A stretch of DNA of 64,000 bases from Fomes fomentarius (taxonomy: Eukaryota > Basidiomycota > Agaricomycetes > Polyporales > Polyporaceae), in NCBI GenBank assembly GCA_022606135.1, contig JABYQN010000010.1, forward strand, positions 2,046,001-2,110,000, in the 5' to 3' direction. Position numbers and translations under genes: made by a program. The notes under the pieces are model-generated. The model ran no database searches and was not told the DNA's origin. It worked only from the letters and a program-made list of their open reading frames with translations. This document shows, piece after piece, positions 1 through 64,000 of the stretch. Each line of letters starts with the position of its first letter. The first letter of the stretch is position 1.

Positions 1-881
1 TGCCGTTGGGTGCAGAGCCTTTTCTTCCTCCTATATCATACCTAGTGAGCACGCACGCGTTGACGACTGACTGGGAGGAACTCACGAGGGCTTTTGCTCT
101 GAGCGTGGTGTCGCTGGGGGGCTCGAGGATCATCACAGATCGGTTTACGTGCACGATCGGGACGGCGGGGATGGCTCGAAGCTTCTGGCGGAGCTCTTGC
201 GATTGTGTCGCGACGACGTACCGGTGCTTGTTCGACTCGCCTACGGGTGTTGGTGTTCCGCCGAAAGATCAAGGTCGTGTAAGGATCCCCATTCAGTATC
301 ACAAGGGGCGCAGATAGACAGTTACATACCGATGACACTAGCGAGGCATTCGTCTCCCAGTATGGCCTCCCTGTGGTTACACTTTCGCCGCTCGAACGTC
401 TTGGCGAGGTCGATCGGGGCTTGGTCCGTCTTCCATTCCAGGTAGAGCTCTTGGATGCAGCATTGGGTTATCACTGAATAGCGGCTTCGCCGCGGGCGTG
501 CGGTGAGCGAAAGAGTAAAATGTACTGAAGTGAGTCGGGGTGAAGGTGATGGTATGCTCGGTACCGGGCGAGGCAAGGGTGCGCGGAAGGAGAGAGTGTG
601 TGTGTGTGAGGAAGACGGGGAAGGGTGGGGCACTCACTCGGCTTCACTGTGCCCTGGAGCACAACCGCGAGCTGCTTCGCGAGCTCGATCTTATGCGCGA
701 CAGCTTCTTTGCATATGTGGGAGTCGACTAACAGATCGTGCGATGACGCTTCAGTGCATGTTATGAGCTTCCGGACAGACAGAGAGATCGAACCTAGCAC
801 TTGGTAGGGCTGCCGGAAGCCGAAGGACGTGGAATAGAGGGTCATGAGCTTGCGGTACGCCTTGGCTCGCTTTTGCCGCAT
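1..881 (-). CDS. UTP23: UTP23-like rRNA-processing protein (3' end cut by window edge)
   Basis: Small-subunit processome factor related to FCF1, needed for early 18S rRNA maturation in the nucleolus. Exons by splice phase: 881-794, 727-638, 473-330, 240-86, then 30 running past base 1. The N-terminus reads MRQKRAKAYRKLMTLYSTSF, followed by CKEAVAHKIELAKQLAVVLQ, MITQCCIQELYLE, RRKCNHREAILGDECLASVIG and NKHRYVVATQSQELRQKLRA. This is the PIN-like fold with the Cys/His zinc-binding set known for Utp23. The tail after the last visible intron begins EEEKALHP. Introns are 60-160 nt with good GT-AG ends. It is divergent from EMC7, with 222 bp between the start codons. The C-terminus is missing only because of the window edge. 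Confidence 0.93.
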
Positions 882-1103
882 CTTGGAGAGTCGGGATTGT
901 TATAGTACAGCTGATAGCGGAGAGAGAAGGGGTCTATGTGTATGGGAGTACCTGAAGAATAGGACACCGCGAGGAGGGTAGCAAGCTCGACGGGAGACGG
1001 AGGCAAGAAGAGATTTCTTTGCCGCCCGCGTCCACCGGACCGCGTTCAAGGATGCAACACAAGAGCGGCGTCTGCCTCGTTTGACCATCCCCACTACGAC
1101 AGC

Positions 1104-2237
1104 ATGCGTATACCACTGGCATTGCTTGCGCTGACAAGGTAGGCTTATGTGTAAATGTGTGAGATGTACGCTGACAGAATCCGAACACCCTGACAGTTCG
1201 TGCTTCTCTGCGCTCGCGCTTGACCTGAAGGGCCGTATACAATGGAATGAGCTCTGTTCTGGTACGTGTCCCCACATTTAGGATTATTTTCATAGTATCA
1301 TGGTATACTGACTGAGACTCTCTGCTAGGTCTTGGAGAACTTGGACAAGCCAGTGTCGTCCTCGATAACGGGAAGCTGCGCGGGGGCGTGACACGAGATG
1401 GCTCGTTCGTGATGTGCGTCCCTAATTTCTGCACGTTCTCCTTCGAGTTTATGTTCACACGGATGGTCCAACTAGACCTGAAGTCCCTGCAGGGACGTAC
1501 GTTCTCTCAGTACTCGCCCACGACCATGTTTTTGAGCAGGTCCGTACCCTCATACGTCTCCGTCTTGTCACCGCCCCATTCCTCACACTCACCATACGAC
1601 ATTGACACCAATCCTCCTCCCCTAGGTACGCGTCGACGTACTGGATACTGAGAGTCTCCCAGAGGCCCGCCCATATTTCCCGGGAACGCCGCTCTCGCCA
1701 TCCTCACCGGTGACGCTCCCATATCCGCTCGTGCTCTCCGCCAAGCAGAAGCACGACTATTTCGTCCCGCGCGAGAGCTTCAACGTGCTCGCGATGTTCC
1801 AGAACCCAATGATGATGATGATGGTCGGCGCGGGCGTGCTCGTACTGTTCATGCCCACCATGATGGTACGTGTCCCATGTATCCAGGCTTAACGCATATC
1901 CTCTCTCTCCCGCACCCCAACCCCTTCCCATGTCGTGCCATTGTAACTCACGAGCATTCCCCCAACAGAAAAACATGGACCCGGAGGTTATGGAGGAATT
2001 CAAGGGGCAGCAGGCGAAGATGGCCGGCGTGCACAGCGCGTTGCAGAGCGGAGATCTAGCGAGCGGGTATGTCGGCGATGAGGATTGCTCAGAGGCTGTG
2101 ATTGGTTTGCTGACACGGTATCCAGATTCTCTCAATTGTTGTCTGGCGGGGGAGACGAGCCCAAGGGGGTCAGCTCGAGCGCGTCGAAGGGCTCTGGAGG
2201 TGCAAAGCAGCGTACAGGGAAGAACAAGAGGCGGTGA
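1104..2237 (+). CDS. EMC7: ER membrane protein complex subunit 7 (EMC7-like)
   Basis: Subunit of the EMC insertase, on the luminal side of the ER. Exons: 1104-1138, 1197-1261, 1329-1413, 1476-1539, 1626-1865, 1969-2066, 2126-2237. The N-terminus (MRIPLALLALTSSCFSALA) is a signal peptide. A beta-sandwich follows with LDLKGRIQWNELC, VVLDNGKLRGGVTRDGSFV and GTYVLSVLAHDHVFEQVRVDV. A single transmembrane helix follows FQNPMMMMMVGAGVLVLF, then the KNMDPEVMEEFK segment and a basic Gly/Ser/Lys-rich tail ending GKNKRR. Domain order and length match fungal EMC7. The first exon is only 35 nt. The splice acceptor at 1196 was chosen because the nearer one gives a stop codon. Confidence 0.92.
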
Positions 2238-2338
2238 CCGTTGAATATGTGGATAGCCATATAGATACATATTATTTAGTACACATACTGGGGTATACAT
2301 TGTAGAACGAGCACGACAGAAGACATGGAGGGCAGAAC

Positions 2339-3034
2339 TCATGTCTGAGGAGATACTGAAGGAGGAGACAGTGCACTTGGAGAAAGACTATTGCCATTGG
2401 TATCCGGAGGGACGTTGTGTACGTTAGGATAGTCCAGAATGCGGCGGAGGACAGCGTTTCTGCGGAATCGGATTGCCACCGGGAATATGTATCCATGAGC
2501 CAGTGAACATGTGCACAGAATGCGGGATGACGACGGACCTCTGCTTGAAGCGAGATAGCACCGCATGGACAGACTGTTCATCATCGTCGCCATTTGGGGA
2601 CGGGCTGCGGACTCCGGTCAGGCAAAGGGCCAAGGGACGGGCGCGAAGGAGAAAGAAGAGAGAGCGACAAACATGTCCGGGGCTTGCTTGGCCATCGATA
2701 TTGTCTCGATGACATACATGCTGTTGTTCCTCAGAGCGGGCTCACCAGCGACGGCGGCGCCGGGCGCGTCGGCGACTTTCACAGCAGAGACGACGAGATC
2801 GGGCGAGAGGCTCTTCACGGTCGGCGGGCCCGGGCGCGCAGGGTCATAGTCGAGAACGAGAACGTGCTCGTCAGCGTGGCGCGGGAGGAGCGAGGCAGGC
2901 GGATCGTCGGCGTAGTGGTACTCGATGAGCGGGTGGCTGAGGGATGTGGATGCGGGGAGTGACTGGCTGTGGGCGACGAGGACATAGTATGGCGGATCGG
3001 TCGAGGCGGACGCAGATGCAGATGGGGCAGCCAT
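2339..3034 (-). CDS. conserved-looking hypothetical protein, 182 aa
   Basis: I do not recognise the family. Exons 3034-2673, 2604-2539 and 2459-2339 give a 182-residue protein. The start MAAPSASASAST was chosen as the first ATG of the open frame. The core contains PPYYVLVAHSQSLP, HPLIEYHYADDPP, DEHVLVLDYDPA and MYVIETIS. The spliced C-terminal part reads VLSRFKQRNAVLRRILDYPN before a Ser/Pro-rich tail. There is no signal peptide or membrane helix. It is convergent with EMC7, with 101 bp between stop codons. The two introns restore a continuous frame through otherwise stop-bounded pieces, which supports a real gene. Confidence 0.72.
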
Positions 3035-3705
3035 AGAGACACTGGACAGCGATGTGGGTTGTAAGTAAGTATGCTGTTGTAGATGGCCGGCAGCGAAGAA
3101 GACCAATGTAGAGAGTGGAGCGCCCTGGGAGCGCCGATGGTTGTGAGCGTGCAGTAGCCGCGCACGATCACGAAGCCAGGCACATGGATCCGAGTCCCAC
3201 GCATACACTCCACAGTCTATGGGCGTCTCCGGGTCGACTGTGCTCTGCCTTAGACCCGTCTCATCTCCTCACGAATAGACCCATTTTGCGTCCAGCCCGA
3301 GGCTCGAGCGACGTCCTCACCACCCGCGACAGCGCCAGGAGGTTATGGCAGAAGCGACACTGGCAGAAGCTGCCAATGCCACAATTGCAGATTATGCCCG
3401 ACTGCATATGCACGGCTGATGAGTGTCGTCCCCCTGGTGACCGACGAGTGCGTTCCCTATATCCGGCCTGATCGAGCGCAACGGTGCGCCCGAGTACATA
3501 AGGCCGCATTCTCTACCTATGCCTTCCCTACATACCTCCTTCTCCTTCTCCGAGTCCGACGCAGAGCGCCCCTGCCGTTCTGTGTGGTTGACTCCATCCC
3601 CCTCCCCTCCCGTCATAACCCACCCCTTTCTTTTTAAATCCCGTTCTTTATAGCCTGTATCATATCCACCCGCTCGCCCACCCACAGAGCTCCCCACATT
3701 TCAAA
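3035..3705. promoter_or_regulatory. divergent intergenic region
   Basis: This is the shared upstream region of the hypothetical gene (minus) and the CAP protein (plus). The 150 bp before 3706 are pyrimidine-rich, with ttctttttaaatcccgttc around 3628, which is usual for fungal core promoters. I see no further coding sequence. Confidence 0.4.
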
Positions 3706-5112
3706 ATGAATCGCCTGGTCTTCATCCTCTTCTCTCTTCCCCTTCTCCTTTCTCTCATCACCAGCGCCGATGCAGGCCCAGCATGCGCCCGCAGAAGTCA
3801 AGATTCCGACGCGTGCATTGATCTCTGCAAGAAAAAATGGGGCTGGCCGGGCTTCGCAGTGGGCACAGACCGATGGGGCTCAGTTCTGACTGCGACTAAG
3901 ACCAACGACCTGGGTGCGCTCGTCACCCAGGCATGTCGCGTCCGCCCGTGCGTGTTCCCCTTCTATTCCCTCGCGATAGGCATCGTTTGACGCGTTTGTG
4001 TGTTCAGTTCTGGCGCCCTCGGAACTGCACCTACCACTGCCACGACTTCCGCCAACCGCGGTCTGCCCTCGTCGTCTCTCACCGCACCCGCCAATGTCCA
4101 AGTCTCCGCATCCGTCAGCACCGCGTCTATCTCCTCGGTGTCCCTTGCGCCCTTCGCGGCAAACACCACTTCGCTCAGCCTCGAATTGTTCAGCACCACG
4201 AGATCGCGCAGTGTAACCTCGATCTCCTCCGTGAAGCCGACCAAGTTCGTGACGAGCAGCAGTACCAAGCCCTCCACCACGATTTCCAGCACCCGCACGA
4301 CTCCCACCACTACGTCCACGCCTCCGCCGCCGCCGCCGCCGACAACGACTTCTACCAAGACGAGCACCACACCGAAGACGACTACGACGCCTAAGGCCAC
4401 GACGTCGACGACGAAAGCGCCTGAACCGACTCAAAGTCCCCCGGACACCAGCAGCGGCGCGACCTCGCAGGGCGACATCAACCAGTACCTGCAGGCGCAC
4501 AACTCCGTTCGCTCCCAGCACGGCGCGGCCGCGTTGAGCTGGAGCGACGACCTCGCCGCGAAGGCGCAGGAGTGGGCCAACAATTGTGTCTTCCAGCACT
4601 CTGGAGGCAAGCTTGGCAAGTTCGGTGGTATGTCACAATCTTCGGCACGCCGCTTCTTGGATATTAACGACGTGGTGTGCAGAGAACCTCGCTGCTGGTA
4701 CCGGCGGAAGCTATGGTATCGGCCCCGCGGTCAAGTCGTGGACGGACGAAGTTTGTATGTGTCTCACGTTTCAATTCCTTGCGGGGTCTCTGACAAGTAC
4801 ACGCAGCCGACTACGACTCGAGCAACCCTCAGGCCTCTCACTTCACCCAGGTTGTTTGGAAGGGCACTCAGCAGGTTGGCTGTGCTGTTCAGTCTTGCAA
4901 CGGCATCTTCGATGCCAGCTTCGGGGTGCGTCCCGTTAGTCCCCCACACACTTGCTTGGTTCTGACTGCTATTGCTTCCAGCCTGCCAAGTACTTCGTGT
5001 GCGAATACTTCCCCCAGGGTAACATCATCGGCCAGTTCGAGTACGTGACGTCTCAGCATGTGGTAAAAATCGGATCTAACATCTGCCCAACAGTCAGAAC
5101 GTCCAGGCCTGA
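3706..5112 (+). CDS. secreted CAP-superfamily (PR-1/SCP) protein with Ser/Thr-rich stalk
   Basis: CAP proteins are secreted and in fungi bind sterols or other lipids; the role here is inferred. Exons: 3706-3947, 4008-4627, 4683-4754, 4807-4925, 4982-5040, 5094-5112 (376 aa). There is a signal peptide (MNRLVFILFSLPLLLSLITS), a short Cys-containing region (CIDLCKKKWGWPGF), then about 150 residues rich in Thr, Ser and Pro with a run of seven prolines. The C-terminal CAP domain shows INQYLQAHNSVRSQHGA, WANNCVFQHSGG, ENLAAGTGG, SHFTQVVWKGTQQVGCAVQSC and KYFVCEYFPQGN. The His and Glu residues of the CAP pocket are present. The protein ends DQNVQA, which is normal for the family. The stalk was probably heavily O-glycosylated. 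Confidence 0.93.
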
Positions 5113-5983
5113 GCGCTGCCAACGTAACACGCCTTGTTATGCGACGAGGCTGCTCTCCCCTGTCGAGACACCGCAAGGCTGTGCGCGCTACCGCCCACCC
5201 CCAACTCCTTGCAGATACAGGTCGAGTACTTCCTTCACTTTCTTTCTTTTTCTGTGCCGCCGGTGCATCAGGAATGTACGACGTATCTTGTTAGATATTC
5301 TTGCCCTTCCTGCTGTATCATTCTTGTCGTTGCACTCTCTCAGTCGTTACCTACGTCATCGGAATACTAACCGTGTACTACCATTTCAATCTCGTGCGTG
5401 TGCTCGCAATAAGTATCTCGGTTTGAAGTATACGTCAGAGTTCGGTAGATTCCGGAAGTCACTGAAGCGCCCGTTGCGTACTTCCTGACGTCAGTCGGTG
5501 TTCTTCTCAACCTTGCTTATTCGGAGTCGCAGACGCTTGCTTCCGTTATTTGACCCACCATTTGATCCATCATCCCGATTCAGAGCTACGGATCCACCTT
5601 GGCTATTTCCGTCATCAGGACGGTACCTCGTGTCACCGAGGCTCGCCGTTCGCAAATTCTCGTTGCTCTATGTCACAGGGTAATGGTTCTCCTGGCTCCT
5701 ACCAGCAGGTGTGTCATTGACGAGCCATGGACCTCTTACGTCGCTCACATCTCCGCAGGTAACTGTGGTCTGGTACATCTCAATATTGTGTTATACAAAG
5801 ACACCTATAACGGCGCTACAAGCTCTGGCATAATTGTCGCACTATTACATGAACAGCGCGGACGCACAAACGTCATCATCTATTCGTTCAGTCGTTATAC
5901 CGTCCCGAACCGACAAGCACCGATGCCCAAATCGACGCCCAGAAGTACTACGAAGAGGCGGGGAAGCCGGGAACTTCGGGCAC
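5113..5983. other. non-coding stretch between convergent genes
   Basis: This is 871 bp between two stop codons. It is AT-richer than the genes and has no ORF with protein-like composition on either strand. It probably holds both 3' UTRs. Confidence 0.5.
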
Positions 5984-6997
5984 TCAGGCGAGTCCGGCGA
6001 TCCGGGCCTTCTCTCGAACAACGGTGTTCTGGGTGTCCTGCGAGTGGACGGAGCGCAGCCCGTCGTCGGCCGCACGCGTCTTCTTGCGCCCGGTGAGGAA
6101 GAAGAGGGCGAGGGCACCGAGGATCGCACCGCCAGCGAAACCGCCGACAGTCCCGCCGGCGATCGCGCCCGTGTTCACCGTGCAGTCGGACGACGTGGAT
6201 GACGTGGAAGAATCGGAGGGAGACGTGGGCTGTGTGCTCTTGACGTTGAAGACCGTGTCGGGGACATCTGCAGACCCAATCAGCATCACATCGGGCAGAG
6301 GGCAGAGAGGAGAAGAGAGATACGGAGACGACGGTGCTCACCGAACAGATTCTCGGCCACGATCATTGCAGCCGTCGCGTTGAAGGTGCCGCCAGTGGCG
6401 AGCGCGTCGGTGAACGCCCAGTTCGGGATCGGGGTGTTGTAGGGCATCACGCTCGCAATGTAGCTGTCACACAAGCGGGTATGCCGTCAGCGACTAGACT
6501 TCTGTCAGCCGGGGTATGCACTCACCCGACGCTGCTCTGGTTCCGGCAGTGGGAAGTCCAGCCCTCCCAGCTGGAGATATAGCGGTTAGTGCGCTTCGCG
6601 TTCTGGCGGCGACGTCACTCACGAGGCCCAGGTGTTCGTCGACAGCTGGCAAGCAGAGCACCCGGAGACGAGGTTGTAGAAAATCATGTTGCAGCGGAGC
6701 TGGTCGGCCTCCGCGAGCGTTGGGATCGAGTACTGCGTCAACCCCTGCGCCTCAAGGTCGGGGAAGGGCGAGTCGGTGGGCATCGCTGGTACCACCGATA
6801 AGCCGTTGTGCCGTTCAAAAACCGGACGGGAGCCGCTCACCTCCCTTGCCCACCATGAGCGAGGCGATCTCGCAGGGACTGAGGCCATTGTCCGCCTTGA
6901 GGGAAATGCCGTGGGCACCGCAGAGCGCGGTGTCAGCGGCACTGACGGACGCGGCCCCAAGGACGACGGCGAGGGCGAAGATCTTCAGGCTGAACAT
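5984..6997 (-). CDS. single-pass membrane protein with Cys-rich ectodomain
   Basis: Exons 6997-6841, 6785-6623, 6570-6526, 6463-6342 and 6267-5984 give 256 aa. The start MFSLKIFALAVVLGAASVSA is a signal peptide, which decides the ATG against one 40 codons upstream. The ectodomain has LRCNMIFYNLVSGCSACQ, a CxxC-containing motif, then WEGWTSHC and PYNTPIPNWAFTD. A Ser/Thr stalk precedes one transmembrane helix, TGAIAGGTVGGFAGGAILGA, followed by the basic stop-transfer GRKKTR and a short cytosolic tail. I recall this layout (CxxCQ ectodomain plus a glycine-rich helix) from many unnamed mushroom proteins. Function is unknown; a surface sensor or adhesion role is only a guess. Confidence 0.85.
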
Positions 6998-7535
6998 GTC
7001 TCTGTGCGAGCCGACGCAAGAATCACGGATGGCGAGGTGATCAAGGGGAGCAAGGTTCGTGACTCCCATCTCTTTATGTGCCTGCTCACGCAACGCCTTG
7101 GCACAAGGTCGCGTCATGTCATCAGGGCGGTCTACGCCCTCTCGGAAGCTGTCGTGCGACGTCTACGAGGCCCTTCTCGGCCTTGCCTGACCGTCGCTCA
7201 TTGGACGAGGAGCAGGTGGGTTTGATGAGAGAGGCTGGTTAAGGCAGTCCATTCATCTTATCTGATTAGATTCATGATTGGAGGCTTCGCCGAACGTCAG
7301 GAACGCATGGTATCAGATTAGATAAGGTGCCAAGCGATTAGATGTGCACAAGCCGCAGGAGGATCCGGCCCAGCTCGCCTCCTTCTCCTGCCCTTTCGTG
7401 GTCTGGAGTCGTACGTTTCCGATCCGGGGACCTGGTAGCAGGGCCCATACAAAAGGGCCGGCGAAGGAACGCTGTCAGTCGTCGCCTGACGAAGTCCCCC
7501 GTTCGACCGACTTTCGACGAGTACGCCTTGACACG
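6998..7535. promoter_or_regulatory. divergent upstream region of two surface-protein genes
   Basis: This is 538 bp between divergent start codons. Positions 7257-7325 carry two similar AT-rich arms built on ttatctgattagat and atcagattagataagg, which could be a decayed repeat. No coding sequence is seen. Confidence 0.35.
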
Positions 7536-8384
7536 ATGCGCTTCACCACTGTCCTCCCCGTGCTCGCCCTCGCTGGTGTCTCCCTTGCCGCCCCTTCTCC
7601 GGAGCCTGAGCCCATCACTGCTTTGTATGTTGTGGCGTCCGTTGTAGTATATGCCGCTGACGCTCCCCTCGACAGCTTGGAGGAGCGTGCACTCCCCAGT
7701 GGTAAGCCACCGCCCTTCCACTTCTCGGCTATCATGTTTGACTCGGGTTACGCTTGCAGGCCACCCGGTCATTGACAACTCGTTCTTGGTGAGTACTCTG
7801 TATGCTCTCCCATGTGCTATGACTAACTTCATCTCTGCAGAGCGAGAACGGCCTCGCCACCGGCGTACGTACTGGCATGTCCGCTCCTTCTTTCTCCCAC
7901 TGACATCCTACTTGCTGGGTGAACAGTACACGATCAAGGTTCGTCTTATGCAACACATATCTCTCACCACATGTTGATCACTCTACTCCATCACAGACGA
8001 ACATCTACCCCTCGGGTTTCTCCGCTCCCACTGAGGCGCTCACTGCGTAAATGTCGCTCACATTCTCGCAACTGTGTGCAGTAATCTGACATGTCTTTCG
8101 TTAGCCTTCCTTCCGGCTACTCGGTTGCGTACAACGGCGTGTTCGACCCCGCGGGCAGCACCGTCTCCTTCTTCCCCTCCTCCGTCCTCCAGTCCGTCAT
8201 CGCGCAGCCGACCACGACGAGCGACCCTGGTGCGCCGAACGCGACTCCCACCTCGCCCAGCGGCAGCAGCGACGCTGCCCCGTCCGGCACTGCGGCTGCG
8301 AGCGGACAGAACGGCGCGAGCCTCGCGAAGCCGTCTCTCGTCCTCGCTGCCGTATTTGCTCTCGTTATGACCGTCATGGCTTGA
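7536..8384 (+). CDS. small secreted protein, probably GPI-anchored, with micro-exons
   Basis: Seven exons encode 169 aa: 7536-7624, 7676-7701, 7760-7788, 7841-7864, 7927-7938, 7997-8046 and 8105-8384. Five of them are 12 to 50 nt long. The signal peptide is MRFTTVLPVLALAGVSLA. The short globular part contains HPVIDNSFLSENGLATG, YTIKTNIYPSGFSAPTEAL and SGYSVAYNGVFDPAGSTVSF. A Ser/Thr/Pro-rich stretch leads to a hydrophobic C-terminus (KPSLVLAAVFALVMTVMA) without charged residues after it, which is the pattern of a GPI attachment signal. I do not know the family. All junctions have GT-AG ends and keep frame. Confidence 0.85.
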
Positions 8385-8943
8385 TGTGTTGCTGTTGGAG
8401 TGGTTGTGCTTATTGTGTACTTATGATCATGCACATTAACGAACGATTGTTGATGTGAAGTCTTTCTGATATGAGGGACAGAGTCTGCTGGGTAAGTGTG
8501 CGTGTATTGGGGTGGTCGCTCGTCGGTCATTATAGTGTTAATCCTTTGGCCTCCCAACGTCTGACATCAGTAAAAAATTCAATCCTTGGTATACATACAA
8601 CGCGGGCCACTAGATCTGCAAGAAAAGTATCAGCCTATTGCGATCTAAGAACAACACTGTGCTTCAAATTTGCGTCTAAGCAAAGCGTAAACTTTATCTA
8701 ATTCAGAACGCATGTTGTCCTTGGTAGTCGTGTTACGAGGGCAAAGAGATTAAGACAAAATCGTATTGCGTTGCGTCTGGATTGTACTCGGGAGTAGCCC
8801 ATTTGGCATACTACGATGCCTCTTCCGACCGATAACCATGGATTCAGCTCATGGGCGCCTACTCAGACTCCACGTGACCCACCGCACCGAGTATTGATTT
8901 GCAGTGCTGTAGATGCTGCTTGAAGCCTGTTCGACCTAACTGC
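8385..8943. other. intergenic, no gene seen
   Basis: This is 559 bp with the 3' UTR of the secreted-protein gene and the promoter of the DLT1-like gene. It is AT-rich around 8570-8760. I find no supported coding sequence. Confidence 0.45.
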
Positions 8944-10035
8944 ATGCTCTCCCGTCTGTTCCGGAGGTCGATCTCCCAGCTCTGCTATGTTATCCTTGTG
9001 CTCATAACGACATTCTTCGTGTCCATCTCGTGTGCGCTGCTGCTCTCGCAAGCCGCACGGACGGCGCCGAACCGGTCATTCGCCAAGAACGTCAATGCAG
9101 TCATTATTGGCGCCTCCTATGTCGCAGTGGTCCGTCCTATCCTCCCTCCTGTTTAGACTAGGGAGGAAGCTGTAATCACTCACGTGCTGCAATGTATTAT
9201 TTGCGACGTGTGGACAGCTCATCCTTTCCCTGGCGTTGTGCTTGAAGCGGAGGATCGCGGTGCATAGACGACTGCAGCGCATCTCGAAGACATTCCATAT
9301 CTTGGGCAAGAACGACGTGCCTGAGGTGAGCTCCTTCTGTCTATCGTGCCCGTGCTCGTCTTCCTGTTTGCTGCCATTCGGCGTCCTCAATGAGCGAGTT
9401 TAGAAGGCACTCCGGTTCATCCAGCAAGAGTACACGCGCGCGTGCCTGATAGCGTACGAGTCGCGACCAAAGGACGGCTTTCAGGAGGGCTGGGGGAGGC
9501 CAGGGACGAACCACGAGGGCGTGCGGCTCCGCACGGCGCTGCTAGACACCGTGCGCGACATTGGTGCGTTCTTTGCGCAGTGATCGACGTTCGCTCTCAT
9601 GCAAACCAAAATTATGTACCTCGTACCTCATCCTCCACTACACGCAACTCGATTATGTACATATGCGGACGTGCAGACACCCTTGCGCACAAGGTGATCC
9701 CCCGGCATCCGACATTGCGTCCACAGGCACGTATGCTGCACCACTTCCGTTTCATCATCCCGCTTCTGGGCAAGGACGAGGACGGGCTCACGCCTCTACA
9801 TTACTATGATTCCGCCATCCAACTCGCGCGGCACACGTCCAGGGAGCCGACCGAACAGGAGTACATTGTTGGCATGAGGGCAGCACAGGAAATTCGGACT
9901 ACGTCCGTGTTTACGTTTCCTTCCACCGTACTCACACACGGCTGATGCTGGATTACTTGTAGCTTGCAGGAGTGCTTACTCGGGATGCACGAAGGTTCCA
10001 CCACGGATCTGAGCACTCGTGCGTCGTCCCCGTAA
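8944..10035 (+). CDS. DLT1: DLT1-like membrane protein (defect at low temperature 1)
   Basis: Exons 8944-9129, 9218-9325, 9404-9563, 9677-9902 and 9963-10035 give 250 aa. Two transmembrane helices lie near the N-terminus: LCYVILVLITTFFVSISCAL and a second around IIGASYVAVLILSLALCL. The basic loop KRRIAVHRRLQRISK follows. The soluble part contains LIAYESRPKDGFQEGWGRPG, IPRHPTLRPQARMLHHFRF and GLTPLHYYDSAIQLARH, which I know from fungal DLT1 proteins. Yeast DLT1 is needed for growth at low temperature; its biochemical role is unknown. The acceptor at 9676 was chosen over one at 9727 because only it preserves the conserved DTLAHKVIPRHP. Confidence 0.88.
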
Positions 10036-10269
10036 TTTCAATTTGGCCGCATCCAATCTGACGTCTTGCGGATACAGCAGACAGGGCATTTGAATCGTCA
10101 TGAACGGCTGTCGCGGTTGTATAGCATCGATTCCGTCCTCTTTTTGCACGCCTGGCTCATTGATAGGACACTGGAAACCATCCGATTCGACAACAGGAAA
10201 CTACACACAGGCATAATCGCTACTACTACAATCCCATTCTATCTCATAACCTCGCAACGTGCCGGTAAT

Positions 10270-11409
10270 TCAGTGAAGACCATCCGCGTAAACCTTTTTG
10301 AAGCTTGGCCACTCGACCCAAGCCGCCCAGTATGCAGCGACCTTGGTCGGGACCGGCTTCTTGGTCTCCTTCTGGAGAGCCTTGTATCCTTCCTTGTCGC
10401 TCTTGCCGCCAGTCAAGAATGCGATACGCGCCAACCACGCGCCGAGGTGCAGGTCATCCTCTCCGGGGGTCTCACCACCGAGGAAGCCCGACTCAGGCAG
10501 TACGGTGGGGAGCTCCTCGAGAATGAAGTTGGCAAGTGCCTGCCAGTGCGCGATCGAGTGCTTGAAGAAGCCCTGCTTGACTTCATCGGGTACCGCGCCC
10601 TTGTAGATTGCGAGTATTCCTCCGTTGTCCTTCTTCTTGGCTTCGTAAAACGTGCTGAACTGCGCGGCCTCAGGAAGCGTGACGTACTTGTTGAGTGAGT
10701 CCTGCCCTGTTTGCGATACCAGGATGATGCTGTCAGATGGTGCAACCAGGGGTAGAGATGGTGTGACTGCGAGTTGACTCACGGTTCTGCAGGAATAGTA
10801 AGGGGAAGCCGCTGGCGTGTGCCTTCAGCTCCTCGTCATTGCGCTAGGCAATCCATCAGTACCATAAGAGGCAATTTCTATGCGCCCAATAAGACGTACC
10901 ACAAGTAGGAGAGGCGCATTGGGGTCGTACTTGTCCTCATGGATCTTGTCGATAAATGCCGTACCTTTGACGACCTTCTTCGGGGCGTGTTCATTGAGGT
11001 AAGAGATGACGTCCTTGGTGGAGGTATACACCTTGCCGTCTGCGGTGAGCGTGGGCAATGTACCGTGTGGATTCTGCAAGACGATTACGCAGGTGAGGTT
11101 TGGTTCTGAACAAGAACGGGGGACGTGGGCTGAGACGGCTCACAATCTTGAGGAACTCGGGGGCAAAGTTGGCTCCCTCGGCGAGGTTGATGACCTTGGT
11201 CTCGATGGTCTCGTCGGTGTAGCCGAGCTCGTTGCTAGAGTCGGGGTCAGAAAACCTCGTCTCCCAGTGTGTATGTACTGCTCACTAACATGGCGAGTTC
11301 TGCTGCGGCAGCCCAGACGGACGCTTGGAATGTGTAGAACACAGGCTATGACCTGTGGTGAGTATTGGTGATTGAGCATATAGCGAGGAGAGGAGCAGAC
11401 CTTGGACAT
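10270..11409 (-). CDS. glutathione S-transferase-like protein
   Basis: Exons 11409-11401 (nine bases), 11345-11290, 11234-11144, 11073-10900, 10843-10783 and 10706-10270 give 275 aa. The start MSKPVFYTFQASVWAAAAEL begins a thioredoxin-fold GST N-domain. NPHGTLPTL supplies the cis-proline and VYTSTKDVISYLNEHAP the end of the domain. The all-helical C-domain includes HWQALANFILEELP and a tail AYWAAWVEWPSFKKVYADG. There is no signal peptide, so it is probably cytosolic. The subclass and catalytic residue are not obvious. It could be a structural GST homologue rather than an enzyme. It is convergent with DLT1. Confidence 0.85.
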
Positions 11410-12078
11410 GGGAGAGGTGAGTGGATGTGTGCTGATGATGAGCACGGGCTGGTCAATTGCGTATTTATACCGTCCCCTCGGAAGGAGGCAGGCGCCGATC
11501 TCGTCCGGACGAGTTGATCAAAATTGGGAAGTCTGTACACTCACAAACACAGGCCGTTGATATCGCACAAAGGAAAGCCGGGTTGCCATGAATTGCAAAG
11601 CGTAACCAAGGCTTAGCAAGCCCACCGGTGACCAGCGGCGAGGGCACGAGAGCGCTGCCCTTGTTCGTGATGGATCTCCAGCATCAGCATGGACCGACAT
11701 GCCCATGGCACGATCTGGGCGGGATGCTGACTGGGTGAGGGCACGGGAGGACGGTTGGCGTTCTCCGATCGCCATTCGTGGCGCATGTCACGTGGTCGTG
11801 TTTTTGTTGTCCCGTGCCTTTGCTGACTTTCCTCAGCTTGTGCGATTGCATAACCATCAAGCCGCCTTGCGCAGGCTACGGCGATGCGCGAGTCCACAGA
11901 GTTCTCGACGCTCATTACATGAACGATAATTCGAACCATCACAAAGTCGCATAACAGATGAGCATCACCCGGAGGCATTAGAAACCGAAGAGACTCGGAC
12001 CCTGTCCAGGCCGAATCGATTGTCTCATTCATCGTCCAGCGAAACCCATCACCCTCTCCACTCGAATGCCACGTCCGT
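11410..12078. other. intergenic, promoter of GST gene and 3' UTR of hydrophobin
   Basis: This is 669 bp. ORFs here are continuations of hydrophobin intron or UTR frames and lack protein-like composition. The GST leader around 11460-11410 has pyrimidine-rich runs. Confidence 0.4.
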
Positions 12079-13761
12079 TCACAAGAAGACCGGGATACAG
12101 CCAATAGAGATGATTCCTCCCTGGGTGAGGAGAATACGGTGAGTACTTCAAGTTGCGCCATCGTCCCTCCAGATATATCACTTACAACAGCGTTGTTCTG
12201 GCAGCACACCGTGGTCGCCGAGCAGGCATTGCCGCTGCCCACACCGATGATGTCGATAGGGCTGCACTCCAGACCGAGGAGGATGCTCAAATCGGAGAGG
12301 ACTACTCCAAGCAAGCCCAGGATGACCTTGCCGGGCGCAGAGTCGGCCTATTTCGTCGAACGATCGTGAGTTGTCTTCCCATTCATAGTGGATCGAGCGG
12401 GCTTACCTGCTGAAGAGACTGGCAGCACTGAATAGGCCCAGTCGAGCAGTTGCTCGCAGGCACCGTCACTGTCGCGATCGGCGCAGTCGCAGTGCACGTC
12501 CCAGTACCGGGCACCGTCACCGTCACCGGCGGCCCGGTAATCGTCTGAGTGGTCGTGGTCGTCGACGTCTGGGTTTTCGTGACCGGCGGCTCGGTCAGCG
12601 TCGACGTCTTGACGTCTGTGGTTGTGGATGTCAACGTCGCCGTCTTCGTGACCGTGGTCTGCGGCTCGGTCAGCGTGTCCGTGACAGTGCTCGTCGCGAC
12701 CTTTGTGGTTGTCTTGGTCTCGATGTCCGTTTCCGTATCGGTCTTTGTCAGAGTGTCGGTCAACGTCGCCGTCTTCGTGACCGTGGCCTGCGGCTTGGTC
12801 AACGTGTCCGTGACGGTGCTCGTCGCGACCTTTGTGGTCGTCGTGGTCTCGATGTCCGTCTCGGTATCCGTCTTTGTCTTCGTCAGGGTGTCTGTCAACG
12901 TCGCCGTCTTCGTGACCGTGGCCTGCGGCTCGGTTAGCGTGTCCGTGACGGTGCTCGTCGCGACCTTTGTGGTTGTCTTGGTGTCGGTGTCGGTCTTTGT
13001 CTTCGTCAGGGTATCGGTCAACGTCGCCGTCTTCGTGACCGTAGTCTGCGGCTTGGTCAGCGTGTCCGTGACGGTGCTGGTCGCGACCTTTGTAGTTGTC
13101 TTGGTCTCGATGTCCGTCTCCGTGTCGGTCTTTGTCTTCGTCAGGGTGTCCGTCAATGTCGCCGTCTTCGTGACCGTGGACTGCGGCTTGGTCAGCGTGT
13201 CCGTGACGGTGCTCGTCGAGACCTTTGTGGTCGTCTTGGTCTCGATGTCTGTCTCGGTGTCGGTCTTTGTCTTCGTCAGGGTGTCGGTCTTCGTCTGCGT
13301 CTTCGTCTGCGTCTTCGTCTGCGTCTGGGTTTGTGTCTTCGTCTGGGTTTGAGTCTTCGTCTTGGTGTCCGTCTCCGTCCTTGTCTTTGTATCGGTCTCC
13401 GTCCTCGTCTTGGTATCGGTCTCCGTCTTAGTCTTGGTCTTCGTATCTGTCTCCGTTCTCGTCTTCGTGTCAGTCTTTGTCTTAGTCTCCGTCTCCGTCT
13501 TTGTGTCCGTCTTTGTCTTTGTATCGGTCTTGGTCTTGGTCTCCGTCTCCGTCCGCGTCTTGGTCTCGGTCTTCGTCACTGTGTGTGGTGGCTCCGTCTT
13601 CGTCGTCGTCTTCGTCACCGTGTGTGGCGGCTCCGTCTTCGTCACAGTCTTCGTGATCGTCGTCGGCTGCGGGTGCGGGGGTAGTAGCCCGGGGCGGGTT
13701 TGGCGGCCGCAAGGACGGAGAGGGTGACGAAGGTGAGGGCGGTGGCGGTACGGAAGAGCAT
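12079..13761 (-). CDS. class I hydrophobin with long Thr/Lys repeat extension (~502 aa)
   Basis: Hydrophobins are secreted, self-assembling surface proteins. The C-terminal part has the full eight-Cys pattern C-X6-CC-X32-C-X13-C-X5-CC-X12-C-X5. It runs [11 protein letters not shown], then [31 protein letters not shown] and ends [13 protein letters not shown]. Exons are 13761-13717, 13666-12407, 12347-12186 and 12120-12079. A typical hydrophobin is 100-130 aa. Here about 390 residues of almost pure Thr alternating with Lys, Glu or Asp sit between the signal peptide and the hydrophobin domain. The start [15 protein letters not shown] is joined to the repeat by a proposed 50-nt GT-AG intron. If that intron is not real, the signal peptide and repeat are in different frames. 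The hydrophobin call itself is firm. Confidence 0.92.
12640..13285 (-). repeat. five tandem ~43-residue Thr-rich repeats inside the hydrophobin gene
   Basis: Five units of about 130 bp encode variants of [20 protein letters not shown] followed by [20 protein letters not shown]. Upstream, to about 13650, are shorter [13 protein letters not shown] periods with no fixed unit. Both are coding. Units differ by point changes and by loss of DTE or DIE triplets, so copy number probably varies. Confidence 0.9.
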
Positions 13762-14805
13762 TGTGTATATGAGCCTGTGGTGGACGTAGGCGCGGTGACT
13801 AGACGGTGGCTAAGGAAGACGAGGGACGAAGAGAGTGAGGCCAGGAGAAGGCCGGTGGAGACAGTGGACTCGATGCGATGACTGCTCTGAGGACTTTGGC
13901 GTCGTTTCGGGTACGGTTATATACCTGCGGATAATCTTTGTAGCACTCGAATGTTCGCGCTGCAAGAGGCAAACACGACGTGTATGTCGAAAGGTGGACA
14001 CTCGGTGTCGTCGGAGCTCTCTTAGAGGTAGGTCGCTGCTAGTGTCAGTCGGTGTTATCTCGAAAATGAAAGGACACTCACATGAGATTGTAGCATTAGC
14101 CTTCTGTTGCACATTTCCGGCCCTGTCCAGATCATGGCTGGGTCAGTGGCAGAATCTATGCTGTCTGACAGCAGGCGCTGTGTGCACCGTACACTAGGAC
14201 CAGCATCTTGAGAGGAGACCATGCTTGGTAGTAGGAATGAAGTCTGGAAATTGGTGTCCTGCCGTGTGATTTACTTCCCGTGTATCCAACGCTGCTAAAT
14301 GGGGCTGAACCAGGAGACCGCGGGTGAAGGACGAGAATCCCAGAAGCAGCGCTCGCGCGTCGTACGCGCATGGCTTGCGGATAAACGCCTCATATACTAG
14401 GCATGGCGTCCAGCACTACCCGAATACCACTGTTCTGTCGAGCTGGAGTAGTGTGGGTCTGGCGGAACGCTGTCAATAGCCTAGAGACCAGTACGACAGG
14501 TATTCCCTCGCACTCAATGCTGCATTGCGATTGCGCATACATACACACAGCTCAAGGTCTGAGCTTGCACAATGTGAAAGCATACAGTCGCCTGACGTCA
14601 GAGCCGACCGCCTAGCACTTCGCAACGGCGCCACCATGGCAACTTGACGGTATCAACTGTCCTTTGAATTTCTTCCGTCACTTTCTCTGGAGGTCCAGCC
14701 GCTACACCTTGCGTGCCTGAGGTGAAGGAGGACGATGCTGAAGCGCACTCGGGGCGAGGGATGTCATCGATGACGATAGTCGCTCACACAGCAAGTTAAC
14801 ATATG
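13762..14805. other. intergenic, no gene seen
   Basis: This is 1,044 bp upstream of the hydrophobin and downstream of BTB gene A. No ORF has convincing composition or splice-joined continuity. It contains the hydrophobin promoter. Confidence 0.45.
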
Positions 14806-15793
14806 TCAGGCCCACTGAGGAGGGCAAGTCGTTTATCAATCACATTAATGAGTGGGCACGTGTTCGACGCGAAACATACCTCGATGGTCTGTGGAAGAGC
14901 AGCAGCGATACTCTTCAGGTTCTCCAGGGTGCTCGCCCTACTGTAGTAGGCTTTCGAGCATCGTTTGCACCGATCGTCCAGAATAGCGTCTAGCTCCGGC
15001 ACCGAGCTCGTCTGGAAGTTACTCTCTCCGAGCGCGACGAACCGCCACGGCTCCTTGTTCCACGCGAGCTTGAGCGCCCACCAGGAGGTCGTATCCCGAA
15101 GCTCGTCACATGCCGAACCGTCTGGCCTGGTGCCCCCGCAACGCACGCCTCGCATGTTCGCGCTGAACACGCCCACACCCTCAAGCGCATCTGCCGCCTG
15201 CTTCCGGCGCCGGTCGTGCAGCAGCAGGAGCTTGACGAGGTGCGGCGGCTCCAGCAGTCCGAGCTGCGAGATGTTGTCCGGAGACATGATGTCGATCGCG
15301 AGGGTGCGCGTTGCGGCCGCCTTCGCTTCCGCCTCCCAGGCCATCCGGCACGCGAGGCCGTACACGCGGATGGGCGAGGCGTCGAGGAGTGGCGGGAGCG
15401 TGACGCGGATGAGCGCTATGGGCAGGGGCATGTCGTATTTGTCCGCTGCGAAGAGCAGAGAGTCGACAAAGTCGATGTCGTCCAGAGGTGGGAGCGCGAT
15501 GCCGCTGACTAGGGAGAACAGGCTAGCGAGCACGTTGGAGCACTCGGACATTGAGAGGGGTTCTGCCCGGTTGTCACAGGGGCGAACGGCGTTTTGTGGG
15601 AGACTGAACATGGTGCGGAACCAGCCTGAGGTGCGCCGGAGAGTCTCTGACGATATTGGAAAGAGCAGATTATCCTTCGAAAGCAGGGTGATGTCGGCAT
15701 CGGGGAATAGACCCACGAAAGTTGGATGGATCGATTCGGCGGGGCTGCGGTGTCCTCTGGAACGTCTGTGGGTGTTGCTTTGATAGACGACAT
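14806..15793 (-). CDS. BTB/POZ domain protein A, possible frameshift near N-terminus
   Basis: BTB domains mediate dimerisation and cullin-3 binding; large families exist in mushrooms. The domain is visible as FPDADITLLSKDNLLFPIS, SETLRRTSGWFRTMFSLPQ and FVDSLLFAADKYDMPLPIAL. The C-terminal half has cysteine pairs (RCGG, SACDEL, DDRCKRCSKAYY) suggesting a small zinc site. The last intron (donor after 14880, acceptor before 14814) adds the final WA. The likely start MSSIKATPTDVPEDTAAPPN (15793) is in a different frame from the BTB domain. The switch falls near 15735 and no good intron bridges it, so an indel is likely. It is a paralogue of gene B downstream on the same strand. Confidence 0.8.
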
Positions 15794-16141
15794 CTTTGAC
15801 ACATGTTACCTGAGACTAGATTATGAGCGCATAAGAGCTGCATACCTTCATCGGCGGCAACACAAGTGGACTAAGTAACAGTACTGAGTACTACTTCCGA
15901 GTCGGAAGTGGTTTGGATGACAGATAGGTAGTCACATCATAGAGCCTGTGACTCGTGACATTCATGTAGTACGTGACACGTGCTCGAATTGTAATCGTTT
16001 GAGCTCAATATCAGTTCGGAGTCATTATCATATTGCGTACACTAGTATCGGAGCCTACACGCCATAGAAAACACTACAGAATAGAGGGTGGTGCTTGATA
16101 GCAACAAGTAGCCCATGTATCTGTTCGGAGCGGAGTCTTCT
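15794..16141. other. spacer between tandem BTB genes
   Basis: This is 348 bp, AT-rich, without coding signals. It holds the promoter of gene A and the 3' UTR of gene B. Confidence 0.4.
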
Positions 16142-17157
16142 TCAATTTGACTTCTGGCAGTCGCCGCCCTCAGGGCCAATGGTGAGGAGAGCACAGTGAG
16201 TGACGCGATAACTTCTAACCATTCCAGTGTCAACTCGAAAGGCAGTACACCTCTATGCATTTGGGGAGCGCCGATCCGATGCTCAGTAACTGTTTCAAAC
16301 TGTTCTGGAAGTCTATCACGACCTTTTGGCACCTCGCACATTTTGACCCGCTGTCCAGTCTCTTCACTTCGGGCATTTGGTATAGCGTGTCGTCGAAGTA
16401 CAATGCCTGTCCCAGCGGCGAGCGTTCCATCCGTTTCAACAACGCATACTTGAACGCGAACCATACGCCGCCATAATGCAATCCTGTTCCGCATGTGGGG
16501 CAATGTGAGTCAGTCTCCAATCGAGTCCCGATGGACTTGGTGATATAATCCAGGCCCTCCAGGAACATGTCCTTACGCGATCGATGTAGCGCAACAAGCT
16601 TGTTACGGTATGAGGTCTCGACCGTCGCCAGGTCAGACATGGCGGCAGGGGAGAGAAGGTCCAAGGTTCGCGTGCGCGTCAAGGCGTGCTTCACTTCGTT
16701 CTCCCATCTCATACGACAAGCGATCCCATACAGCCGGATAGGAGATGCCGCTCGGAGGAACGGAGAGAAGAGCGCGAGGGCATCTCATACTTCTCTGCGG
16801 CGTAGAGGATGCTTTCGAGGTGGCCAAACTCGCCCAGCAACTGAGACATCTCGAGGCCGCTGATGATCGATAGTAGGTCGGCGAGAACCTGTGCGCTCTC
16901 GTGCATGTGGATGACTTCAGCTTTGCGCTGGGAGGAGCTCTGCGGGAGCGTGAGCATCGTCCGGAACCACGCAGACGTGCGGCTCATTGTGTCCGAAGAA
17001 ACACGAAAGTACTAGTGGGTGTTTTCGTCGAGCAGAGAAGAAGGTCCGCGTTGGGCGAGGAGAACACGGGATGGTACTGCATGGCTGCAGCAGAGTCTGA
17101 GGCAGTGGACGATTCCATGTGGTCCTGGCGCAAACTGGTATGAGCGAACGAAGTCAT
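16142..17157 (-). pseudogene. BTB/POZ domain protein B, broken by two frameshifts
   Basis: This is a paralogue of gene A. Pieces occur in order but in three frames. An N-terminal part reads SSPNADLLLCS. A BTB core reads FRVSSDTMSRTSAWFRTMLT and ILYAAEKYEMP. A C-terminal part reads ASPIRLYGIACRMRWENEV, SHCPTCGTGLHYGG and KCARCQKVVIDF. The first switch is near 17015. The second is near 16778, where about four bases are missing compared with gene A and a stop follows. No GT-AG intron of normal length restores either frame. The terminal intron (donor after 16251, acceptor before 16168) is conserved in position with gene A. It is either a recent pseudogene or carries two assembly indels. Confidence 0.75.
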
Positions 17158-17770
17158 GGCAGGCAGAAGTAGTGGTATAACCTACAGGGTGTGCGCGACG
17201 AGGTATTGTGAAAGAAATGTTTGTGACTAGCAGAGATGGATCGATAAATGACTGCGGTAGTTGAAGTTACGAACTTCGACAGGGGCACCGGTCTTGCATA
17301 AGACGCCCAGCCACGTGAGGCCACGGTCAAAGACGGCGCCCCACCTCCTGCACGGTGGGATAGGCGGACGACAGTCGAGACGTCTTGTCTGCCTTTCGTC
17401 CAACAGCCTGTTGCTAGGCATATATGCATGTCAAAGAAAAACACGAGATGAGGGGAACGCATCTTGCCTAACCTCCGGTCCAAATCGGCCGCGGCCCGGG
17501 GTGAGAACCATACGTTATACGTCTGTATACAGGTCCACACATCGAAAACTGAACAACATAACGCCCTCTGTTTCTAGTCTCTCGCAGTGAACGTATGCGG
17601 TGGCTTTGAGAATTTTGCCTATATGCGGTGATATCCAGGGGCAGACTAGCCGGACACTAGTTGTTCGCGAATGCAACCCAAGTAGACCAGATGTATATCT
17701 AGAGATTATGCCACATGAAGCAGACAGGACCATACAGACACTCCCAAGCACAAGATGTTCTCAAGAATGC
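17158..17770. other. intergenic, no gene seen
   Basis: This is 613 bp between the BTB gene B start and the end of the b5 reductase gene. No supported coding sequence or RNA gene was found. Confidence 0.4.
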
Positions 17771-19225
<1,455 letters not shown>

Positions 19226-20604
19226 CAAGTGAAACCTCGTGGGGGTCGGTGGGGAAGCTTGACGCCGCACGCGTGCGCGCTCTTCACGCGGTGAGCGGCG
19301 CGTAACGTCTGGGTCGGGCGAGGCCTCGCGCTTGGAGCGCTCGACCTGCTATGTACGCATATCGCGGTAGTCTTTGTAGCCAACTGTGCGGTTGCCGCAA
19401 GCCAGGAAGGCGCACTGACTCGTATATGAACATTGTTTGCGGAAGGCGCGACATTGTCGTGGTACAATAGCGGGTAACGGGAAGAAGTTGGGGCTCACGA
19501 GACAGAGTTCCGAACAATTGGTTGGGGAACGGTGCGGGACGGGAGGAAATAGACACAATACCGTCAATGTATTGAGCGGTGCCATGGTGAAATGACTGCC
19601 GACATAGTACTAAATGACATGGGCGTGTTCTAACAGTTCTACACGCCAACCGGGAGTCGGTTCGTATGCTTCGCAAGTAGAGTTACGTGAATTGCGACTT
19701 ATAGGTTTAAACTCTAGTGCGGGAGTCGGTCCGCTATACATGAGCTGAGAAGATGCACAAACAGGCAGATATCATGGACCAATGTGGTAGACCAAAGACA
19801 AACAGATGATGGGATGACGAGAGTTGGGTGCGGTTCGACAAGAAGGGAATTCAGGGGGATGGGCGCCCAGAAAGCAAGTGTGTGTGGACGTGTGCGGGGT
19901 ACGGAGTTACTAGAAGGAGACTTGAACGTGATGGAGGAGGTAGTTAATTGTGAGGAAGGTGCAGCTGAAGGTGAGGCAGGATTGATGGGAGCAAGTAGCC
20001 GGTTGGGAAACCGAGAGTGCCTGTAGATCTTGGAGTGATTGCAAACGTTGGATGGGACGTCGTGCAGATCACTCGCGCCCATGCGTTCGACAACTGGCCA
20101 GTGTCGGGGTGTGTGTGAATTGTGTTCTGGGGGAGGTCACTGGGAGGCCAGACTGGTGGTGGTGGCGATTGGCAGGCCCAGAGAGAGAGGGGAGAGGAGA
20201 GAGAGGAGAGGAGAGGTTGAGGAGGAGACTGTGCAGAAGGCAAGAGCAGGCCAAGCGTGAGGACGGCGTCGGGAGGAGGTGAGACGCGACCGGAGGCGTC
20301 GATCGTCTGGGTCGGGCCACATGGCACAAAGTCCGACAAACAGCCCAGCCTGTCGCGCCTGCCAAGCGCCGGAGTTGGAGTTTATGCATATGGGCGACAG
20401 AACCAACTGCCGCGGTCCTTGTCCTCTTCCCTCTCCTCCTCTCCGCCTTGCTGGGCTTCTCCTCCTTCCCGCCTTCATTCTCTTTAATTTCTTTTCCCGT
20501 CTATATTTTCTCATTTCTCCTTCTCTTGAGGGTCCTCATCGCCCTCCACTTCTCTTCTCCCAAAAACGCTATCTACACGCCGGCGTGTCGAACCAGCCAT
20601 AAGC
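19226..20604. promoter_or_regulatory. long divergent intergenic region
   Basis: This is 1.38 kb between divergent start codons. A purine-rich block at 20165-20230 and a strong pyrimidine tract at 20415-20530 lie upstream of the phosphatase, the latter resembling a fungal transcription start region. Apparent ORFs here look like low-complexity shadows. Confidence 0.4.
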
Positions 20605-22802
20605 ATGGACGCCGTGACTCCTCGACCGCAGTTCGCCCTTCCCCCACGCCGCAAGGGCCCCCCAACTCCCCTTCACATCGACACCCCCGTCCACAACCCT
20701 GGCATAGCGTTCTTCTCCAGCGACAGCTCCGCCTCCGCGTCTACCCTCTCTTCCACTACTTCCGACGCGGATTCTTTCGTCCTCCCTTCCCCCAGCAAAC
20801 CTCGATCCCTCCGTAACATGAAGAAGCTATCAATCACACTCCCATCTGCCCAATCGTCCACCAATTCCCTCGGTCTATCCGCCCTATCTGCTGTGGAGCC
20901 CCATAATCCTCCTAGCAGCATCTATGATTCGTCTGCCGCTACAAAGCGGCGGCCATCGGTCATCTCCCTTCCAAACACCAGTACTCACCTACTCCGCAGA
21001 AAGGGGGAGGATGGCGACGGTTCTCCTACCGTCCCTTACGCCGACGGACCGATACAGATCTTGCCGGGTATATGGCTTGGTTCGGAGGACAACGTTCGAG
21101 ATTGGAGAGGTCTCAGGGAGAGGGGTATCAAGTCGATACTGAACGTAGCTAAAGAAGTTCAGACTGACTTTGACCAGGCCGTTCAGCCCCTCCGTCCGTT
21201 CATGTCTACTCCCGACTTGAGCGCGACCGACTACGGGGCAGCCGCCGAAGAGTCCACTTATCGCCCCGCCCACCTACCCAGCGGCAGACCCGCTATGCAC
21301 TATCTCAAGTTGCATTGGTCCCACGGCCAGGCTGATCTAGTCACACAAGGATTCCCTGCAGCGTTTGCCTACGTTGATCAGGCGCTCGAACGTGGAGATG
21401 GTGTGCTAGTACAGTGCGTATCGTCATTATATGATGACATGCGTTTTCCTGCATAACTCACTCTCTCTTGCTGCAGCTGCCAATGCGGTGTTTCACGGTC
21501 AGCCACACTCGTGATCGCGCTTGTCATGCGTGCAGCGGCACAACGTTCTCCCAACGTTCCACCTGAAGTGTGGGAGCTGAAGGGAATGCAAGCTGCTTAC
21601 TCGTTTGTTAAACTTAAAAGCAAGTGGGTTGGTCCCAACATGTCGTAAGTCTTTTCGTGTTCATGCATGATGCTGTCCAAACCTCTCACGTCAATCACCG
21701 CTGTAGTCTGATTTACCAATTGCTCGATTATGAGCGATCACTCAAGGGCGGGAATACTTCCCCGACCCCTTCAGAGATCTCTGCAGAGGAGGAGTGGAGC
21801 CGTCGTCGTCAGGCGATGGAGGAGACAGACGCCAAAGATGACCGTGAAAGCGTGGAAGTCATGCAAGAAGCGAGGGCACTCGACCAGGCAATGGAGGACC
21901 GAATCATTGCTCGCAAGGCATCGTCGTCTTCCATCGCTTCGACTAGCACTGGCATCGGGATGGGCGCTGCCTGGCGGTCCAAGTACGGGAACGGACGTAA
22001 ACGCAAAGGTTCTGCTGCGAGTGTCTTGACCAACAGCAGTGTTCTGACCGAAGACCTCGTTGAGGAGGACGAGGAGCCGGAGCTTCTCGGTGTTGGCCGC
22101 GATTTCGATGACTTTAGCCTCGGAGCACGTAGCTCCAGCAACGACCCAACGGAGGACGAGTCCAGCGAGAACTCAGCCACTGAGCTAAACCCTCCCATCA
22201 CTGTGCTCAGCCCTCCACTGTCGGCGTGCTTGACCGCACGTCCGACACGTCGTCCAACTGGTTTCTCACTTCCTCCTTCCGCTCCCGCACACAGATCAAA
22301 GTTCTCACTTCCCCCCGTACCAGCCACAGCTGTAAAGTCTTCCTTCGATATCCCGACACCTCGTGCAAACCGTACCGCGAAGCCTCGTCACCGGCCGCCT
22401 CCGCTCGGCATCCTTCCTGCGGTCCCTGCATCCCCTATCGTCCCTGTCAATGCTCCCATCGCACATCCCCGCCCCCGAACGGAGTCTCGCAAACCCGAAA
22501 CCCCGCCTGCGCAACTGCGCAACGCGCTCAAATCGACCCCTTCAAAATACAAGTCCATGTCCGGACTCGCGACACCTTCTCAGACCCTGTTCGTCTTCCC
22601 TCCGTCCCCAACACTCGAAGCGACGCGTACACCTTCGACGCTGACGATCACGTCGAATTCGTATCCCTTCCCCACACTATCGACACCGCGTGTGTCCACG
22701 TTCAAGTCGGAGGGCCGTCGGAAGTCGTTCATCGGTCTTACTGCCCCCGCCACGCCTACCGTCGCCTCCTCGCGGGTAGACGTCCGCGGTTGGTTGGCAT
22801 AA
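20605..22802 (+). CDS. dual-specificity protein phosphatase (MSG5-like)
   Basis: It removes phosphate from Tyr and Thr, probably of MAP kinases. Exons 20605-21413, 21477-21644 and 21707-22802 give 690 aa. The first 150 residues are Ser/Pro-rich and likely regulatory. The catalytic domain starts at PIQILPGIWLGSEDNV and continues with GIKSILNVAKEVQ and MHYLKLHWSHGQADL. The signature HCQCGVSRSATL is split by the first intron, the HC pair being formed across the junction. The general acid is probably in the HWSHGQAD loop. Also present are MQAAYSFVKLKS and the DSP-typical LIYQLLDYE. The last 350 residues are acidic then Pro/Ser-rich and low in complexity. Domain size and motif order match yeast MSG5. 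Confidence 0.93.
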
Positions 22803-23722
22803 TGCTACTCAGGTTCTCGCTCACGCATCGGATGTTCCGCATGACACACGCCATGTTTTATGTCGTCTCATGATCGAATTCTCTATTTGCTCTGTGACAC
22901 TAGCATCCCCCCTTTTCTCCGTGTCAATCCCGGGCCCCCCTTGCATTTCTTATTCTTTTGATCCTCTCATCAGCACACACATTTCGGACCGAGTTCCTTC
23001 TCTCTGCATCTGCGGTTGTGGACGTTCTCTCTTCATATGCGAGGTTTCCGGCACATCTAGCATATATCATTATCTCGTGGCGGTTGCTTTGCTCTCTCAC
23101 ACACATTTGTCGTGTCCGTTCGTTCACCTTCACTCATCACGCACGCCCGACGTTCCTTCATGTTCATAGATATTTGGACCTTGCATGACACTGCAAACCG
23201 GCTTTTCGTTTCCTGTATATTATCATCTTCCTGTTGTTTTTATTATTTTCATCTCATCATCGTGCTCCCCACACTTTCTCGCGGACTCCGGCATCATCTT
23301 TATCGTTCCGCATTCGCATCTGCATCTTTGCCATCTCTTGTCCCCGTCACATATCGGCTTGCTGTCCACATGTACCCAGCCTTACATATGCGCCGCTCCG
23401 CAGAGCGGTCCAGAAAGCAATGGAAGAGAAAACAAAACCTTTTCATGCGACATACATACCATACCATCCTCCGACAGACGTCGGAACGCGCACTTCGATG
23501 TCTACTTGCTGACTGTTGTGACTGGGACCGCCAACGAACTCAAAATGCACAGCGCACGGGAAGAAATAAATTAGTGTGTGTGCGAAGAGTACCGGGATTT
23601 CACGGATGCGGACTGCGGTGGAAACCCCCTGGCAGAAAGGCGCGGGAGTGTGACATCGGACCTGTGGTACTGCGTGCGCCACAGGCGTGCACTCCGTGTT
23701 CTGAACCGCGCTGAATAAACCA
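22803..23722. other. intergenic between convergent genes, pyrimidine-rich
   Basis: This is 920 bp, notably T- and C-rich from 22880 to 23400 on the plus strand. Long frames here are simple-composition artefacts. It includes both 3' UTRs. Confidence 0.4.
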
Positions 23723-25171
23723 TCATCCGAAGACGCGGCCCACACTGTTCTTGACCACGCCTGTGAGGATCTGGCCGCCGATGCCTCCCATGCCCATGCT
23801 CCAGCCGGAAGACGCGAGGTTGTTTGCCCACTTCTGCTTGGCATCGCGGTCGCTGTGTGGTTCGACCAGGGCACATCAGTCATTGAACGAGACAAGGTCG
23901 TGGAGAGAAGAAGGGAGAGCGTGGGTTCTGGGGTACGCACGCGTAGGTGAAGCCGACCACGTTTGTGACATTGAACACGAGCGCGAGGACGACGATTGGC
24001 ATAAAGCTGATATGGGATGGACGGGTGTCAGCGCGTGTTAGAGACGGATATGGGGATCGTGGGCGAAGGGAAGTGAGGATGGGCAATGGGTCGGTCAGAT
24101 GATGGTAGGGCTGGACAGGATGGGACAACGTACGAGAGATTGAATTTGAGGATGGAGACGATAAGAAGGGCGAGCCAGAGAAGTGGGAAGGTGTAGACCG
24201 CGATCTGGGTAAGTGGCAGTAAGGCGGAACACTGCAGATAAGCATGACAGCATCAGCGGATCGGGGAGGGTCCGTCTGCACTGACCCAGAACATTCTGCG
24301 CGCATGGGGAACGCGAGTTGTGGACATGACATCATTGTGTGAAGAGCGGGGAACTTACTTGGAGTCGATGGGGTTCGCAGGGCGAGATGGCTAGATGACC
24401 CAAGTTGAGATGCTGCAACGCAGATCCGAGATGCAGGCACTCACATCACGGCTTTCGAAGACCCAGTAGCTCTCGCCGTCATCATCGACCTGGAAACGGA
24501 CAGTGCGGCGTCAGCGACAGATGCTCCAGAGCGGGGACATGAGCATATGAGGCGTTCCTGGTTCCAGTATCGTAGCCCAACTAGCCGCCGCCCTGCTACA
24601 TTCTGCGGAGGTGATGTCAACCTGGAGAAGCATATTGGACATGAGGTACGCACTCGGCAGTTCCAGAAGTCCATCGCAAGTAGAACGACAACAATCACAG
24701 ACTGTCATGTACGAAGCCCTCAGCTGACTTGCAGGCTCAGGGAATGTAGAGATACACTGACCGAGAGAACATAATTGGAGATGAAGAATCCGGATAGGAT
24801 GTACACCGCCATGGCTGCTATTCGGAAGAAGTATAGGCAAAACAGGACGGCGGGATGTGCAGACTATCGAGGGCGCGGTCACTTCTCCGCATGTAGCGCG
24901 ATCCTGCATCTGCTCACCTGTCGCAGTATGCCAGCAATGCCTAAGAGGTATTCGAAGATAACCCTCCATATGTGTACGCGTGCCATTGACCTCTTGGACA
25001 CACACCTGACTCCGCGTCCCCAGCACTGGTCGCCATCCGTTGTGCTGAACGCGCATTCGAGGCAGATTGGTTGGAGGGCGCGCTAGCGATGTTGCCACCA
25101 GCCGAGGTGCGCTGTTCATAAGCAGGGTCGTCCGGTTCAATTGTGTCAAAGAGAGGCGTTGAGGAGCTCAT
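23723..25171 (-). CDS. TVP23: Golgi membrane protein TVP23
   Basis: A multipass protein of late Golgi and tethering vesicles. Recognised from [97 protein letters not shown] and [19 protein letters not shown]. Exons with good phase: 24863-24762, 24701-24654, 24602-24558, 24489-24445, 24390-24359, 24295-24286 (ten bases), 24204-24134, 24006-23941, 23852-23723. The first exon starts at 25171. A short exon ending at 24918 (GILRQ) precedes HPAVLF, but its 5' border is not resolved. The intron after 24558 begins GA instead of GT. Confidence 0.9.
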
Positions 25172-25344
25172 CGTGGTAGACAGAGGCAGGAATTATGGAG
25201 GGCAGCGGCTCGTGTCGGCTGCGTCACTGCGCGCGTAAGCGCCCATGATTCTCCACGTGGCGAAGAATTAGATATCATCGGACTTGCTCAGTTCCTGCTT
25301 AGCCACAACCTGAGCCTCACCGCGGCGGACGCTTCGCACTAAGT
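25172..25344. promoter_or_regulatory. compact bidirectional promoter
   Basis: Only 173 bp separate the start codons of TVP23 (minus) and the multipass membrane protein (plus), so both must share this promoter. No TATA-like box is evident. Confidence 0.5.
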
Positions 25345-26973
25345 ATGGACCGCCTCCGTGCTCTTCGACCCAACTCTGCTCCGCCGAACGAGAGGACCCC
25401 TCTGCTTCCCGGGTCTAGTCGACCTCCACGAGATGTGCCTCCCACTTCAACAGAAGGTCTACCCCACATCGGCTCGTTTGTCGCCGAAATGAGGCCCGAA
25501 GATCTACACAAGTATAGCCTCGATAACCTCTATCCGCCTGCACTGCACTCTCGTCCAGAACAAACAGCATTCTCTATATCAGCTCTTCTGTACTACCGCA
25601 GCTATCTCAGAGGATCCTCTACGCGTGGACGGGATATATGGGTGCAATGGAAACAGGAAGAACAGAATCAAGCGGCTTCGAAGGAAGTGGAGACCCTGTT
25701 AGAGCAAGTCTGGTCCCTTTTCCTCGCGGAGGAAGGTTCTTCAGAAGAATTACAAGATGTACTATGGACAGCGTATCCTCTATACCCTGATTCACGGAAA
25801 ACCGTTCGAGGTGAGTGTCATAGGACTTGTTCTCTTCTACATGTTGTACAATACCCCGCAGTCCTCGACTTCCTGGCAAGCGGAGAAGCCCCTCAGCAAT
25901 TCCTCGTGCATCCACTTATTCAGCTTTGCCTTGCTGAGGCTTGGATCTACGGCCAGCATGACAGTCATGAGGACGAGAGCTCGGCCTTATCACGTCTGTT
26001 CCACTTTATAGACGGCACAGGCGCACCTCAGTAAGTCTCTGACGACGCTATCTTGAGCCTTCACTATCTGACTTCAACTTCGAGTGTGCTGCACATCATT
26101 GATATGCTGGTGTATCTGGCCTACCTCTTCATTCTCGGTTCCTACTCGTTGCATCCGCTGCTGGGAATGGAGTTGCCTCGGACTGATCTGCGCAGCTATC
26201 CCCTTCTCATCTACTCGTTCTCACGACTATTCCGCTCATGGTCGGGGTACATATGGCCCTTTGTGGTCGTTTTCTTGTCTTTCCTCGCATCCTACCCTTC
26301 CTTTCCACTTCCAAATTCATCCGCGTATGCCGCATTGCTAGTCGCATTTGCAGGACACGTTGTCCTGCTGCATACACCTGTTCATCCCGGTCCGCTCTTC
26401 CTCCTTCCTCCTGATCAGATCCTTCCACTCGCAGTGCTCGTATGGCGAGGGCTCTCCCGTCTATTCGTACCTGTCGTCGCGTTCTTCATCCCTGGTTTAG
26501 TCTTGTCCCTCCTTCTTCTCGCGACATCCCTACAACAGCCATTCTCCCTGACTTCTTTGAATGCCGTGTCGCCCATGGAAGCTCGATCCGTGTTTTTCAC
26601 CCTGTTCATAGTCCTCTTCCTCTTCCTCTGTTGCGCACTGGCATTCAGCGTCCTCGTGCAGCCGTTCATCTCTTCGACGGAGAGTACTGCTCCTTGGGAT
26701 CGGTATTCCAAGTCGGTAGGGTTGGAGGCACGCCAGGCGTTCGTTGGCGTCGTCGCGACATATGCGGGACCGTACCACTTCCCCGCACCTCTGAATCTGC
26801 CACATGTGCTCCTCGTGCAAGTACCTAGAGGCATCCGAGTCCTCGCCGGATGCGGAACACCCTCCAACAATCTAATTGATTTGGTGGAAAGGGTTTTGTG
26901 GCGGGTCATCGTTGCGCCCTTGACCTTCGTGGTGGCCGCTTTTTGGCTCTGGCATCTGCCAAGACGGTGGTAG
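25345..26973 (+). CDS. multipass membrane protein, unknown function (507 aa)
   Basis: Exons 25345-25810, 25862-26030 and 26085-26973. The N-terminal 230 residues are soluble, with MRPEDLHKYSLDNLYPPALH and acidic helices such as VETLLEQVWSLFLAEEG. The C-terminal part has several hydrophobic helices: IDMLVYLAYLFILGSYSL, WPFVVVFLSFLASYPS, AALLVAFAGHVVLL, VPVVAFFIPGLVLSLLLLAT and LFIVLFLFLCCALAFSVLV. It ends in a last hydrophobic stretch and RRW. I do not recognise the family. Its layout, a soluble N-domain before a helical bundle, would fit an ion channel or transporter, but no pore motif is visible. The divergent pairing with TVP23 hints at an endomembrane role. Confidence 0.8.
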
Positions 26974-27516
26974 GTGAGTCGATCATCATCATATATGTGC
27001 AACGCAGATGTATTCACCGTCATATAGACGACAGTCGGGTCGCAGTTGATAGAGGCTTTGATAGTCATACCGTGAAGCTAGCCAGGTATCACACCAAACC
27101 AATCATTTGCATATGTATTCGCGTTCACGGCTAGAATGGCCATAGTGACCCTGCTAAGTTATTATAAGGTGGATGCGATACTGGTCTTTCTCATGTGGCA
27201 CGAGGGACTCATCAATAATAAGTCTGGAGGATTGGACCTGTAGCTGTAATTCATAGAATGGCTGAATTGCGGTGACGGCTCTACTTCACCCTCTATTGAG
27301 TCTCGGCGCACCTAGAAGGCCAGGTTGTCCGAGCGACCTTCCCCAGTGGCTGTCGACAAAACCCTCCTGGTCATCTTGTTCGTAGTGCAGATGGTGTGTA
27401 CATGCGGACAACTTGTAAAATGTCAGCGATCTCATAGCATCGGCCTGTAAATGTATGTGTACAGTCTACGGGCTCAGCCACGACTTGGCGAAACTGTTGA
27501 GAGAAAGGTGCCACAT
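26974..27516. other. intergenic between convergent genes
   Basis: This is 543 bp, AT-rich, with no protein-like frame. It lies between the membrane-protein stop codon and the end of the DUF4246 fragment. Confidence 0.4.
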
Positions 27517-28556
27517 TCAATGCTCACACAGACTGAACGCAATCTCGTACACGTCTTCGTTCTGTTGCACAACGAAGTTCGACCTCTCCTCCATCAGGTC
27601 CTTCCGGACCTCTTCCGCCTCCTCACGACTTATCGTCCCCGCGAGCGCATATGACGCGATCATGTCATACAGCTCCTTCGGTAGCTCTCCCAGCGCTGGA
27701 ATCCGCCCCATCTCGTTCTCGTACCACGCACGCTGCTGTGGAGGCACGTCCGACGTCGAGTGCACCCGACGGTATGGGTCGACTAGGAAGAAGCACAGGA
27801 TCTTCCGAACACCCGGCTTAGACGGATCGTCAAGTTCGAATGGCTGGACGCGATGCTGCCAGAGGTTTGGGAACACCACACACTTGCCTTCCACGGCGAC
27901 GATATGACCGAGCTCCTGATTCATCATGTCCTCGTTCGCGAACCCGAAGACCGACCGGTAGCCGTTGTTGTCGTTCTGCTCGTAGGCCATGCCCGAGCCA
28001 TCCGCGTCGGCGCCAACCTGTGTGCGGAACGCGAGGCGCGACTCTGTGATGTTCTCGCACGTGTAGTAGTAAAGGCCTGTGGCGACAATGCGCTCATTGA
28101 GCATTCCTTCGACGTGCCACGCGCCACCGGGATACTTGGGCTTGTCTGGGGTTAAGACGATGTTCGCGAGCTTGACGATCACCTGGAGAGTATGTCCTTT
28201 CAGGTTGACCTCAACACGCCCTTCGGTGCTGGGCGGGTGAAAGGGGGGAGGCTCCGGAACAAATGGCTTACGAGCTTCGTGCCATGCATCGTACGCCTCG
28301 TACGCCTCGTCACTGCCATCCTCGCAATCGGGTCCTTCTCCAAGGTGTTCGTACCAGGAATCGGGATCGACGTTGATGAGCAGAGGGGGCTCAGGGCTCA
28401 GGGAATCAGAAAGAACCTTTTCGAACATGGGGACAAAGCACTGGAGGATGGAGGTGATAGGGGGATACAGCACTCGGTGCTCGATCGGATGAAGGTTGTT
28501 GATGTAGCCTTGACATGTGACTTCTCCTGTCATGGCCACTGCGAAATCGGTCGGGA
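27517..28556 (-). pseudogene. DUF4246 protein, N-terminal half removed by the transposon end
   Basis: DUF4246 proteins are large fungal proteins of unknown function with a 2-oxoglutarate-oxygenase-like fold. The visible 345 codons are one open frame: GEVTCQGYINNLHPIEHRVL, GGAWHVEGMLNERIVATGLY, QELGHIVAVEGKCVVFPN, LWQHRVQPFELDDPSKPG and RKILCFFLVDP. The His of WHVEG and of QHRV fit metal ligands. Full-length homologues, as I remember them, have several hundred residues before YINNLHP. Here the frame runs PTDFAV and then meets the transposon inverted repeat at 28557. The first internal Met (28539) could start a truncated product, but the gene should be regarded as broken. Confidence 0.85.
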
Positions 28557-28655
28557 CACTGCGGGCCCCGGGGTGTTATCCCCCGCGTAATAGGCAGGTA
28601 ATAGCGGCGCACGACGTATAGCTATCCAGCGGCTATCGTCTCCCTATAACACCAG
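28557..28655 (+). repeat. left terminal inverted repeat, 99 bp
   Basis: Begins CACTGCGGGCCCCGGGG and ends at ACACCAG. It matches the reverse complement of 52291-52389 at 98 of 99 bases. Confidence 0.95.
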
Positions 28656-28758
28656 GGAATAGTAAACCTACGCACCGCCTATAGCACATCTATTGTTTTA
28701 GGGCCAAAGACAGTATGTCCACTCCAAGGTTACGTGAGGGTATAGAGGGGGTAAAGCT

Positions 28759-29030
28759 TTGCTGCGCCACGCCTATAGCACTTTGTCATAGGTTATCAAT
28801 ATTTCTCACACCAACCACCTACAACCTCCCTATTTATCCTTTATAACACCTCTATAACAATAAGTTATAGCGAGCCGATGGCCGGTATTGAGTTAACCTA
28901 GAGCACCGTGAATATTGGCAGATGATAGGTGGGTGACAGATATTATACCCCCTAGGCAGATACCCTGCCAAGGCTTTGTTATGTTATCCCTTTTGTGATG
29001 GAGGATAGGCGTCCAATTGGTAACCCTTTC
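28759..29030 (+). repeat. left copy of subterminal direct repeat
   Basis: Starts TTGCTGCGCCACGCCTATAG and ends near AATTGGTAACCC. It resembles 51947-52243 in the same orientation, with substitutions and small indels. It is non-coding. Confidence 0.85.
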
Positions 29031-29284
29031 AGGCATGTCTTAGTCAAACAAGATCAGATTGGATTACGGGGATTACGGGGATTAGATGAGATCAAAATCA
29101 GATTAGATTACAGCGATCAGATTACGATCAAACAAGAATACAACCATTAGATAAGACATTTGCGATGTGATAAGTGAGCGTGGGGGCAGGGAGCAACGCG
29201 CAACGCGGCTCTGGGACACGAAGGAGTGGAGATTTGCGCGGTCCTGCGGGCAGTCCGACGTGGGTGTGGTGCAGTAAGAGTGGG

Positions 29285-29600
29285 CGAGTGGGCGAGCGCG
29301 AGCAACACGGTCCAGCGCCAGCGCGGTCCAGCGCGGTCCTGCAATGGGGAGTAGTGGTGCAGCGCGGTCCAGCGCGGTCCTGCAATGGGGAGTAATGGTG
29401 CAGCGCGGTCCAGCGCGGTCCTGCAATGGGGAGTAGTGTGGTGCAGCACGGTCCTGCGTGGTGCAGCGCGGTCCTGCGTGGTGCAGCGCGGTCCTGCGTG
29501 GTGCAGCGCGGTCCTGTGTGGTGCAGCGCGGTCGTGCAATGGGGAGTAGCGCGGTCCTGCGCGGTCCTGCGATGGGGAGTAGTGCGGTCCTGCGCAGTGA
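29285..29600 (+). repeat. GC-rich minisatellite, unit around gtgcagcgcggtcctgc
   Basis: More than ten imperfect copies of a 16-17-bp unit, some extended by AATGGGGAGTAG. Long frames on the minus strand are composition artefacts. It lies between the left subterminal repeat and the 3' end of the first cargo gene. Confidence 0.88.
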
Positions 29601-29661
29601 GATGTAGTCGGGCGGGTGGGGGTGAGCGAGCAATGGATGTTGTCCACCAATGCGCTGGACA

Positions 29662-32600
29662 TCATTGTGTAAATGGGCCAGCGACACCTCCAAACTGTGG
29701 CGGTTGCAACTTCAGGGGTTTGGCCTCTAACGCGAAGTCGTATTCCTCTTCATTGATCTCGAGGAGCTCGATCTCCCACTCATCGAGCGTTTCCAACCAC
29801 TCCGAGTTGTAGCAGTTGCGCCATAGGCCTATCGGAGCAATCCCGGACACTGTCCGACATGTCTGATGTAGTCGACGAACTCGCACCGGGTTGCCGCTGG
29901 TACGCCTCTGATACGGCGGTGACTTCCAATGGTCAATGTATTTGGCATCCAACGACCACAGGAGCGTTCGTAGCTCATGGCTTTGCCACGCGGCGATGAT
30001 GATCCGGTACACGGGCGGATGCTCCACTTGCTCACCGTCGGTTTCGTCGCCACTCATGTTGGAAGCAGCCATCATGCTCAAGAGAGCTTGGTGTCTCGTG
30101 TACTTGAAATGGATACAGACAAATAGTCGAGACTGGTAGAGCTGTGAAAGGTATGCCGTGTAAGCTACGCGCGCGATTGCACCGCGATGACGACTCACGG
30201 TATTCGTCCTTGAGTTCCGGGCTGCCTGGCGTTGAATCTCCTTCAACCTCTCCTCTGTGGGGGGCTTTTGTCCTTTCCTCCATGCTCGACGTAAAGACTT
30301 CATGTAGTTGTCTGTCACATCACTGACAGACTCGTCGGTCAAGAGATGAGGAGGAGGAGGGTTTCTGAGGAAGGTCCCGCCTTCTGCCTTCCTCTGAAAT
30401 GTCCGCACGATGATATGTCGTGCCACCTGGTTCAGCTTAAAGCCCTTCCACCGACGCTGGAAGTCAATGTAGAGGTTGTCTGGGGTGCATTGCACAGCGT
30501 CTGGTGCACCAGCGAGATAGGCAGTTTCCTGAGCGTCGGTGAGTGTAGGGAATTTGTCGAACAGCTCTTTGGTGTCGCTGATCTTCAGCAATAGACGAAC
30601 ATGTGCGTGCAAACGTCCCTATAAATCGCTCAATAGCGAGCAAGTTTGTTGTTACAGAAAAACGTACTTGCAAGCGAGTGAGATGATCTCGCTCGACCTC
30701 CGCTGGTGTAAGGACGACCTCCTCCCCGCGAGCTCTAGCAGCCCGTGCTTTGGCCTTGCGTACGGCCGCACCCGCTCGCGGGGCCGCTTTATTCGGTTTC
30801 TTGGGGACGGGATCATCAGACCGTTCACGCATGGACTTGAACTCCGCTAGACACGCTGCTCTGATCATTTCGTCAAATACGAGACGGGCACAATTAGAAT
30901 GATGAGAACTCACTGGAACTCTTGATTCCCCTTCATCTGCTGTAGCAACAATTGACCCTGTTCATGGATGGCTTTGGAGATCATATCGACCTTCCTGAAC
31001 ATCATCACGAACATTTGCGGGTTGTAGTATGTCCCAGCCTTCTCAGAATCAGCGAAAGTCTATCAATAGTGAGGGAGAACGCCCGACGCGAGCTATTCAA
31101 AGGCATACCTCAGTGGCCATTGGGTCGTCTTCATCACCGTCGGAGTCGTCGCTTCTGTTTTCGTTGTCAGCATCATTGTCCAAGTCGGCGTTGGCGTTGT
31201 AATTTGCATATTCGGTATCATCGTCTCCGCTGCTCGCACCGCCCTCCCAGTCCATAGTATTTGTCGCGCGGCCCTGACGGAATCTGAATCAGTTTATCAC
31301 TAGTCTTTACTACAAACACTACCCCACCTTTCCTTTGTCACGCGAAGTAGATGCAGGCGTGACTGTGTCAGTGGACGAGATGGACTGCTGAGTGTTGGAA
31401 TGGGAGAGCGTGGTCTTCGATGAGATGAGTAGAGCGTTATGAGGATACTATGAGTCGAGATAGTACACACCCGATAGGATAAATCGTATACAGCCGCCGC
31501 CTCCGGTTCAACACCGTCAAGAGTGTTCATCTCCATGTTCTCAAAGCAGATACTGGATTCGGATGAGAGTGTATCGTAACGGGTCAATGAAGAAGTTGGT
31601 TGGGCGGCCGGTGCATTCGATGGTGTCGCAGTGAGCAAAGATGCTGAGCCCGCGCCTTTTGGAGTCAATTGGGATGGACCGGGCTGGTCTGTGATCTCGT
31701 CTGGACTACTGGTGGTGAGGAGGCGGGTGCGGACGCAACTGAACTCTGCATCCCGAGCCTGCATCTGTTTCTGCGCAGACCACTTCGTGTACGTGTTGAC
31801 AAGCAAAGCTTGTTGACCTTCGTCCAGTGTGCTCCACAAGTTCCAGAGAGTCTGATTAGACTGAAGTCACGGTTCATACCTTTGTTAGCATGATGTAAGA
31901 AGGCTCACTCACAACCTGCGCGCCGTGATGATGCTGATATGACTCTCCCAAAAATAGCAAAAACTCGGGGGTCAGATGCGTCACAGACGGCGTCCGATTC
32001 AACCTCGAAAAAGTTGTATGTTGCATCACACCGGCAGATCCAATCTGCAGCGGAGACTCGTGATACGAGATCGCATTGACCGGGATGGGTGTGACCAATG
32101 GCGGTTCGGAAGGGCGGTCGGCCGCAGTCACCATAGGAGCCAACATCCCGGGGCGAGGAGGGATGGGAGGGGGGCCAAGCCCAAGAGGGGGCATGGTGGG
32201 CATGGTGTTGGGAGCTGTGGGGTTGTTCTGCCCTTCGAGAGGGTGCGGGGCGTATGCATGCGGGACGGATGCGTGCGGGGCGGGTGCGTGCGGGGCGGAT
32301 GTGTGCGGGGCTGGTGCGTGCGGGGTGGGTGCGTGCAGGGCTGATGCGTGCGGGGTGGATGCGCGCGGGACAGATGCGCGCGGGGTGGGTGCGTGCGGGA
32401 TGGATGCGCGCGGGACAGATGCGCGCGGGGTGGGTGGGTGCGGGGCGGGCGGGGCTGACTCGCGAGAGGGCAATAGTAACTCGTTCGCCATAGCATAAAC
32501 AGGAGCCTGCTGAGAAGCCGCTGTGAGCAAACGTTGCAGGGTGACGGGCTGAGCGTCTAAGAAATCAAAGTCCATCTGCGCGGCACTGAGTGGAGCTGCT

Positions 32601-33299
32601 GGCTGTGCTGGCGGGGACTGAGGTGGAAGGGGCCAGGCTCGTGGAGTAGTAGGATTCTCGGCAGGAGATGGTAGTGCAGGAGGAGGCGCGGCTGAGTGGG
32701 GTGGAGTTGTAGCCTTTCTGGAGGTCCTCTTGGGTAAGGCCTTGGAAGGTCGATGAACCGTTGTAGTAGTTGCAGAGGATTCTCGCCGCTGATGATATAC
32801 CGTAAGTACTAAAGATGTTAGACGACAGTCAGATGCTATGCCTACCTCTGCGTCCCCTCCATTCAGACGGGCCTCTGCATCCAGACGGGCCTTCCTCCGA
32901 CTTGGTTCTTCTCTTATGCCGACCTATAGCGTTGCGTTAACTTCGGGTCACCTACTCATAATGCTAGCAAAAACGAACCTTGAAAGGTGGCTTCAATTGA
33001 ACCGGTTTCGGACGATCCTGACAAACATGATTTAGATTCACCAAATATGCAACGAAGATCCACCCACAGTGTCCTTGACCTTCCGATTCTTGATGTTCAA
33101 GACATCTGAAGCGCGTTGTGGGGCACGTCGTGCCCCGAGCACAGATGCGGTCTCGTATGGACCTTGGTACACTATGGGACCAAGATACCTATGTTAGCTA
33201 TGGCCCATGCGGTGCTCATATATGAGACAACTCACCCAAGCCTTCGCTGTCGACTCCTGAGTCGACATTCGCGACGGTAAACTGCTCTGGGTGGCTCAT
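29662..33299 (-). CDS. cargo gene 1: large soluble protein of unknown function
   Basis: Intron-rich gene assembled from minus-strand frames. The start is MSHPEQFTVANVDSGVDSEG (33299), followed by VYQGPYETASVLGARRAPQR. A long Pro/Ala/His-rich repeat comes next, then MQHTTFSRLNRTPSVTHLTP and FGKAL-free helical parts such as LWSTLDEGQQALLVNTYTKW. Later come an acidic stretch (DNDADNENRSDDSDGDEDDP), FVMMFRKVDMISKAIHEQG, LTDAQETAYLAGAPDAVQC and WKGFKLNQVARHIIVRTFQR. It ends with MSGDETDGEQ, PPVYRIIIAAWQSHELRTLL, EINEEEYDFALEAKPL and a stop at 29662. I recall similar proteins beside transposases in other mushrooms, but no named domain is visible. Only some exon borders are certain; one intron lies between NSRTNT and LYQSRLF. 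Confidence 0.7.
32235..32460 (-). repeat. coding minisatellite in cargo gene 1
   Basis: Imperfect 15-bp periods encode alternating APHA, TPRA and VPRAS units, for example VPRASIPHAPTPRASVPRAS. Its plus-strand sequence (gcgtgcggggcggatg-like) shares the GTGCGGG core of the non-coding minisatellites elsewhere in the element. Confidence 0.85.
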
Positions 33300-33475
33300 G
33301 GTGGGAGATGTTAGCGGAGGTAGGTACTCACCAAACGGGATATCTGTGGCATCGATTGCTTTGTCGTAATGGCACCCTTTGGCATCGAGTGGCGCATGTC
33401 GGACATGCACGGGTCACCTTCCTTGATGAGCATTCTATGTACATGCGAGTGATTATATTCGAATTCATACTAGAA

Positions 33476-34540
33476 TTACGGGAGCATCTCACGGCCGTGA
33501 ACGCGCCAGCGATAGAGGCACGTACTCTCAGCACCCCAATTCTCTACGGCTTCCAGAACAAGTACACCAAAATAGAAGTCGAGGTCTAGGATAGTGTCGT
33601 AGATAGGAAAAGTCTGAACATGAAAGGGAGCATGGATGTTGTATTCAAAACTGGTGAGCAGGACAAACAAACGATCGTCAGATAGATGCGGCCCATATCG
33701 ACCATATGTCGCGGCGGGGAGAACGACGCCGTTTGCGACGAGGTTACGGTAACGGGCCCTGTTGAGTGGCCCCTCGACCATTCCCCACAGGAGCATCTTT
33801 CTGGGGGATTGGCGAATGTCCGCGGCGATCTCGAGAGGAATGTGCTCCACAGTGACATGGGTCGGATGCACGAAGACGGGTAGGCCAACCCCAAGCTGGA
33901 AGCTCCGTTGATCCACCAACCAGCATTGGCCAATCCGTAAATCGTCCCTCAGGGCGAGTTCCGGTGAGTTGTCGCCGGTGAGCGGCGATGGAGAGGTTAA
34001 GTTGTTGACAACTTTAGCGCCGTCAGCAACCAGCGCAAAATCTCTCCGACCAACAGGGTCGCGAAGGGCGGCTGAGATCGCATGGTGTACATAGGCGAGG
34101 ACATCTTGAGCTATCATCGGTGACTCCGTCGTTGGAGGCGGCGCGAGCAAGCGCTCGAGCAAGTCGCCGGGCAAGAGGGGTGGAACCACGTCCCTCTCAC
34201 GCGAAAGTTCTGCAATTGCAGGGGACGTAGGCGGCCCACTGCTGGTGTCCAGTGCGACGATGCCAATGCAGGTAATAACGCATGCCACCGTGAAGACCTG
34301 GGCCACGCGAATCAGCCACCCGCCTCCTTCGGCTGTATTGGAAACTGGAGTGGCGTCATGCGAGTTTGGTACATGCTCTTGAGGTTTACCCTGAGCGCGG
34401 CCCTCTTTAATACCCACCATGTGTCAAGATACATCAAGAGCAGATAGTGCCATGACATACTCACTCGATGGTGGGCACTCAGCTTCATAGACGAAGCGAT
34501 CCTGGAATACATCCGAGCGACTCTTCTTCGGGGTGCGCAT
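33476..34540 (-). CDS. cargo gene 2: SUN-domain membrane protein
   Basis: SUN proteins sit in the inner nuclear membrane and form LINC bridges with KASH partners. Two exons, 34540-34465 and 34404-33476, give an intact 334-aa protein. The short N-terminal part begins MRTPKKSRSDVFQDRFVYEA. One membrane helix (VAQVFTVACVITCIGIVAL) is followed by a brief linker. The SUN domain then reads DFALVADGAKVVNNLTSPS, DDLRIGQCWLVDQRSFQLGV, VFVHPTHVTVEHIPLEIAAD, SPRKMLLWGMVEG and the terminal NWGAESTCLYRWRVHG. These are the hallmark GA.V, cW, vTieHip, P+...WG and NwG...TCLYR.RVHG blocks. The linker is much shorter than the coiled coil of typical SUN proteins. The intact frame suggests selection. Confidence 0.9.
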
Positions 34541-34801
34541 CTCCACGGATATATACGCGACAAAAGCTTTGCGTGAGAGTCCTTGGGGCGGTAGCAGGAA
34601 GGACTGGGGCGGGAGATGATAGACTGAGGCGGGAGATGTTAGGAATGAGGTCGCACAGCGCACAGTACGTAGAGGAGATCGACTAACAATGTCATTGTTA
34701 CATACTAGTAACAATTCTCGTGCCGGCGCCAAAGAAAGTCCATTGTCTTCACGGACTTCCACTGTACTCACCGTGTCTCAATCTCAATAACTTGATCATC
34801 T
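34541..34801. promoter_or_regulatory. divergent promoter of SUN and WD40 cargo genes
   Basis: 261 bp separate the start codons of the SUN protein (minus) and the WD40 protein (plus), so the two may be co-regulated. Confidence 0.4.
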
Positions 34802-36330
34802 ATGGCTCTCAGATACGAACTTGTGGCTCGACTGAAACGTGGACTTGTTGGCGGCGTGTCAGCAGTGGCTTTCAGTCCCGATGGAGCTTACATTGCGACT
34901 GCTGGCATGGCGGACGAGAAGGTCTATATATGGCGTATGGCTGACAAGAAGCTGCTGCACACGTACAAGGGTTCTCGAGCCCCCGTGCTCTCTATCGAAT
35001 GGCTACCAGGCGACAATCCGACTGTGCTCTGTGGGTCACAGAGCGGTTACATCTTTGAGTTGGGATTCTTGTCGGTACGTATTTAGTTTCGACAGAGCAG
35101 CGACTTTCTGAGCTTGTTGAACAGGGCATAGCTGAGCTTGGCGGTTTCGAGGCTCATTCGTACCCGATAGAATGTCTGGCGGCGAAGGGTGGGCAATTAA
35201 TCTCTGGTGGCTTACCGGAAGTCAAGGTCTGGAAACGCGATCGGCATAGTAAGTCCCATATATCCCCTCCGGATTCTCCATCATCCACCCCCACCCCCGA
35301 TGTGATGTTATAGGGAAGTGGGGAGTTCAGTTCAAGCTTCCCTCTCCACCCGTCGACTCTACAAATGCGGACAAGGAAGTCATAGTGATAGGCGTTCACT
35401 GGACGAAGACACGTGTCCACGACTCCGTCGTAGTCATCACTTATGCCCACCATGGTATTATGTACGTCCGTAGGCCTACGATCGCGCCTTATGCTCATCA
35501 TACACAGTATATACAGAAATGCCGATTGGCGACGTCTCCAGGTATATCCCATCAATGACATGTAAGCTATTTCATCCCCGCCATCTTGTTTCATTGTAGT
35601 CACGCATTCCCAGCGGCGGATCTTGCATGTCACCACAGGGGTCCGTCATAGCTCTGTCGATCATAGGTTCTGGGTTCAACCTCTACGATCTGGTCACAGG
35701 CGATTGTTTACGTTCGTTCCCTGTCGACGACGGCAGCGAATGCACGGTCCCGGTCCTGTATGCCCATGGAGGGCACGCGCTTCTGGGTGGTGGGACCGTT
35801 GGACTTGCCCGACTGTGGAACGTGCATAATGGGCGCTTGCACCAGACATTTGCCACGCAAGGTACGGAATACAATTCATGTGACATACAGTAGGTTTCTG
35901 ATTATCGTCTGCAGGGTACCCCAATGTCCGCGCCCTTTCTGTAGGTGCAACGATAACATAGATAACTTGCACTGATTCAAGCATGATAGGCTAATTACAA
36001 TCCCGAAGAGGACCTGTTCCTCCTTGCCGCTGGTGTGAGCGATCTGGAGGGAGATTCCGACATCATCATTTGGATGGCTCGTGAGTTAGACATCTAGTCA
36101 ATATTTCGGCTGTTCATGACTTACAGGTGATGATAACATTGGTAAACACCGCCCGGACGGTCTCGGTTGGTATGTCATTCAACGTTTTGCTGCGATCTCT
36201 GGTGCTCACACGTTCATAGTGCCTGGTCTATATCGGTATCTTTGTGATCGTCCCTGCTGTAGTCATCTTCTTTCAGATGCATGCTCTCGTTGTTGAGAGC
36301 TTCATCACACACATCTACAATGTAGAGTAA
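34802..36330 (+). CDS. cargo gene 3: WD40-repeat protein, possible C-terminal membrane helix
   Basis: Exons 34802-35074, 35125-35248, 35314-35461, 35508-35561, 35614-35861, 35915-35940, 35990-36080, 36127-36141 and a last one before 36330. Blades are visible as VSAVAFSPDGAYIATAGMAD with KVYIWRM, VLSIEWLPGDNPTVLCGSQS, LISGGLPEVKVWKRD, SCMSPQGSVIALSIIGSG with FNLYDLVTGDCL, LLGGGTVGLARLWNVHNG and DLEGDSDIIIWMA. The region at 36221-36330 encodes CLVYIGIFVIVPAVVIFFQM followed by HALVVESFITHIYNVE, a membrane helix with a short tail. Joining it to the last blade needs a different splice site from the one I can see. WD40 propellers are scaffolds; a nuclear-envelope link is inferred only from its neighbour. 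Confidence 0.82.
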
Positions 36331-36373
36331 TTGTTCTCCCACATATCAATGAATTGATCCTTCCCCGCAGTCA

Positions 36374-37843
36374 TCACCGTCCTCCGTCAATGAGGCGCTG
36401 TCCTCCGTGATGATGCTCCAGTGAGCCACCCCGACGTGTCAAGCTCTCCTCCTTCATCCGATAAACGCTGGCCTCGATACTCGCCAACTGCACTTCAAAC
36501 GGCACCGCGATGGCCTCCATTGCTGAGGTACTCAACCGGTCACGAAGCTCCGATACCTCCACCTCAAGGACCGTCAGAGTGTGCATGGCAGTAGCAACAT
36601 AGGCCACAGCGACATTGCGGCATTGCTGAACCTGTTTCAACGTCGTTTCGCGGTTCCTGAGATCGCGCAGTTTGTGCCTATTGCCGCCCAGGCGTGTCCA
36701 AAGCTCCCACAAGAGGTCGTCCAATGCAAGGGCATTGTCAAAAGCCTCTTGAACAGTGAGCGCATGAGCAGTGGCCAAGCGCTCTTCTAGACGATCGAGG
36801 CTGCTCGAAGTGGTCGTTGCATCCAAGATGATAGTGGAGATTGCCGCGGTGAAGGACAGCAACGACGACTCGAACGTGCGGACGAGGGCTTGACCAAGAG
36901 GCGAAGTAAGGCCTGGCTTGGCCGTAGGTTCCCGCACAGACTCGATAGCGCGCAGCGCATAAGTATTGAATGCGAGAAGACTAGGCATCATATGAGCGGG
37001 TCGACAGATGGGACATACCAAGTTGTACTCACCTATCCAATATTCCATATAGCTTAGACGTGAACACTTGAAGGTCACGCGCTGCTAGCCGTGCGTCTGA
37101 CAAGAAGCCTGTGAGGACATCTGCGAGGGCGTCCTTGCTGGAGAGGTCGCTCGACTTGACGATGATGACCAGATCGCGTGCAGCAAGCTCAGCGTGCTTA
37201 ATGTTGAGCACAAGATCGAGGCCTATGGCGGAGTTCAGGTAAAGCTCATCCAGAGCGCGATGCTGGATGGCGATGAGGGCAGGAAAATCCGCATGTGTTA
37301 GCGGAGGTGTGTGTGCAGGAGGCGTGGTGCAGAGCGGGAGCATGGAGAGGATGGGAAACTCGCAAACATTCATCGTATGTATGTCAGTTTGAGCAACATT
37401 GAGCCCGTACAAGATAGAGTAGCGCATCATCGTTGCACTTAGAGCAACGGTTAGGAGGAAGGAGATGGGCTTCTTCATCAATGCGAATGTGGTGAGAACG
37501 ACATCGCCGAGATGACGGCGGAACACCCAAGGAAGACTGCGTTCTCCTGCAATAACGTTTCCACATTAGCACTGAAGGTATAATACATCGATATTACTTA
37601 CCTTCCCTGCCGGCTGGGCATTCATTGCGAGTGAGGTCATGGCGAGAAGTGTGGATGAGAGATGATCGTAGCTCCTTGATATGTGGTCCCCTGCAGCAAG
37701 GTGCTTTGACACCTGGTAAGTATTCACATGAACAATAGCTGATTTGAAAGCGCAAAAGGTCCCTTAGTGTGAACAAAATGTCGCGAAACGAGCTTGGATT
37801 GAGAGGGAACAGTACGAGGTACAGGACAGGCGGTAACAGGCAT
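36374..37843 (-). CDS. cargo gene 4: helical membrane protein
   Basis: Exons 37843-37728, 37690-37602, 37546-37033 and 36980-36374 give 441 aa. The first intron is only 37 nt, so the start is tentative. After GERSLPWVFRRHLGDVVL comes one hydrophobic segment, PISFLLTVALSATMMRYSIL. Then about 330 residues are mostly amphipathic helix, such as ALDELYLNSAIGLDLVLNIK, LSSKDALADVLTGFLSDARL, LLAFNTYALRAIESV, DRLEERLATAHALTVQEAFD and LEVEVSELRDRL. This is the layout of a one-pass membrane protein with a long helical domain. No named family is recognised. The helical region could be luminal or cytosolic. Confidence 0.75.
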
Positions 37844-37880
37844 ACTAAATGATGCACAAACAGATTACACTGAGTTTTGT

Positions 37881-38861
37881 TTACTCGTCTTGCGGAGAAT
37901 CGGAAGCACTGCCCGACGAGCTTGGAGGATTATAGACGCTAAGCTCGCCGTCTAGTCATGATTTCAGCGACTGCCCTTTAGAGTCATGATGTGCTCTTAC
38001 CTTCATCCCGAACAGAGGTCCCAGTTTGCACGGCAATGGATGCAAGATGTATCGGTGCTCGCTCTTCGTTGAGGGAGGGAGTAGAAGTGATGCGACTGTA
38101 GGTATACTGTATGGCGAACAGCTCGGCAAGACGTTGAGACAAAAGTGCTTGGCGGCGGTCAATCTCGGTCTTCGCATTCACGACCAAGCGTGCAAACTCT
38201 GAGTAGTCAAGGAGTTGCTGAAAGCGCAGCGCGTAGTGACCACGACGTGTGCTGTCAGGAGCTTGACTGCACGAGAACAGCGTGATAGAAACGACGCCCT
38301 CTGCCTGATAGGATGTTAAGCTATCAATGCGCTGCGGGAGGCCGAATGCTAACACATACCTCGTCCAGAGCATACCAGAAGTGCTCATCGATGATAGCGG
38401 ATAGACCGGGTATCGTGCGGGAGATGGGCCAATGTAACGTGCAACTACTCCGACTGTTCCAGGATTGTATATATGAATATATACATAGCTTGAATACGTA
38501 GGAAAATTGTACTCACGAGTGTCTGCGCTCAGTTCGGCGAGAACAACGCGTGTGCTGAGCCAGCGTAGCCGGCCAGCTTCGTCAGGTGTAGCGATCTCAG
38601 CTGCATCAGTCGCGTACAAGATGTGGGTGTCGACTCCGAGCTATGGCTATGTATGGAGAAGTCAGCGCAAGCACTCCTAGGGACTCACGACGCTATCTTA
38701 CGAGGACATGGTGGACTGAATTCAAGGAGAGAGATGACTGTGCGGAGGCTTTCATAGTCAGTTGGCACAAAAGAGAAGGTTATGTACCCCGCGATTGAAG
38801 AGAAGCATAACGTACCAGCATTCGCCCGGTGTTTTCCGAAGGCGCTGAGGAAATTTCCATT
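37881..38861 (-). CDS. cargo gene 5: unknown protein with helical segment
   Basis: The likely start is MEISSAPSENTGRML (38861). Later exons read LGVDTHILYATDAAEIATPD, RLRWLSTRVVLAELSADT, VVARYIGPSPARYPVYPL, GVVSITLFSCSQAPDSTRRG and the helical YALRFQQLLDYSEFARLVVN with AKTEIDRRQALLSQRLAELF. The last exon, 37951-37881, is joined after 38001 and ends ASDSPQDE. Exon 2 is unresolved. It lies in tandem with cargo gene 4, with 38 bp between this stop codon and the next start, so the two may be co-expressed. The function is unknown. Confidence 0.62.
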
Positions 38862-38935
38862 TTGAGAGCAACGTGACTCACTGACTGTAGCGACATACAA
38901 CTTCAACTTGCCTCTGCTCAATCGTCCGCGACATG

Positions 38936-39062
38936 CTAGAGCACGCCGTCCCGCAACGCAATTCATCACACCGCCTCACACCACACTTCACCACGCCGTC
39001 CCGCGACGCACTTCACCACGCTGTCCCGCGACGCACTTCACCACGCCGCGCTCCGCACCACG
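38936..39062 (+). repeat. minisatellite of ~20-bp cttcaccacgccgtcccgcg units
   Basis: About five imperfect copies. The reverse complement contains GCGGGACGGCGTGGTGAAG, again a GTG/CGG-rich core like the other arrays of the element. It sits in the divergent spacer of cargo genes 5 and 6. Confidence 0.8.
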
Positions 39063-39219
39063 CCAGGGACAAAGCAGCGAAAGAAAGCCATGAGGCACAG
39101 GTCACCACTGTAAAGGCATCCTTTGTGTCGCCCAGGATAAGAAGCTTCCCAGTCCCTTCTCCTCGTCGCTCAATCCTCTCAAGTCCCCACCAATCGTCCA
39201 CTCGTCGCACTCGTCAGAA

Positions 39220-39963
39220 ATGCCGTTAGTCCGCCTACGTACACCCAAACTGGAGACGGCACTGACATTGTTTTGCAGCATTCCGTCCGTCCTCGTCTCC
39301 AATTTTAAGGTCTCCGTCCTGGATGATCGCGAGATGGTAGGTATTGAGAATGCTGAGAAGTTAGCCTGGACGGCTAGTCAGGTTGCTCTGGTTGAGGTTA
39401 CGTCGGCCTTTGTGAGTCTATGCTCGTGTCTCTGGACGTCTTCATTAACGTCAAGTCTAGACGGCCTCATCATCTGCGAAGGGCTACGGAACGGCAACTG
39501 GCATTACCGTCTCGCCAGCAGCCGGGACACTTTCCAGCCGCTGATCGCGAAGACGCTCAACTCATCTTTTACCTTGGACCATTCCAGGTGAGTCTTTGTT
39601 TTTCACAGCTCGTTCGGCCCAGTCAAATCAAGTACGCTCTTCAGACCCAGACCACCGTGTCAATCACCGAGACGGGACCGGACGGGGAGCCCTCCGCATG
39701 TTCCACATTCGATTCCGCTCGTTCGATGAGTTCGTCGAATTCACTTCGGCTTGGTGGATTGCGAGCGGTGCATCGCGCAACTTCTGCAAAGGACTCGATG
39801 CTGCTTTCAAGGAAGTCATGGACTCCTTCCCGATTGAGGGCAACCAGGACCAGGTCGTCGATGGTGAGTTCATCGCGTAACATATATTCGGATGTCGATG
39901 TCGCACTGACACACCGGCTCAGAGATGACAACTCTCCCCGCCGCTGGCCAGGATGGCCTCTAA
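39220..39963 (+). CDS. cargo gene 6: unknown soluble protein
   Basis: The start MPLVRLRTPKLETALTLFCS opens a frame continuing VSNFKVSVLDDREMVGIENA and WTASQVALVEVTSAF. After at least two introns, a last region reads LRMFHIRFRSFDEFVEFTSA, WWIASGASRNFCKGLDAAFK and EVMDSFPIEGNQDQVVD. A final splice (donor after 39863) adds EMTTLPAAGQDGL. The middle exon borders could not be fixed: two frames (one with AQLIFYLGPFQ) compete. No domain is recognised. Composition and the conserved-looking aromatic blocks support a real protein. Confidence 0.55.
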
Positions 39964-40363
39964 GGTTTCAATACAGGCCTCGGACGCTCGCTGGTGTGAC
40001 AGGGAAGTATCGTCACGCACAGAATCGCTGCTTGTGTACTTGTATCTCGTATTGTATCGTGTAATTGACTGTATGTTGGAGAACAAGAAGAGACGTTGCG
40101 TGTCGCAATGTGCTTCCCGTCACATGTGGATGGCGACGTATACCGATAGGCAATCTCGCCCTCGTTTCTGTCGCAAAGGGCGATGTGTCTCTTTTTCCGT
40201 CTACGAGCTTTCGCCTTGCCCTTTCGTCAGTGCCACAAACTCTCAGTGGTGTCGTCCATCACCCTTTGAACTGTCGTCTACTGATGCATTTACAAGGTCT
40301 TTGTCTACTCAAGCTTATTAACCCACGGCGTTCAGTGGGCTCTTCCCATCCACCCTCTCCCCA

Positions 40364-41442
40364 ATGCCTATCACGGTAGACATAGCGACCCTTGTCGCAT
40401 TCTTCTCTATCACCGGCGTATTCTTGTTGTATGCACGAGTATTGCGGCGGGAGTACCTCGAGGACGTCCGACGTGCAGGTCACAACCGTCCCCTCGAGCA
40501 TGTACCCTCCACACCTGCCAATCGCTCTCGCTCTCTTCCCACTATCGACTCCGAGGAATGGGAGGAAGCGGGGGTGGTTGACGAAGCCTTGTCTAAGTAC
40601 GTCTGTCTGAATGTTCGCCTAATGCCAGATACACTTACCCGATGTATTTTCAGCAATCACGGCGCCCCCTGCTCCTCAATGCCCTGCTGGTTCTCGGGCC
40701 CGTCGTCAGGTAGTTCTGCAGGCATCGAGAGTGCTTCTTCAGCCCAAAATGCGTCAGCCTCAGCCTCTGGTCGCGCGTGCATCAGGTGTTCGGCCGACCA
40801 AGTCACTCCTACAGCTACCCCTGCCACTTTGCACTCCCGCTCGCTCCAGTCCGTCTTTACGTGCCCGTTCGACTACACTGTCGACCCCTCTATACAGAAT
40901 CCGTCTACCAACCGTGGACGAGGACACCGAGGACGATACGACAACGACACCGAGGAGACACCGAGGACGGGAAGAAGCGCTTGCGACGCCGCAGCCAGCT
41001 CGCAAACGACGTCTGCCTCTGTAGACGAGGAGACTGTTCCGGCTTAGACAACGAGGAGTGTGTCCCCGATGTAGCAAGCTCCTCACGCGTCCAGCGAAGG
41101 CTCGTGCCCGTCCCTATCCGGAGCGTCGTCCTCACATTTGCAGTCAACTCCACCCCGTCCTTGCGCTCCACCCGGTCCGCAGCGGTGGGCGAAGGCAACG
41201 ACGTAAGTTGTGTTTAATCTGTAAACTCATCAACGTACTCATGCATCACACAGTTCAACGGCTCCTTGATCAAGCGCAACGTCAGTACGCGCGCAAGCCC
41301 GGGACCGAAGGACAAGCGCGGCGGGTCATGTCATCGAGACCGTCTGGTTCGGCGGCGAAGGGCCGAGGCACATCCTCGAGCCCCACCGACTCGACTCTTG
41401 AGGGCACACCCAGCCTTGGCAGCGTGTACCGTCACACCGTGA
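40364..41442 (+). CDS. cargo gene 7: membrane-anchored basic protein
   Basis: The N-terminus MPITVDIATLVAFFSITGVF followed by LLYARVLRREYLEDV is one membrane helix with positive charges after it. A linker RSRSLPTIDSEEWEEAGVVD follows, then, after an intron, a long region rich in Arg, Ser and Pro (LYRIRLPTVDEDTEDDTTTT, PRRHRGREEALATPQPARKR). Further exons to about 41442 are likely but not resolved. There is no known domain. A short anchor plus a basic tail could suit a nuclear-membrane or chromatin-tethering protein, which is inference only. Confidence 0.5.
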
Positions 41443-42165
41443 AGCGCATCTGCGCTGCCTACTACAGCTTTGGCTTCGCGCCCGCCGCATCGATGGAGTT
41501 CACATTGGACAGCGTCGAACCTGGTCACAGGCGCGGTGACGGACTTCGGTTGGCCCTCACGCGAAGAACAAAACTCCACCTGGGTCTCAGACTCCAGGTT
41601 CATGGCGATATGCCGCGAAGAGAGGAAGATCGGCATCCGTGCGTAGCGGGGTGCTGTACTGAGGAGGAGGGAAGGAGGAGAACTCTGTCCCTACGCATGA
41701 TGGTGCATCTAACAAGACTGCAGTCGCGTTGGTCTGCTGCTTTTGTGACTCTGTTATATATGTCTCGTTCCGCTCATTGATTCCGAACCATGCTCTGTAT
41801 ACTATTAGCTGCTAATATCGAGGTTATTGGTCCTATGTTTGATTGCGTGATTCGAAGGATGGGGAGCGGCACGCGTACGGTGCAGCGAGGTGCGGTGTGC
41901 TGCGTTTTTGCGCGCTTGTAGTACTTGAGTCTCGACGTTGACTTGCCATCTCGCTCGCTTGCCCAGGACGACGCACTCGAATTGTGAGGAACCATGACAT
42001 GCGTCATACCCGACGAGCACCACCTTTGTGCCACGATGTATGATCCACGCCGCTTCCAGACGTTCTCGACAAAGGCTTGCGAAAAGACCTTGGTAAGTTG
42101 AAAACGCTATATATCGTGGTAGCAAGGCTCTAGAGAATCCAACTGCAACTATACTCTCCTTTGCC
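41443..42165. other. element interior without clear gene
   Basis: 723 bp. Competing frames at 41443-41700 may be 3' sequence of cargo gene 7. From 41800 on nothing is protein-like. Confidence 0.35.
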
Positions 42166-42898
42166 ATGGTCCTCGCCACTTTTCCTCGCACTCACCGGCT
42201 ATTGTCCTTGCCTTGCCTCCATACGTTCGTGCCTTTCGCGCCACTTGGCAGGAGGCTATGGTCGACTTCCGAATTGGACTCCGGGTGCCGCCGACGCCAT
42301 TCGTGCCCATCGAGAAGCGCAGGAGAGAGCTCGCGCTGCTCAAGGGCGCAACGCAATAATGCACGCGACGATCGCATACATAACTCCAATGCAGGCCATC
42401 AGGGTTCGCGTCCCAACTCTCGGGCTGGGGCTGAGATTGTTAGGTGCGTTGCTATACAGCTAATACTTCGAACAACGTATCTGACCCACTGCAACAGCTA
42501 TGCCTCCACTCAGAAGGTGACCAGCACATCGGCAGTTTGATCGTCCGCCCCGCGGAATCCTTGCAAGAGTGGTACCGTGGTCTCCCTCGCCGCACTATGC
42601 CCTCGCTGCTCGAGAGGCCCTCAGAACGCCGTCGCTCTTCTTCACGCCTTCCTGCAGTGCCGGTCGCTCCCCCTCCCCGTACGTCGCTGGTCGCGCCGAC
42701 GTCAGGGGTGCACCTCCGCCGTCCGCCTGTCTTCGCTCCACAGGCAGCGCTGAACAGTGAACCAGTATGTAAACTCGACTCTATCACTAAGAGTTTTACT
42801 GACTTCGCGTTATGTCTAGATCCCTCGGTACACCAGGCGCCACGGCAATGTGTCACGACATACTTCCGCAGCTACGGCAACGCTGTCATAACTCAGCC
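42166..42898 (+). CDS. cargo gene 8: Arg/Ser/Pro-rich protein, poorly resolved
   Basis: A candidate start is MVLATFPRTHRLLSLPCLHT (42166). A later exon reads LIVRPAESLQEWYRGLPRRT, PSERRRSSSRLPAVPVAPPP and VFAPQAALNSEP, then splices to IPRYTRRHGNVSRHTSAATA and a stop near 42898. Composition is low-complexity and strongly basic. No domain is recognised. The first junction does not keep frame with the sites I can see, so the model is tentative. Confidence 0.4.
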
Positions 42899-43544
42899 GT
42901 ACCCGGTGGTCGATTCCGTCCTGGAGACGTCTACCAGCATATGACGACCCCGCAGCTTAGCCTCATGTGGCTCCGTGTCAATGACGGCCAAGGGCAGCCT
43001 ATCTGGCAGCCTGTGCCGGCAGGTTACCAACGGGTGATGGGCGCAGGCTGATGCTTACATTGAGCCGGAGGGAGCCTATCTGGGTCACCAGAGCTACTAC
43101 GAGCGATCCACCTCCTTCGCCTAGATCTCTATTATCAGTCGCGGTTTCTAATTGTCCTGTCCGTTCTCACTCCGTTCTCAGTTCAGTCAACGCCACCCTC
43201 GTCTGCCTAGATCCTCGTCGCAATCGCTGGTTTCCTCTCGTCCCTGTCTGTTCTCACTCAGCTCTCATTCCATCCAACGTCGCTCCTTCGTCGCAATTGA
43301 CGGTTCCTCCTCCTTCCCGTCCGTTCTCACTCTTTAAACTGCATCACTTGAACATGCACACACACTCCTTCTCACTCAGCTTACCTTGCCCCTGAACGTG
43401 CACTCACACTCCTTCATGCATCGTGTATCTACGTTTTGTACTATATTAGTCCAATCAAAATGAGGTTATGTATTAATATCAGCCCGTACGGGCAAGCATG
43501 GTCGTGTTTATCCTGTGAGAGAACGCGGATGGCGAGCGTCGGGG

Positions 43545-43615
43545 TGGCGGGGTGCGGCGCGGTGCGGTGCGGTGCGACGGGGTGCGGCATGGTGCGGCGC
43601 GGTGCGGCTTGGTGT
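43545..43615 (+). repeat. short gtgcggcgcg minisatellite
   Basis: Around seven tandem copies of GGTGCGGC/GGTGCGGT-type 10-mers. It has the same core as the arrays at 29.3 and 51.2-51.7 kb. The flanking 43060-43540 has no supported gene. Confidence 0.85.
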
Positions 43616-43676
43616 ATGCGGGCGCTTATGCACCTATCGCTTATTGTCAAGAGCTTGCGCAACTTCAGACCACACC

Positions 43677-43925
43677 ATGTTGGCGTGCTTCTCCCTTCGA
43701 CCTACTGCTCACTATGTCTTCTCGCTCGCAGTATATGCTGCGCTTCTCTTGCTAGCTTCGCTGGTCGGAGTCTCAGTCTGCTATATTGCTGTTCACCTGC
43801 TTTCCCCCACCCTCAGCCTGGATCCCGACAGACGGGCCTTGCCTTCTCTGCCAGCACTACTCTGCGGGCCCACGGCACCACTAACCTGGAGTTCTCTGTG
43901 CCTTACCCGTCTGCCTTCACCATGA
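43677..43925 (+). CDS. cargo gene 9: small membrane protein
   Basis: An 82-codon frame begins MLACFSLRPTAHYVFSLAVY and continues AALLLLASLVGVSVCYIAVH, one strong membrane helix, then a Pro/Leu-rich tail (SLDPDRRALPSLPALLCG). It may be the first exon of a longer gene reaching 44280 or beyond, since MASENPWNFKEESIEPTLEA lies just downstream in another frame. Confidence 0.5.
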   Translation: MLACFSLRPTAHYVFSLAVYAALLLLASLVGVSVCYIAVHLLSPTLSLDPDRRALPSLPALLCGPTAPLTWSSLCLTRLPSP

Positions 43926-43938
43926 AATTCAACCTGCT

Positions 43939-44880
43939 ATGATGCGTGTGTTCACGCCACCAGTCGCAGGTAAGCAAGCCTTCCGCTGTGTGCCACTCAG
44001 CTCCACAGTGTCCGAATCCACTCCTGATGTAATCGCTACTATGGCTAGTGAAAACCCGTGGAATTTCAAGGAAGAGTCAATTGAGCCGACTCTGGAGGCG
44101 AATGCGCTTGTAGCCCCTGGCCACCGACGTCGTCTGCCCAAGCAGCCGCGCCATCAGCTCTTGATATCGCCATACAAGCCTCCGAAGCTTGAGGCTGAGG
44201 TCAATTCTGGTGGCTGCCCAGCTCAACCCCGCTGGTCCGTATGGAGTCCGAAGCATCGACCAGTCGCGCGGTTCCGGTGAATTCAGGATTGGACTCAGTC
44301 GGGGAGCTGTATGCTACTGCTGGACCATCTCGTACATCTCCAGCGCGACGGACAATCTGAGCATCCAGGCCAGCAATGATACGAGTTCCGATTACTCGGC
44401 CCCTGCCCTCGCTGGGAGTTCAGCGCCACAGGCTATCTTGTCACCGGCGAGCTCGATCAACCTTGTACGTGCTTATGTGTCCTCGCAGAATGCTAAATTT
44501 ATGACATATTGTTCATCTCCTTAAGATCGTCGTGAGACAGCGGTCAGTACGCTACGACAACGATGATCCCTCGATGAAATCGTCACATACTGGTTCGAGA
44601 TCGAGGTGAGCAGCCCATCGAGGCTCCCCGGATATATCGAGCCAAGGCGATCTACAGCCCGGCGACCTGTTCTACTATCGAACATCGTCAACGGGAAGAG
44701 GTCACAATATGGATCTGGATCGCAGACGAAATCATGATGGAACACATATGGAAGCCCGTCAAAATAGGATATCAACGTACTGATGGTAGGCGCCTCACGC
44801 TGACAGAGAAGAGGAAGAATCCGTCGTGGATTGGGGAGAAGTGGTTTGTTCGACGGGGTTTGACGAGTACGTCTGTCATG
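43939..44880 (+). CDS. cargo region 10: exons of an unresolved gene
   Basis: Two blocks look coding. At 44041-44280 a frame reads MASENPWNFKEESIEPTLEA and GHRRRLPKQPRHQLLISPYK. At 44640-44868 another reads EEVTIWIWIADEIMMEHIWK, PVKIGYQRTDGRRLTLTEKR and PSWIGEKWFVRRGLT before a GT donor. I could not join them with consistent phase and do not recognise a domain. They may belong with cargo gene 9. Confidence 0.35.
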
Positions 44881-44999
44881 TTTTAACTCCGGTACAACAT
44901 TGGACTCATACTTGGACAGATCGTCTGTGAGCAGAGTCATCTGTCAGGTGGTACGCGTTCATTCAATCACATTACTGCATTACATGTACATCAATTGCT

Positions 45000-45950
45000 A
45001 TGCGCTTAATCGATCTTTCATCGAAGAAGACTTTGACCTTCCTCGTTCCACACCAAAACCTTTGTCGGTCGTGGCTAGACAGGGTCCGGCGCGTGGATCA
45101 GCGTCTGAGTAATTCCCTACCACCACGACCGTCGACCCGTCAACTACCACTGCCACGCATCACCCCGCCTCCAGAAGTAGTCGCATTGTCCGAAAGATCG
45201 CTGCTTCCATGACGCACGAGAATCGGCAGTATGTGTCAAACCCACCCTCTGAAGTTGTAACTGCACGTACCATAATCGAGGACGCGCGGGTTCCCGCACC
45301 TCCATCAAGAGACCTCCCAATGACAGTACCTATGAACTGATCTAGGTTACTATACGCTAACCGGAGACGTCAGCGACAACATACGCGTTGCAAACGATGA
45401 CCTGAGCCACTGGGAGGAGCGTTACACCGAGGCTCTTCGGGAATTGCAGAGTTCTGACTCGTGTAATGCTGCACTGTTGACCGCTGTCCTGACCATCAGA
45501 AGATCGCAGGTAAGTCTTAACTTAACATATGTATGACCTGCTGAGATACGCAGTAGAAATCCGTAGAAGCTCGAATGCTCTCCTATGAGGCCATGCTCCA
45601 GGCATCGCAGAATGAGGCAGAGAAAGCCGTGGGTCCAGCAAAGACGGCTTTTCGCCAGGCTCAAGGTGAGTGCAGACTTTACGCCAACGCATCACAGGCT
45701 GAAGGGTGTCCAGTCTCTCTGAAGAAACAAGGTGAAAGCCTCGATAATTTCGTGCTCACTGCATCAATCAGGTCAACGACCTTCAGACCCGGGTTCTTGC
45801 TCTGGAGCTGGAGAACAAGGTTTTGAAAGCGAAGATGGAGAGCTACAAGAAAGAACACGCCGAAGTCAACGGCGTCTTGACGTCGATCCAGACCTGGGCG
45901 GCTCAAGCCGACCAATCTATCGAGCACTTGAGCGATGACAGTTATACATG
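45000..45950 (+). CDS. cargo gene 11: coiled-coil protein
   Basis: Exons include KSVEARMLSYEAMLQASQNE with AEKAVGPAKTAFRQAQ (about 45559-45666) and DLQTRVLALELENKVLKAKM with ESYKKEHAEVNGVLTSIQTW (about 45772-45950). The second has regular hydrophobic heptads and is a confident coiled coil. The frame ends in a stop near 45950. A new frame, MMGQLRQLDAHLEDQLLALP, begins 4 bp further, so either the gene ends or a one-base indel separates them. An upstream exon near 45000 (MRLIDLSSKKTLTFLVPHQN) may be the start. Confidence 0.5.
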
Positions 45951-46842
45951 ATGGGACAACTCCGCCAACTCGATGCGCATCTCGAGGATCAGCTTCTTGC
46001 TCTTCCTGATCCAGGCGATTTCGGCAAGGTGCACTCTCAGCTCTCCGGAGAGAGTTCTCCTTTCACCTGCGGTTCCTTCACAACCTCTCCAAGTCTACGT
46101 CCCCTGGCTCACTGGTAGCTGAGCTTGTGCGAGCTTCCGAACCATCCGAGTCTCACGCATCGGAAGTATTGATCCCGGTAAGCATATCTTGTGATCTCGT
46201 CTTACCAAGCTATTAATGTCATGATGTGGACATTCTCAGTCAAATAGCGTTGAAGCCGGACTGTCCGACTTCTCGCTGCAGAGCAGTGTAAGTTCGCTGC
46301 CTGCTGCACAAATCTCATACACTAACGGTCATAATTTCACTGGCAGTCTGCTCTACCCGAACGAACACTCGCTACTTGTCGACAGGATGACTACTCGCTC
46401 GTTCTCCGGCAATCAGGCACCGTGCGCATGAGGGCTCCCACTTGGAACCGTGCCGATCACAGTGCCGACTTCGTTATGCTATACACGATCGTGGTGCTCG
46501 CACAAGTCATCGTAAGTTGCCGTGATATCTCCTGGAATCCCCACTTATAGCGGTTGATAGTCCTATGGTACTTCTGTTCCTGTTCCGTCCTCTCCTGCCC
46601 CGACTACCAGAGCGTCCATGGACAACTCGGAAGAGGAACAATCTATCTCTGTTCCCGGTCTTCTCTCCACCACCGTTGATGTTGCATGCCAATGGCTCCT
46701 CATTGGATGTGCTTGGTATGTTCAGGAAGCACTCGGGGGAATCATATGGTCCACTATAACAGCGCGTCCGGATCAAGGTGGATCCTCCGATGATGTGTCG
46801 CGTAGCGAGCATCCATATTGGGAAGCGGCCATGAGGGGGTGA
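45951..46842 (+). CDS. cargo gene 12: protein with two hydrophobic segments
   Basis: Blocks in order: MMGQLRQLDAHLEDQLLALP, ELVRASEPSESHASEVLIP, SVEAGLSDFSLQSS, ADFVMLYTIVVLAQVI (hydrophobic), MDNSEEEQSISVPGLLSTTV and DVACQWLLIGCAWYVQEALG followed by GIIWSTITARPDQG. It stops at 46842. Introns of about 50-60 nt separate them. Two hydrophobic stretches suggest membrane association. It may be one gene with cargo gene 11, giving coiled coil plus membrane anchor, the layout of many nuclear-envelope proteins. That link is inference. Confidence 0.45.
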
Positions 46843-47009
46843 TCTGAATGCTCCACATGTGGTTTAGTACCTCCGTCTGATAATTCAAGGGTTTTTTTCT
46901 CACCAGTGACATCTGCGGCACACGCTCCCAAGCACGCCAAAGTAGGTTGCGCGCGACACCATACTGACAGACAATTTTACTTGATCATCACAAGATCATC
47001 GTTCCCTCC

Positions 47010-50000
47010 ATGATAAGAAAAGATCGACCATCATCTTTTCGGCATGGTCAGCAACGGAGACTAGTTCCCTCCCCTCCCACTTACCCCGCCCGTTGTGGCA
47101 CTATGTGTGTTCCTGAGGGACGATCCTTTGCCTCTGCACCCGATGTAGAGACCATACTTGGTTGGATGAACACAAGGTCGAACGTGAAGGTCGTCTCTTC
47201 AAACGAGCGGACACAGTGAAGAAGCACATGCTGCAAGATCAACTCGTAGCGGAAAACGTTGCGGCTAGTACGATCCTACTTGCGGCTGCATCTAGCTCGG
47301 ATCCGCGTCCGTTGGAGTCGCTTCCCATCCGTACACCAGACGTTACTCAGGGTGACATGGACGCTGTGAGTATATACTGTTTGTCTCCATGTCTTGTAGA
47401 ACTCACGCACACCACCTGCACTACTAAGGCGCCGTCCACCGGACCATTGCGGAGGCGCAAAAACGCGGAGCCAGCAAGAAGCACTGGTGGCGATGAGCAA
47501 GAGAAGCCTCTCGGCGCAGACAAGGTGAGTAGATACCATGGTATTGTTTGCAAGCCGGGGTAATCAACCTCGTGTTTGCTCTGCTAGCACACGTGCAAGA
47601 CGCGCTTGAGTGTCTTGTCTGGTATTCAGTCCTACCTGGATGCCCATCGCAAGTTGATCCCCTCGAACCTCGTCCTAGACTTCTCAGGCTCGTCTATCCC
47701 TCCGAACACGACCTTCAACGACCCAGTGCCGGAGCCCCCGAACTCCGGGGCACAGAATCCGTTATACCACAACATCCGTGACAAGATCCTCGTGCAGAAG
47801 AAACACCTAGAGGAACTTCCCCCATCGGCGACAAGGATATGGATCACCGTCGTGAGACTTTGATTGACGATGCGACTAGCCACCTCGAACTCTTAGAAAA
47901 ATTGAAAGTCGACGCCTGGTCAAACCACTTGCTCGCGCAATATCTCGCTCAGTCGTCTTCCAACACCGGCCCCATTGTTGTGACCGTAGGTAAGGGTGCC
48001 CATATTTCCTTGTCCGAAGCTTCAAGTCGCTGATCCTGTGACTAGATGAGACGCCTGTCCATCCGGCAAAGAAATTCGAGCCATTTTTGCTTGCAGGACT
48101 TCTGATTGCTGTGGTACTGCATTCGTTGGCCGAGGCCGCGAGACTGGATGTCACCGTCCTCCTCGCCGCCATGAAGGCGGTCTTCTTCGGTTCCTTCATG
48201 TGGTGTAACACGCTCCATCGACAGCCGTCCACACTCTCCCCGAACAACTCAAGATTCTGGACTCGATACCGCGAGACGTCCGCACACTTTTTACCCAGCT
48301 TGATCTCGAGCCTCCTGACACCGTCCGCCACGCCGTCTGCCCTAAATGCCGAGCCACGTATGCGCCTAATAAGCGTAAGTCTCACGACCCATATCCTCAT
48401 CGCTGCACCTTTCGGGAAACCGACAAGGAGGTCTGTGGCGAGAAACTAGCCGTCAAACGTGAGACGATCGAGGGGAAGGATATCATCGTCACCTATGAAC
48501 CCCTCCAGTGGTTCCCGTACCGTCCATTCAAATCCTGGATTACCGAACTTTTCCAACGCCCCGAATTAGCGACCCTTGCACGGCAGGCCTGGAACACGGT
48601 GCCCGGTGGGAAATGGAACGATATTTGGGACGCGCCCGCGTTACGCGAGCTGCGCGGCCCAGATGGCCGTACACTGTTCTCTGAACAGCCCGAGGGTGCT
48701 GTCCACCTCGTCTTCTCACTCTTTGTCGACTGGTTCAACCCGTATGGCAACAAGCAGGCTGGGAAGTCGCACTCCATCGGGGCGATCTATCTGGTCTGCC
48801 TGAACCTCCCTCCCGACATTCGCTACCGTCCAGAGAATGTTTACCTCGCCGGAGTCATCCCCGGTCCAAATGAGCCCGAGACTCACCAGATGAATCATTT
48901 CCTTCGCCCGCTCATCGACGATCTGTTGGATGCATGGTATCGTGGAATATACCTAAGTTCTTGCGCATTTGAAGGCGGGTCTTCACTCTTCGTTCGTGCC
49001 GCGATAGTTCCTCTTGTATGTGATCTGCCGGCGCTACGGAAGGTTGGAGGATTTGCTTCGCACTCAGCTGCGCATTTCTGTTCGTTTTGCCAGCTACTCA
49101 AGTCGAAGCAGAACGATCTCGACCGCGACAGCTGGCCCCGCAGAGACAACAAGCAACATCGTAAGCTCGCGGAGCAGTGGAAAAACTTGGGGAGCGAGGC
49201 GGAGAGGACGAACCACTTCGAGCAGCATGGCCTACGTTGGTCGGAGTTGCTTCGCCTTCGCTACTGGGATCCAACTCGTTTTGCTCTGGTCGACGCCATG
49301 CACAATCTTTTTCTCGGCGAGCTCCACCACCACTGCCGCCATGTCTGGGGTATCGACGTGAAAGACAAGGGCTCTGGTGCGAAGACGCGCCCTCATACGC
49401 CAAAAGAGCAGCTGGAGTGGCTCCAACACGTCGTGAAGTACGTCAAGCTCGATTCGTTCAACAAACTCAAGCTAGCTCGCAAGGGCTACCTCGTCGCTGT
49501 TGCGGAGCTGAATGGTGCAGTGATACCAGCAGCCAGAACGTTCGCGAAACGCGACTACATCGTCGCACTGCTCAAATGGGTACGTTCTGTCCCTGTTGCT
49601 CTTTGTCACCATCCTCACGCTGCCAACGTGAACAGTGGAAGGAGAACGGCGGCGAAATCGCACTGCCTCCGGTCTTTTCCGAGTCAACGAAGGATTTCCA
49701 TCTCATCGAGCATGAGCTCGACATATCGAAATTCCGGATTCTCGATCAAAAGACCCTCTCCTCGGTCCGTAGTGATATTGTGGACACATACCTACCCTCC
49801 TGGATGCAGCGCGCCCCGAAGAACTTCGGGAGCCTGTCGCATGGTAAGTTAAAGGCAGACCAATGGCGAACAGTCTGCTTGGTGAATCTGGTGATCACTC
49901 TGGTGCGCCTCTGGGGAATCCGACGGCGACGAATCGACAGAAGGCACTTCTCGAGAACTTCCTTGATCTCGTCCGTGCTGTCGACCTTGCTACAAGACGC

Positions 50001-51138
50001 TCCATGGATCCTCATCGAGTGCGCAAATTCGACGAGTATATCCGCAAGTATCTCGAGGGCTACGCACCATGTTCCAGCATGACCTCGTCCCAAATCATCA
50101 CCTATCTCTCCATCTTGCGGAGTGTTTAGAGCTGTTCGGACCCGTCCATGCATGGTGGGCATTCCCCTTCGAACGATTCAACGGGCTTCTGCAGAACTTC
50201 AACACGAACAATCACCCCAGTGCGTTTGATATCCCTCATGGTTCTCATGATGTTTGATTCTACTAATACTTGCCGTCCTTTCGGATAGGGACATGCCGCT
50301 TACATTCATGCGGTATTTCTACATCGGCGCCAATCTCCGATGGTTGCTTGCCACCATTGAATGGCCTGATGCATCTCCGTACCGCGCCATGACAGAGGCC
50401 TACCAAAAGGCGTTCCAGGACGCAGCCAGGAGCAACCCTCGCCTCGCTAGTCTGCGTCCGCTTGGAGGAGATACTGGGCAAGACCTGACGTTCAATGAAG
50501 AGACATCGATTACACTACAGGATGACATTTACACCAGACTACTCACCCGTATCAGCACGCTCAGTGGTCCAATATTCTCATCTATCTCTTCCTCCCTCAA
50601 GGATCGGCGGCCGGCTCTCGCCAACGTCGTCAACCACATCGGCTCCTACGATCACGGAGGCGTCAAGTTTGGCACCGGAAAGGCGCAATTACGGGATTCA
50701 TTCATTGTCTTCAACTTGCCGAACGACAACGCCGCCAACACCAATGCCACCAACACCAACACCGGGAGATCCTTTCCCAGAGCAGGCCAGATTCGGGAGA
50801 TCGTCCTGCATCCTCGCACTGAAAACGGCAAGCCAATCGTCGAGCCGTTCTTTGTCGTTGACGAATACGTCCCCTTGTCTGCCGTCCACGAGGCCTCAGA
50901 CCCCTTCCGCCAATATTCAGACCTGGACACGCAGCTCTTCTACAACCACTTCCAGCCACATCCTCATGTCATTGCACTTCAAGATATTCGTGCACACTTC
51001 GCAGCTCTCGTGTATTGCCCGGAGGAGATTGGTCAAGACTGTATTGTCGTCCGATCATTGGATAGAGTATGTGAGCTCACCGGCTCGCTTGCACTACTCG
51101 AGACTAACATTCCCGATGATAGTCTTAGGTGTCTATAG
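47010..51138 (+). pseudogene. Tnp2-like (Transposase_21) transposase, apparently frameshifted
   Basis: This is the transposase expected to move the element. A zinc-ribbon region reads HAVCPKCRATYAPNK and CTFRETDKEVCGEKLA. The catalytic core shows HLVFSLFVDWFNPYGNKQAG, SIGAIYLVCLNLPPDIRY, VCDLPALRKVGGFASHSAAH, FCSFCQLLKSK and FALVDAMHNLFLGELHHHC; these Asp/Glu residues are the likely DDE set. One intron (after 49579) is clear. Downstream, LVNLVITLVRLWG, NPTATNRQKALLENFLDLVR, MFQHDLVPNHHLSLHLAECL and DMPLTFMRYFYIGANLRWLL are in successive frames. The switches near 49918, 50063 and 50225 have no adequate intron. The rest is one frame to 51138. It is either a decayed gene or one with indel errors; the first switch is at a GGGG run. 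Confidence 0.85.
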
Positions 51139-51189
51139 ATTGGCGACTCTCCTCGATCGCACAGGAGCTCGGCATGGGCAAGGCTACAT

Positions 51190-51740
51190 TGTAGTGTAAT
51201 GTGACGTAACGGCGTGCGGAGCAGCGTAATGGCGTGCGGAGCAGGGCGACGTCGCGCGACACGGTGCGGTCTCGTGCGACTGCCGCACGGTACGATACGG
51301 GGCGACGATGCACTACAACGAGCGCGAATTTGTGCGGTAAATGCGATATTGTGCGGCACGGTGCGACATTGTGCGAAACGGTGCGACGTTGTATGGCACG
51401 GCTGCGGCATGGTGTGGCATGGTGCTGTATTGTACGAGTTTGTGAGGTGACACAACGGCGTGTGGAGCAGCGCGACATTGCGCGACGCGGTGCGGTCTGT
51501 GCGACATGACTAGACGTTGTGCGGCACGGTACAATACAGGGCGACAATGCGCTAGAACGAGCGCGAATTTGTGCGGTAAGTGCGATATTGTGCGGCACGG
51601 TGCGACGTTGTGCGGCACGGTGCGATTTTGTGCAGCACGGTGCGACGTTGTACGACGGGGCAAGGTGTGACGTTACACGATGCGGCGCGGCGCAGCATGG
51701 TGCGACATCGTATAACAAGATGCGACTTCGTGCGATGGTC
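51190..51740 (+). repeat. long GC-rich minisatellite, core gtgcggcacggtgcgac
   Basis: 550 bp of imperfect 10-17-bp units (TGCGGCACGGTGCGACATTG and variants). A longer block containing GAGCGCGAATTTGTGCGGTA occurs twice, near 51318 and 51559, so about 240 bp was itself duplicated. All overlapping long frames are artefacts. Confidence 0.9.
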
Positions 51741-51785
51741 TGTACGCCGATCGCTGAACTCACCATTTGTCAGGTGTAGTGCGCC

Positions 51786-51918
51786 CACAATCTTATCTGA
51801 CTCTTTGAGTACAATCTTATCTTACTGCTCGAGGACAATCTTATCTTACTGCTCGAGGACAATCTTATCGTAACGTTCGAGTACAATCTTATCTTACCGT
51901 TCGAGTACAATCTGATCC
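51786..51918 (+). repeat. 24-bp tandem repeat, five and a half copies
   Basis: The unit is close to ACAATCTTATCTTACTGCTC plus GAGG. The copies differ at a few bases. It lies between the GC minisatellite and the right subterminal repeat, a plausible transposase-binding array. Confidence 0.9.
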
Positions 51919-51946
51919 ATGATCAAAACTGGAAGCGGACATAGGA

Positions 51947-52243
51947 TTGCTGCGCCACGCCTATAGCACTTTGTCATAGGTTATCATTATTGCTCACACG
52001 AACCGCCTACAACCTCCCTATTTATCCTCTATAGCAACTCTATAACAATGGGTTATAGCGAGAAATCAGTTTACCTAGAACACCGTAAGGATTGGCGGAT
52101 GATAGGCGAGTGACACGATATATATGCCCCTTGGTGATACCATATCAACAGCCTTACTATGTTATCCCTATGCGTCCAAGGCTGACAAATCACTAGTCCC
52201 CCCTTTGTGATAATAGGATAGGCGGACAATTGGTAACCCTTGG
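51947..52243 (+). repeat. right copy of subterminal direct repeat
   Basis: Homologous to 28759-29030 in the same orientation: starts TTGCTGCGCCACGCCTATAG and ends AATTGGTAACCC. It contains an extra ~35 bp near 52170-52205. Confidence 0.85.
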
Positions 52244-52290
52244 CACCCGTCCAAAGGGATGTCATAGCCGGTCGATATAATAACTATGCT

Positions 52291-52389
52291 CTGGTGTTAT
52301 AGGGAGACGATAGCCGCTGGATAGTTATACGTCGTGCGCCGCTATTACCTGCCTATTACGCGGGGGATAACACCCCGGGGCCCGCAGTG
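52291..52389 (-). repeat. right terminal inverted repeat, 99 bp
   Basis: The reverse complement begins CACTGCGGGCCCCGGGG. One mismatch to the left copy. Confidence 0.95.
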
Positions 52390-52780
52390 CGGGTCCTTCG
52401 CTTCCGTCCACGAGACCCCTCCGCATTCACAAGAGCGGAGTATGTGGATGTCCTCGCCGACGTCGGTAGGATAACTGAACACGTACTCTGCGCGCCCGAC
52501 TCGATTTGCGAGTGCGTGAGGACGATGTTTGGGGAAATGAGAAGCACGCGCGTCGTGGTGATGATCCCGGATAAGATGAAGTGGCGGAGGTGGTGGGCTG
52601 TTCATGCGATCGCACGCTTCCCTAACTTGCATAGCGTGGATCGATTGAAGGTGAAGTTTGAGCAACGTGAGTCCTCCTTCGTCCTCTCGTCATGACCGAT
52701 CCACCATTCGTCTCCTTCTGTCTGCTAGTACTGATCTTGGTGTTCATGGCATAGCGATACAGGAACTCATGTGGAAGTGA
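52390..52780 (+). pseudogene. 3' fragment of an unrelated gene, 5' part cut off by the element
   Basis: An open frame reads directly out of the inverted repeat: VRVLRFRPRDPSAFTRAEYV, DVLADVGRITEHVLCAPDSI, VRTMFGEMRSTRVVVMIPDK and WWAVHAIARFPNLHSVDRL. A normal intron (donor after 52666, acceptor before 52755) adds the final IQELMWK. The family is not recognised; the style resembles the end of an F-box/LRR-type protein. It is not the missing half of DUF4246, which lies on the other side of the element. Confidence 0.6.
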
Positions 52781-52989
52781 CTGAAACAAGGATCAACACG
52801 TCCGTAGAGATACATCATGCTCAGTGTACGCGCATTGTAGTTGTATGCTTATTTATTAACCGGAGTCTATGCCATACGGGGACGGCCTTCCTTCCACACC
52901 CGCACCTCTCCTCTCAACTTACGCTTAGTCAACGCAAAGGTCTATCGCTGTACCCGCACCTCAACTAGCAAGCCTACGTACCCGAATAA

Positions 52990-53505
52990 CTGAGCAATGA
53001 CTGACCTAGGCGGAGGATAGAGATGTCCCGATCGCCTCGGACAGATCCTGGAGGCAGATCTCGGGCACTGGTGGCTCACGCGGTGGAGACGTCCACTGGA
53101 TATGAGTACAAAGTTGTCGAGAAGAGGGGCAGAGAAAGTAATGGAGTGCACGTGGATTGTCATAAACCAGAATCGGTCCAAGGTCAGGGAGCGAAGGTTC
53201 GGGAGCCAGTGAAGTTCGAACCCGCGGCGCTATTGTGCATGTAAGGTGCCTTCTCTGTCGCCCTCGAGCGCGAGCGAGCGAACGTAGGTGGCTAGGGATG
53301 AATTGCTTACCACAATTGCCTCGAAAGCCACCCAACGATCAGAGGCGCAGTCAGCATAGATGGGAAGGGTAATGGAGGAGAAGTGGACGGCGTGGGACCC
53401 TCGACAAATTAGAGCACATGTTGAATGCTCAGGCGAAGAGTCAGCTAGCAAGGAGAACGTGTAGTCATTGACTTCTTGGAGGATGGCAGACATCCTGAGG
53501 AGCAT
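52990..53505 (-). pseudogene. F-box/LRR-like fragment with in-frame stop
   Basis: The frame reads MSAILQEVNDYTFSLLADSS, STCALICRGSHAVHFSSITL, WVAFEAIVVSNSSLATYVRS and LALEGDREGTLHAQ. It then meets a TAG near 53238 and continues in the same frame with WLPNLRSLTLDRFWFMTIHV and ITFSAPLLDNFVLISSG. This is the pattern of mushroom F-box-like proteins (CALVCRxW, then SSLAxYVRSLxLEG, then PNLRSLxL). The internal stop marks it as a pseudogene. Confidence 0.6.
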
Positions 53506-53844
53506 CTAGAGAAGGAAATGTCGTATCAATGATAACACGCACGCAAGAGCTACAGAGTTCGGCAATCACCGAGTGCACATGCTGTGACCACGCGATACTG
53601 CTCTGACTCTGACTCCGACTCCGACTTCCTAAACCTCCATGGGTACCGGAGGAATCAAATTGTACGAAGGTATGAACAAGTGTCACTTATCGTGACTATG
53701 ATAAGTCATGCTCTGATATCATTCCGATATGCGTCTCAGGCTTGCAGTTCAATAGTGCCCTACGTGACTCTTCGGAGGATCTACATCTTCGCCTTCCCGA
53801 TCTTCCTGTACTCAAACGTGCTTGAAGCTCTCGCTACCCAATTT

Positions 53845-55739
53845 ATGCCGTCTACCACCAAAGAGGATATCTTTGAAGACACAGCGGCTTTGATCGCCCA
53901 AATCAGAGCGCTGGAGAGGACCAATGCCCAACTCTCCAGCGAAGTCGCCAGGCTCGTCGACGAGAATACCGTATGTCACTGTTGCCTTGCTCCATCTAGA
54001 TATGTACCCCTGACAGCGGTCTCAACACAATAAAGCGCTTATACCATCGCCACCATCGTAAATGGGCCATGCTTGCTCCTGAGATCTTGCTTTGCATCTT
54101 TCATTCTGTCATGCCCTCTCGGAAGTATTCCCTCGATCCCAGTCTAGTTCTGGGGCGGCGTAGCCTCTGGGTGGAGGCGATGCGAACCAAAAAGGCTCTC
54201 GCTCTGGTCTGCAAGTCATGGCACGGGCCAGCGATTGAGTTCCTATACGAAGACATCGTCATTCGTCGGATGGGACAGATCGTCGCGCTTGCTCGAACTC
54301 TACGACTGGAGAATTGTGATTTCGCTCGTTTGATCAAGGCGATACATATAGACAATCTTGCGATTCTCCCCTCGTGCATCGACGTGGTCAAGGAAGACTT
54401 CGAGACGATCGTGTCGCGTTGCACCATGCTCAAAGAAGTCTCCCTTTGTACTGAGGATCATTTCCCTTACCTGGGCCAAGCTGACGTTGACGATACCGTG
54501 CACGAGTTCATCCCTACATGGATGATCACTCCCCAAATCTATCAGCAACTACAACGTCTGCGCTTCACTGCTACCCTCACGGACCGGCAACTCCCCGTAA
54601 TCCACCGCCTCCTAGCCAGCGCGGTGCATCTCGTCTCACTTACGCTTTACAACTATCAAGTCTTGCCTCCAGAATCTTTCTCCTCCCTCGAACCGCTGTC
54701 ACTTCCATCACTCGAAGACCTGACGATTTCCACACCTGCGGACTACGTTACGACGAAGTGGACGTTGCCCAAGCTACGCTCCCTGACCACATTTGTCCCC
54801 GGCGCCGTACCCATCGATTTACTGCGCGCACATGGACGCCTGCTTCGCTACCTCCATCTGCATTCCCCGTTGTGGTTCTCTCCGCAGGGTCTCAAGCAAC
54901 TCTCCGAGCACTGTCCCACACTGCAACACCTCGTCCTCGTCTTTCCACAATCGCTCCCAGTCGAGCACGTTGCGCTGCTCGCACTTCCCAATCTGTGTTA
55001 CTTGGATATGTGGGCATGGAACTTTGGGAGCTTCGATGTGAGGCCTCACCAGTACAAGGCCGAATTCGATCGGATACGCTCGGCGGTGGAAGGTAGCGGC
55101 CTACCCACATCATGCACTATCCGAGTCATCGGCGGCCTGCTCAATGACCTCAGGACGATAGATTTCCCGCGCGTCTTCCCTCCTGGCGCTATCGAGCCTG
55201 GTGAATGGCGGGTGCACGACATACCCGGAGCCCGGGTGATCCAGACGTCGTGGGCTCTGCTGGCGGATTGGTGGCCATATACCGCGCTCAAGTGCGAGTG
55301 TGGCGCTGTTGATCATGCCAAAGACACCAAGAGGTGCCTCCTGGGGGAGGATAGGGTCTATCTCTACCCAGAGGACGCGGAGGATTCAAAAATCTACTCG
55401 GAGGATGGATGTAGTGACGATGATGGCAGCGAGGACGGCAGCTGCGACATATATCTGCCGAGGGAGGGTACAGGAAAGGAAGTAGAGGATACAACGTCTC
55501 TCATATCAGGCGGCTCAGACGCAGGCCGCGACGATGATGGCAACGGCACGGACGAGGATGATGATTCTGACCTCGATCTGTCGAGGGAGGACCCAGGATA
55601 CGGGGAACAGCTGGATCGCGACACGATCCTCGAGATGTTTTCGCGCAGCCAAGATGCATGGTTCGAGATAGACGGTATCTACGATGATGGCATCGCTCAA
55701 GAGAACCTGCTCACGCTGAGCACGGACACTTGGAGATAA
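53845..55739 (+). CDS. F-box-like protein with N-terminal coiled coil and acidic tail
   Basis: F-box proteins select substrates for SCF ubiquitin ligases. Exons 53845-53970 and 54036-55739 give 609 aa. Exon 1 encodes a short coiled coil (ALIAQIRALERTNAQLSSEV with ARLVDENT). The F-box starts at LAPEILLCIFHSVMPS and ends with ALALVCKSWHGPAIEFLYED. Leucine-rich elements follow (LHLVSL-type stretches such as SAVHLVSLTLYNYQVLP, LPSLEDLTISTPADY and LPKLRSLTTFVPGAVP). After about residue 450 the chain is strongly acidic (SEDGCSDDDGSEDGSCD, NGTDEDDDSDLDLS). A fragment of a paralogue lies just downstream. Substrate unknown. Confidence 0.88.
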
Positions 55740-56001
55740 TCATACGCCAACACTATCTTTGGTATTATACGCCCGTACGCAAGACGATTGAAACATTGTC
55801 CAGAACGTACGGAAGCGGGAGGGAGGGAGTACTGCCGGCCTGTACTTGCACCCTGCTCATCTGTCAGTTGGGACGTAGAAAACGAGACGCAGGTGCGATG
55901 ATATATGCACGGGTACTGTCGTGCATGTTCCCCATTATTGCCGAATTGAAGTGCATCAAATGTATGTATTACTAGTTATCTTCGACATCATCGAGAAGTA
56001 A

Positions 56002-56760
56002 TTGGAGGATAGATTCCGACCTAATCTGTCATGCGCACAAGTTAACACACATCGATGCAGTCAAGCCACGAACTTATCTCAAGCATTGGTACCACAGGGA
56101 CACGGACGCTCCGTCGCCACGATGGCGACGAAGACGTCCTTAAAGATACATTGCGGCGAGGGAACGGGCAGCACAAAAATGTATCGAAGACTCAAAGCTT
56201 ACAGAGGGAAGGAGGTACGATCAGACAAAATCGGTTTCGCTCGATTCATCAAGGCAATACGTATAGACAATGTTGCGATTCTTCCCTCGTGCATTGAAGT
56301 GGTCCAGGAAGACTTCGAGACGATAGTTTCGTGTTGCACCATGCTCAAGGAATTCTCCATCCGTCACGATGAGGCGTATGAGCTCCCTGACCTGAACCTG
56401 ACACCTGATGTTAACATGCATGCGTACACCCCTACGTGGACTGTAACTTCTCAAGGTTCCCCTATATATCAGCAACTACAGCATATGCGCTTCACTGCTA
56501 CACTCACGGCCCGACAACTCCCCATGTTTCATCGCCTCCTCGCCAGGGCCGTGCATCTCGTCTCGCTTATGCATGACCAACACTGCGATGACGACGCAGA
56601 GCGGCGAGAGGAAGATCTCCTCCCAGCTCATAAATTTGCCCTCCCTCTTCCGCTGCAGGGGCGCGACCATCGAGTACATGACGCCAAGCGTGAGAATCCA
56701 ACTTGCACCGAACATACCCGAGACGTCCGGGACACCTTAGCTAGTAGAGAGCGCTCCACG
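56002..56760 (+). pseudogene. chimeric pseudogene: F-box fragment joined to inverted DUF4436-like fragment
   Basis: Plus-strand residues at 56233-56565 copy the F-box gene upstream: FARFIKAIRIDNVAILPSCI, QEDFETIVSCCTMLKEFS and IYQQLQHMRFTATLTARQLP. From about 56570 the homology stops. The reverse strand then reads MFGASWILTLGVMYSMVAPL and SPLCVVIAVLVMHKRDEM, a diverged copy of part of the gene at 57476-58677 in the same orientation as that gene. The start of the F-box is replaced by unrelated sequence. Confidence 0.8.
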
Positions 56761-56879
56761 AAAGCTGTAAATGTGTCTAGATTGACCTCACAATCTCCCT
56801 CTTCCTCTTGTTCTACCTCGTGTTACTTCCGTTCCGTTTCTGCCTCGTGGTCCCTTCGTTCCTTTCCTACCTCGTGATC

Positions 56880-57475
56880 CCTTTTGACGCCTGTATGACC
56901 AAACACGGGAGTATAATGTCCCATTGGGGTGGGGCCCCTACGACGTAGAACAGGACACCAGGGTCGCAGGTGCCGTCGGGGGCCAAGACACCCAACCGAC
57001 TTCGAAGTGCTGGTTGCAGACACCGTATTTCCAGTTGCGATAGATCGCCGTAAATACTGGCGCATATCTGCCAAAGACATCATTCATATATCAGCACGAG
57101 TAATCACTTCGAGTCGGCGGCAGGTCAGTGAATACAGCGCCAGCTGCCAGAAGAGTAAGCAGCTACTACTCTCTTGGGGAGGCAACCGCCGGACTAACGG
57201 TGGGATGCGGTGAACATGCGGACTGTCGCTGGTGACAATGATAGTGTTTGGTCTTGTCAGGGTTCAAGAACGCCCGTTGCTTCTCCTCGTCATCACAGGC
57301 GCCAGTATATCTCGGACCTTGCTTATTGGCACAGTACTCGCAAAAACGCGGCCTCAGAATTTCAACAATAGCCTTACATCCGCAGACCGACAAGTGACCT
57401 GAGAGTACACGTACAAGCGATTGAACTCTGCTGATCTTTAGCATATGTTCAAGAGCATTCGGCAGAACTACTGGT
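56880..57475. other. intergenic, no intact gene
   Basis: 596 bp. Short frames with scattered cysteines on the minus strand near 57240-57440 are not convincing. It contains the 3' UTR of the DUF4436-like gene. Confidence 0.4.
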
Positions 57476-58677
57476 CTAGGGTGTCTCCTCATCGTCAAGC
57501 GCGATAGCGCCGCGGGCCGAGTCCTGGCGTCTCTTCACGATGCCCACAGCGACAGTCACGACCAGCACGAGGAAGATCTGGAAGAACACCCCGAGGTAGT
57601 CTGCGAAAGAGTGATATCGCGCACGCATGTCAGCCAACTCCACATCAACCAACATGACTCATTGCCATGTGCACGTACCGATCAGTACGCCGTCACCAAA
57701 CGAAGGCCGTCCGTCCTTGGTCGCCATCTCACGCATGATCACCACGGGGACAATGACAGCGAGGGGAGCGAGGCGGATAGCCCTCCAGCTCGTCGTCATG
57801 CCCTTCTTGTTCAAGATCGGCACCAGCGGCGCGACGAGCATGCCCAGCACCCCCAGCGTCAACAGCCAGCTCGCGCCAAACATGCCCAGGACGGACACCT
57901 TGACGGGGATCGGGCGCTCCACCAGACCTACGAAGCTCTCCAGCGCACGCTCCGTCTCCGTCCCCACCTCCGTTGCATTGTCGCGCTTGTGGTCGGGGTC
58001 GATCCTGAGCACGAGGACGGGCGAGTAGTGCTTGGTCGCAGAGTTGTCCCCGAAGCCGTGGTGGTGGAACGTGACTGGGGCGTACGTGGGCCCGTCCATG
58101 ACTGCGATATGTCCGGTGTAGGAGTACCAGTCGAAAGGGTAGGAGAACGGGTCGTCGCTCTTCGCCCAAGTCATCCACTCCCCATTGAAGGTGTGGTGGG
58201 TGATGGGCTGGACGTCGTCGGAGCCTTTGTCGAGAACGAAGCTCTGTGCGTGCTTGTTTGGGCCCATCAAACGCCCGTCCGGGGACAGCGGGGACTGGTC
58301 GATGTAGACTATGACTGGGGACTCGTTGACGACGTTGCGGCTAAGTAAGCGTCCAGGTAAGTGACTGCTATCGTACACAAATGACTGCGCTTGTTGGTAT
58401 GCTCACCCCACGACCTCCCAACGAACTTTGAAGTGGCGGGTCGCAAGGTCGACATCATGTACGAACCCGAGGACCGAGATCTAAGTACAATGTACATGCA
58501 CTTCAGGTGAGCAATGGTACTAGACTAGACAGTGTTTCAACTTACGCCTTGGCTGTCCTTGAACCACTCGAAGGATTGCGGGTGCTTATCGTAGTAGAAC
58601 TGCACACATGACAAGACGGCGAGGACAACGCCGACGATCCCGGCAGTGAAGAAGCGGGCCTGGCGAAGGGTGAACAT
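57476..58677 (-). CDS. DUF4436-like membrane protein
   Basis: Exons 58677-58546, 58480-58407, 58340-57679 and 57600-57476 give 330 aa. An N-terminal signal anchor (FFTAGIVGVVLAVLSCVQFY) is followed by a beta-rich region with ISVLGFVHDVDLATRHFKVR, SPVIVYIDQSPLSPDGRL and the YPFDWYSYTGHIAV motif. The YPFD-plus-aromatic motif is what suggests DUF4436. Three C-terminal helices follow: MFGASWLLTLGVLGMLVAPL, LAPLAVIVPVVIM and GVFFQIFLVLVVTVAVGIV. A basic stop-transfer (KRRQ) leads into an acidic tail. Function is unknown. A broken copy lies at about 56570-56730. Confidence 0.78.
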
Positions 58678-59244
58678 GCGGAAGAATGTTGATACAGCAG
58701 TATGAGGAGAAGGGGAACGACTTGGATAAGAGCGAGCAGTATATGATTAAGTATGCATCTAACATGTACTGCGCTATGCTGCGTGACTGCGGCGCTCGTT
58801 GGATTCGTGAGAATGGGAAGGCTGTGCTACCCGTATTCAACAGGCGCCGCTGTACTGAGGTTCGACACGGTACTATCGGTGAACACGCCTAGGGCCGCGG
58901 CGCAGTACGTCCTAGTCGATAGACTGCGGCTTGGTGTCTGGAGGTCGTTGGTCGTTGGGCACTAGCAATCGGATGAGTATTACCGTATAATGCGGGGGCG
59001 CCTTTCTGCGGCGCAGTTGCATGTCGCAGTCCAGTCAACGTGTACCACATCAGACAAATCCCATCTCCCAAAGACAATCTTATACATGACCACATTACAT
59101 CTAAAGATACACAGTACAATGACGAGATCATATACGGCGGACATGCAAGATACAACAAGAACGACAATCACATACCCGTACCCTCCCAGACCTTCCGTCC
59201 GAATCATACATACATATACAGATATACACGCCAGATGAGTGGTA
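58678..59244. other. intergenic, no gene seen
   Basis: 567 bp upstream of the DUF4436-like gene and downstream of the CFEM gene on the same strand. No protein-like frame. Confidence 0.4.
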
Positions 59245-60435
59245 TCATAGTACCGACAAGGCCCCCACCAACACCGCGAAGACAGCGCACGCGACCTCCG
59301 CCGGGGTGCCGCTTAGCGCGCTCGCACCATTGCCCACACCGTCCACAGCACCACCACCTGTGGGCAGAGTACTAAGAGTACTCGTTTGTAAGACCGTGGT
59401 CTCTGGGTGGGTCGTAGGGGAAGGCGGCACTGTGACAGTCGTAGTGACTCCGGGATTAGAAGTCGTGCCTGATGTTGTGGAAGGGGTAAGTGAGGATGCC
59501 ACAGAAGACGTTGAGGAGGAGGAGACACCGGACGGTGAAGCTGAAGCTGTGTTTGAGGATAATGATGATGATGGTAACGGGCTAAGAGTTGCGGTTACGG
59601 TAACTGTTATGGTAGCCTCTGTAGAACTACCAGGAGAGCTGGATCCTGGTGAGGAGATGGGTGGCACGCCTATACGGCAGTGGTTGTCAGAAAGAAGCGT
59701 ACGGGATTCAGAAGGTACATCAGACACACCAGACGTGATGGATGTAGTCGTAGAGGGTACGCCTGTTGGTAACGAAACGGAAGTGCCTGTAGACGTGCAG
59801 TTGGAGGTTGAGCGGGTTTTAGACGGACGTAAGAGAACTCACCGACTTGCTTACAGGCGACCATGAGCTGGGCTTGGCCTTCAGTCTTTTCCTCGGCGGT
59901 GCAATTTGCAGTAAAGCAATTGACCGCGTCTGGCATGAATTGGGCAGAATGACATGCACACGCCAACTGCCTAAAGACGGGATTAGTTGAATGCGTCCTT
60001 GGCTCCAGATAAAACAGAGGGCCGTATTGTCGGGGCGAAGGCTCCCGAGTCTCTGGCGCAGATGGCCTGAGAAGCTCAATATGAAGACAAGAAAGGATGC
60101 TTCCTCTTGAAGCGAGCGTCAGGAGACACGGAGGTTCTTCCCCAGTTCATCCGATGTCGATACCACCCTGACCACAGGAAACATGGAGTTGTATTTACTC
60201 ACAAGGTGTCCCCACAACCGATAGCCTCATTCGCCTGCGTCGCACAGAGGGCCACACATGGAGCGAAGATCCCCTGCTGCCGTGTCTGAAACTGGGGTAC
60301 GCGCGCTTCCACGCCAAGTCCAGGCGCCTTCTTGCCATCGCGCTTGAGGCCAGAAGTCCAGGACCAGAGGATGAGAAAGACAGAGAGGAGGAGCCAGCGA
60401 GGCTGCTGGGTAAGGATGGAGATATTCGTGAACAT
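59245..60435 (-). CDS. CFEM-domain protein, probably GPI-anchored
   Basis: CFEM domains are fungus-specific eight-Cys modules; some bind haem for iron uptake. Exons 60435-60203, 59970-59843 and 59786-59245 give 300 aa. The N-terminal hydrophobic run (WLLLSVFLILWSWTSG) is a signal peptide. The domain reads PCVALCATQANEAIGCGDTL, ACACHSAQFMPDAVNCFTAN and CTAEEKTEGQAQLMVACKQV, with all eight cysteines and the Asp before CxC. About 170 residues of Ser/Thr/Pro follow. The C-terminus AEVACAVFAVLVGALSVL is hydrophobic with no charge behind it, as in GPI signals. The pre-domain spacer of about 40 residues is somewhat long. Confidence 0.93.
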
Positions 60436-61184
60436 TTCAATCGTGAAGTCGTAGCGGGTGAGTGGGCGAAATTTGAAGCAGCTGATATGCGCGAGAGTAC
60501 GCTGGGTGAGGGAGGATGGAGGAGAGCTGGACGAACGAGTCAACGACCGAGACCGGGAGGTCGGCGGAGGCGAGAGGCGAAAGAGGACGGTGGCGGAAGT
60601 AGCCCACTTTATATCCTCCGCGACTTAGAGAGGGTTGAGAAGCAACGCGCGATCAAAAGAGAAGACCTCATATGAAACTCTCTGGAGTCATCGATCACCT
60701 CGAGATGGCTGGCTTCTCAGTCTGAGCCACCTGCAACCTAAGACGCGTGGAAGTGACGCGTCTACGAGACAGCCATGCGAACAGACGCATATGCAAACGA
60801 AGCAGAGAGCAACGTACTCGGCGGGGGAGGCTGTCCGCCTCCGACCATCATCTGACCCTTGTACAAGCTTCCGCGTGGATTACTGCTGCCCACCCTCGCA
60901 TGCTTCCGTGATGCACTCGTATCACGCGGGATGGTGCAGTCTCACCACGCACTCGACTTTCCATCTGCACCGCAGATCACCAGAAAGCATGAGCGTAGCA
61001 TCGTTGCAGCGGGGACTCGCGGACTAACCATGGAGGTGGGAGGTAAATTGGCGGGCACGGGTATACCGGACACGTGAACGTCTGGTATGCATCCGGCGAT
61101 CCCCGGTTTATATATAACATGGGCGCTTCGACCTTATGTATATCACATTCACAACCATCCTCGTCGACACACTTGCTTCCAAAT
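60436..61184. promoter_or_regulatory. divergent upstream region of CFEM and DUS genes
   Basis: 749 bp between divergent start codons. Purine-rich from 60490 to 60600. No coding sequence is seen. Confidence 0.4.
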
Positions 61185-63149
61185 ATGCCGACGCTGAGCT
61201 CAAAATTCGACCTGTCGTACATAGCTGCGCCTATGATTAACCAGAGCGATATTCCCTTCCGTCTTCTTGTGCGCCGGTACAACGCTTCGCTCGTCTACAC
61301 TCAAATGCTGCTCCCCGAACGCCTGCTCGAAGACAAGGACTACCTCGAGTTCCACACACGAGGTTTACACGGCTTAAATGATATGCCAATAGTGGTACAG
61401 CTCTGCGAGAATAATCTCGAGGTTGTGGTGAGGGCCGCGAGGAAAGTGGTGGACAAGGCGGACGCGATAGGTGCGTGTTCGTTCCCTATATGCGCGCATG
61501 ATCATTCTCACTGGTCATTTGCTCGAAGACGTGTAGATATCAATCTTGGCTGTCCCCAAGACGCAGCTAGGGAAGGTCACTACGGTGGATATCTCCTGGG
61601 TCAGAGAGACTGGCCGCTTGTCGAAAGCATTGGTATGTCTTCAGGATTCGTGATTGGTTCAAGTCGTTTGGGCCGCATATATGCATGCAGGCATGCTCCA
61701 CAAACAGCGGTGGTTGTTATCTCTGTGCGTGGCGAGGCTTGATGCCAGGTTTCTCTACGCATAGAGCTATGTCCCTCTGGACGAGATGACTATGTGCGTG
61801 GAGCTCACTGTGTGCGTTCCTCGAAGGTACACCGTGCTGGTTTGTGCTCTTCTATGGCAATCAGTGATACTTCTACTCGAAACTGAAACTTGGGGCTCGT
61901 CAAGCCTCTCACAAGTACGCGGAACGCCACTGCTGCAGACATTGCGAAATTGACGGTTATTACTTGTATTCTCAGGCAGCGCTTCAGACGTCTCGACTAG
62001 TGCGGCTGTCCCAGCACTGGCACTGTCGTTGGAGGCGGCTATCTGGAGGCCTGTTGATGCCAATCCTGCGTTTGGTATCATTACTCTACTCGTTCCTATT
62101 CCATTTGGCGCTATGGAGAGTAACCTCCTTGGACGATGAGAAGCTCATATGTAATTGAGGAGGAAAACGTGTGCTTGAATGTTGGGCAAGATCTGTCGAG
62201 TCACTGCATCAACTCGGCCCTTTGTGTGTTGCTTTGATGTCGTGGACTGTTTGGCATGCAGCGATTGAGACTCATCGCGACGCCCCGCGAGACTCTATGC
62301 TGGGTTCTTCGAAGTAGCGTCGTACTCACATTCTTTTCTCGCACAGTGTCCGCGCTCTCCCACTCCCTCAACGTCCCTGTCTCGGCCAAACTCCGCCTAT
62401 GCCAAAATACCGCAACCACGCACGAGCTCGGCGCGCGCCTCGAAGCTGCGGGCGCCTCATGGCTCACTCTGCATGCACGACACGTATCCGCGCGACGAAG
62501 AAGGCAAGGAATGGCGGACCTCTCGCAAGTCAAGGAGTTGAAGAGCCGTGTAGGCGTACCGGTGGTGAGCAACGGAAACGTCAAGACCTGGGAGGACGTG
62601 GTGGCGAATCGGGCTCAGACGGGCGCAGACGGGGTCATGGTCGGGGAGACGTTGCTAGCCAACCCGTGGTACGTCCATCTAGATATGCCACGCAAGCTCG
62701 CTTGCGCGCATCGAGTGGGCATGACGACATCGCTCATGAACATTCTCGCTCCCGCTCCCGCTCCGCAGCCTGTTTGCGAACATCATTCCCGATCCTGTCA
62801 GGATCTCGCTGGAGTATCTCGACATCTGTCGGGAACACCCGGATACGGCGACAATGCAGACGATTCAGACGCACGTTCGGCATATCGTAGACCACCAATG
62901 GTGTGCACTCGTTTTCGCCATATGTTGGTCTTCGCTGACTGGCTCCGTAGCGGCCGCCGGCCATGGTACAACAGGTTTCGTGCGACTTTGGGGAAGTGCG
63001 AGACGGTTGACGAGATCGAGAGGATCCTGCGGGTTAAGGTGCAGCGCTGGAGAGGGCTTCCGCCCCTCATGGAAGAAGACGATGATGACGACGCCGCAGA
63101 TGAAGACGAGGGAAGCGAGGATACTAGACAGCAAGATCAAGATGGATAG
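61185..63149 (+). CDS. DUS1: tRNA-dihydrouridine synthase (DUS1-like)
   Basis: An FMN enzyme that reduces uridines in the tRNA D-loop. Exons 61185-61470, 61537-61632, 62347-62668, 62769-62900 and 62951-63149 give 344 aa. Motifs: the FMN-site YIAAPMINQSDIPFRLLVRR, YTQMLLPERLLEDKDYLEFH, PIVVQLCENNLEVV, DINLGCPQDAAREGHYGGYL with the catalytic Cys, VSAKLRL, WLTLHARHVS, VPVVSNGNVKTWEDV and GADGVMVGETLLANP. The C-terminal helical domain (RISLEYLDICREHPDTAT, WYNRFRATLGKCETVDEIER) is present. It ends in an acidic tail. The order fits the Dus16/17 group better than Dus2 or Dus3. Intron 2 is 714 bp against 50-100 bp for all others. Confidence 0.93.
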
Positions 63150-64000
63150 AAGGATTGGATAGAAGAATGAAGATGTCGAAGATGTGCTTGCTGCGATGTA
63201 AACTTCATGGTAGCTCTGGTAAGTCGATCGCCATGCGTCTTGGGAAATCTTCGTTGACCATCAGGATTCAGTGCTGAGGAATGGAGATGGGTGATTGTAC
63301 GTGATGGTCAGCCGCGCAGACGCCAGGAAGGGCGATGGGGCGATGGGTGCGTTCGTATGAAGTATATGCATAGGTGGCCTGTATCGCCGCTCAAGGTGGG
63401 ACAATTCGACGTTGGACATCTTCCCAAGCTTCGTGCGCATGAACAAGCGAATTCGATGCCGCCGAAGGCTTCTCGGCCAGATCGTGAACTCGACCTAGGT
63501 GAGCCACAGTCAACGGATCACAGTTAGGCTGAGCATAGACATCTTTCGCTTGACATATACTGTGCATACATTATTGAATCTGTCATAAACATGTCGCAAG
63601 CGACCACACGCGGCGCAGAATTTCACACCCCCGGAAGGACCGCCACGACGCATGCCTAGGAATTATTTACAGTGGCACTCGGCGGGAGTGAGCTGGGCCG
63701 TGCTCACCCAAGGCCGCCCAGATCGTGCACTAAGTCCCCGGTGCCGCCGGATTGTGACACTGGTGGCGCTACAACTCCCATGAGGCCCTCCACTTTGGCC
63801 TGCCTGTGGCATGCTTCCGCAGCCTATGTTACTGCATGATCGACGATCGGCGCCGGGCATCGTGTTATATCGTGAGCGACACAATCTGTTCCGGGAGACA
63901 AGACTCGATTAGAAGGCCCAGGATCTTGCATTATATGTAGGGTAAACGTGTACTCGGATCTGGCTTGGGTGTCCATTCCTATGTACGAAGCTAACAACCG
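63150..64000. other. right edge, no gene seen
   Basis: 851 bp after the DUS stop codon. No frame on either strand has convincing composition or splice continuity. A gene beginning beyond the edge cannot be excluded. Confidence 0.4.

Follow-up and report, generated by a model that had tools for sequence, protein, structure and literature searches.

A CACTG-ended, Tnp2-encoding transposon of Fomes fomentarius with a SUN-domain protein among its cargo

Organization of the element and its gene products

The window, a stretch of 64,000 nucleotides from Fomes fomentarius, contains a large element that is bounded by CACTG...CAGTG termini and encodes a Tnp2 (Transposase_21) protein together with a series of cargo genes (Table 1). 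The outer 99 bp of the two termini agree in inverted orientation except for position 65, bearing out the single mismatch given in the preliminary description of the locus, and complementarity over the longer terminal inverted pair (126 nt) amounts to 91%. In the 40.9-Mb genome, the 126-bp end has six matches, which form three pairs with a spacing of 23.8–23.9 kb; the ends are therefore not a chance occurrence.

Table 1. Positions of the element, its genes, and its flanking features in the window
Feature	Position	Strand	Remarks
DUF4246 host gene, cut by insertion	27517–28556	-	Pfam, 302.9 bits
Left 3-bp flank GGA	28554–28556	.	Duplicate is right flank of copy C (C2:3645859 side)
Whole element	28557–52389		24 kb; CACTG-ended, Tnp2 transposase and cargo
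Left terminal inverted repeat	28557–28682	+	CACTG start; first 99 bp with one mismatch to right end; three copies genome-wide
Subterminal repeat	28746–28874		Repeat family D9; same orientation as 51934–52062, 88% identical
G1, no known family	29662–31866	-	Collinear with D, found at C5, homologs
SUN-domain protein, main exon	33476–34423	-	Pfam, PDB sequence match, model and Foldseek, relatives
Possible first SUN exon	34465–34540	-	MRTPKKSRS..., basic start as in D; inferred, read by eye
WD40 protein, several exons	34802–36082 (end approximate)	+	Pfam; collinear with D; genome search
G4, helical membrane protein	36374–37640	-	One hydrophobic helix between a short N-terminus and a long all-helical part
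G5, no assigned function	37984–38640	-	Collinear with D
G6	39545–39880	+	Weak match in D
G7	40322–41047	+	Hydrophobic stretch at the N-terminus; weak match in D
G8-like paralogous domain, copy 1	41025–41780 (approximate)	+	
G8-like paralogous domain, copy 2	42985–43395 (approximate)	+	
G8, coiled-coil-like tail	44512–46050 (ends approximate)	+	D comparison, paralogous domains
Tnp2 (Transposase_21) gene region	47000–51138 (start approximate)	+	Includes Cys-rich piece upstream
Subterminal repeat partner	51934–52062		Family D9; pairs with 28746–28874
Right terminal inverted repeat	52264–52389	-	Ends CAGTG
Right 3-bp flank CGG	52390–52392	.	Duplicate is left flank of copy B (C2:1412902 side)

The transposase was confirmed as Tnp2-like by a Pfam match to PF02992 (59.9 bits; cut-off, 28.6), and a DUF4218 match in the same region scored 26.7 bits, just below the cut-off of 27. 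The motif criterion for EnSpm/CACTA transposases is C(2)C and H(3–4)H between the second D and the last E; in the window protein, read by eye rather than from an alignment of these residues to known members, CSFC occurs after PLVCDLP and is followed by the MHNLFLGELHHH stretch.

The main exon of the cargo SUN gene encodes a hydrophobic helix and a SUN domain (PF07738; 58.5 bits against a cut-off of 22), and the possible first exon is followed by a donor-like site (GTGAGT, by eye). In a Foldseek search, the predicted model showed the best match to human SUN2 (PDB ID: 4dxt; E-value, 2.8e-15), with a predicted helix at residues 35–59 over the hydrophobic stretch, before the SUN domain; the Pfam match and the predicted fold agree with the SUN-domain cargo described earlier. 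With the Sad1/UNC-84 SUN proteins of LINC complexes, the element protein shares the domain, the fold, one putative membrane helix, and the GxCW and TCLYR stretches, whereas it is transposon-borne and has multi-copy relatives. The host Sad1 is encoded by a separate gene on contig C4 as a 547-aa ORF, in contrast to which the 315-aa ORF of the element is devoid of the long region between the helix and the SUN domain. Short SUN genes are present in multiple copies in several Polyporales (one member of the family carries the database name Sad1) and look distinct from host Sad1. Copies of SUN occur in Cerioporus, Lentinus, Ganoderma, and Pisolithus. Confinement of the SUN and WD40 genes to one fixed chromosomal place, proposed beforehand as an observation against a mobile cargo, was not what we found, the element SUN gene being located at more than one place and the host gene being separate from it.

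Among the other cargo genes, the WD40 protein, also listed in the preliminary description, has in copy C of the element a PF00400 match that scores 29 bits against a cut-off of 27. G4 consists of two minus-strand ORFs (36374–37084 and 37029–37565) with a hydrophobic stretch recognized by eye. For its homolog P0050, which is not the window protein itself, the AlphaFold2 model shows a single helix at the N-terminus and, after it, a body made up entirely of helices. The earlier assignment of G4 as a helical one-pass membrane protein is consistent with this predicted structure, and no recognizable relative of known function was found for it. Conserved pieces of G1 lie at approximately 29662–30618, 30889–31020, and 31693–31863, and a repeat-rich ORF directly upstream (31874–32923) may be part of the same gene.

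Copies of the element and their flanking sequences

The genome contains three nearly identical copies of the element, all of which carry the cargo set between such ends, a recurrence that the preliminary description had proposed to check. They differ by two substitutions per pair away from indels, or by 16–33 when columns near indels are counted. In the window copy, many reading frames at about 37–46 kb are interrupted by 1-bp indels, which resemble the errors of unpolished long reads; the most intact of the three is copy C.

None of the three copies has matching 3-bp flanks of its own, and a target duplication belonging to the window copy itself was rejected, with GGA on the left and CGG on the right. 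The six flanks nevertheless pair exactly between copies, so that after cross-copy re-pairing all three duplications (GGA, CGG, and GTA) are obtained in cyclic order. One of these pairings involves the interrupted host gene: its part in the window covers positions 124–400 of the 401-position DUF4246 profile, the missing start is found in the right flank of copy C, and the re-paired flanks restore a reading frame of 472 uninterrupted codons, an indirect indication of the empty site. Based on the CACTG ends, the Tnp2 transposase, and the 3-bp duplications seen after re-pairing, positions 28557–52389 represent an EnSpm/CACTA-type DNA transposon that was recently mobile and has permuted flanks.

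The permutation is due to either misassembly or ectopic recombination between copies. That recombination between identical copies truly rearranged C10 and C2 is rather unlikely in our judgment: the three duplications match cyclically, one pairing restores a gene, and from a reading of the coordinates one C10/C2 exchange plus one inversion would suffice, but identical 24-kb repeats exceed many read lengths and the abundance of 1-bp indels indicates that this region was poorly polished, which makes misjoining the simpler cause. In an assembly, the flanks of such repeats can end up permuted. If the permutation were nevertheless real, the cargo module described below did not prevent recombination.

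Conservation of the cargo in diverged relatives

A diverged and partly decayed relative, D, has the cargo genes in the same order and on the same strands as the element, carrying the whole set with a Tnp2, although two of the genes were matched weakly. A tblastx comparison gave 162 blocks inside the element and none from the flanks of the window, and nothing within 42.5 kb matches the element end better than the right end of D. The SUN, WD40, and helical proteins are 51–61% identical between D and the element in the matching blocks, and silent sites are saturated. Constraint on the cargo is similar to that on Tnp2, with identities of 0.65–0.80 at second and 0.26–0.37 at third codon positions between the element and D, in blocks that were picked by protein similarity and hence favour low protein change. 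A third lineage, C5, has G1, SUN, G4, and Tnp2 in order; neither WD40 nor G8 was detected there. In-frame stops occur in the D blocks of G1, WD40, G6–G8, and Tnp2, and two in the Tnp2 match at C5, indicating that both relatives are decayed in this genome.

The recurrence of SUN, WD40, the helical protein, and the transposase as a group, raised as a question at the outset, therefore holds for the three copies and D and in part for C5, but not for the SUN and G4 copies on C14 or the G4 copy at C4:677 kb, where a Tnp2 match is absent. At two further Tnp2 places, G4 or G8 is located nearby in a different order or strand. SUN and G4 also seem to be on shared contigs in Polyporus arcularius (K466DRAFT_578729 and K466DRAFT_502840; 15.7 kb) and one further source, as the contigs bearing the two genes are equally long in each case. 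Judged from these sequence comparisons, the cargo is a long-kept accessory module, composed of the short SUN, WD40, G4, G1, G5, G8, and perhaps more, whose order is shared with one diverged lineage and partly with a second. The order and strands kept in D, and partly at C5, are unlike chance capture.

Possible function of the accessory module

We give about even odds to the interpretation that the module acts at the nuclear envelope and serves the element rather than the host. With its SUN fold, one predicted membrane helix, and no long Sad1 region, the SUN protein would be located in the inner nuclear membrane, where it would join or displace the LINC complexes of the host, with G4 as its putative second membrane partner; no KASH-like partner was identified for the element SUN. 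In the step that we favour, the module would bring the element, or its excision break, to LINC complexes, the 24-kb gap could then be refilled from the sister chromatid so that the element gains a copy, and end joining and recombination between copies would be held down. The repair step taken alone is speculative and improbable; we count in its favour that, in Schizosaccharomyces pombe, Sad1-associated breaks engage Kms1 (earlier work cited in an excerpt of the preprint PMC12632457) and that Kms1 restrains wrong-template recombination and end joining (same excerpt). More generally, we tentatively propose, as a possibility somewhat less probable than a role at the envelope as such, that some Polyporales cut-and-paste transposons come with a LINC-like system of their own, in which a short SUN protein is joined by a dedicated helical membrane partner and by WD40 as an adaptor. 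By placing either the element or its excision break at the periphery of the nucleus, such a system would control repair, copy gain, or nuclear inheritance.

Two other roles appear unlikely, each to a similar degree. The module might act as a transmission (drive) device that makes the inheritance of element-bearing nuclei or chromosomes more frequent through changes in nuclear movement, karyogamy, or chromosome tethering. When Sad1 is lost in Cryptococcus, a basidiomycete yeast, kinetochores cluster with a delay and the migration of the nucleus before mitosis is disturbed (excerpt of PMC6034078), so that a second SUN protein could bias clustering or migration, and one without the long Sad1 region could be a competitor; transposition, however, already explains three dispersed copies. 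Alternatively, the cargo might anchor the transposition complex or the element itself at the nuclear periphery for target choice or escape from silencing, with no role in repair. SUN, the helical membrane protein, and WD40 would make a plausible tether, and the SUN protein has a basic start in D and, in the possible first exon, in the element, but no DNA-binding partner was identified among the cargo and just three insertions of the element are known in this genome. That SUN and the other genes are functionless passengers captured from the host, as plant CACTA elements capture pieces of host genes (excerpt of PMC8978399), is very improbable in view of the order and strands kept in D and partly at C5, the protein sequences retained while silent sites are saturated, and the apparent SUN–G4 linkage in other fungi. 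The presence of a SUN-type protein in the conserved gene set suggests that some mobile elements bring their own nuclear-membrane machinery.

Comparison with known mobile elements

The element resembles EnSpm/CACTA elements (Tnp2, CMC group) in its CAC...GTG ends, the criterion given in an excerpt of PMC12730594, its 3-bp target duplications, Tnp2, and the repeats just inside the ends. It differs in its size of 24 kb and in its six to eight accessory genes, including SUN, kept over deep divergence. Fungal EnSpm, Plavaka, Zisupton, and Kyakuja elements carrying TET/JBP are likewise DNA transposons that keep a helper gene thought to aid the element, but there, according to the same excerpt, the accessory protein is a dioxygenase acting against methylation, whereas here it is a set of envelope-type and unassigned proteins. 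Plavaka itself was rejected for the element on account of its TGT...ACA or CATCA...TGATG ends (PMC12730594, excerpt), compared with CACTG...CAGTG.

Polintons/Mavericks and other giant DNA elements are also multi-gene and of similar size, Polintons being typically 15–25 kb and having genes for a PolB polymerase and a retroviral-like integrase (excerpt of PMC6431247); neither was detected in a six-frame Pfam scan of copy C at E ≤ 0.1, a search that an intron-split gene could escape, and this assignment was rejected. Starships of Pezizomycotina likewise bear a large cargo on a fungal mobile element and are classified by their tyrosine recombinase (excerpt of PMC12134995); they were rejected as well, the same scan giving no recombinase family and the element having Tnp2 and long inverted ends.

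In the literature searched, we found neither an EnSpm/CACTA element with such cargo nor any comparable element, in accord with the earlier statement that no described system of this kind was known. We know of no earlier mobile element encoding nuclear-envelope machinery; if the proposed function is true, this would be the first known within the literature searched. It is unusual for a cut-and-paste transposon to keep six to eight ordered accessory genes over deep divergence, and the SUN protein among them ties transposition to nuclear architecture, making the use of LINC complexes by a mobile element for break repair, nuclear position, or inheritance directly testable. The large short-SUN family of Polyporales may in part consist of mobile members instead of components of host LINC complexes.

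Copies of the element and their flanks

The 99-bp inverted ends with one mismatch proposed in the preliminary description are borne out, since the two ends of the window copy (A) differ at one position and start with CACTG. The 126-bp left end was searched against the 24 contigs (40.9 Mb) of its own genome; its six matches form three pairs 23.8–23.9 kb apart (copies A, B, and C), with no solo end among the best matches. Over an alignment of ~23.8 kb, each pair of copies shows 2 substitutions away from indels (16–33 counting columns near indels) and 142–192 gap columns, of which 45, in the pairs with copy C, come from one 15-bp repeat array at 32356 that is shorter by 45 bp in copy C. The remaining gap columns are mostly 1-bp indels, chiefly at ~37–46 kb of the window, and resemble long-read errors left by incomplete polishing, from which copy C suffers least.

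Positions of the element copies, their relatives, and neighboring features
Feature	Position	Remark
Copy A	window 28557-52389	on contig C10
Copy B	C2:1412903-1436755	
Copy C	C2:3645860-3669756	reverse
Relative D	C1 ~3.917-3.955 Mb	diverged
C5 relative	C5 ~1.115-1.136 Mb	third lineage
455-bp repeat	C5:1100001-1140000	region also holds the direct duplication
G4-like places	C14:594001, 716397, 755726, 790042	
Distant SUN gene	C14:599988	
15-bp tandem array	window 32213-32467	within repeat-rich minus-strand ORF
Direct repeats	window 54301-54650 and 56216-56577	right of element
GT-rich array	window 12492-13699	steps 6 to 18 bp

When both flanks of each copy were compared, none of the three copies had a 3-bp duplication of its own (left/right: A, GGA/CGG; B, CGG/GTA; C, GTA/GGA). 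All three pair exactly across copies (A-left with C-right, B-left with A-right, and C-left with B-right), and the probability of any complete pairing by chance is ~2 in 100,000 (six orders, 1/64 each). The ORF flanking A on its left belongs to a DUF4246 gene; its match (302.9 bits) starts at profile position 124 of 401, adjoining the element. Joining A-left to C-right yields 472 stop-free codons, 126 of them past the junction (...DFQWLPTDFAV...); joining A-left to A-right or B-right yields merely 11 or 26 codons past the junction. The cross-copy pairing and the 472-codon frame therefore indicate that insertion of the element produced 3-bp duplications and that the flanks are permuted among the copies. 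Misassembly is the more likely cause, because identical 24-kb copies defeat many reads, and recombination between copies is the less likely one. The flanks of the three copies are permuted in a cycle, and at these sites contigs C10 and C2 may either carry false joins or have undergone a true rearrangement.

Gene content and predicted structures

The element belongs to the EnSpm/CACTA class, its ends, 3-bp duplications, and Tnp2 transposase all fitting. Among the genes previously proposed from the sequence, the Tnp2-like transposase (PF02992) and the SUN-domain protein (PF07738) were supported by Pfam, as was the WD40 protein (PF00400; 29 bits, cut-off 27). Six-frame Pfam scans (copy C, three stretches), which could miss genes split by introns, revealed no other family above the curated cut-off apart from relatives of these three.

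The model of the cargo SUN protein (mean pLDDT, 79.5; SUN part mostly >90) has a helix at 35–59, followed by short helices only before the SUN fold. Its best match is human SUN2 (4dxt; E, 2.8e-15), and SUN structures in complex with KASH also rank near the top. The GxCW cysteine (C167) is near-invariant among 44 aligned SUN rows, whereas the TCLYR cysteine of the window protein is not found in 90% of them. For the helical membrane protein G4, the model of a database homolog (P0050; mean pLDDT, 69.7) has one N-terminal helix and long helices, with no informative structural match. Coding similarity of the element G4 to relative D extends upstream of the N-terminal helix, and a splice-like junction points to ~30–40 residues ahead of this helix.

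Diverged relatives in the genome

Copy C and D have 162 blocks in common by translation, of which the strong ones keep the order and strands of G1, SUN, WD40, G4, G5, G8, and Tnp2, so that cargo and transposase recur together, the point that the preliminary description asked to have checked; the G6 and G7 matches are weak and lie between G5 and G8, and some low-scoring blocks are out of order. The window flanks gave no translated block against D or the C5 stretch. Within the shared blocks, protein identities between the element and D are 0.54 (SUN), 0.61 (WD40), 0.51 (G4), 0.50 (G1), 0.42 (G5), 0.45 (G6–8), and 0.61 (Tnp2), figures biased toward conservation by the choice of blocks on protein similarity. 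Third codon positions agree at just 26–37%, silent change being saturated. Judged from these comparisons, the cargo appears much like the transposase in its conservation pattern. The element end is best matched at the right end of D (score 32, next 22, in 42.5 kb searched); no left end could be recognised, and in-frame stops interrupt blocks of G1, WD40, G6–8, and Tnp2, so D is decayed. A SUN protein from another source (P0008) is nearly identical to that of D and lacks its short deletion. At roughly the gene-order place of the ORF with the 15-bp array, D has a different low-complexity ORF.

The C5 relative retains the order G1(−), SUN(−), G4(−), and Tnp2(+) at roughly 29–52% identity, with two stops within the Tnp2 match; genome searches for WD40 and G8 gave no match there. 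Beside this relative lie other repeats and a direct duplication whose two units, at least 13 kb long and 17.0 kb apart, are 99.6% identical. A 455-bp repeat, matched about seven times and on either strand, also occurs around it.

All 12 G1 matches in the genome belong to the three copies, to D, or to the C5 region. The G4 matches fall into 12 places by our grouping; seven have a Tnp2 match within 40 kb (the three copies, D, two at C5, and one on C4), and five do not (four on C14, and C4:677 kb). Places on C4 and C10 with G4 or G8 near Tnp2 were not counted as members, their order or strand being different. The C14 G4-like places and the distant SUN gene there, all without a Tnp2 match, are perhaps decayed elements. 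Further SUN matches are a C4 gene, a C7 gene not found by the cargo SUN, and the C14 gene. In the C4 gene (547-aa ORF), the SUN domain is preceded by a long region and a membrane stretch, an architecture pointing to the host Sad1.

Relatives in other fungi

The cargo SUN protein had 45 database matches at E ≤ 0.001 among 3986 candidates, including Polyporus arcularius (5), Cerioporus squamosus (4), Lentinus, Ganoderma, Earliella, Trametes, Pilatotrama, and Pisolithus; G4 and G1 had 11 of 1117 and 6 of 1726, respectively, own entries included throughout. SUN P0009 and G4 P0055 of Po. arcularius each derive from a 15743-base contig, and SUN P0003 and G4 P0049 each from a 6596-base contig; SUN and G4 thus seem to share one contig in two other sources. 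In the tree, P0009, P0003, and the SUN proteins of the element and D fall within a group of 10 of the 49 rows (support 91/54, not strong), and the Sad1 of C4 clusters with P0039 (98/88); the C14, C5, and C4 rows are long and unsurely placed.

Possible function of the module

The analysis shows a mobile CACTA element that carries a conserved accessory module. Fungal DNA transposons keeping an accessory TET/JBP enzyme are already known (PMC12730594), and literature searches, mostly of listings, turned up no transposon described as bearing a SUN protein or an envelope gene set. There is a chance that the element goes beyond a variant of a known transposon type.

Because the module includes a SUN protein, we infer that its site of action is the nuclear envelope. 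Cut-and-paste elements multiply when the sister chromatid serves to refill the break left behind, and a 24-kb element would need a long and accurate refill. An element-borne SUN system could bring the excision break to LINC complexes and thereby serve such refill. In S. pombe, according to a preprint (PMC12632457), Sad1 and Kms1 associate with persistent breaks, and Kms1 holds back end joining as well as recombination with the wrong template. Instead of assisting repair, the module might drive transmission in the dikaryon, given that in Cryptococcus Sad1 influences how kinetochores cluster and nuclei migrate (PMC6034078), or its cargo might provide plain tethering.

Surroundings in the window

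The direct repeats to the right of the element are 82–84% identical and ~1.9 kb apart, and are perhaps a tandem gene pair. The long GT-rich repeat array is perhaps a low-complexity coding stretch.
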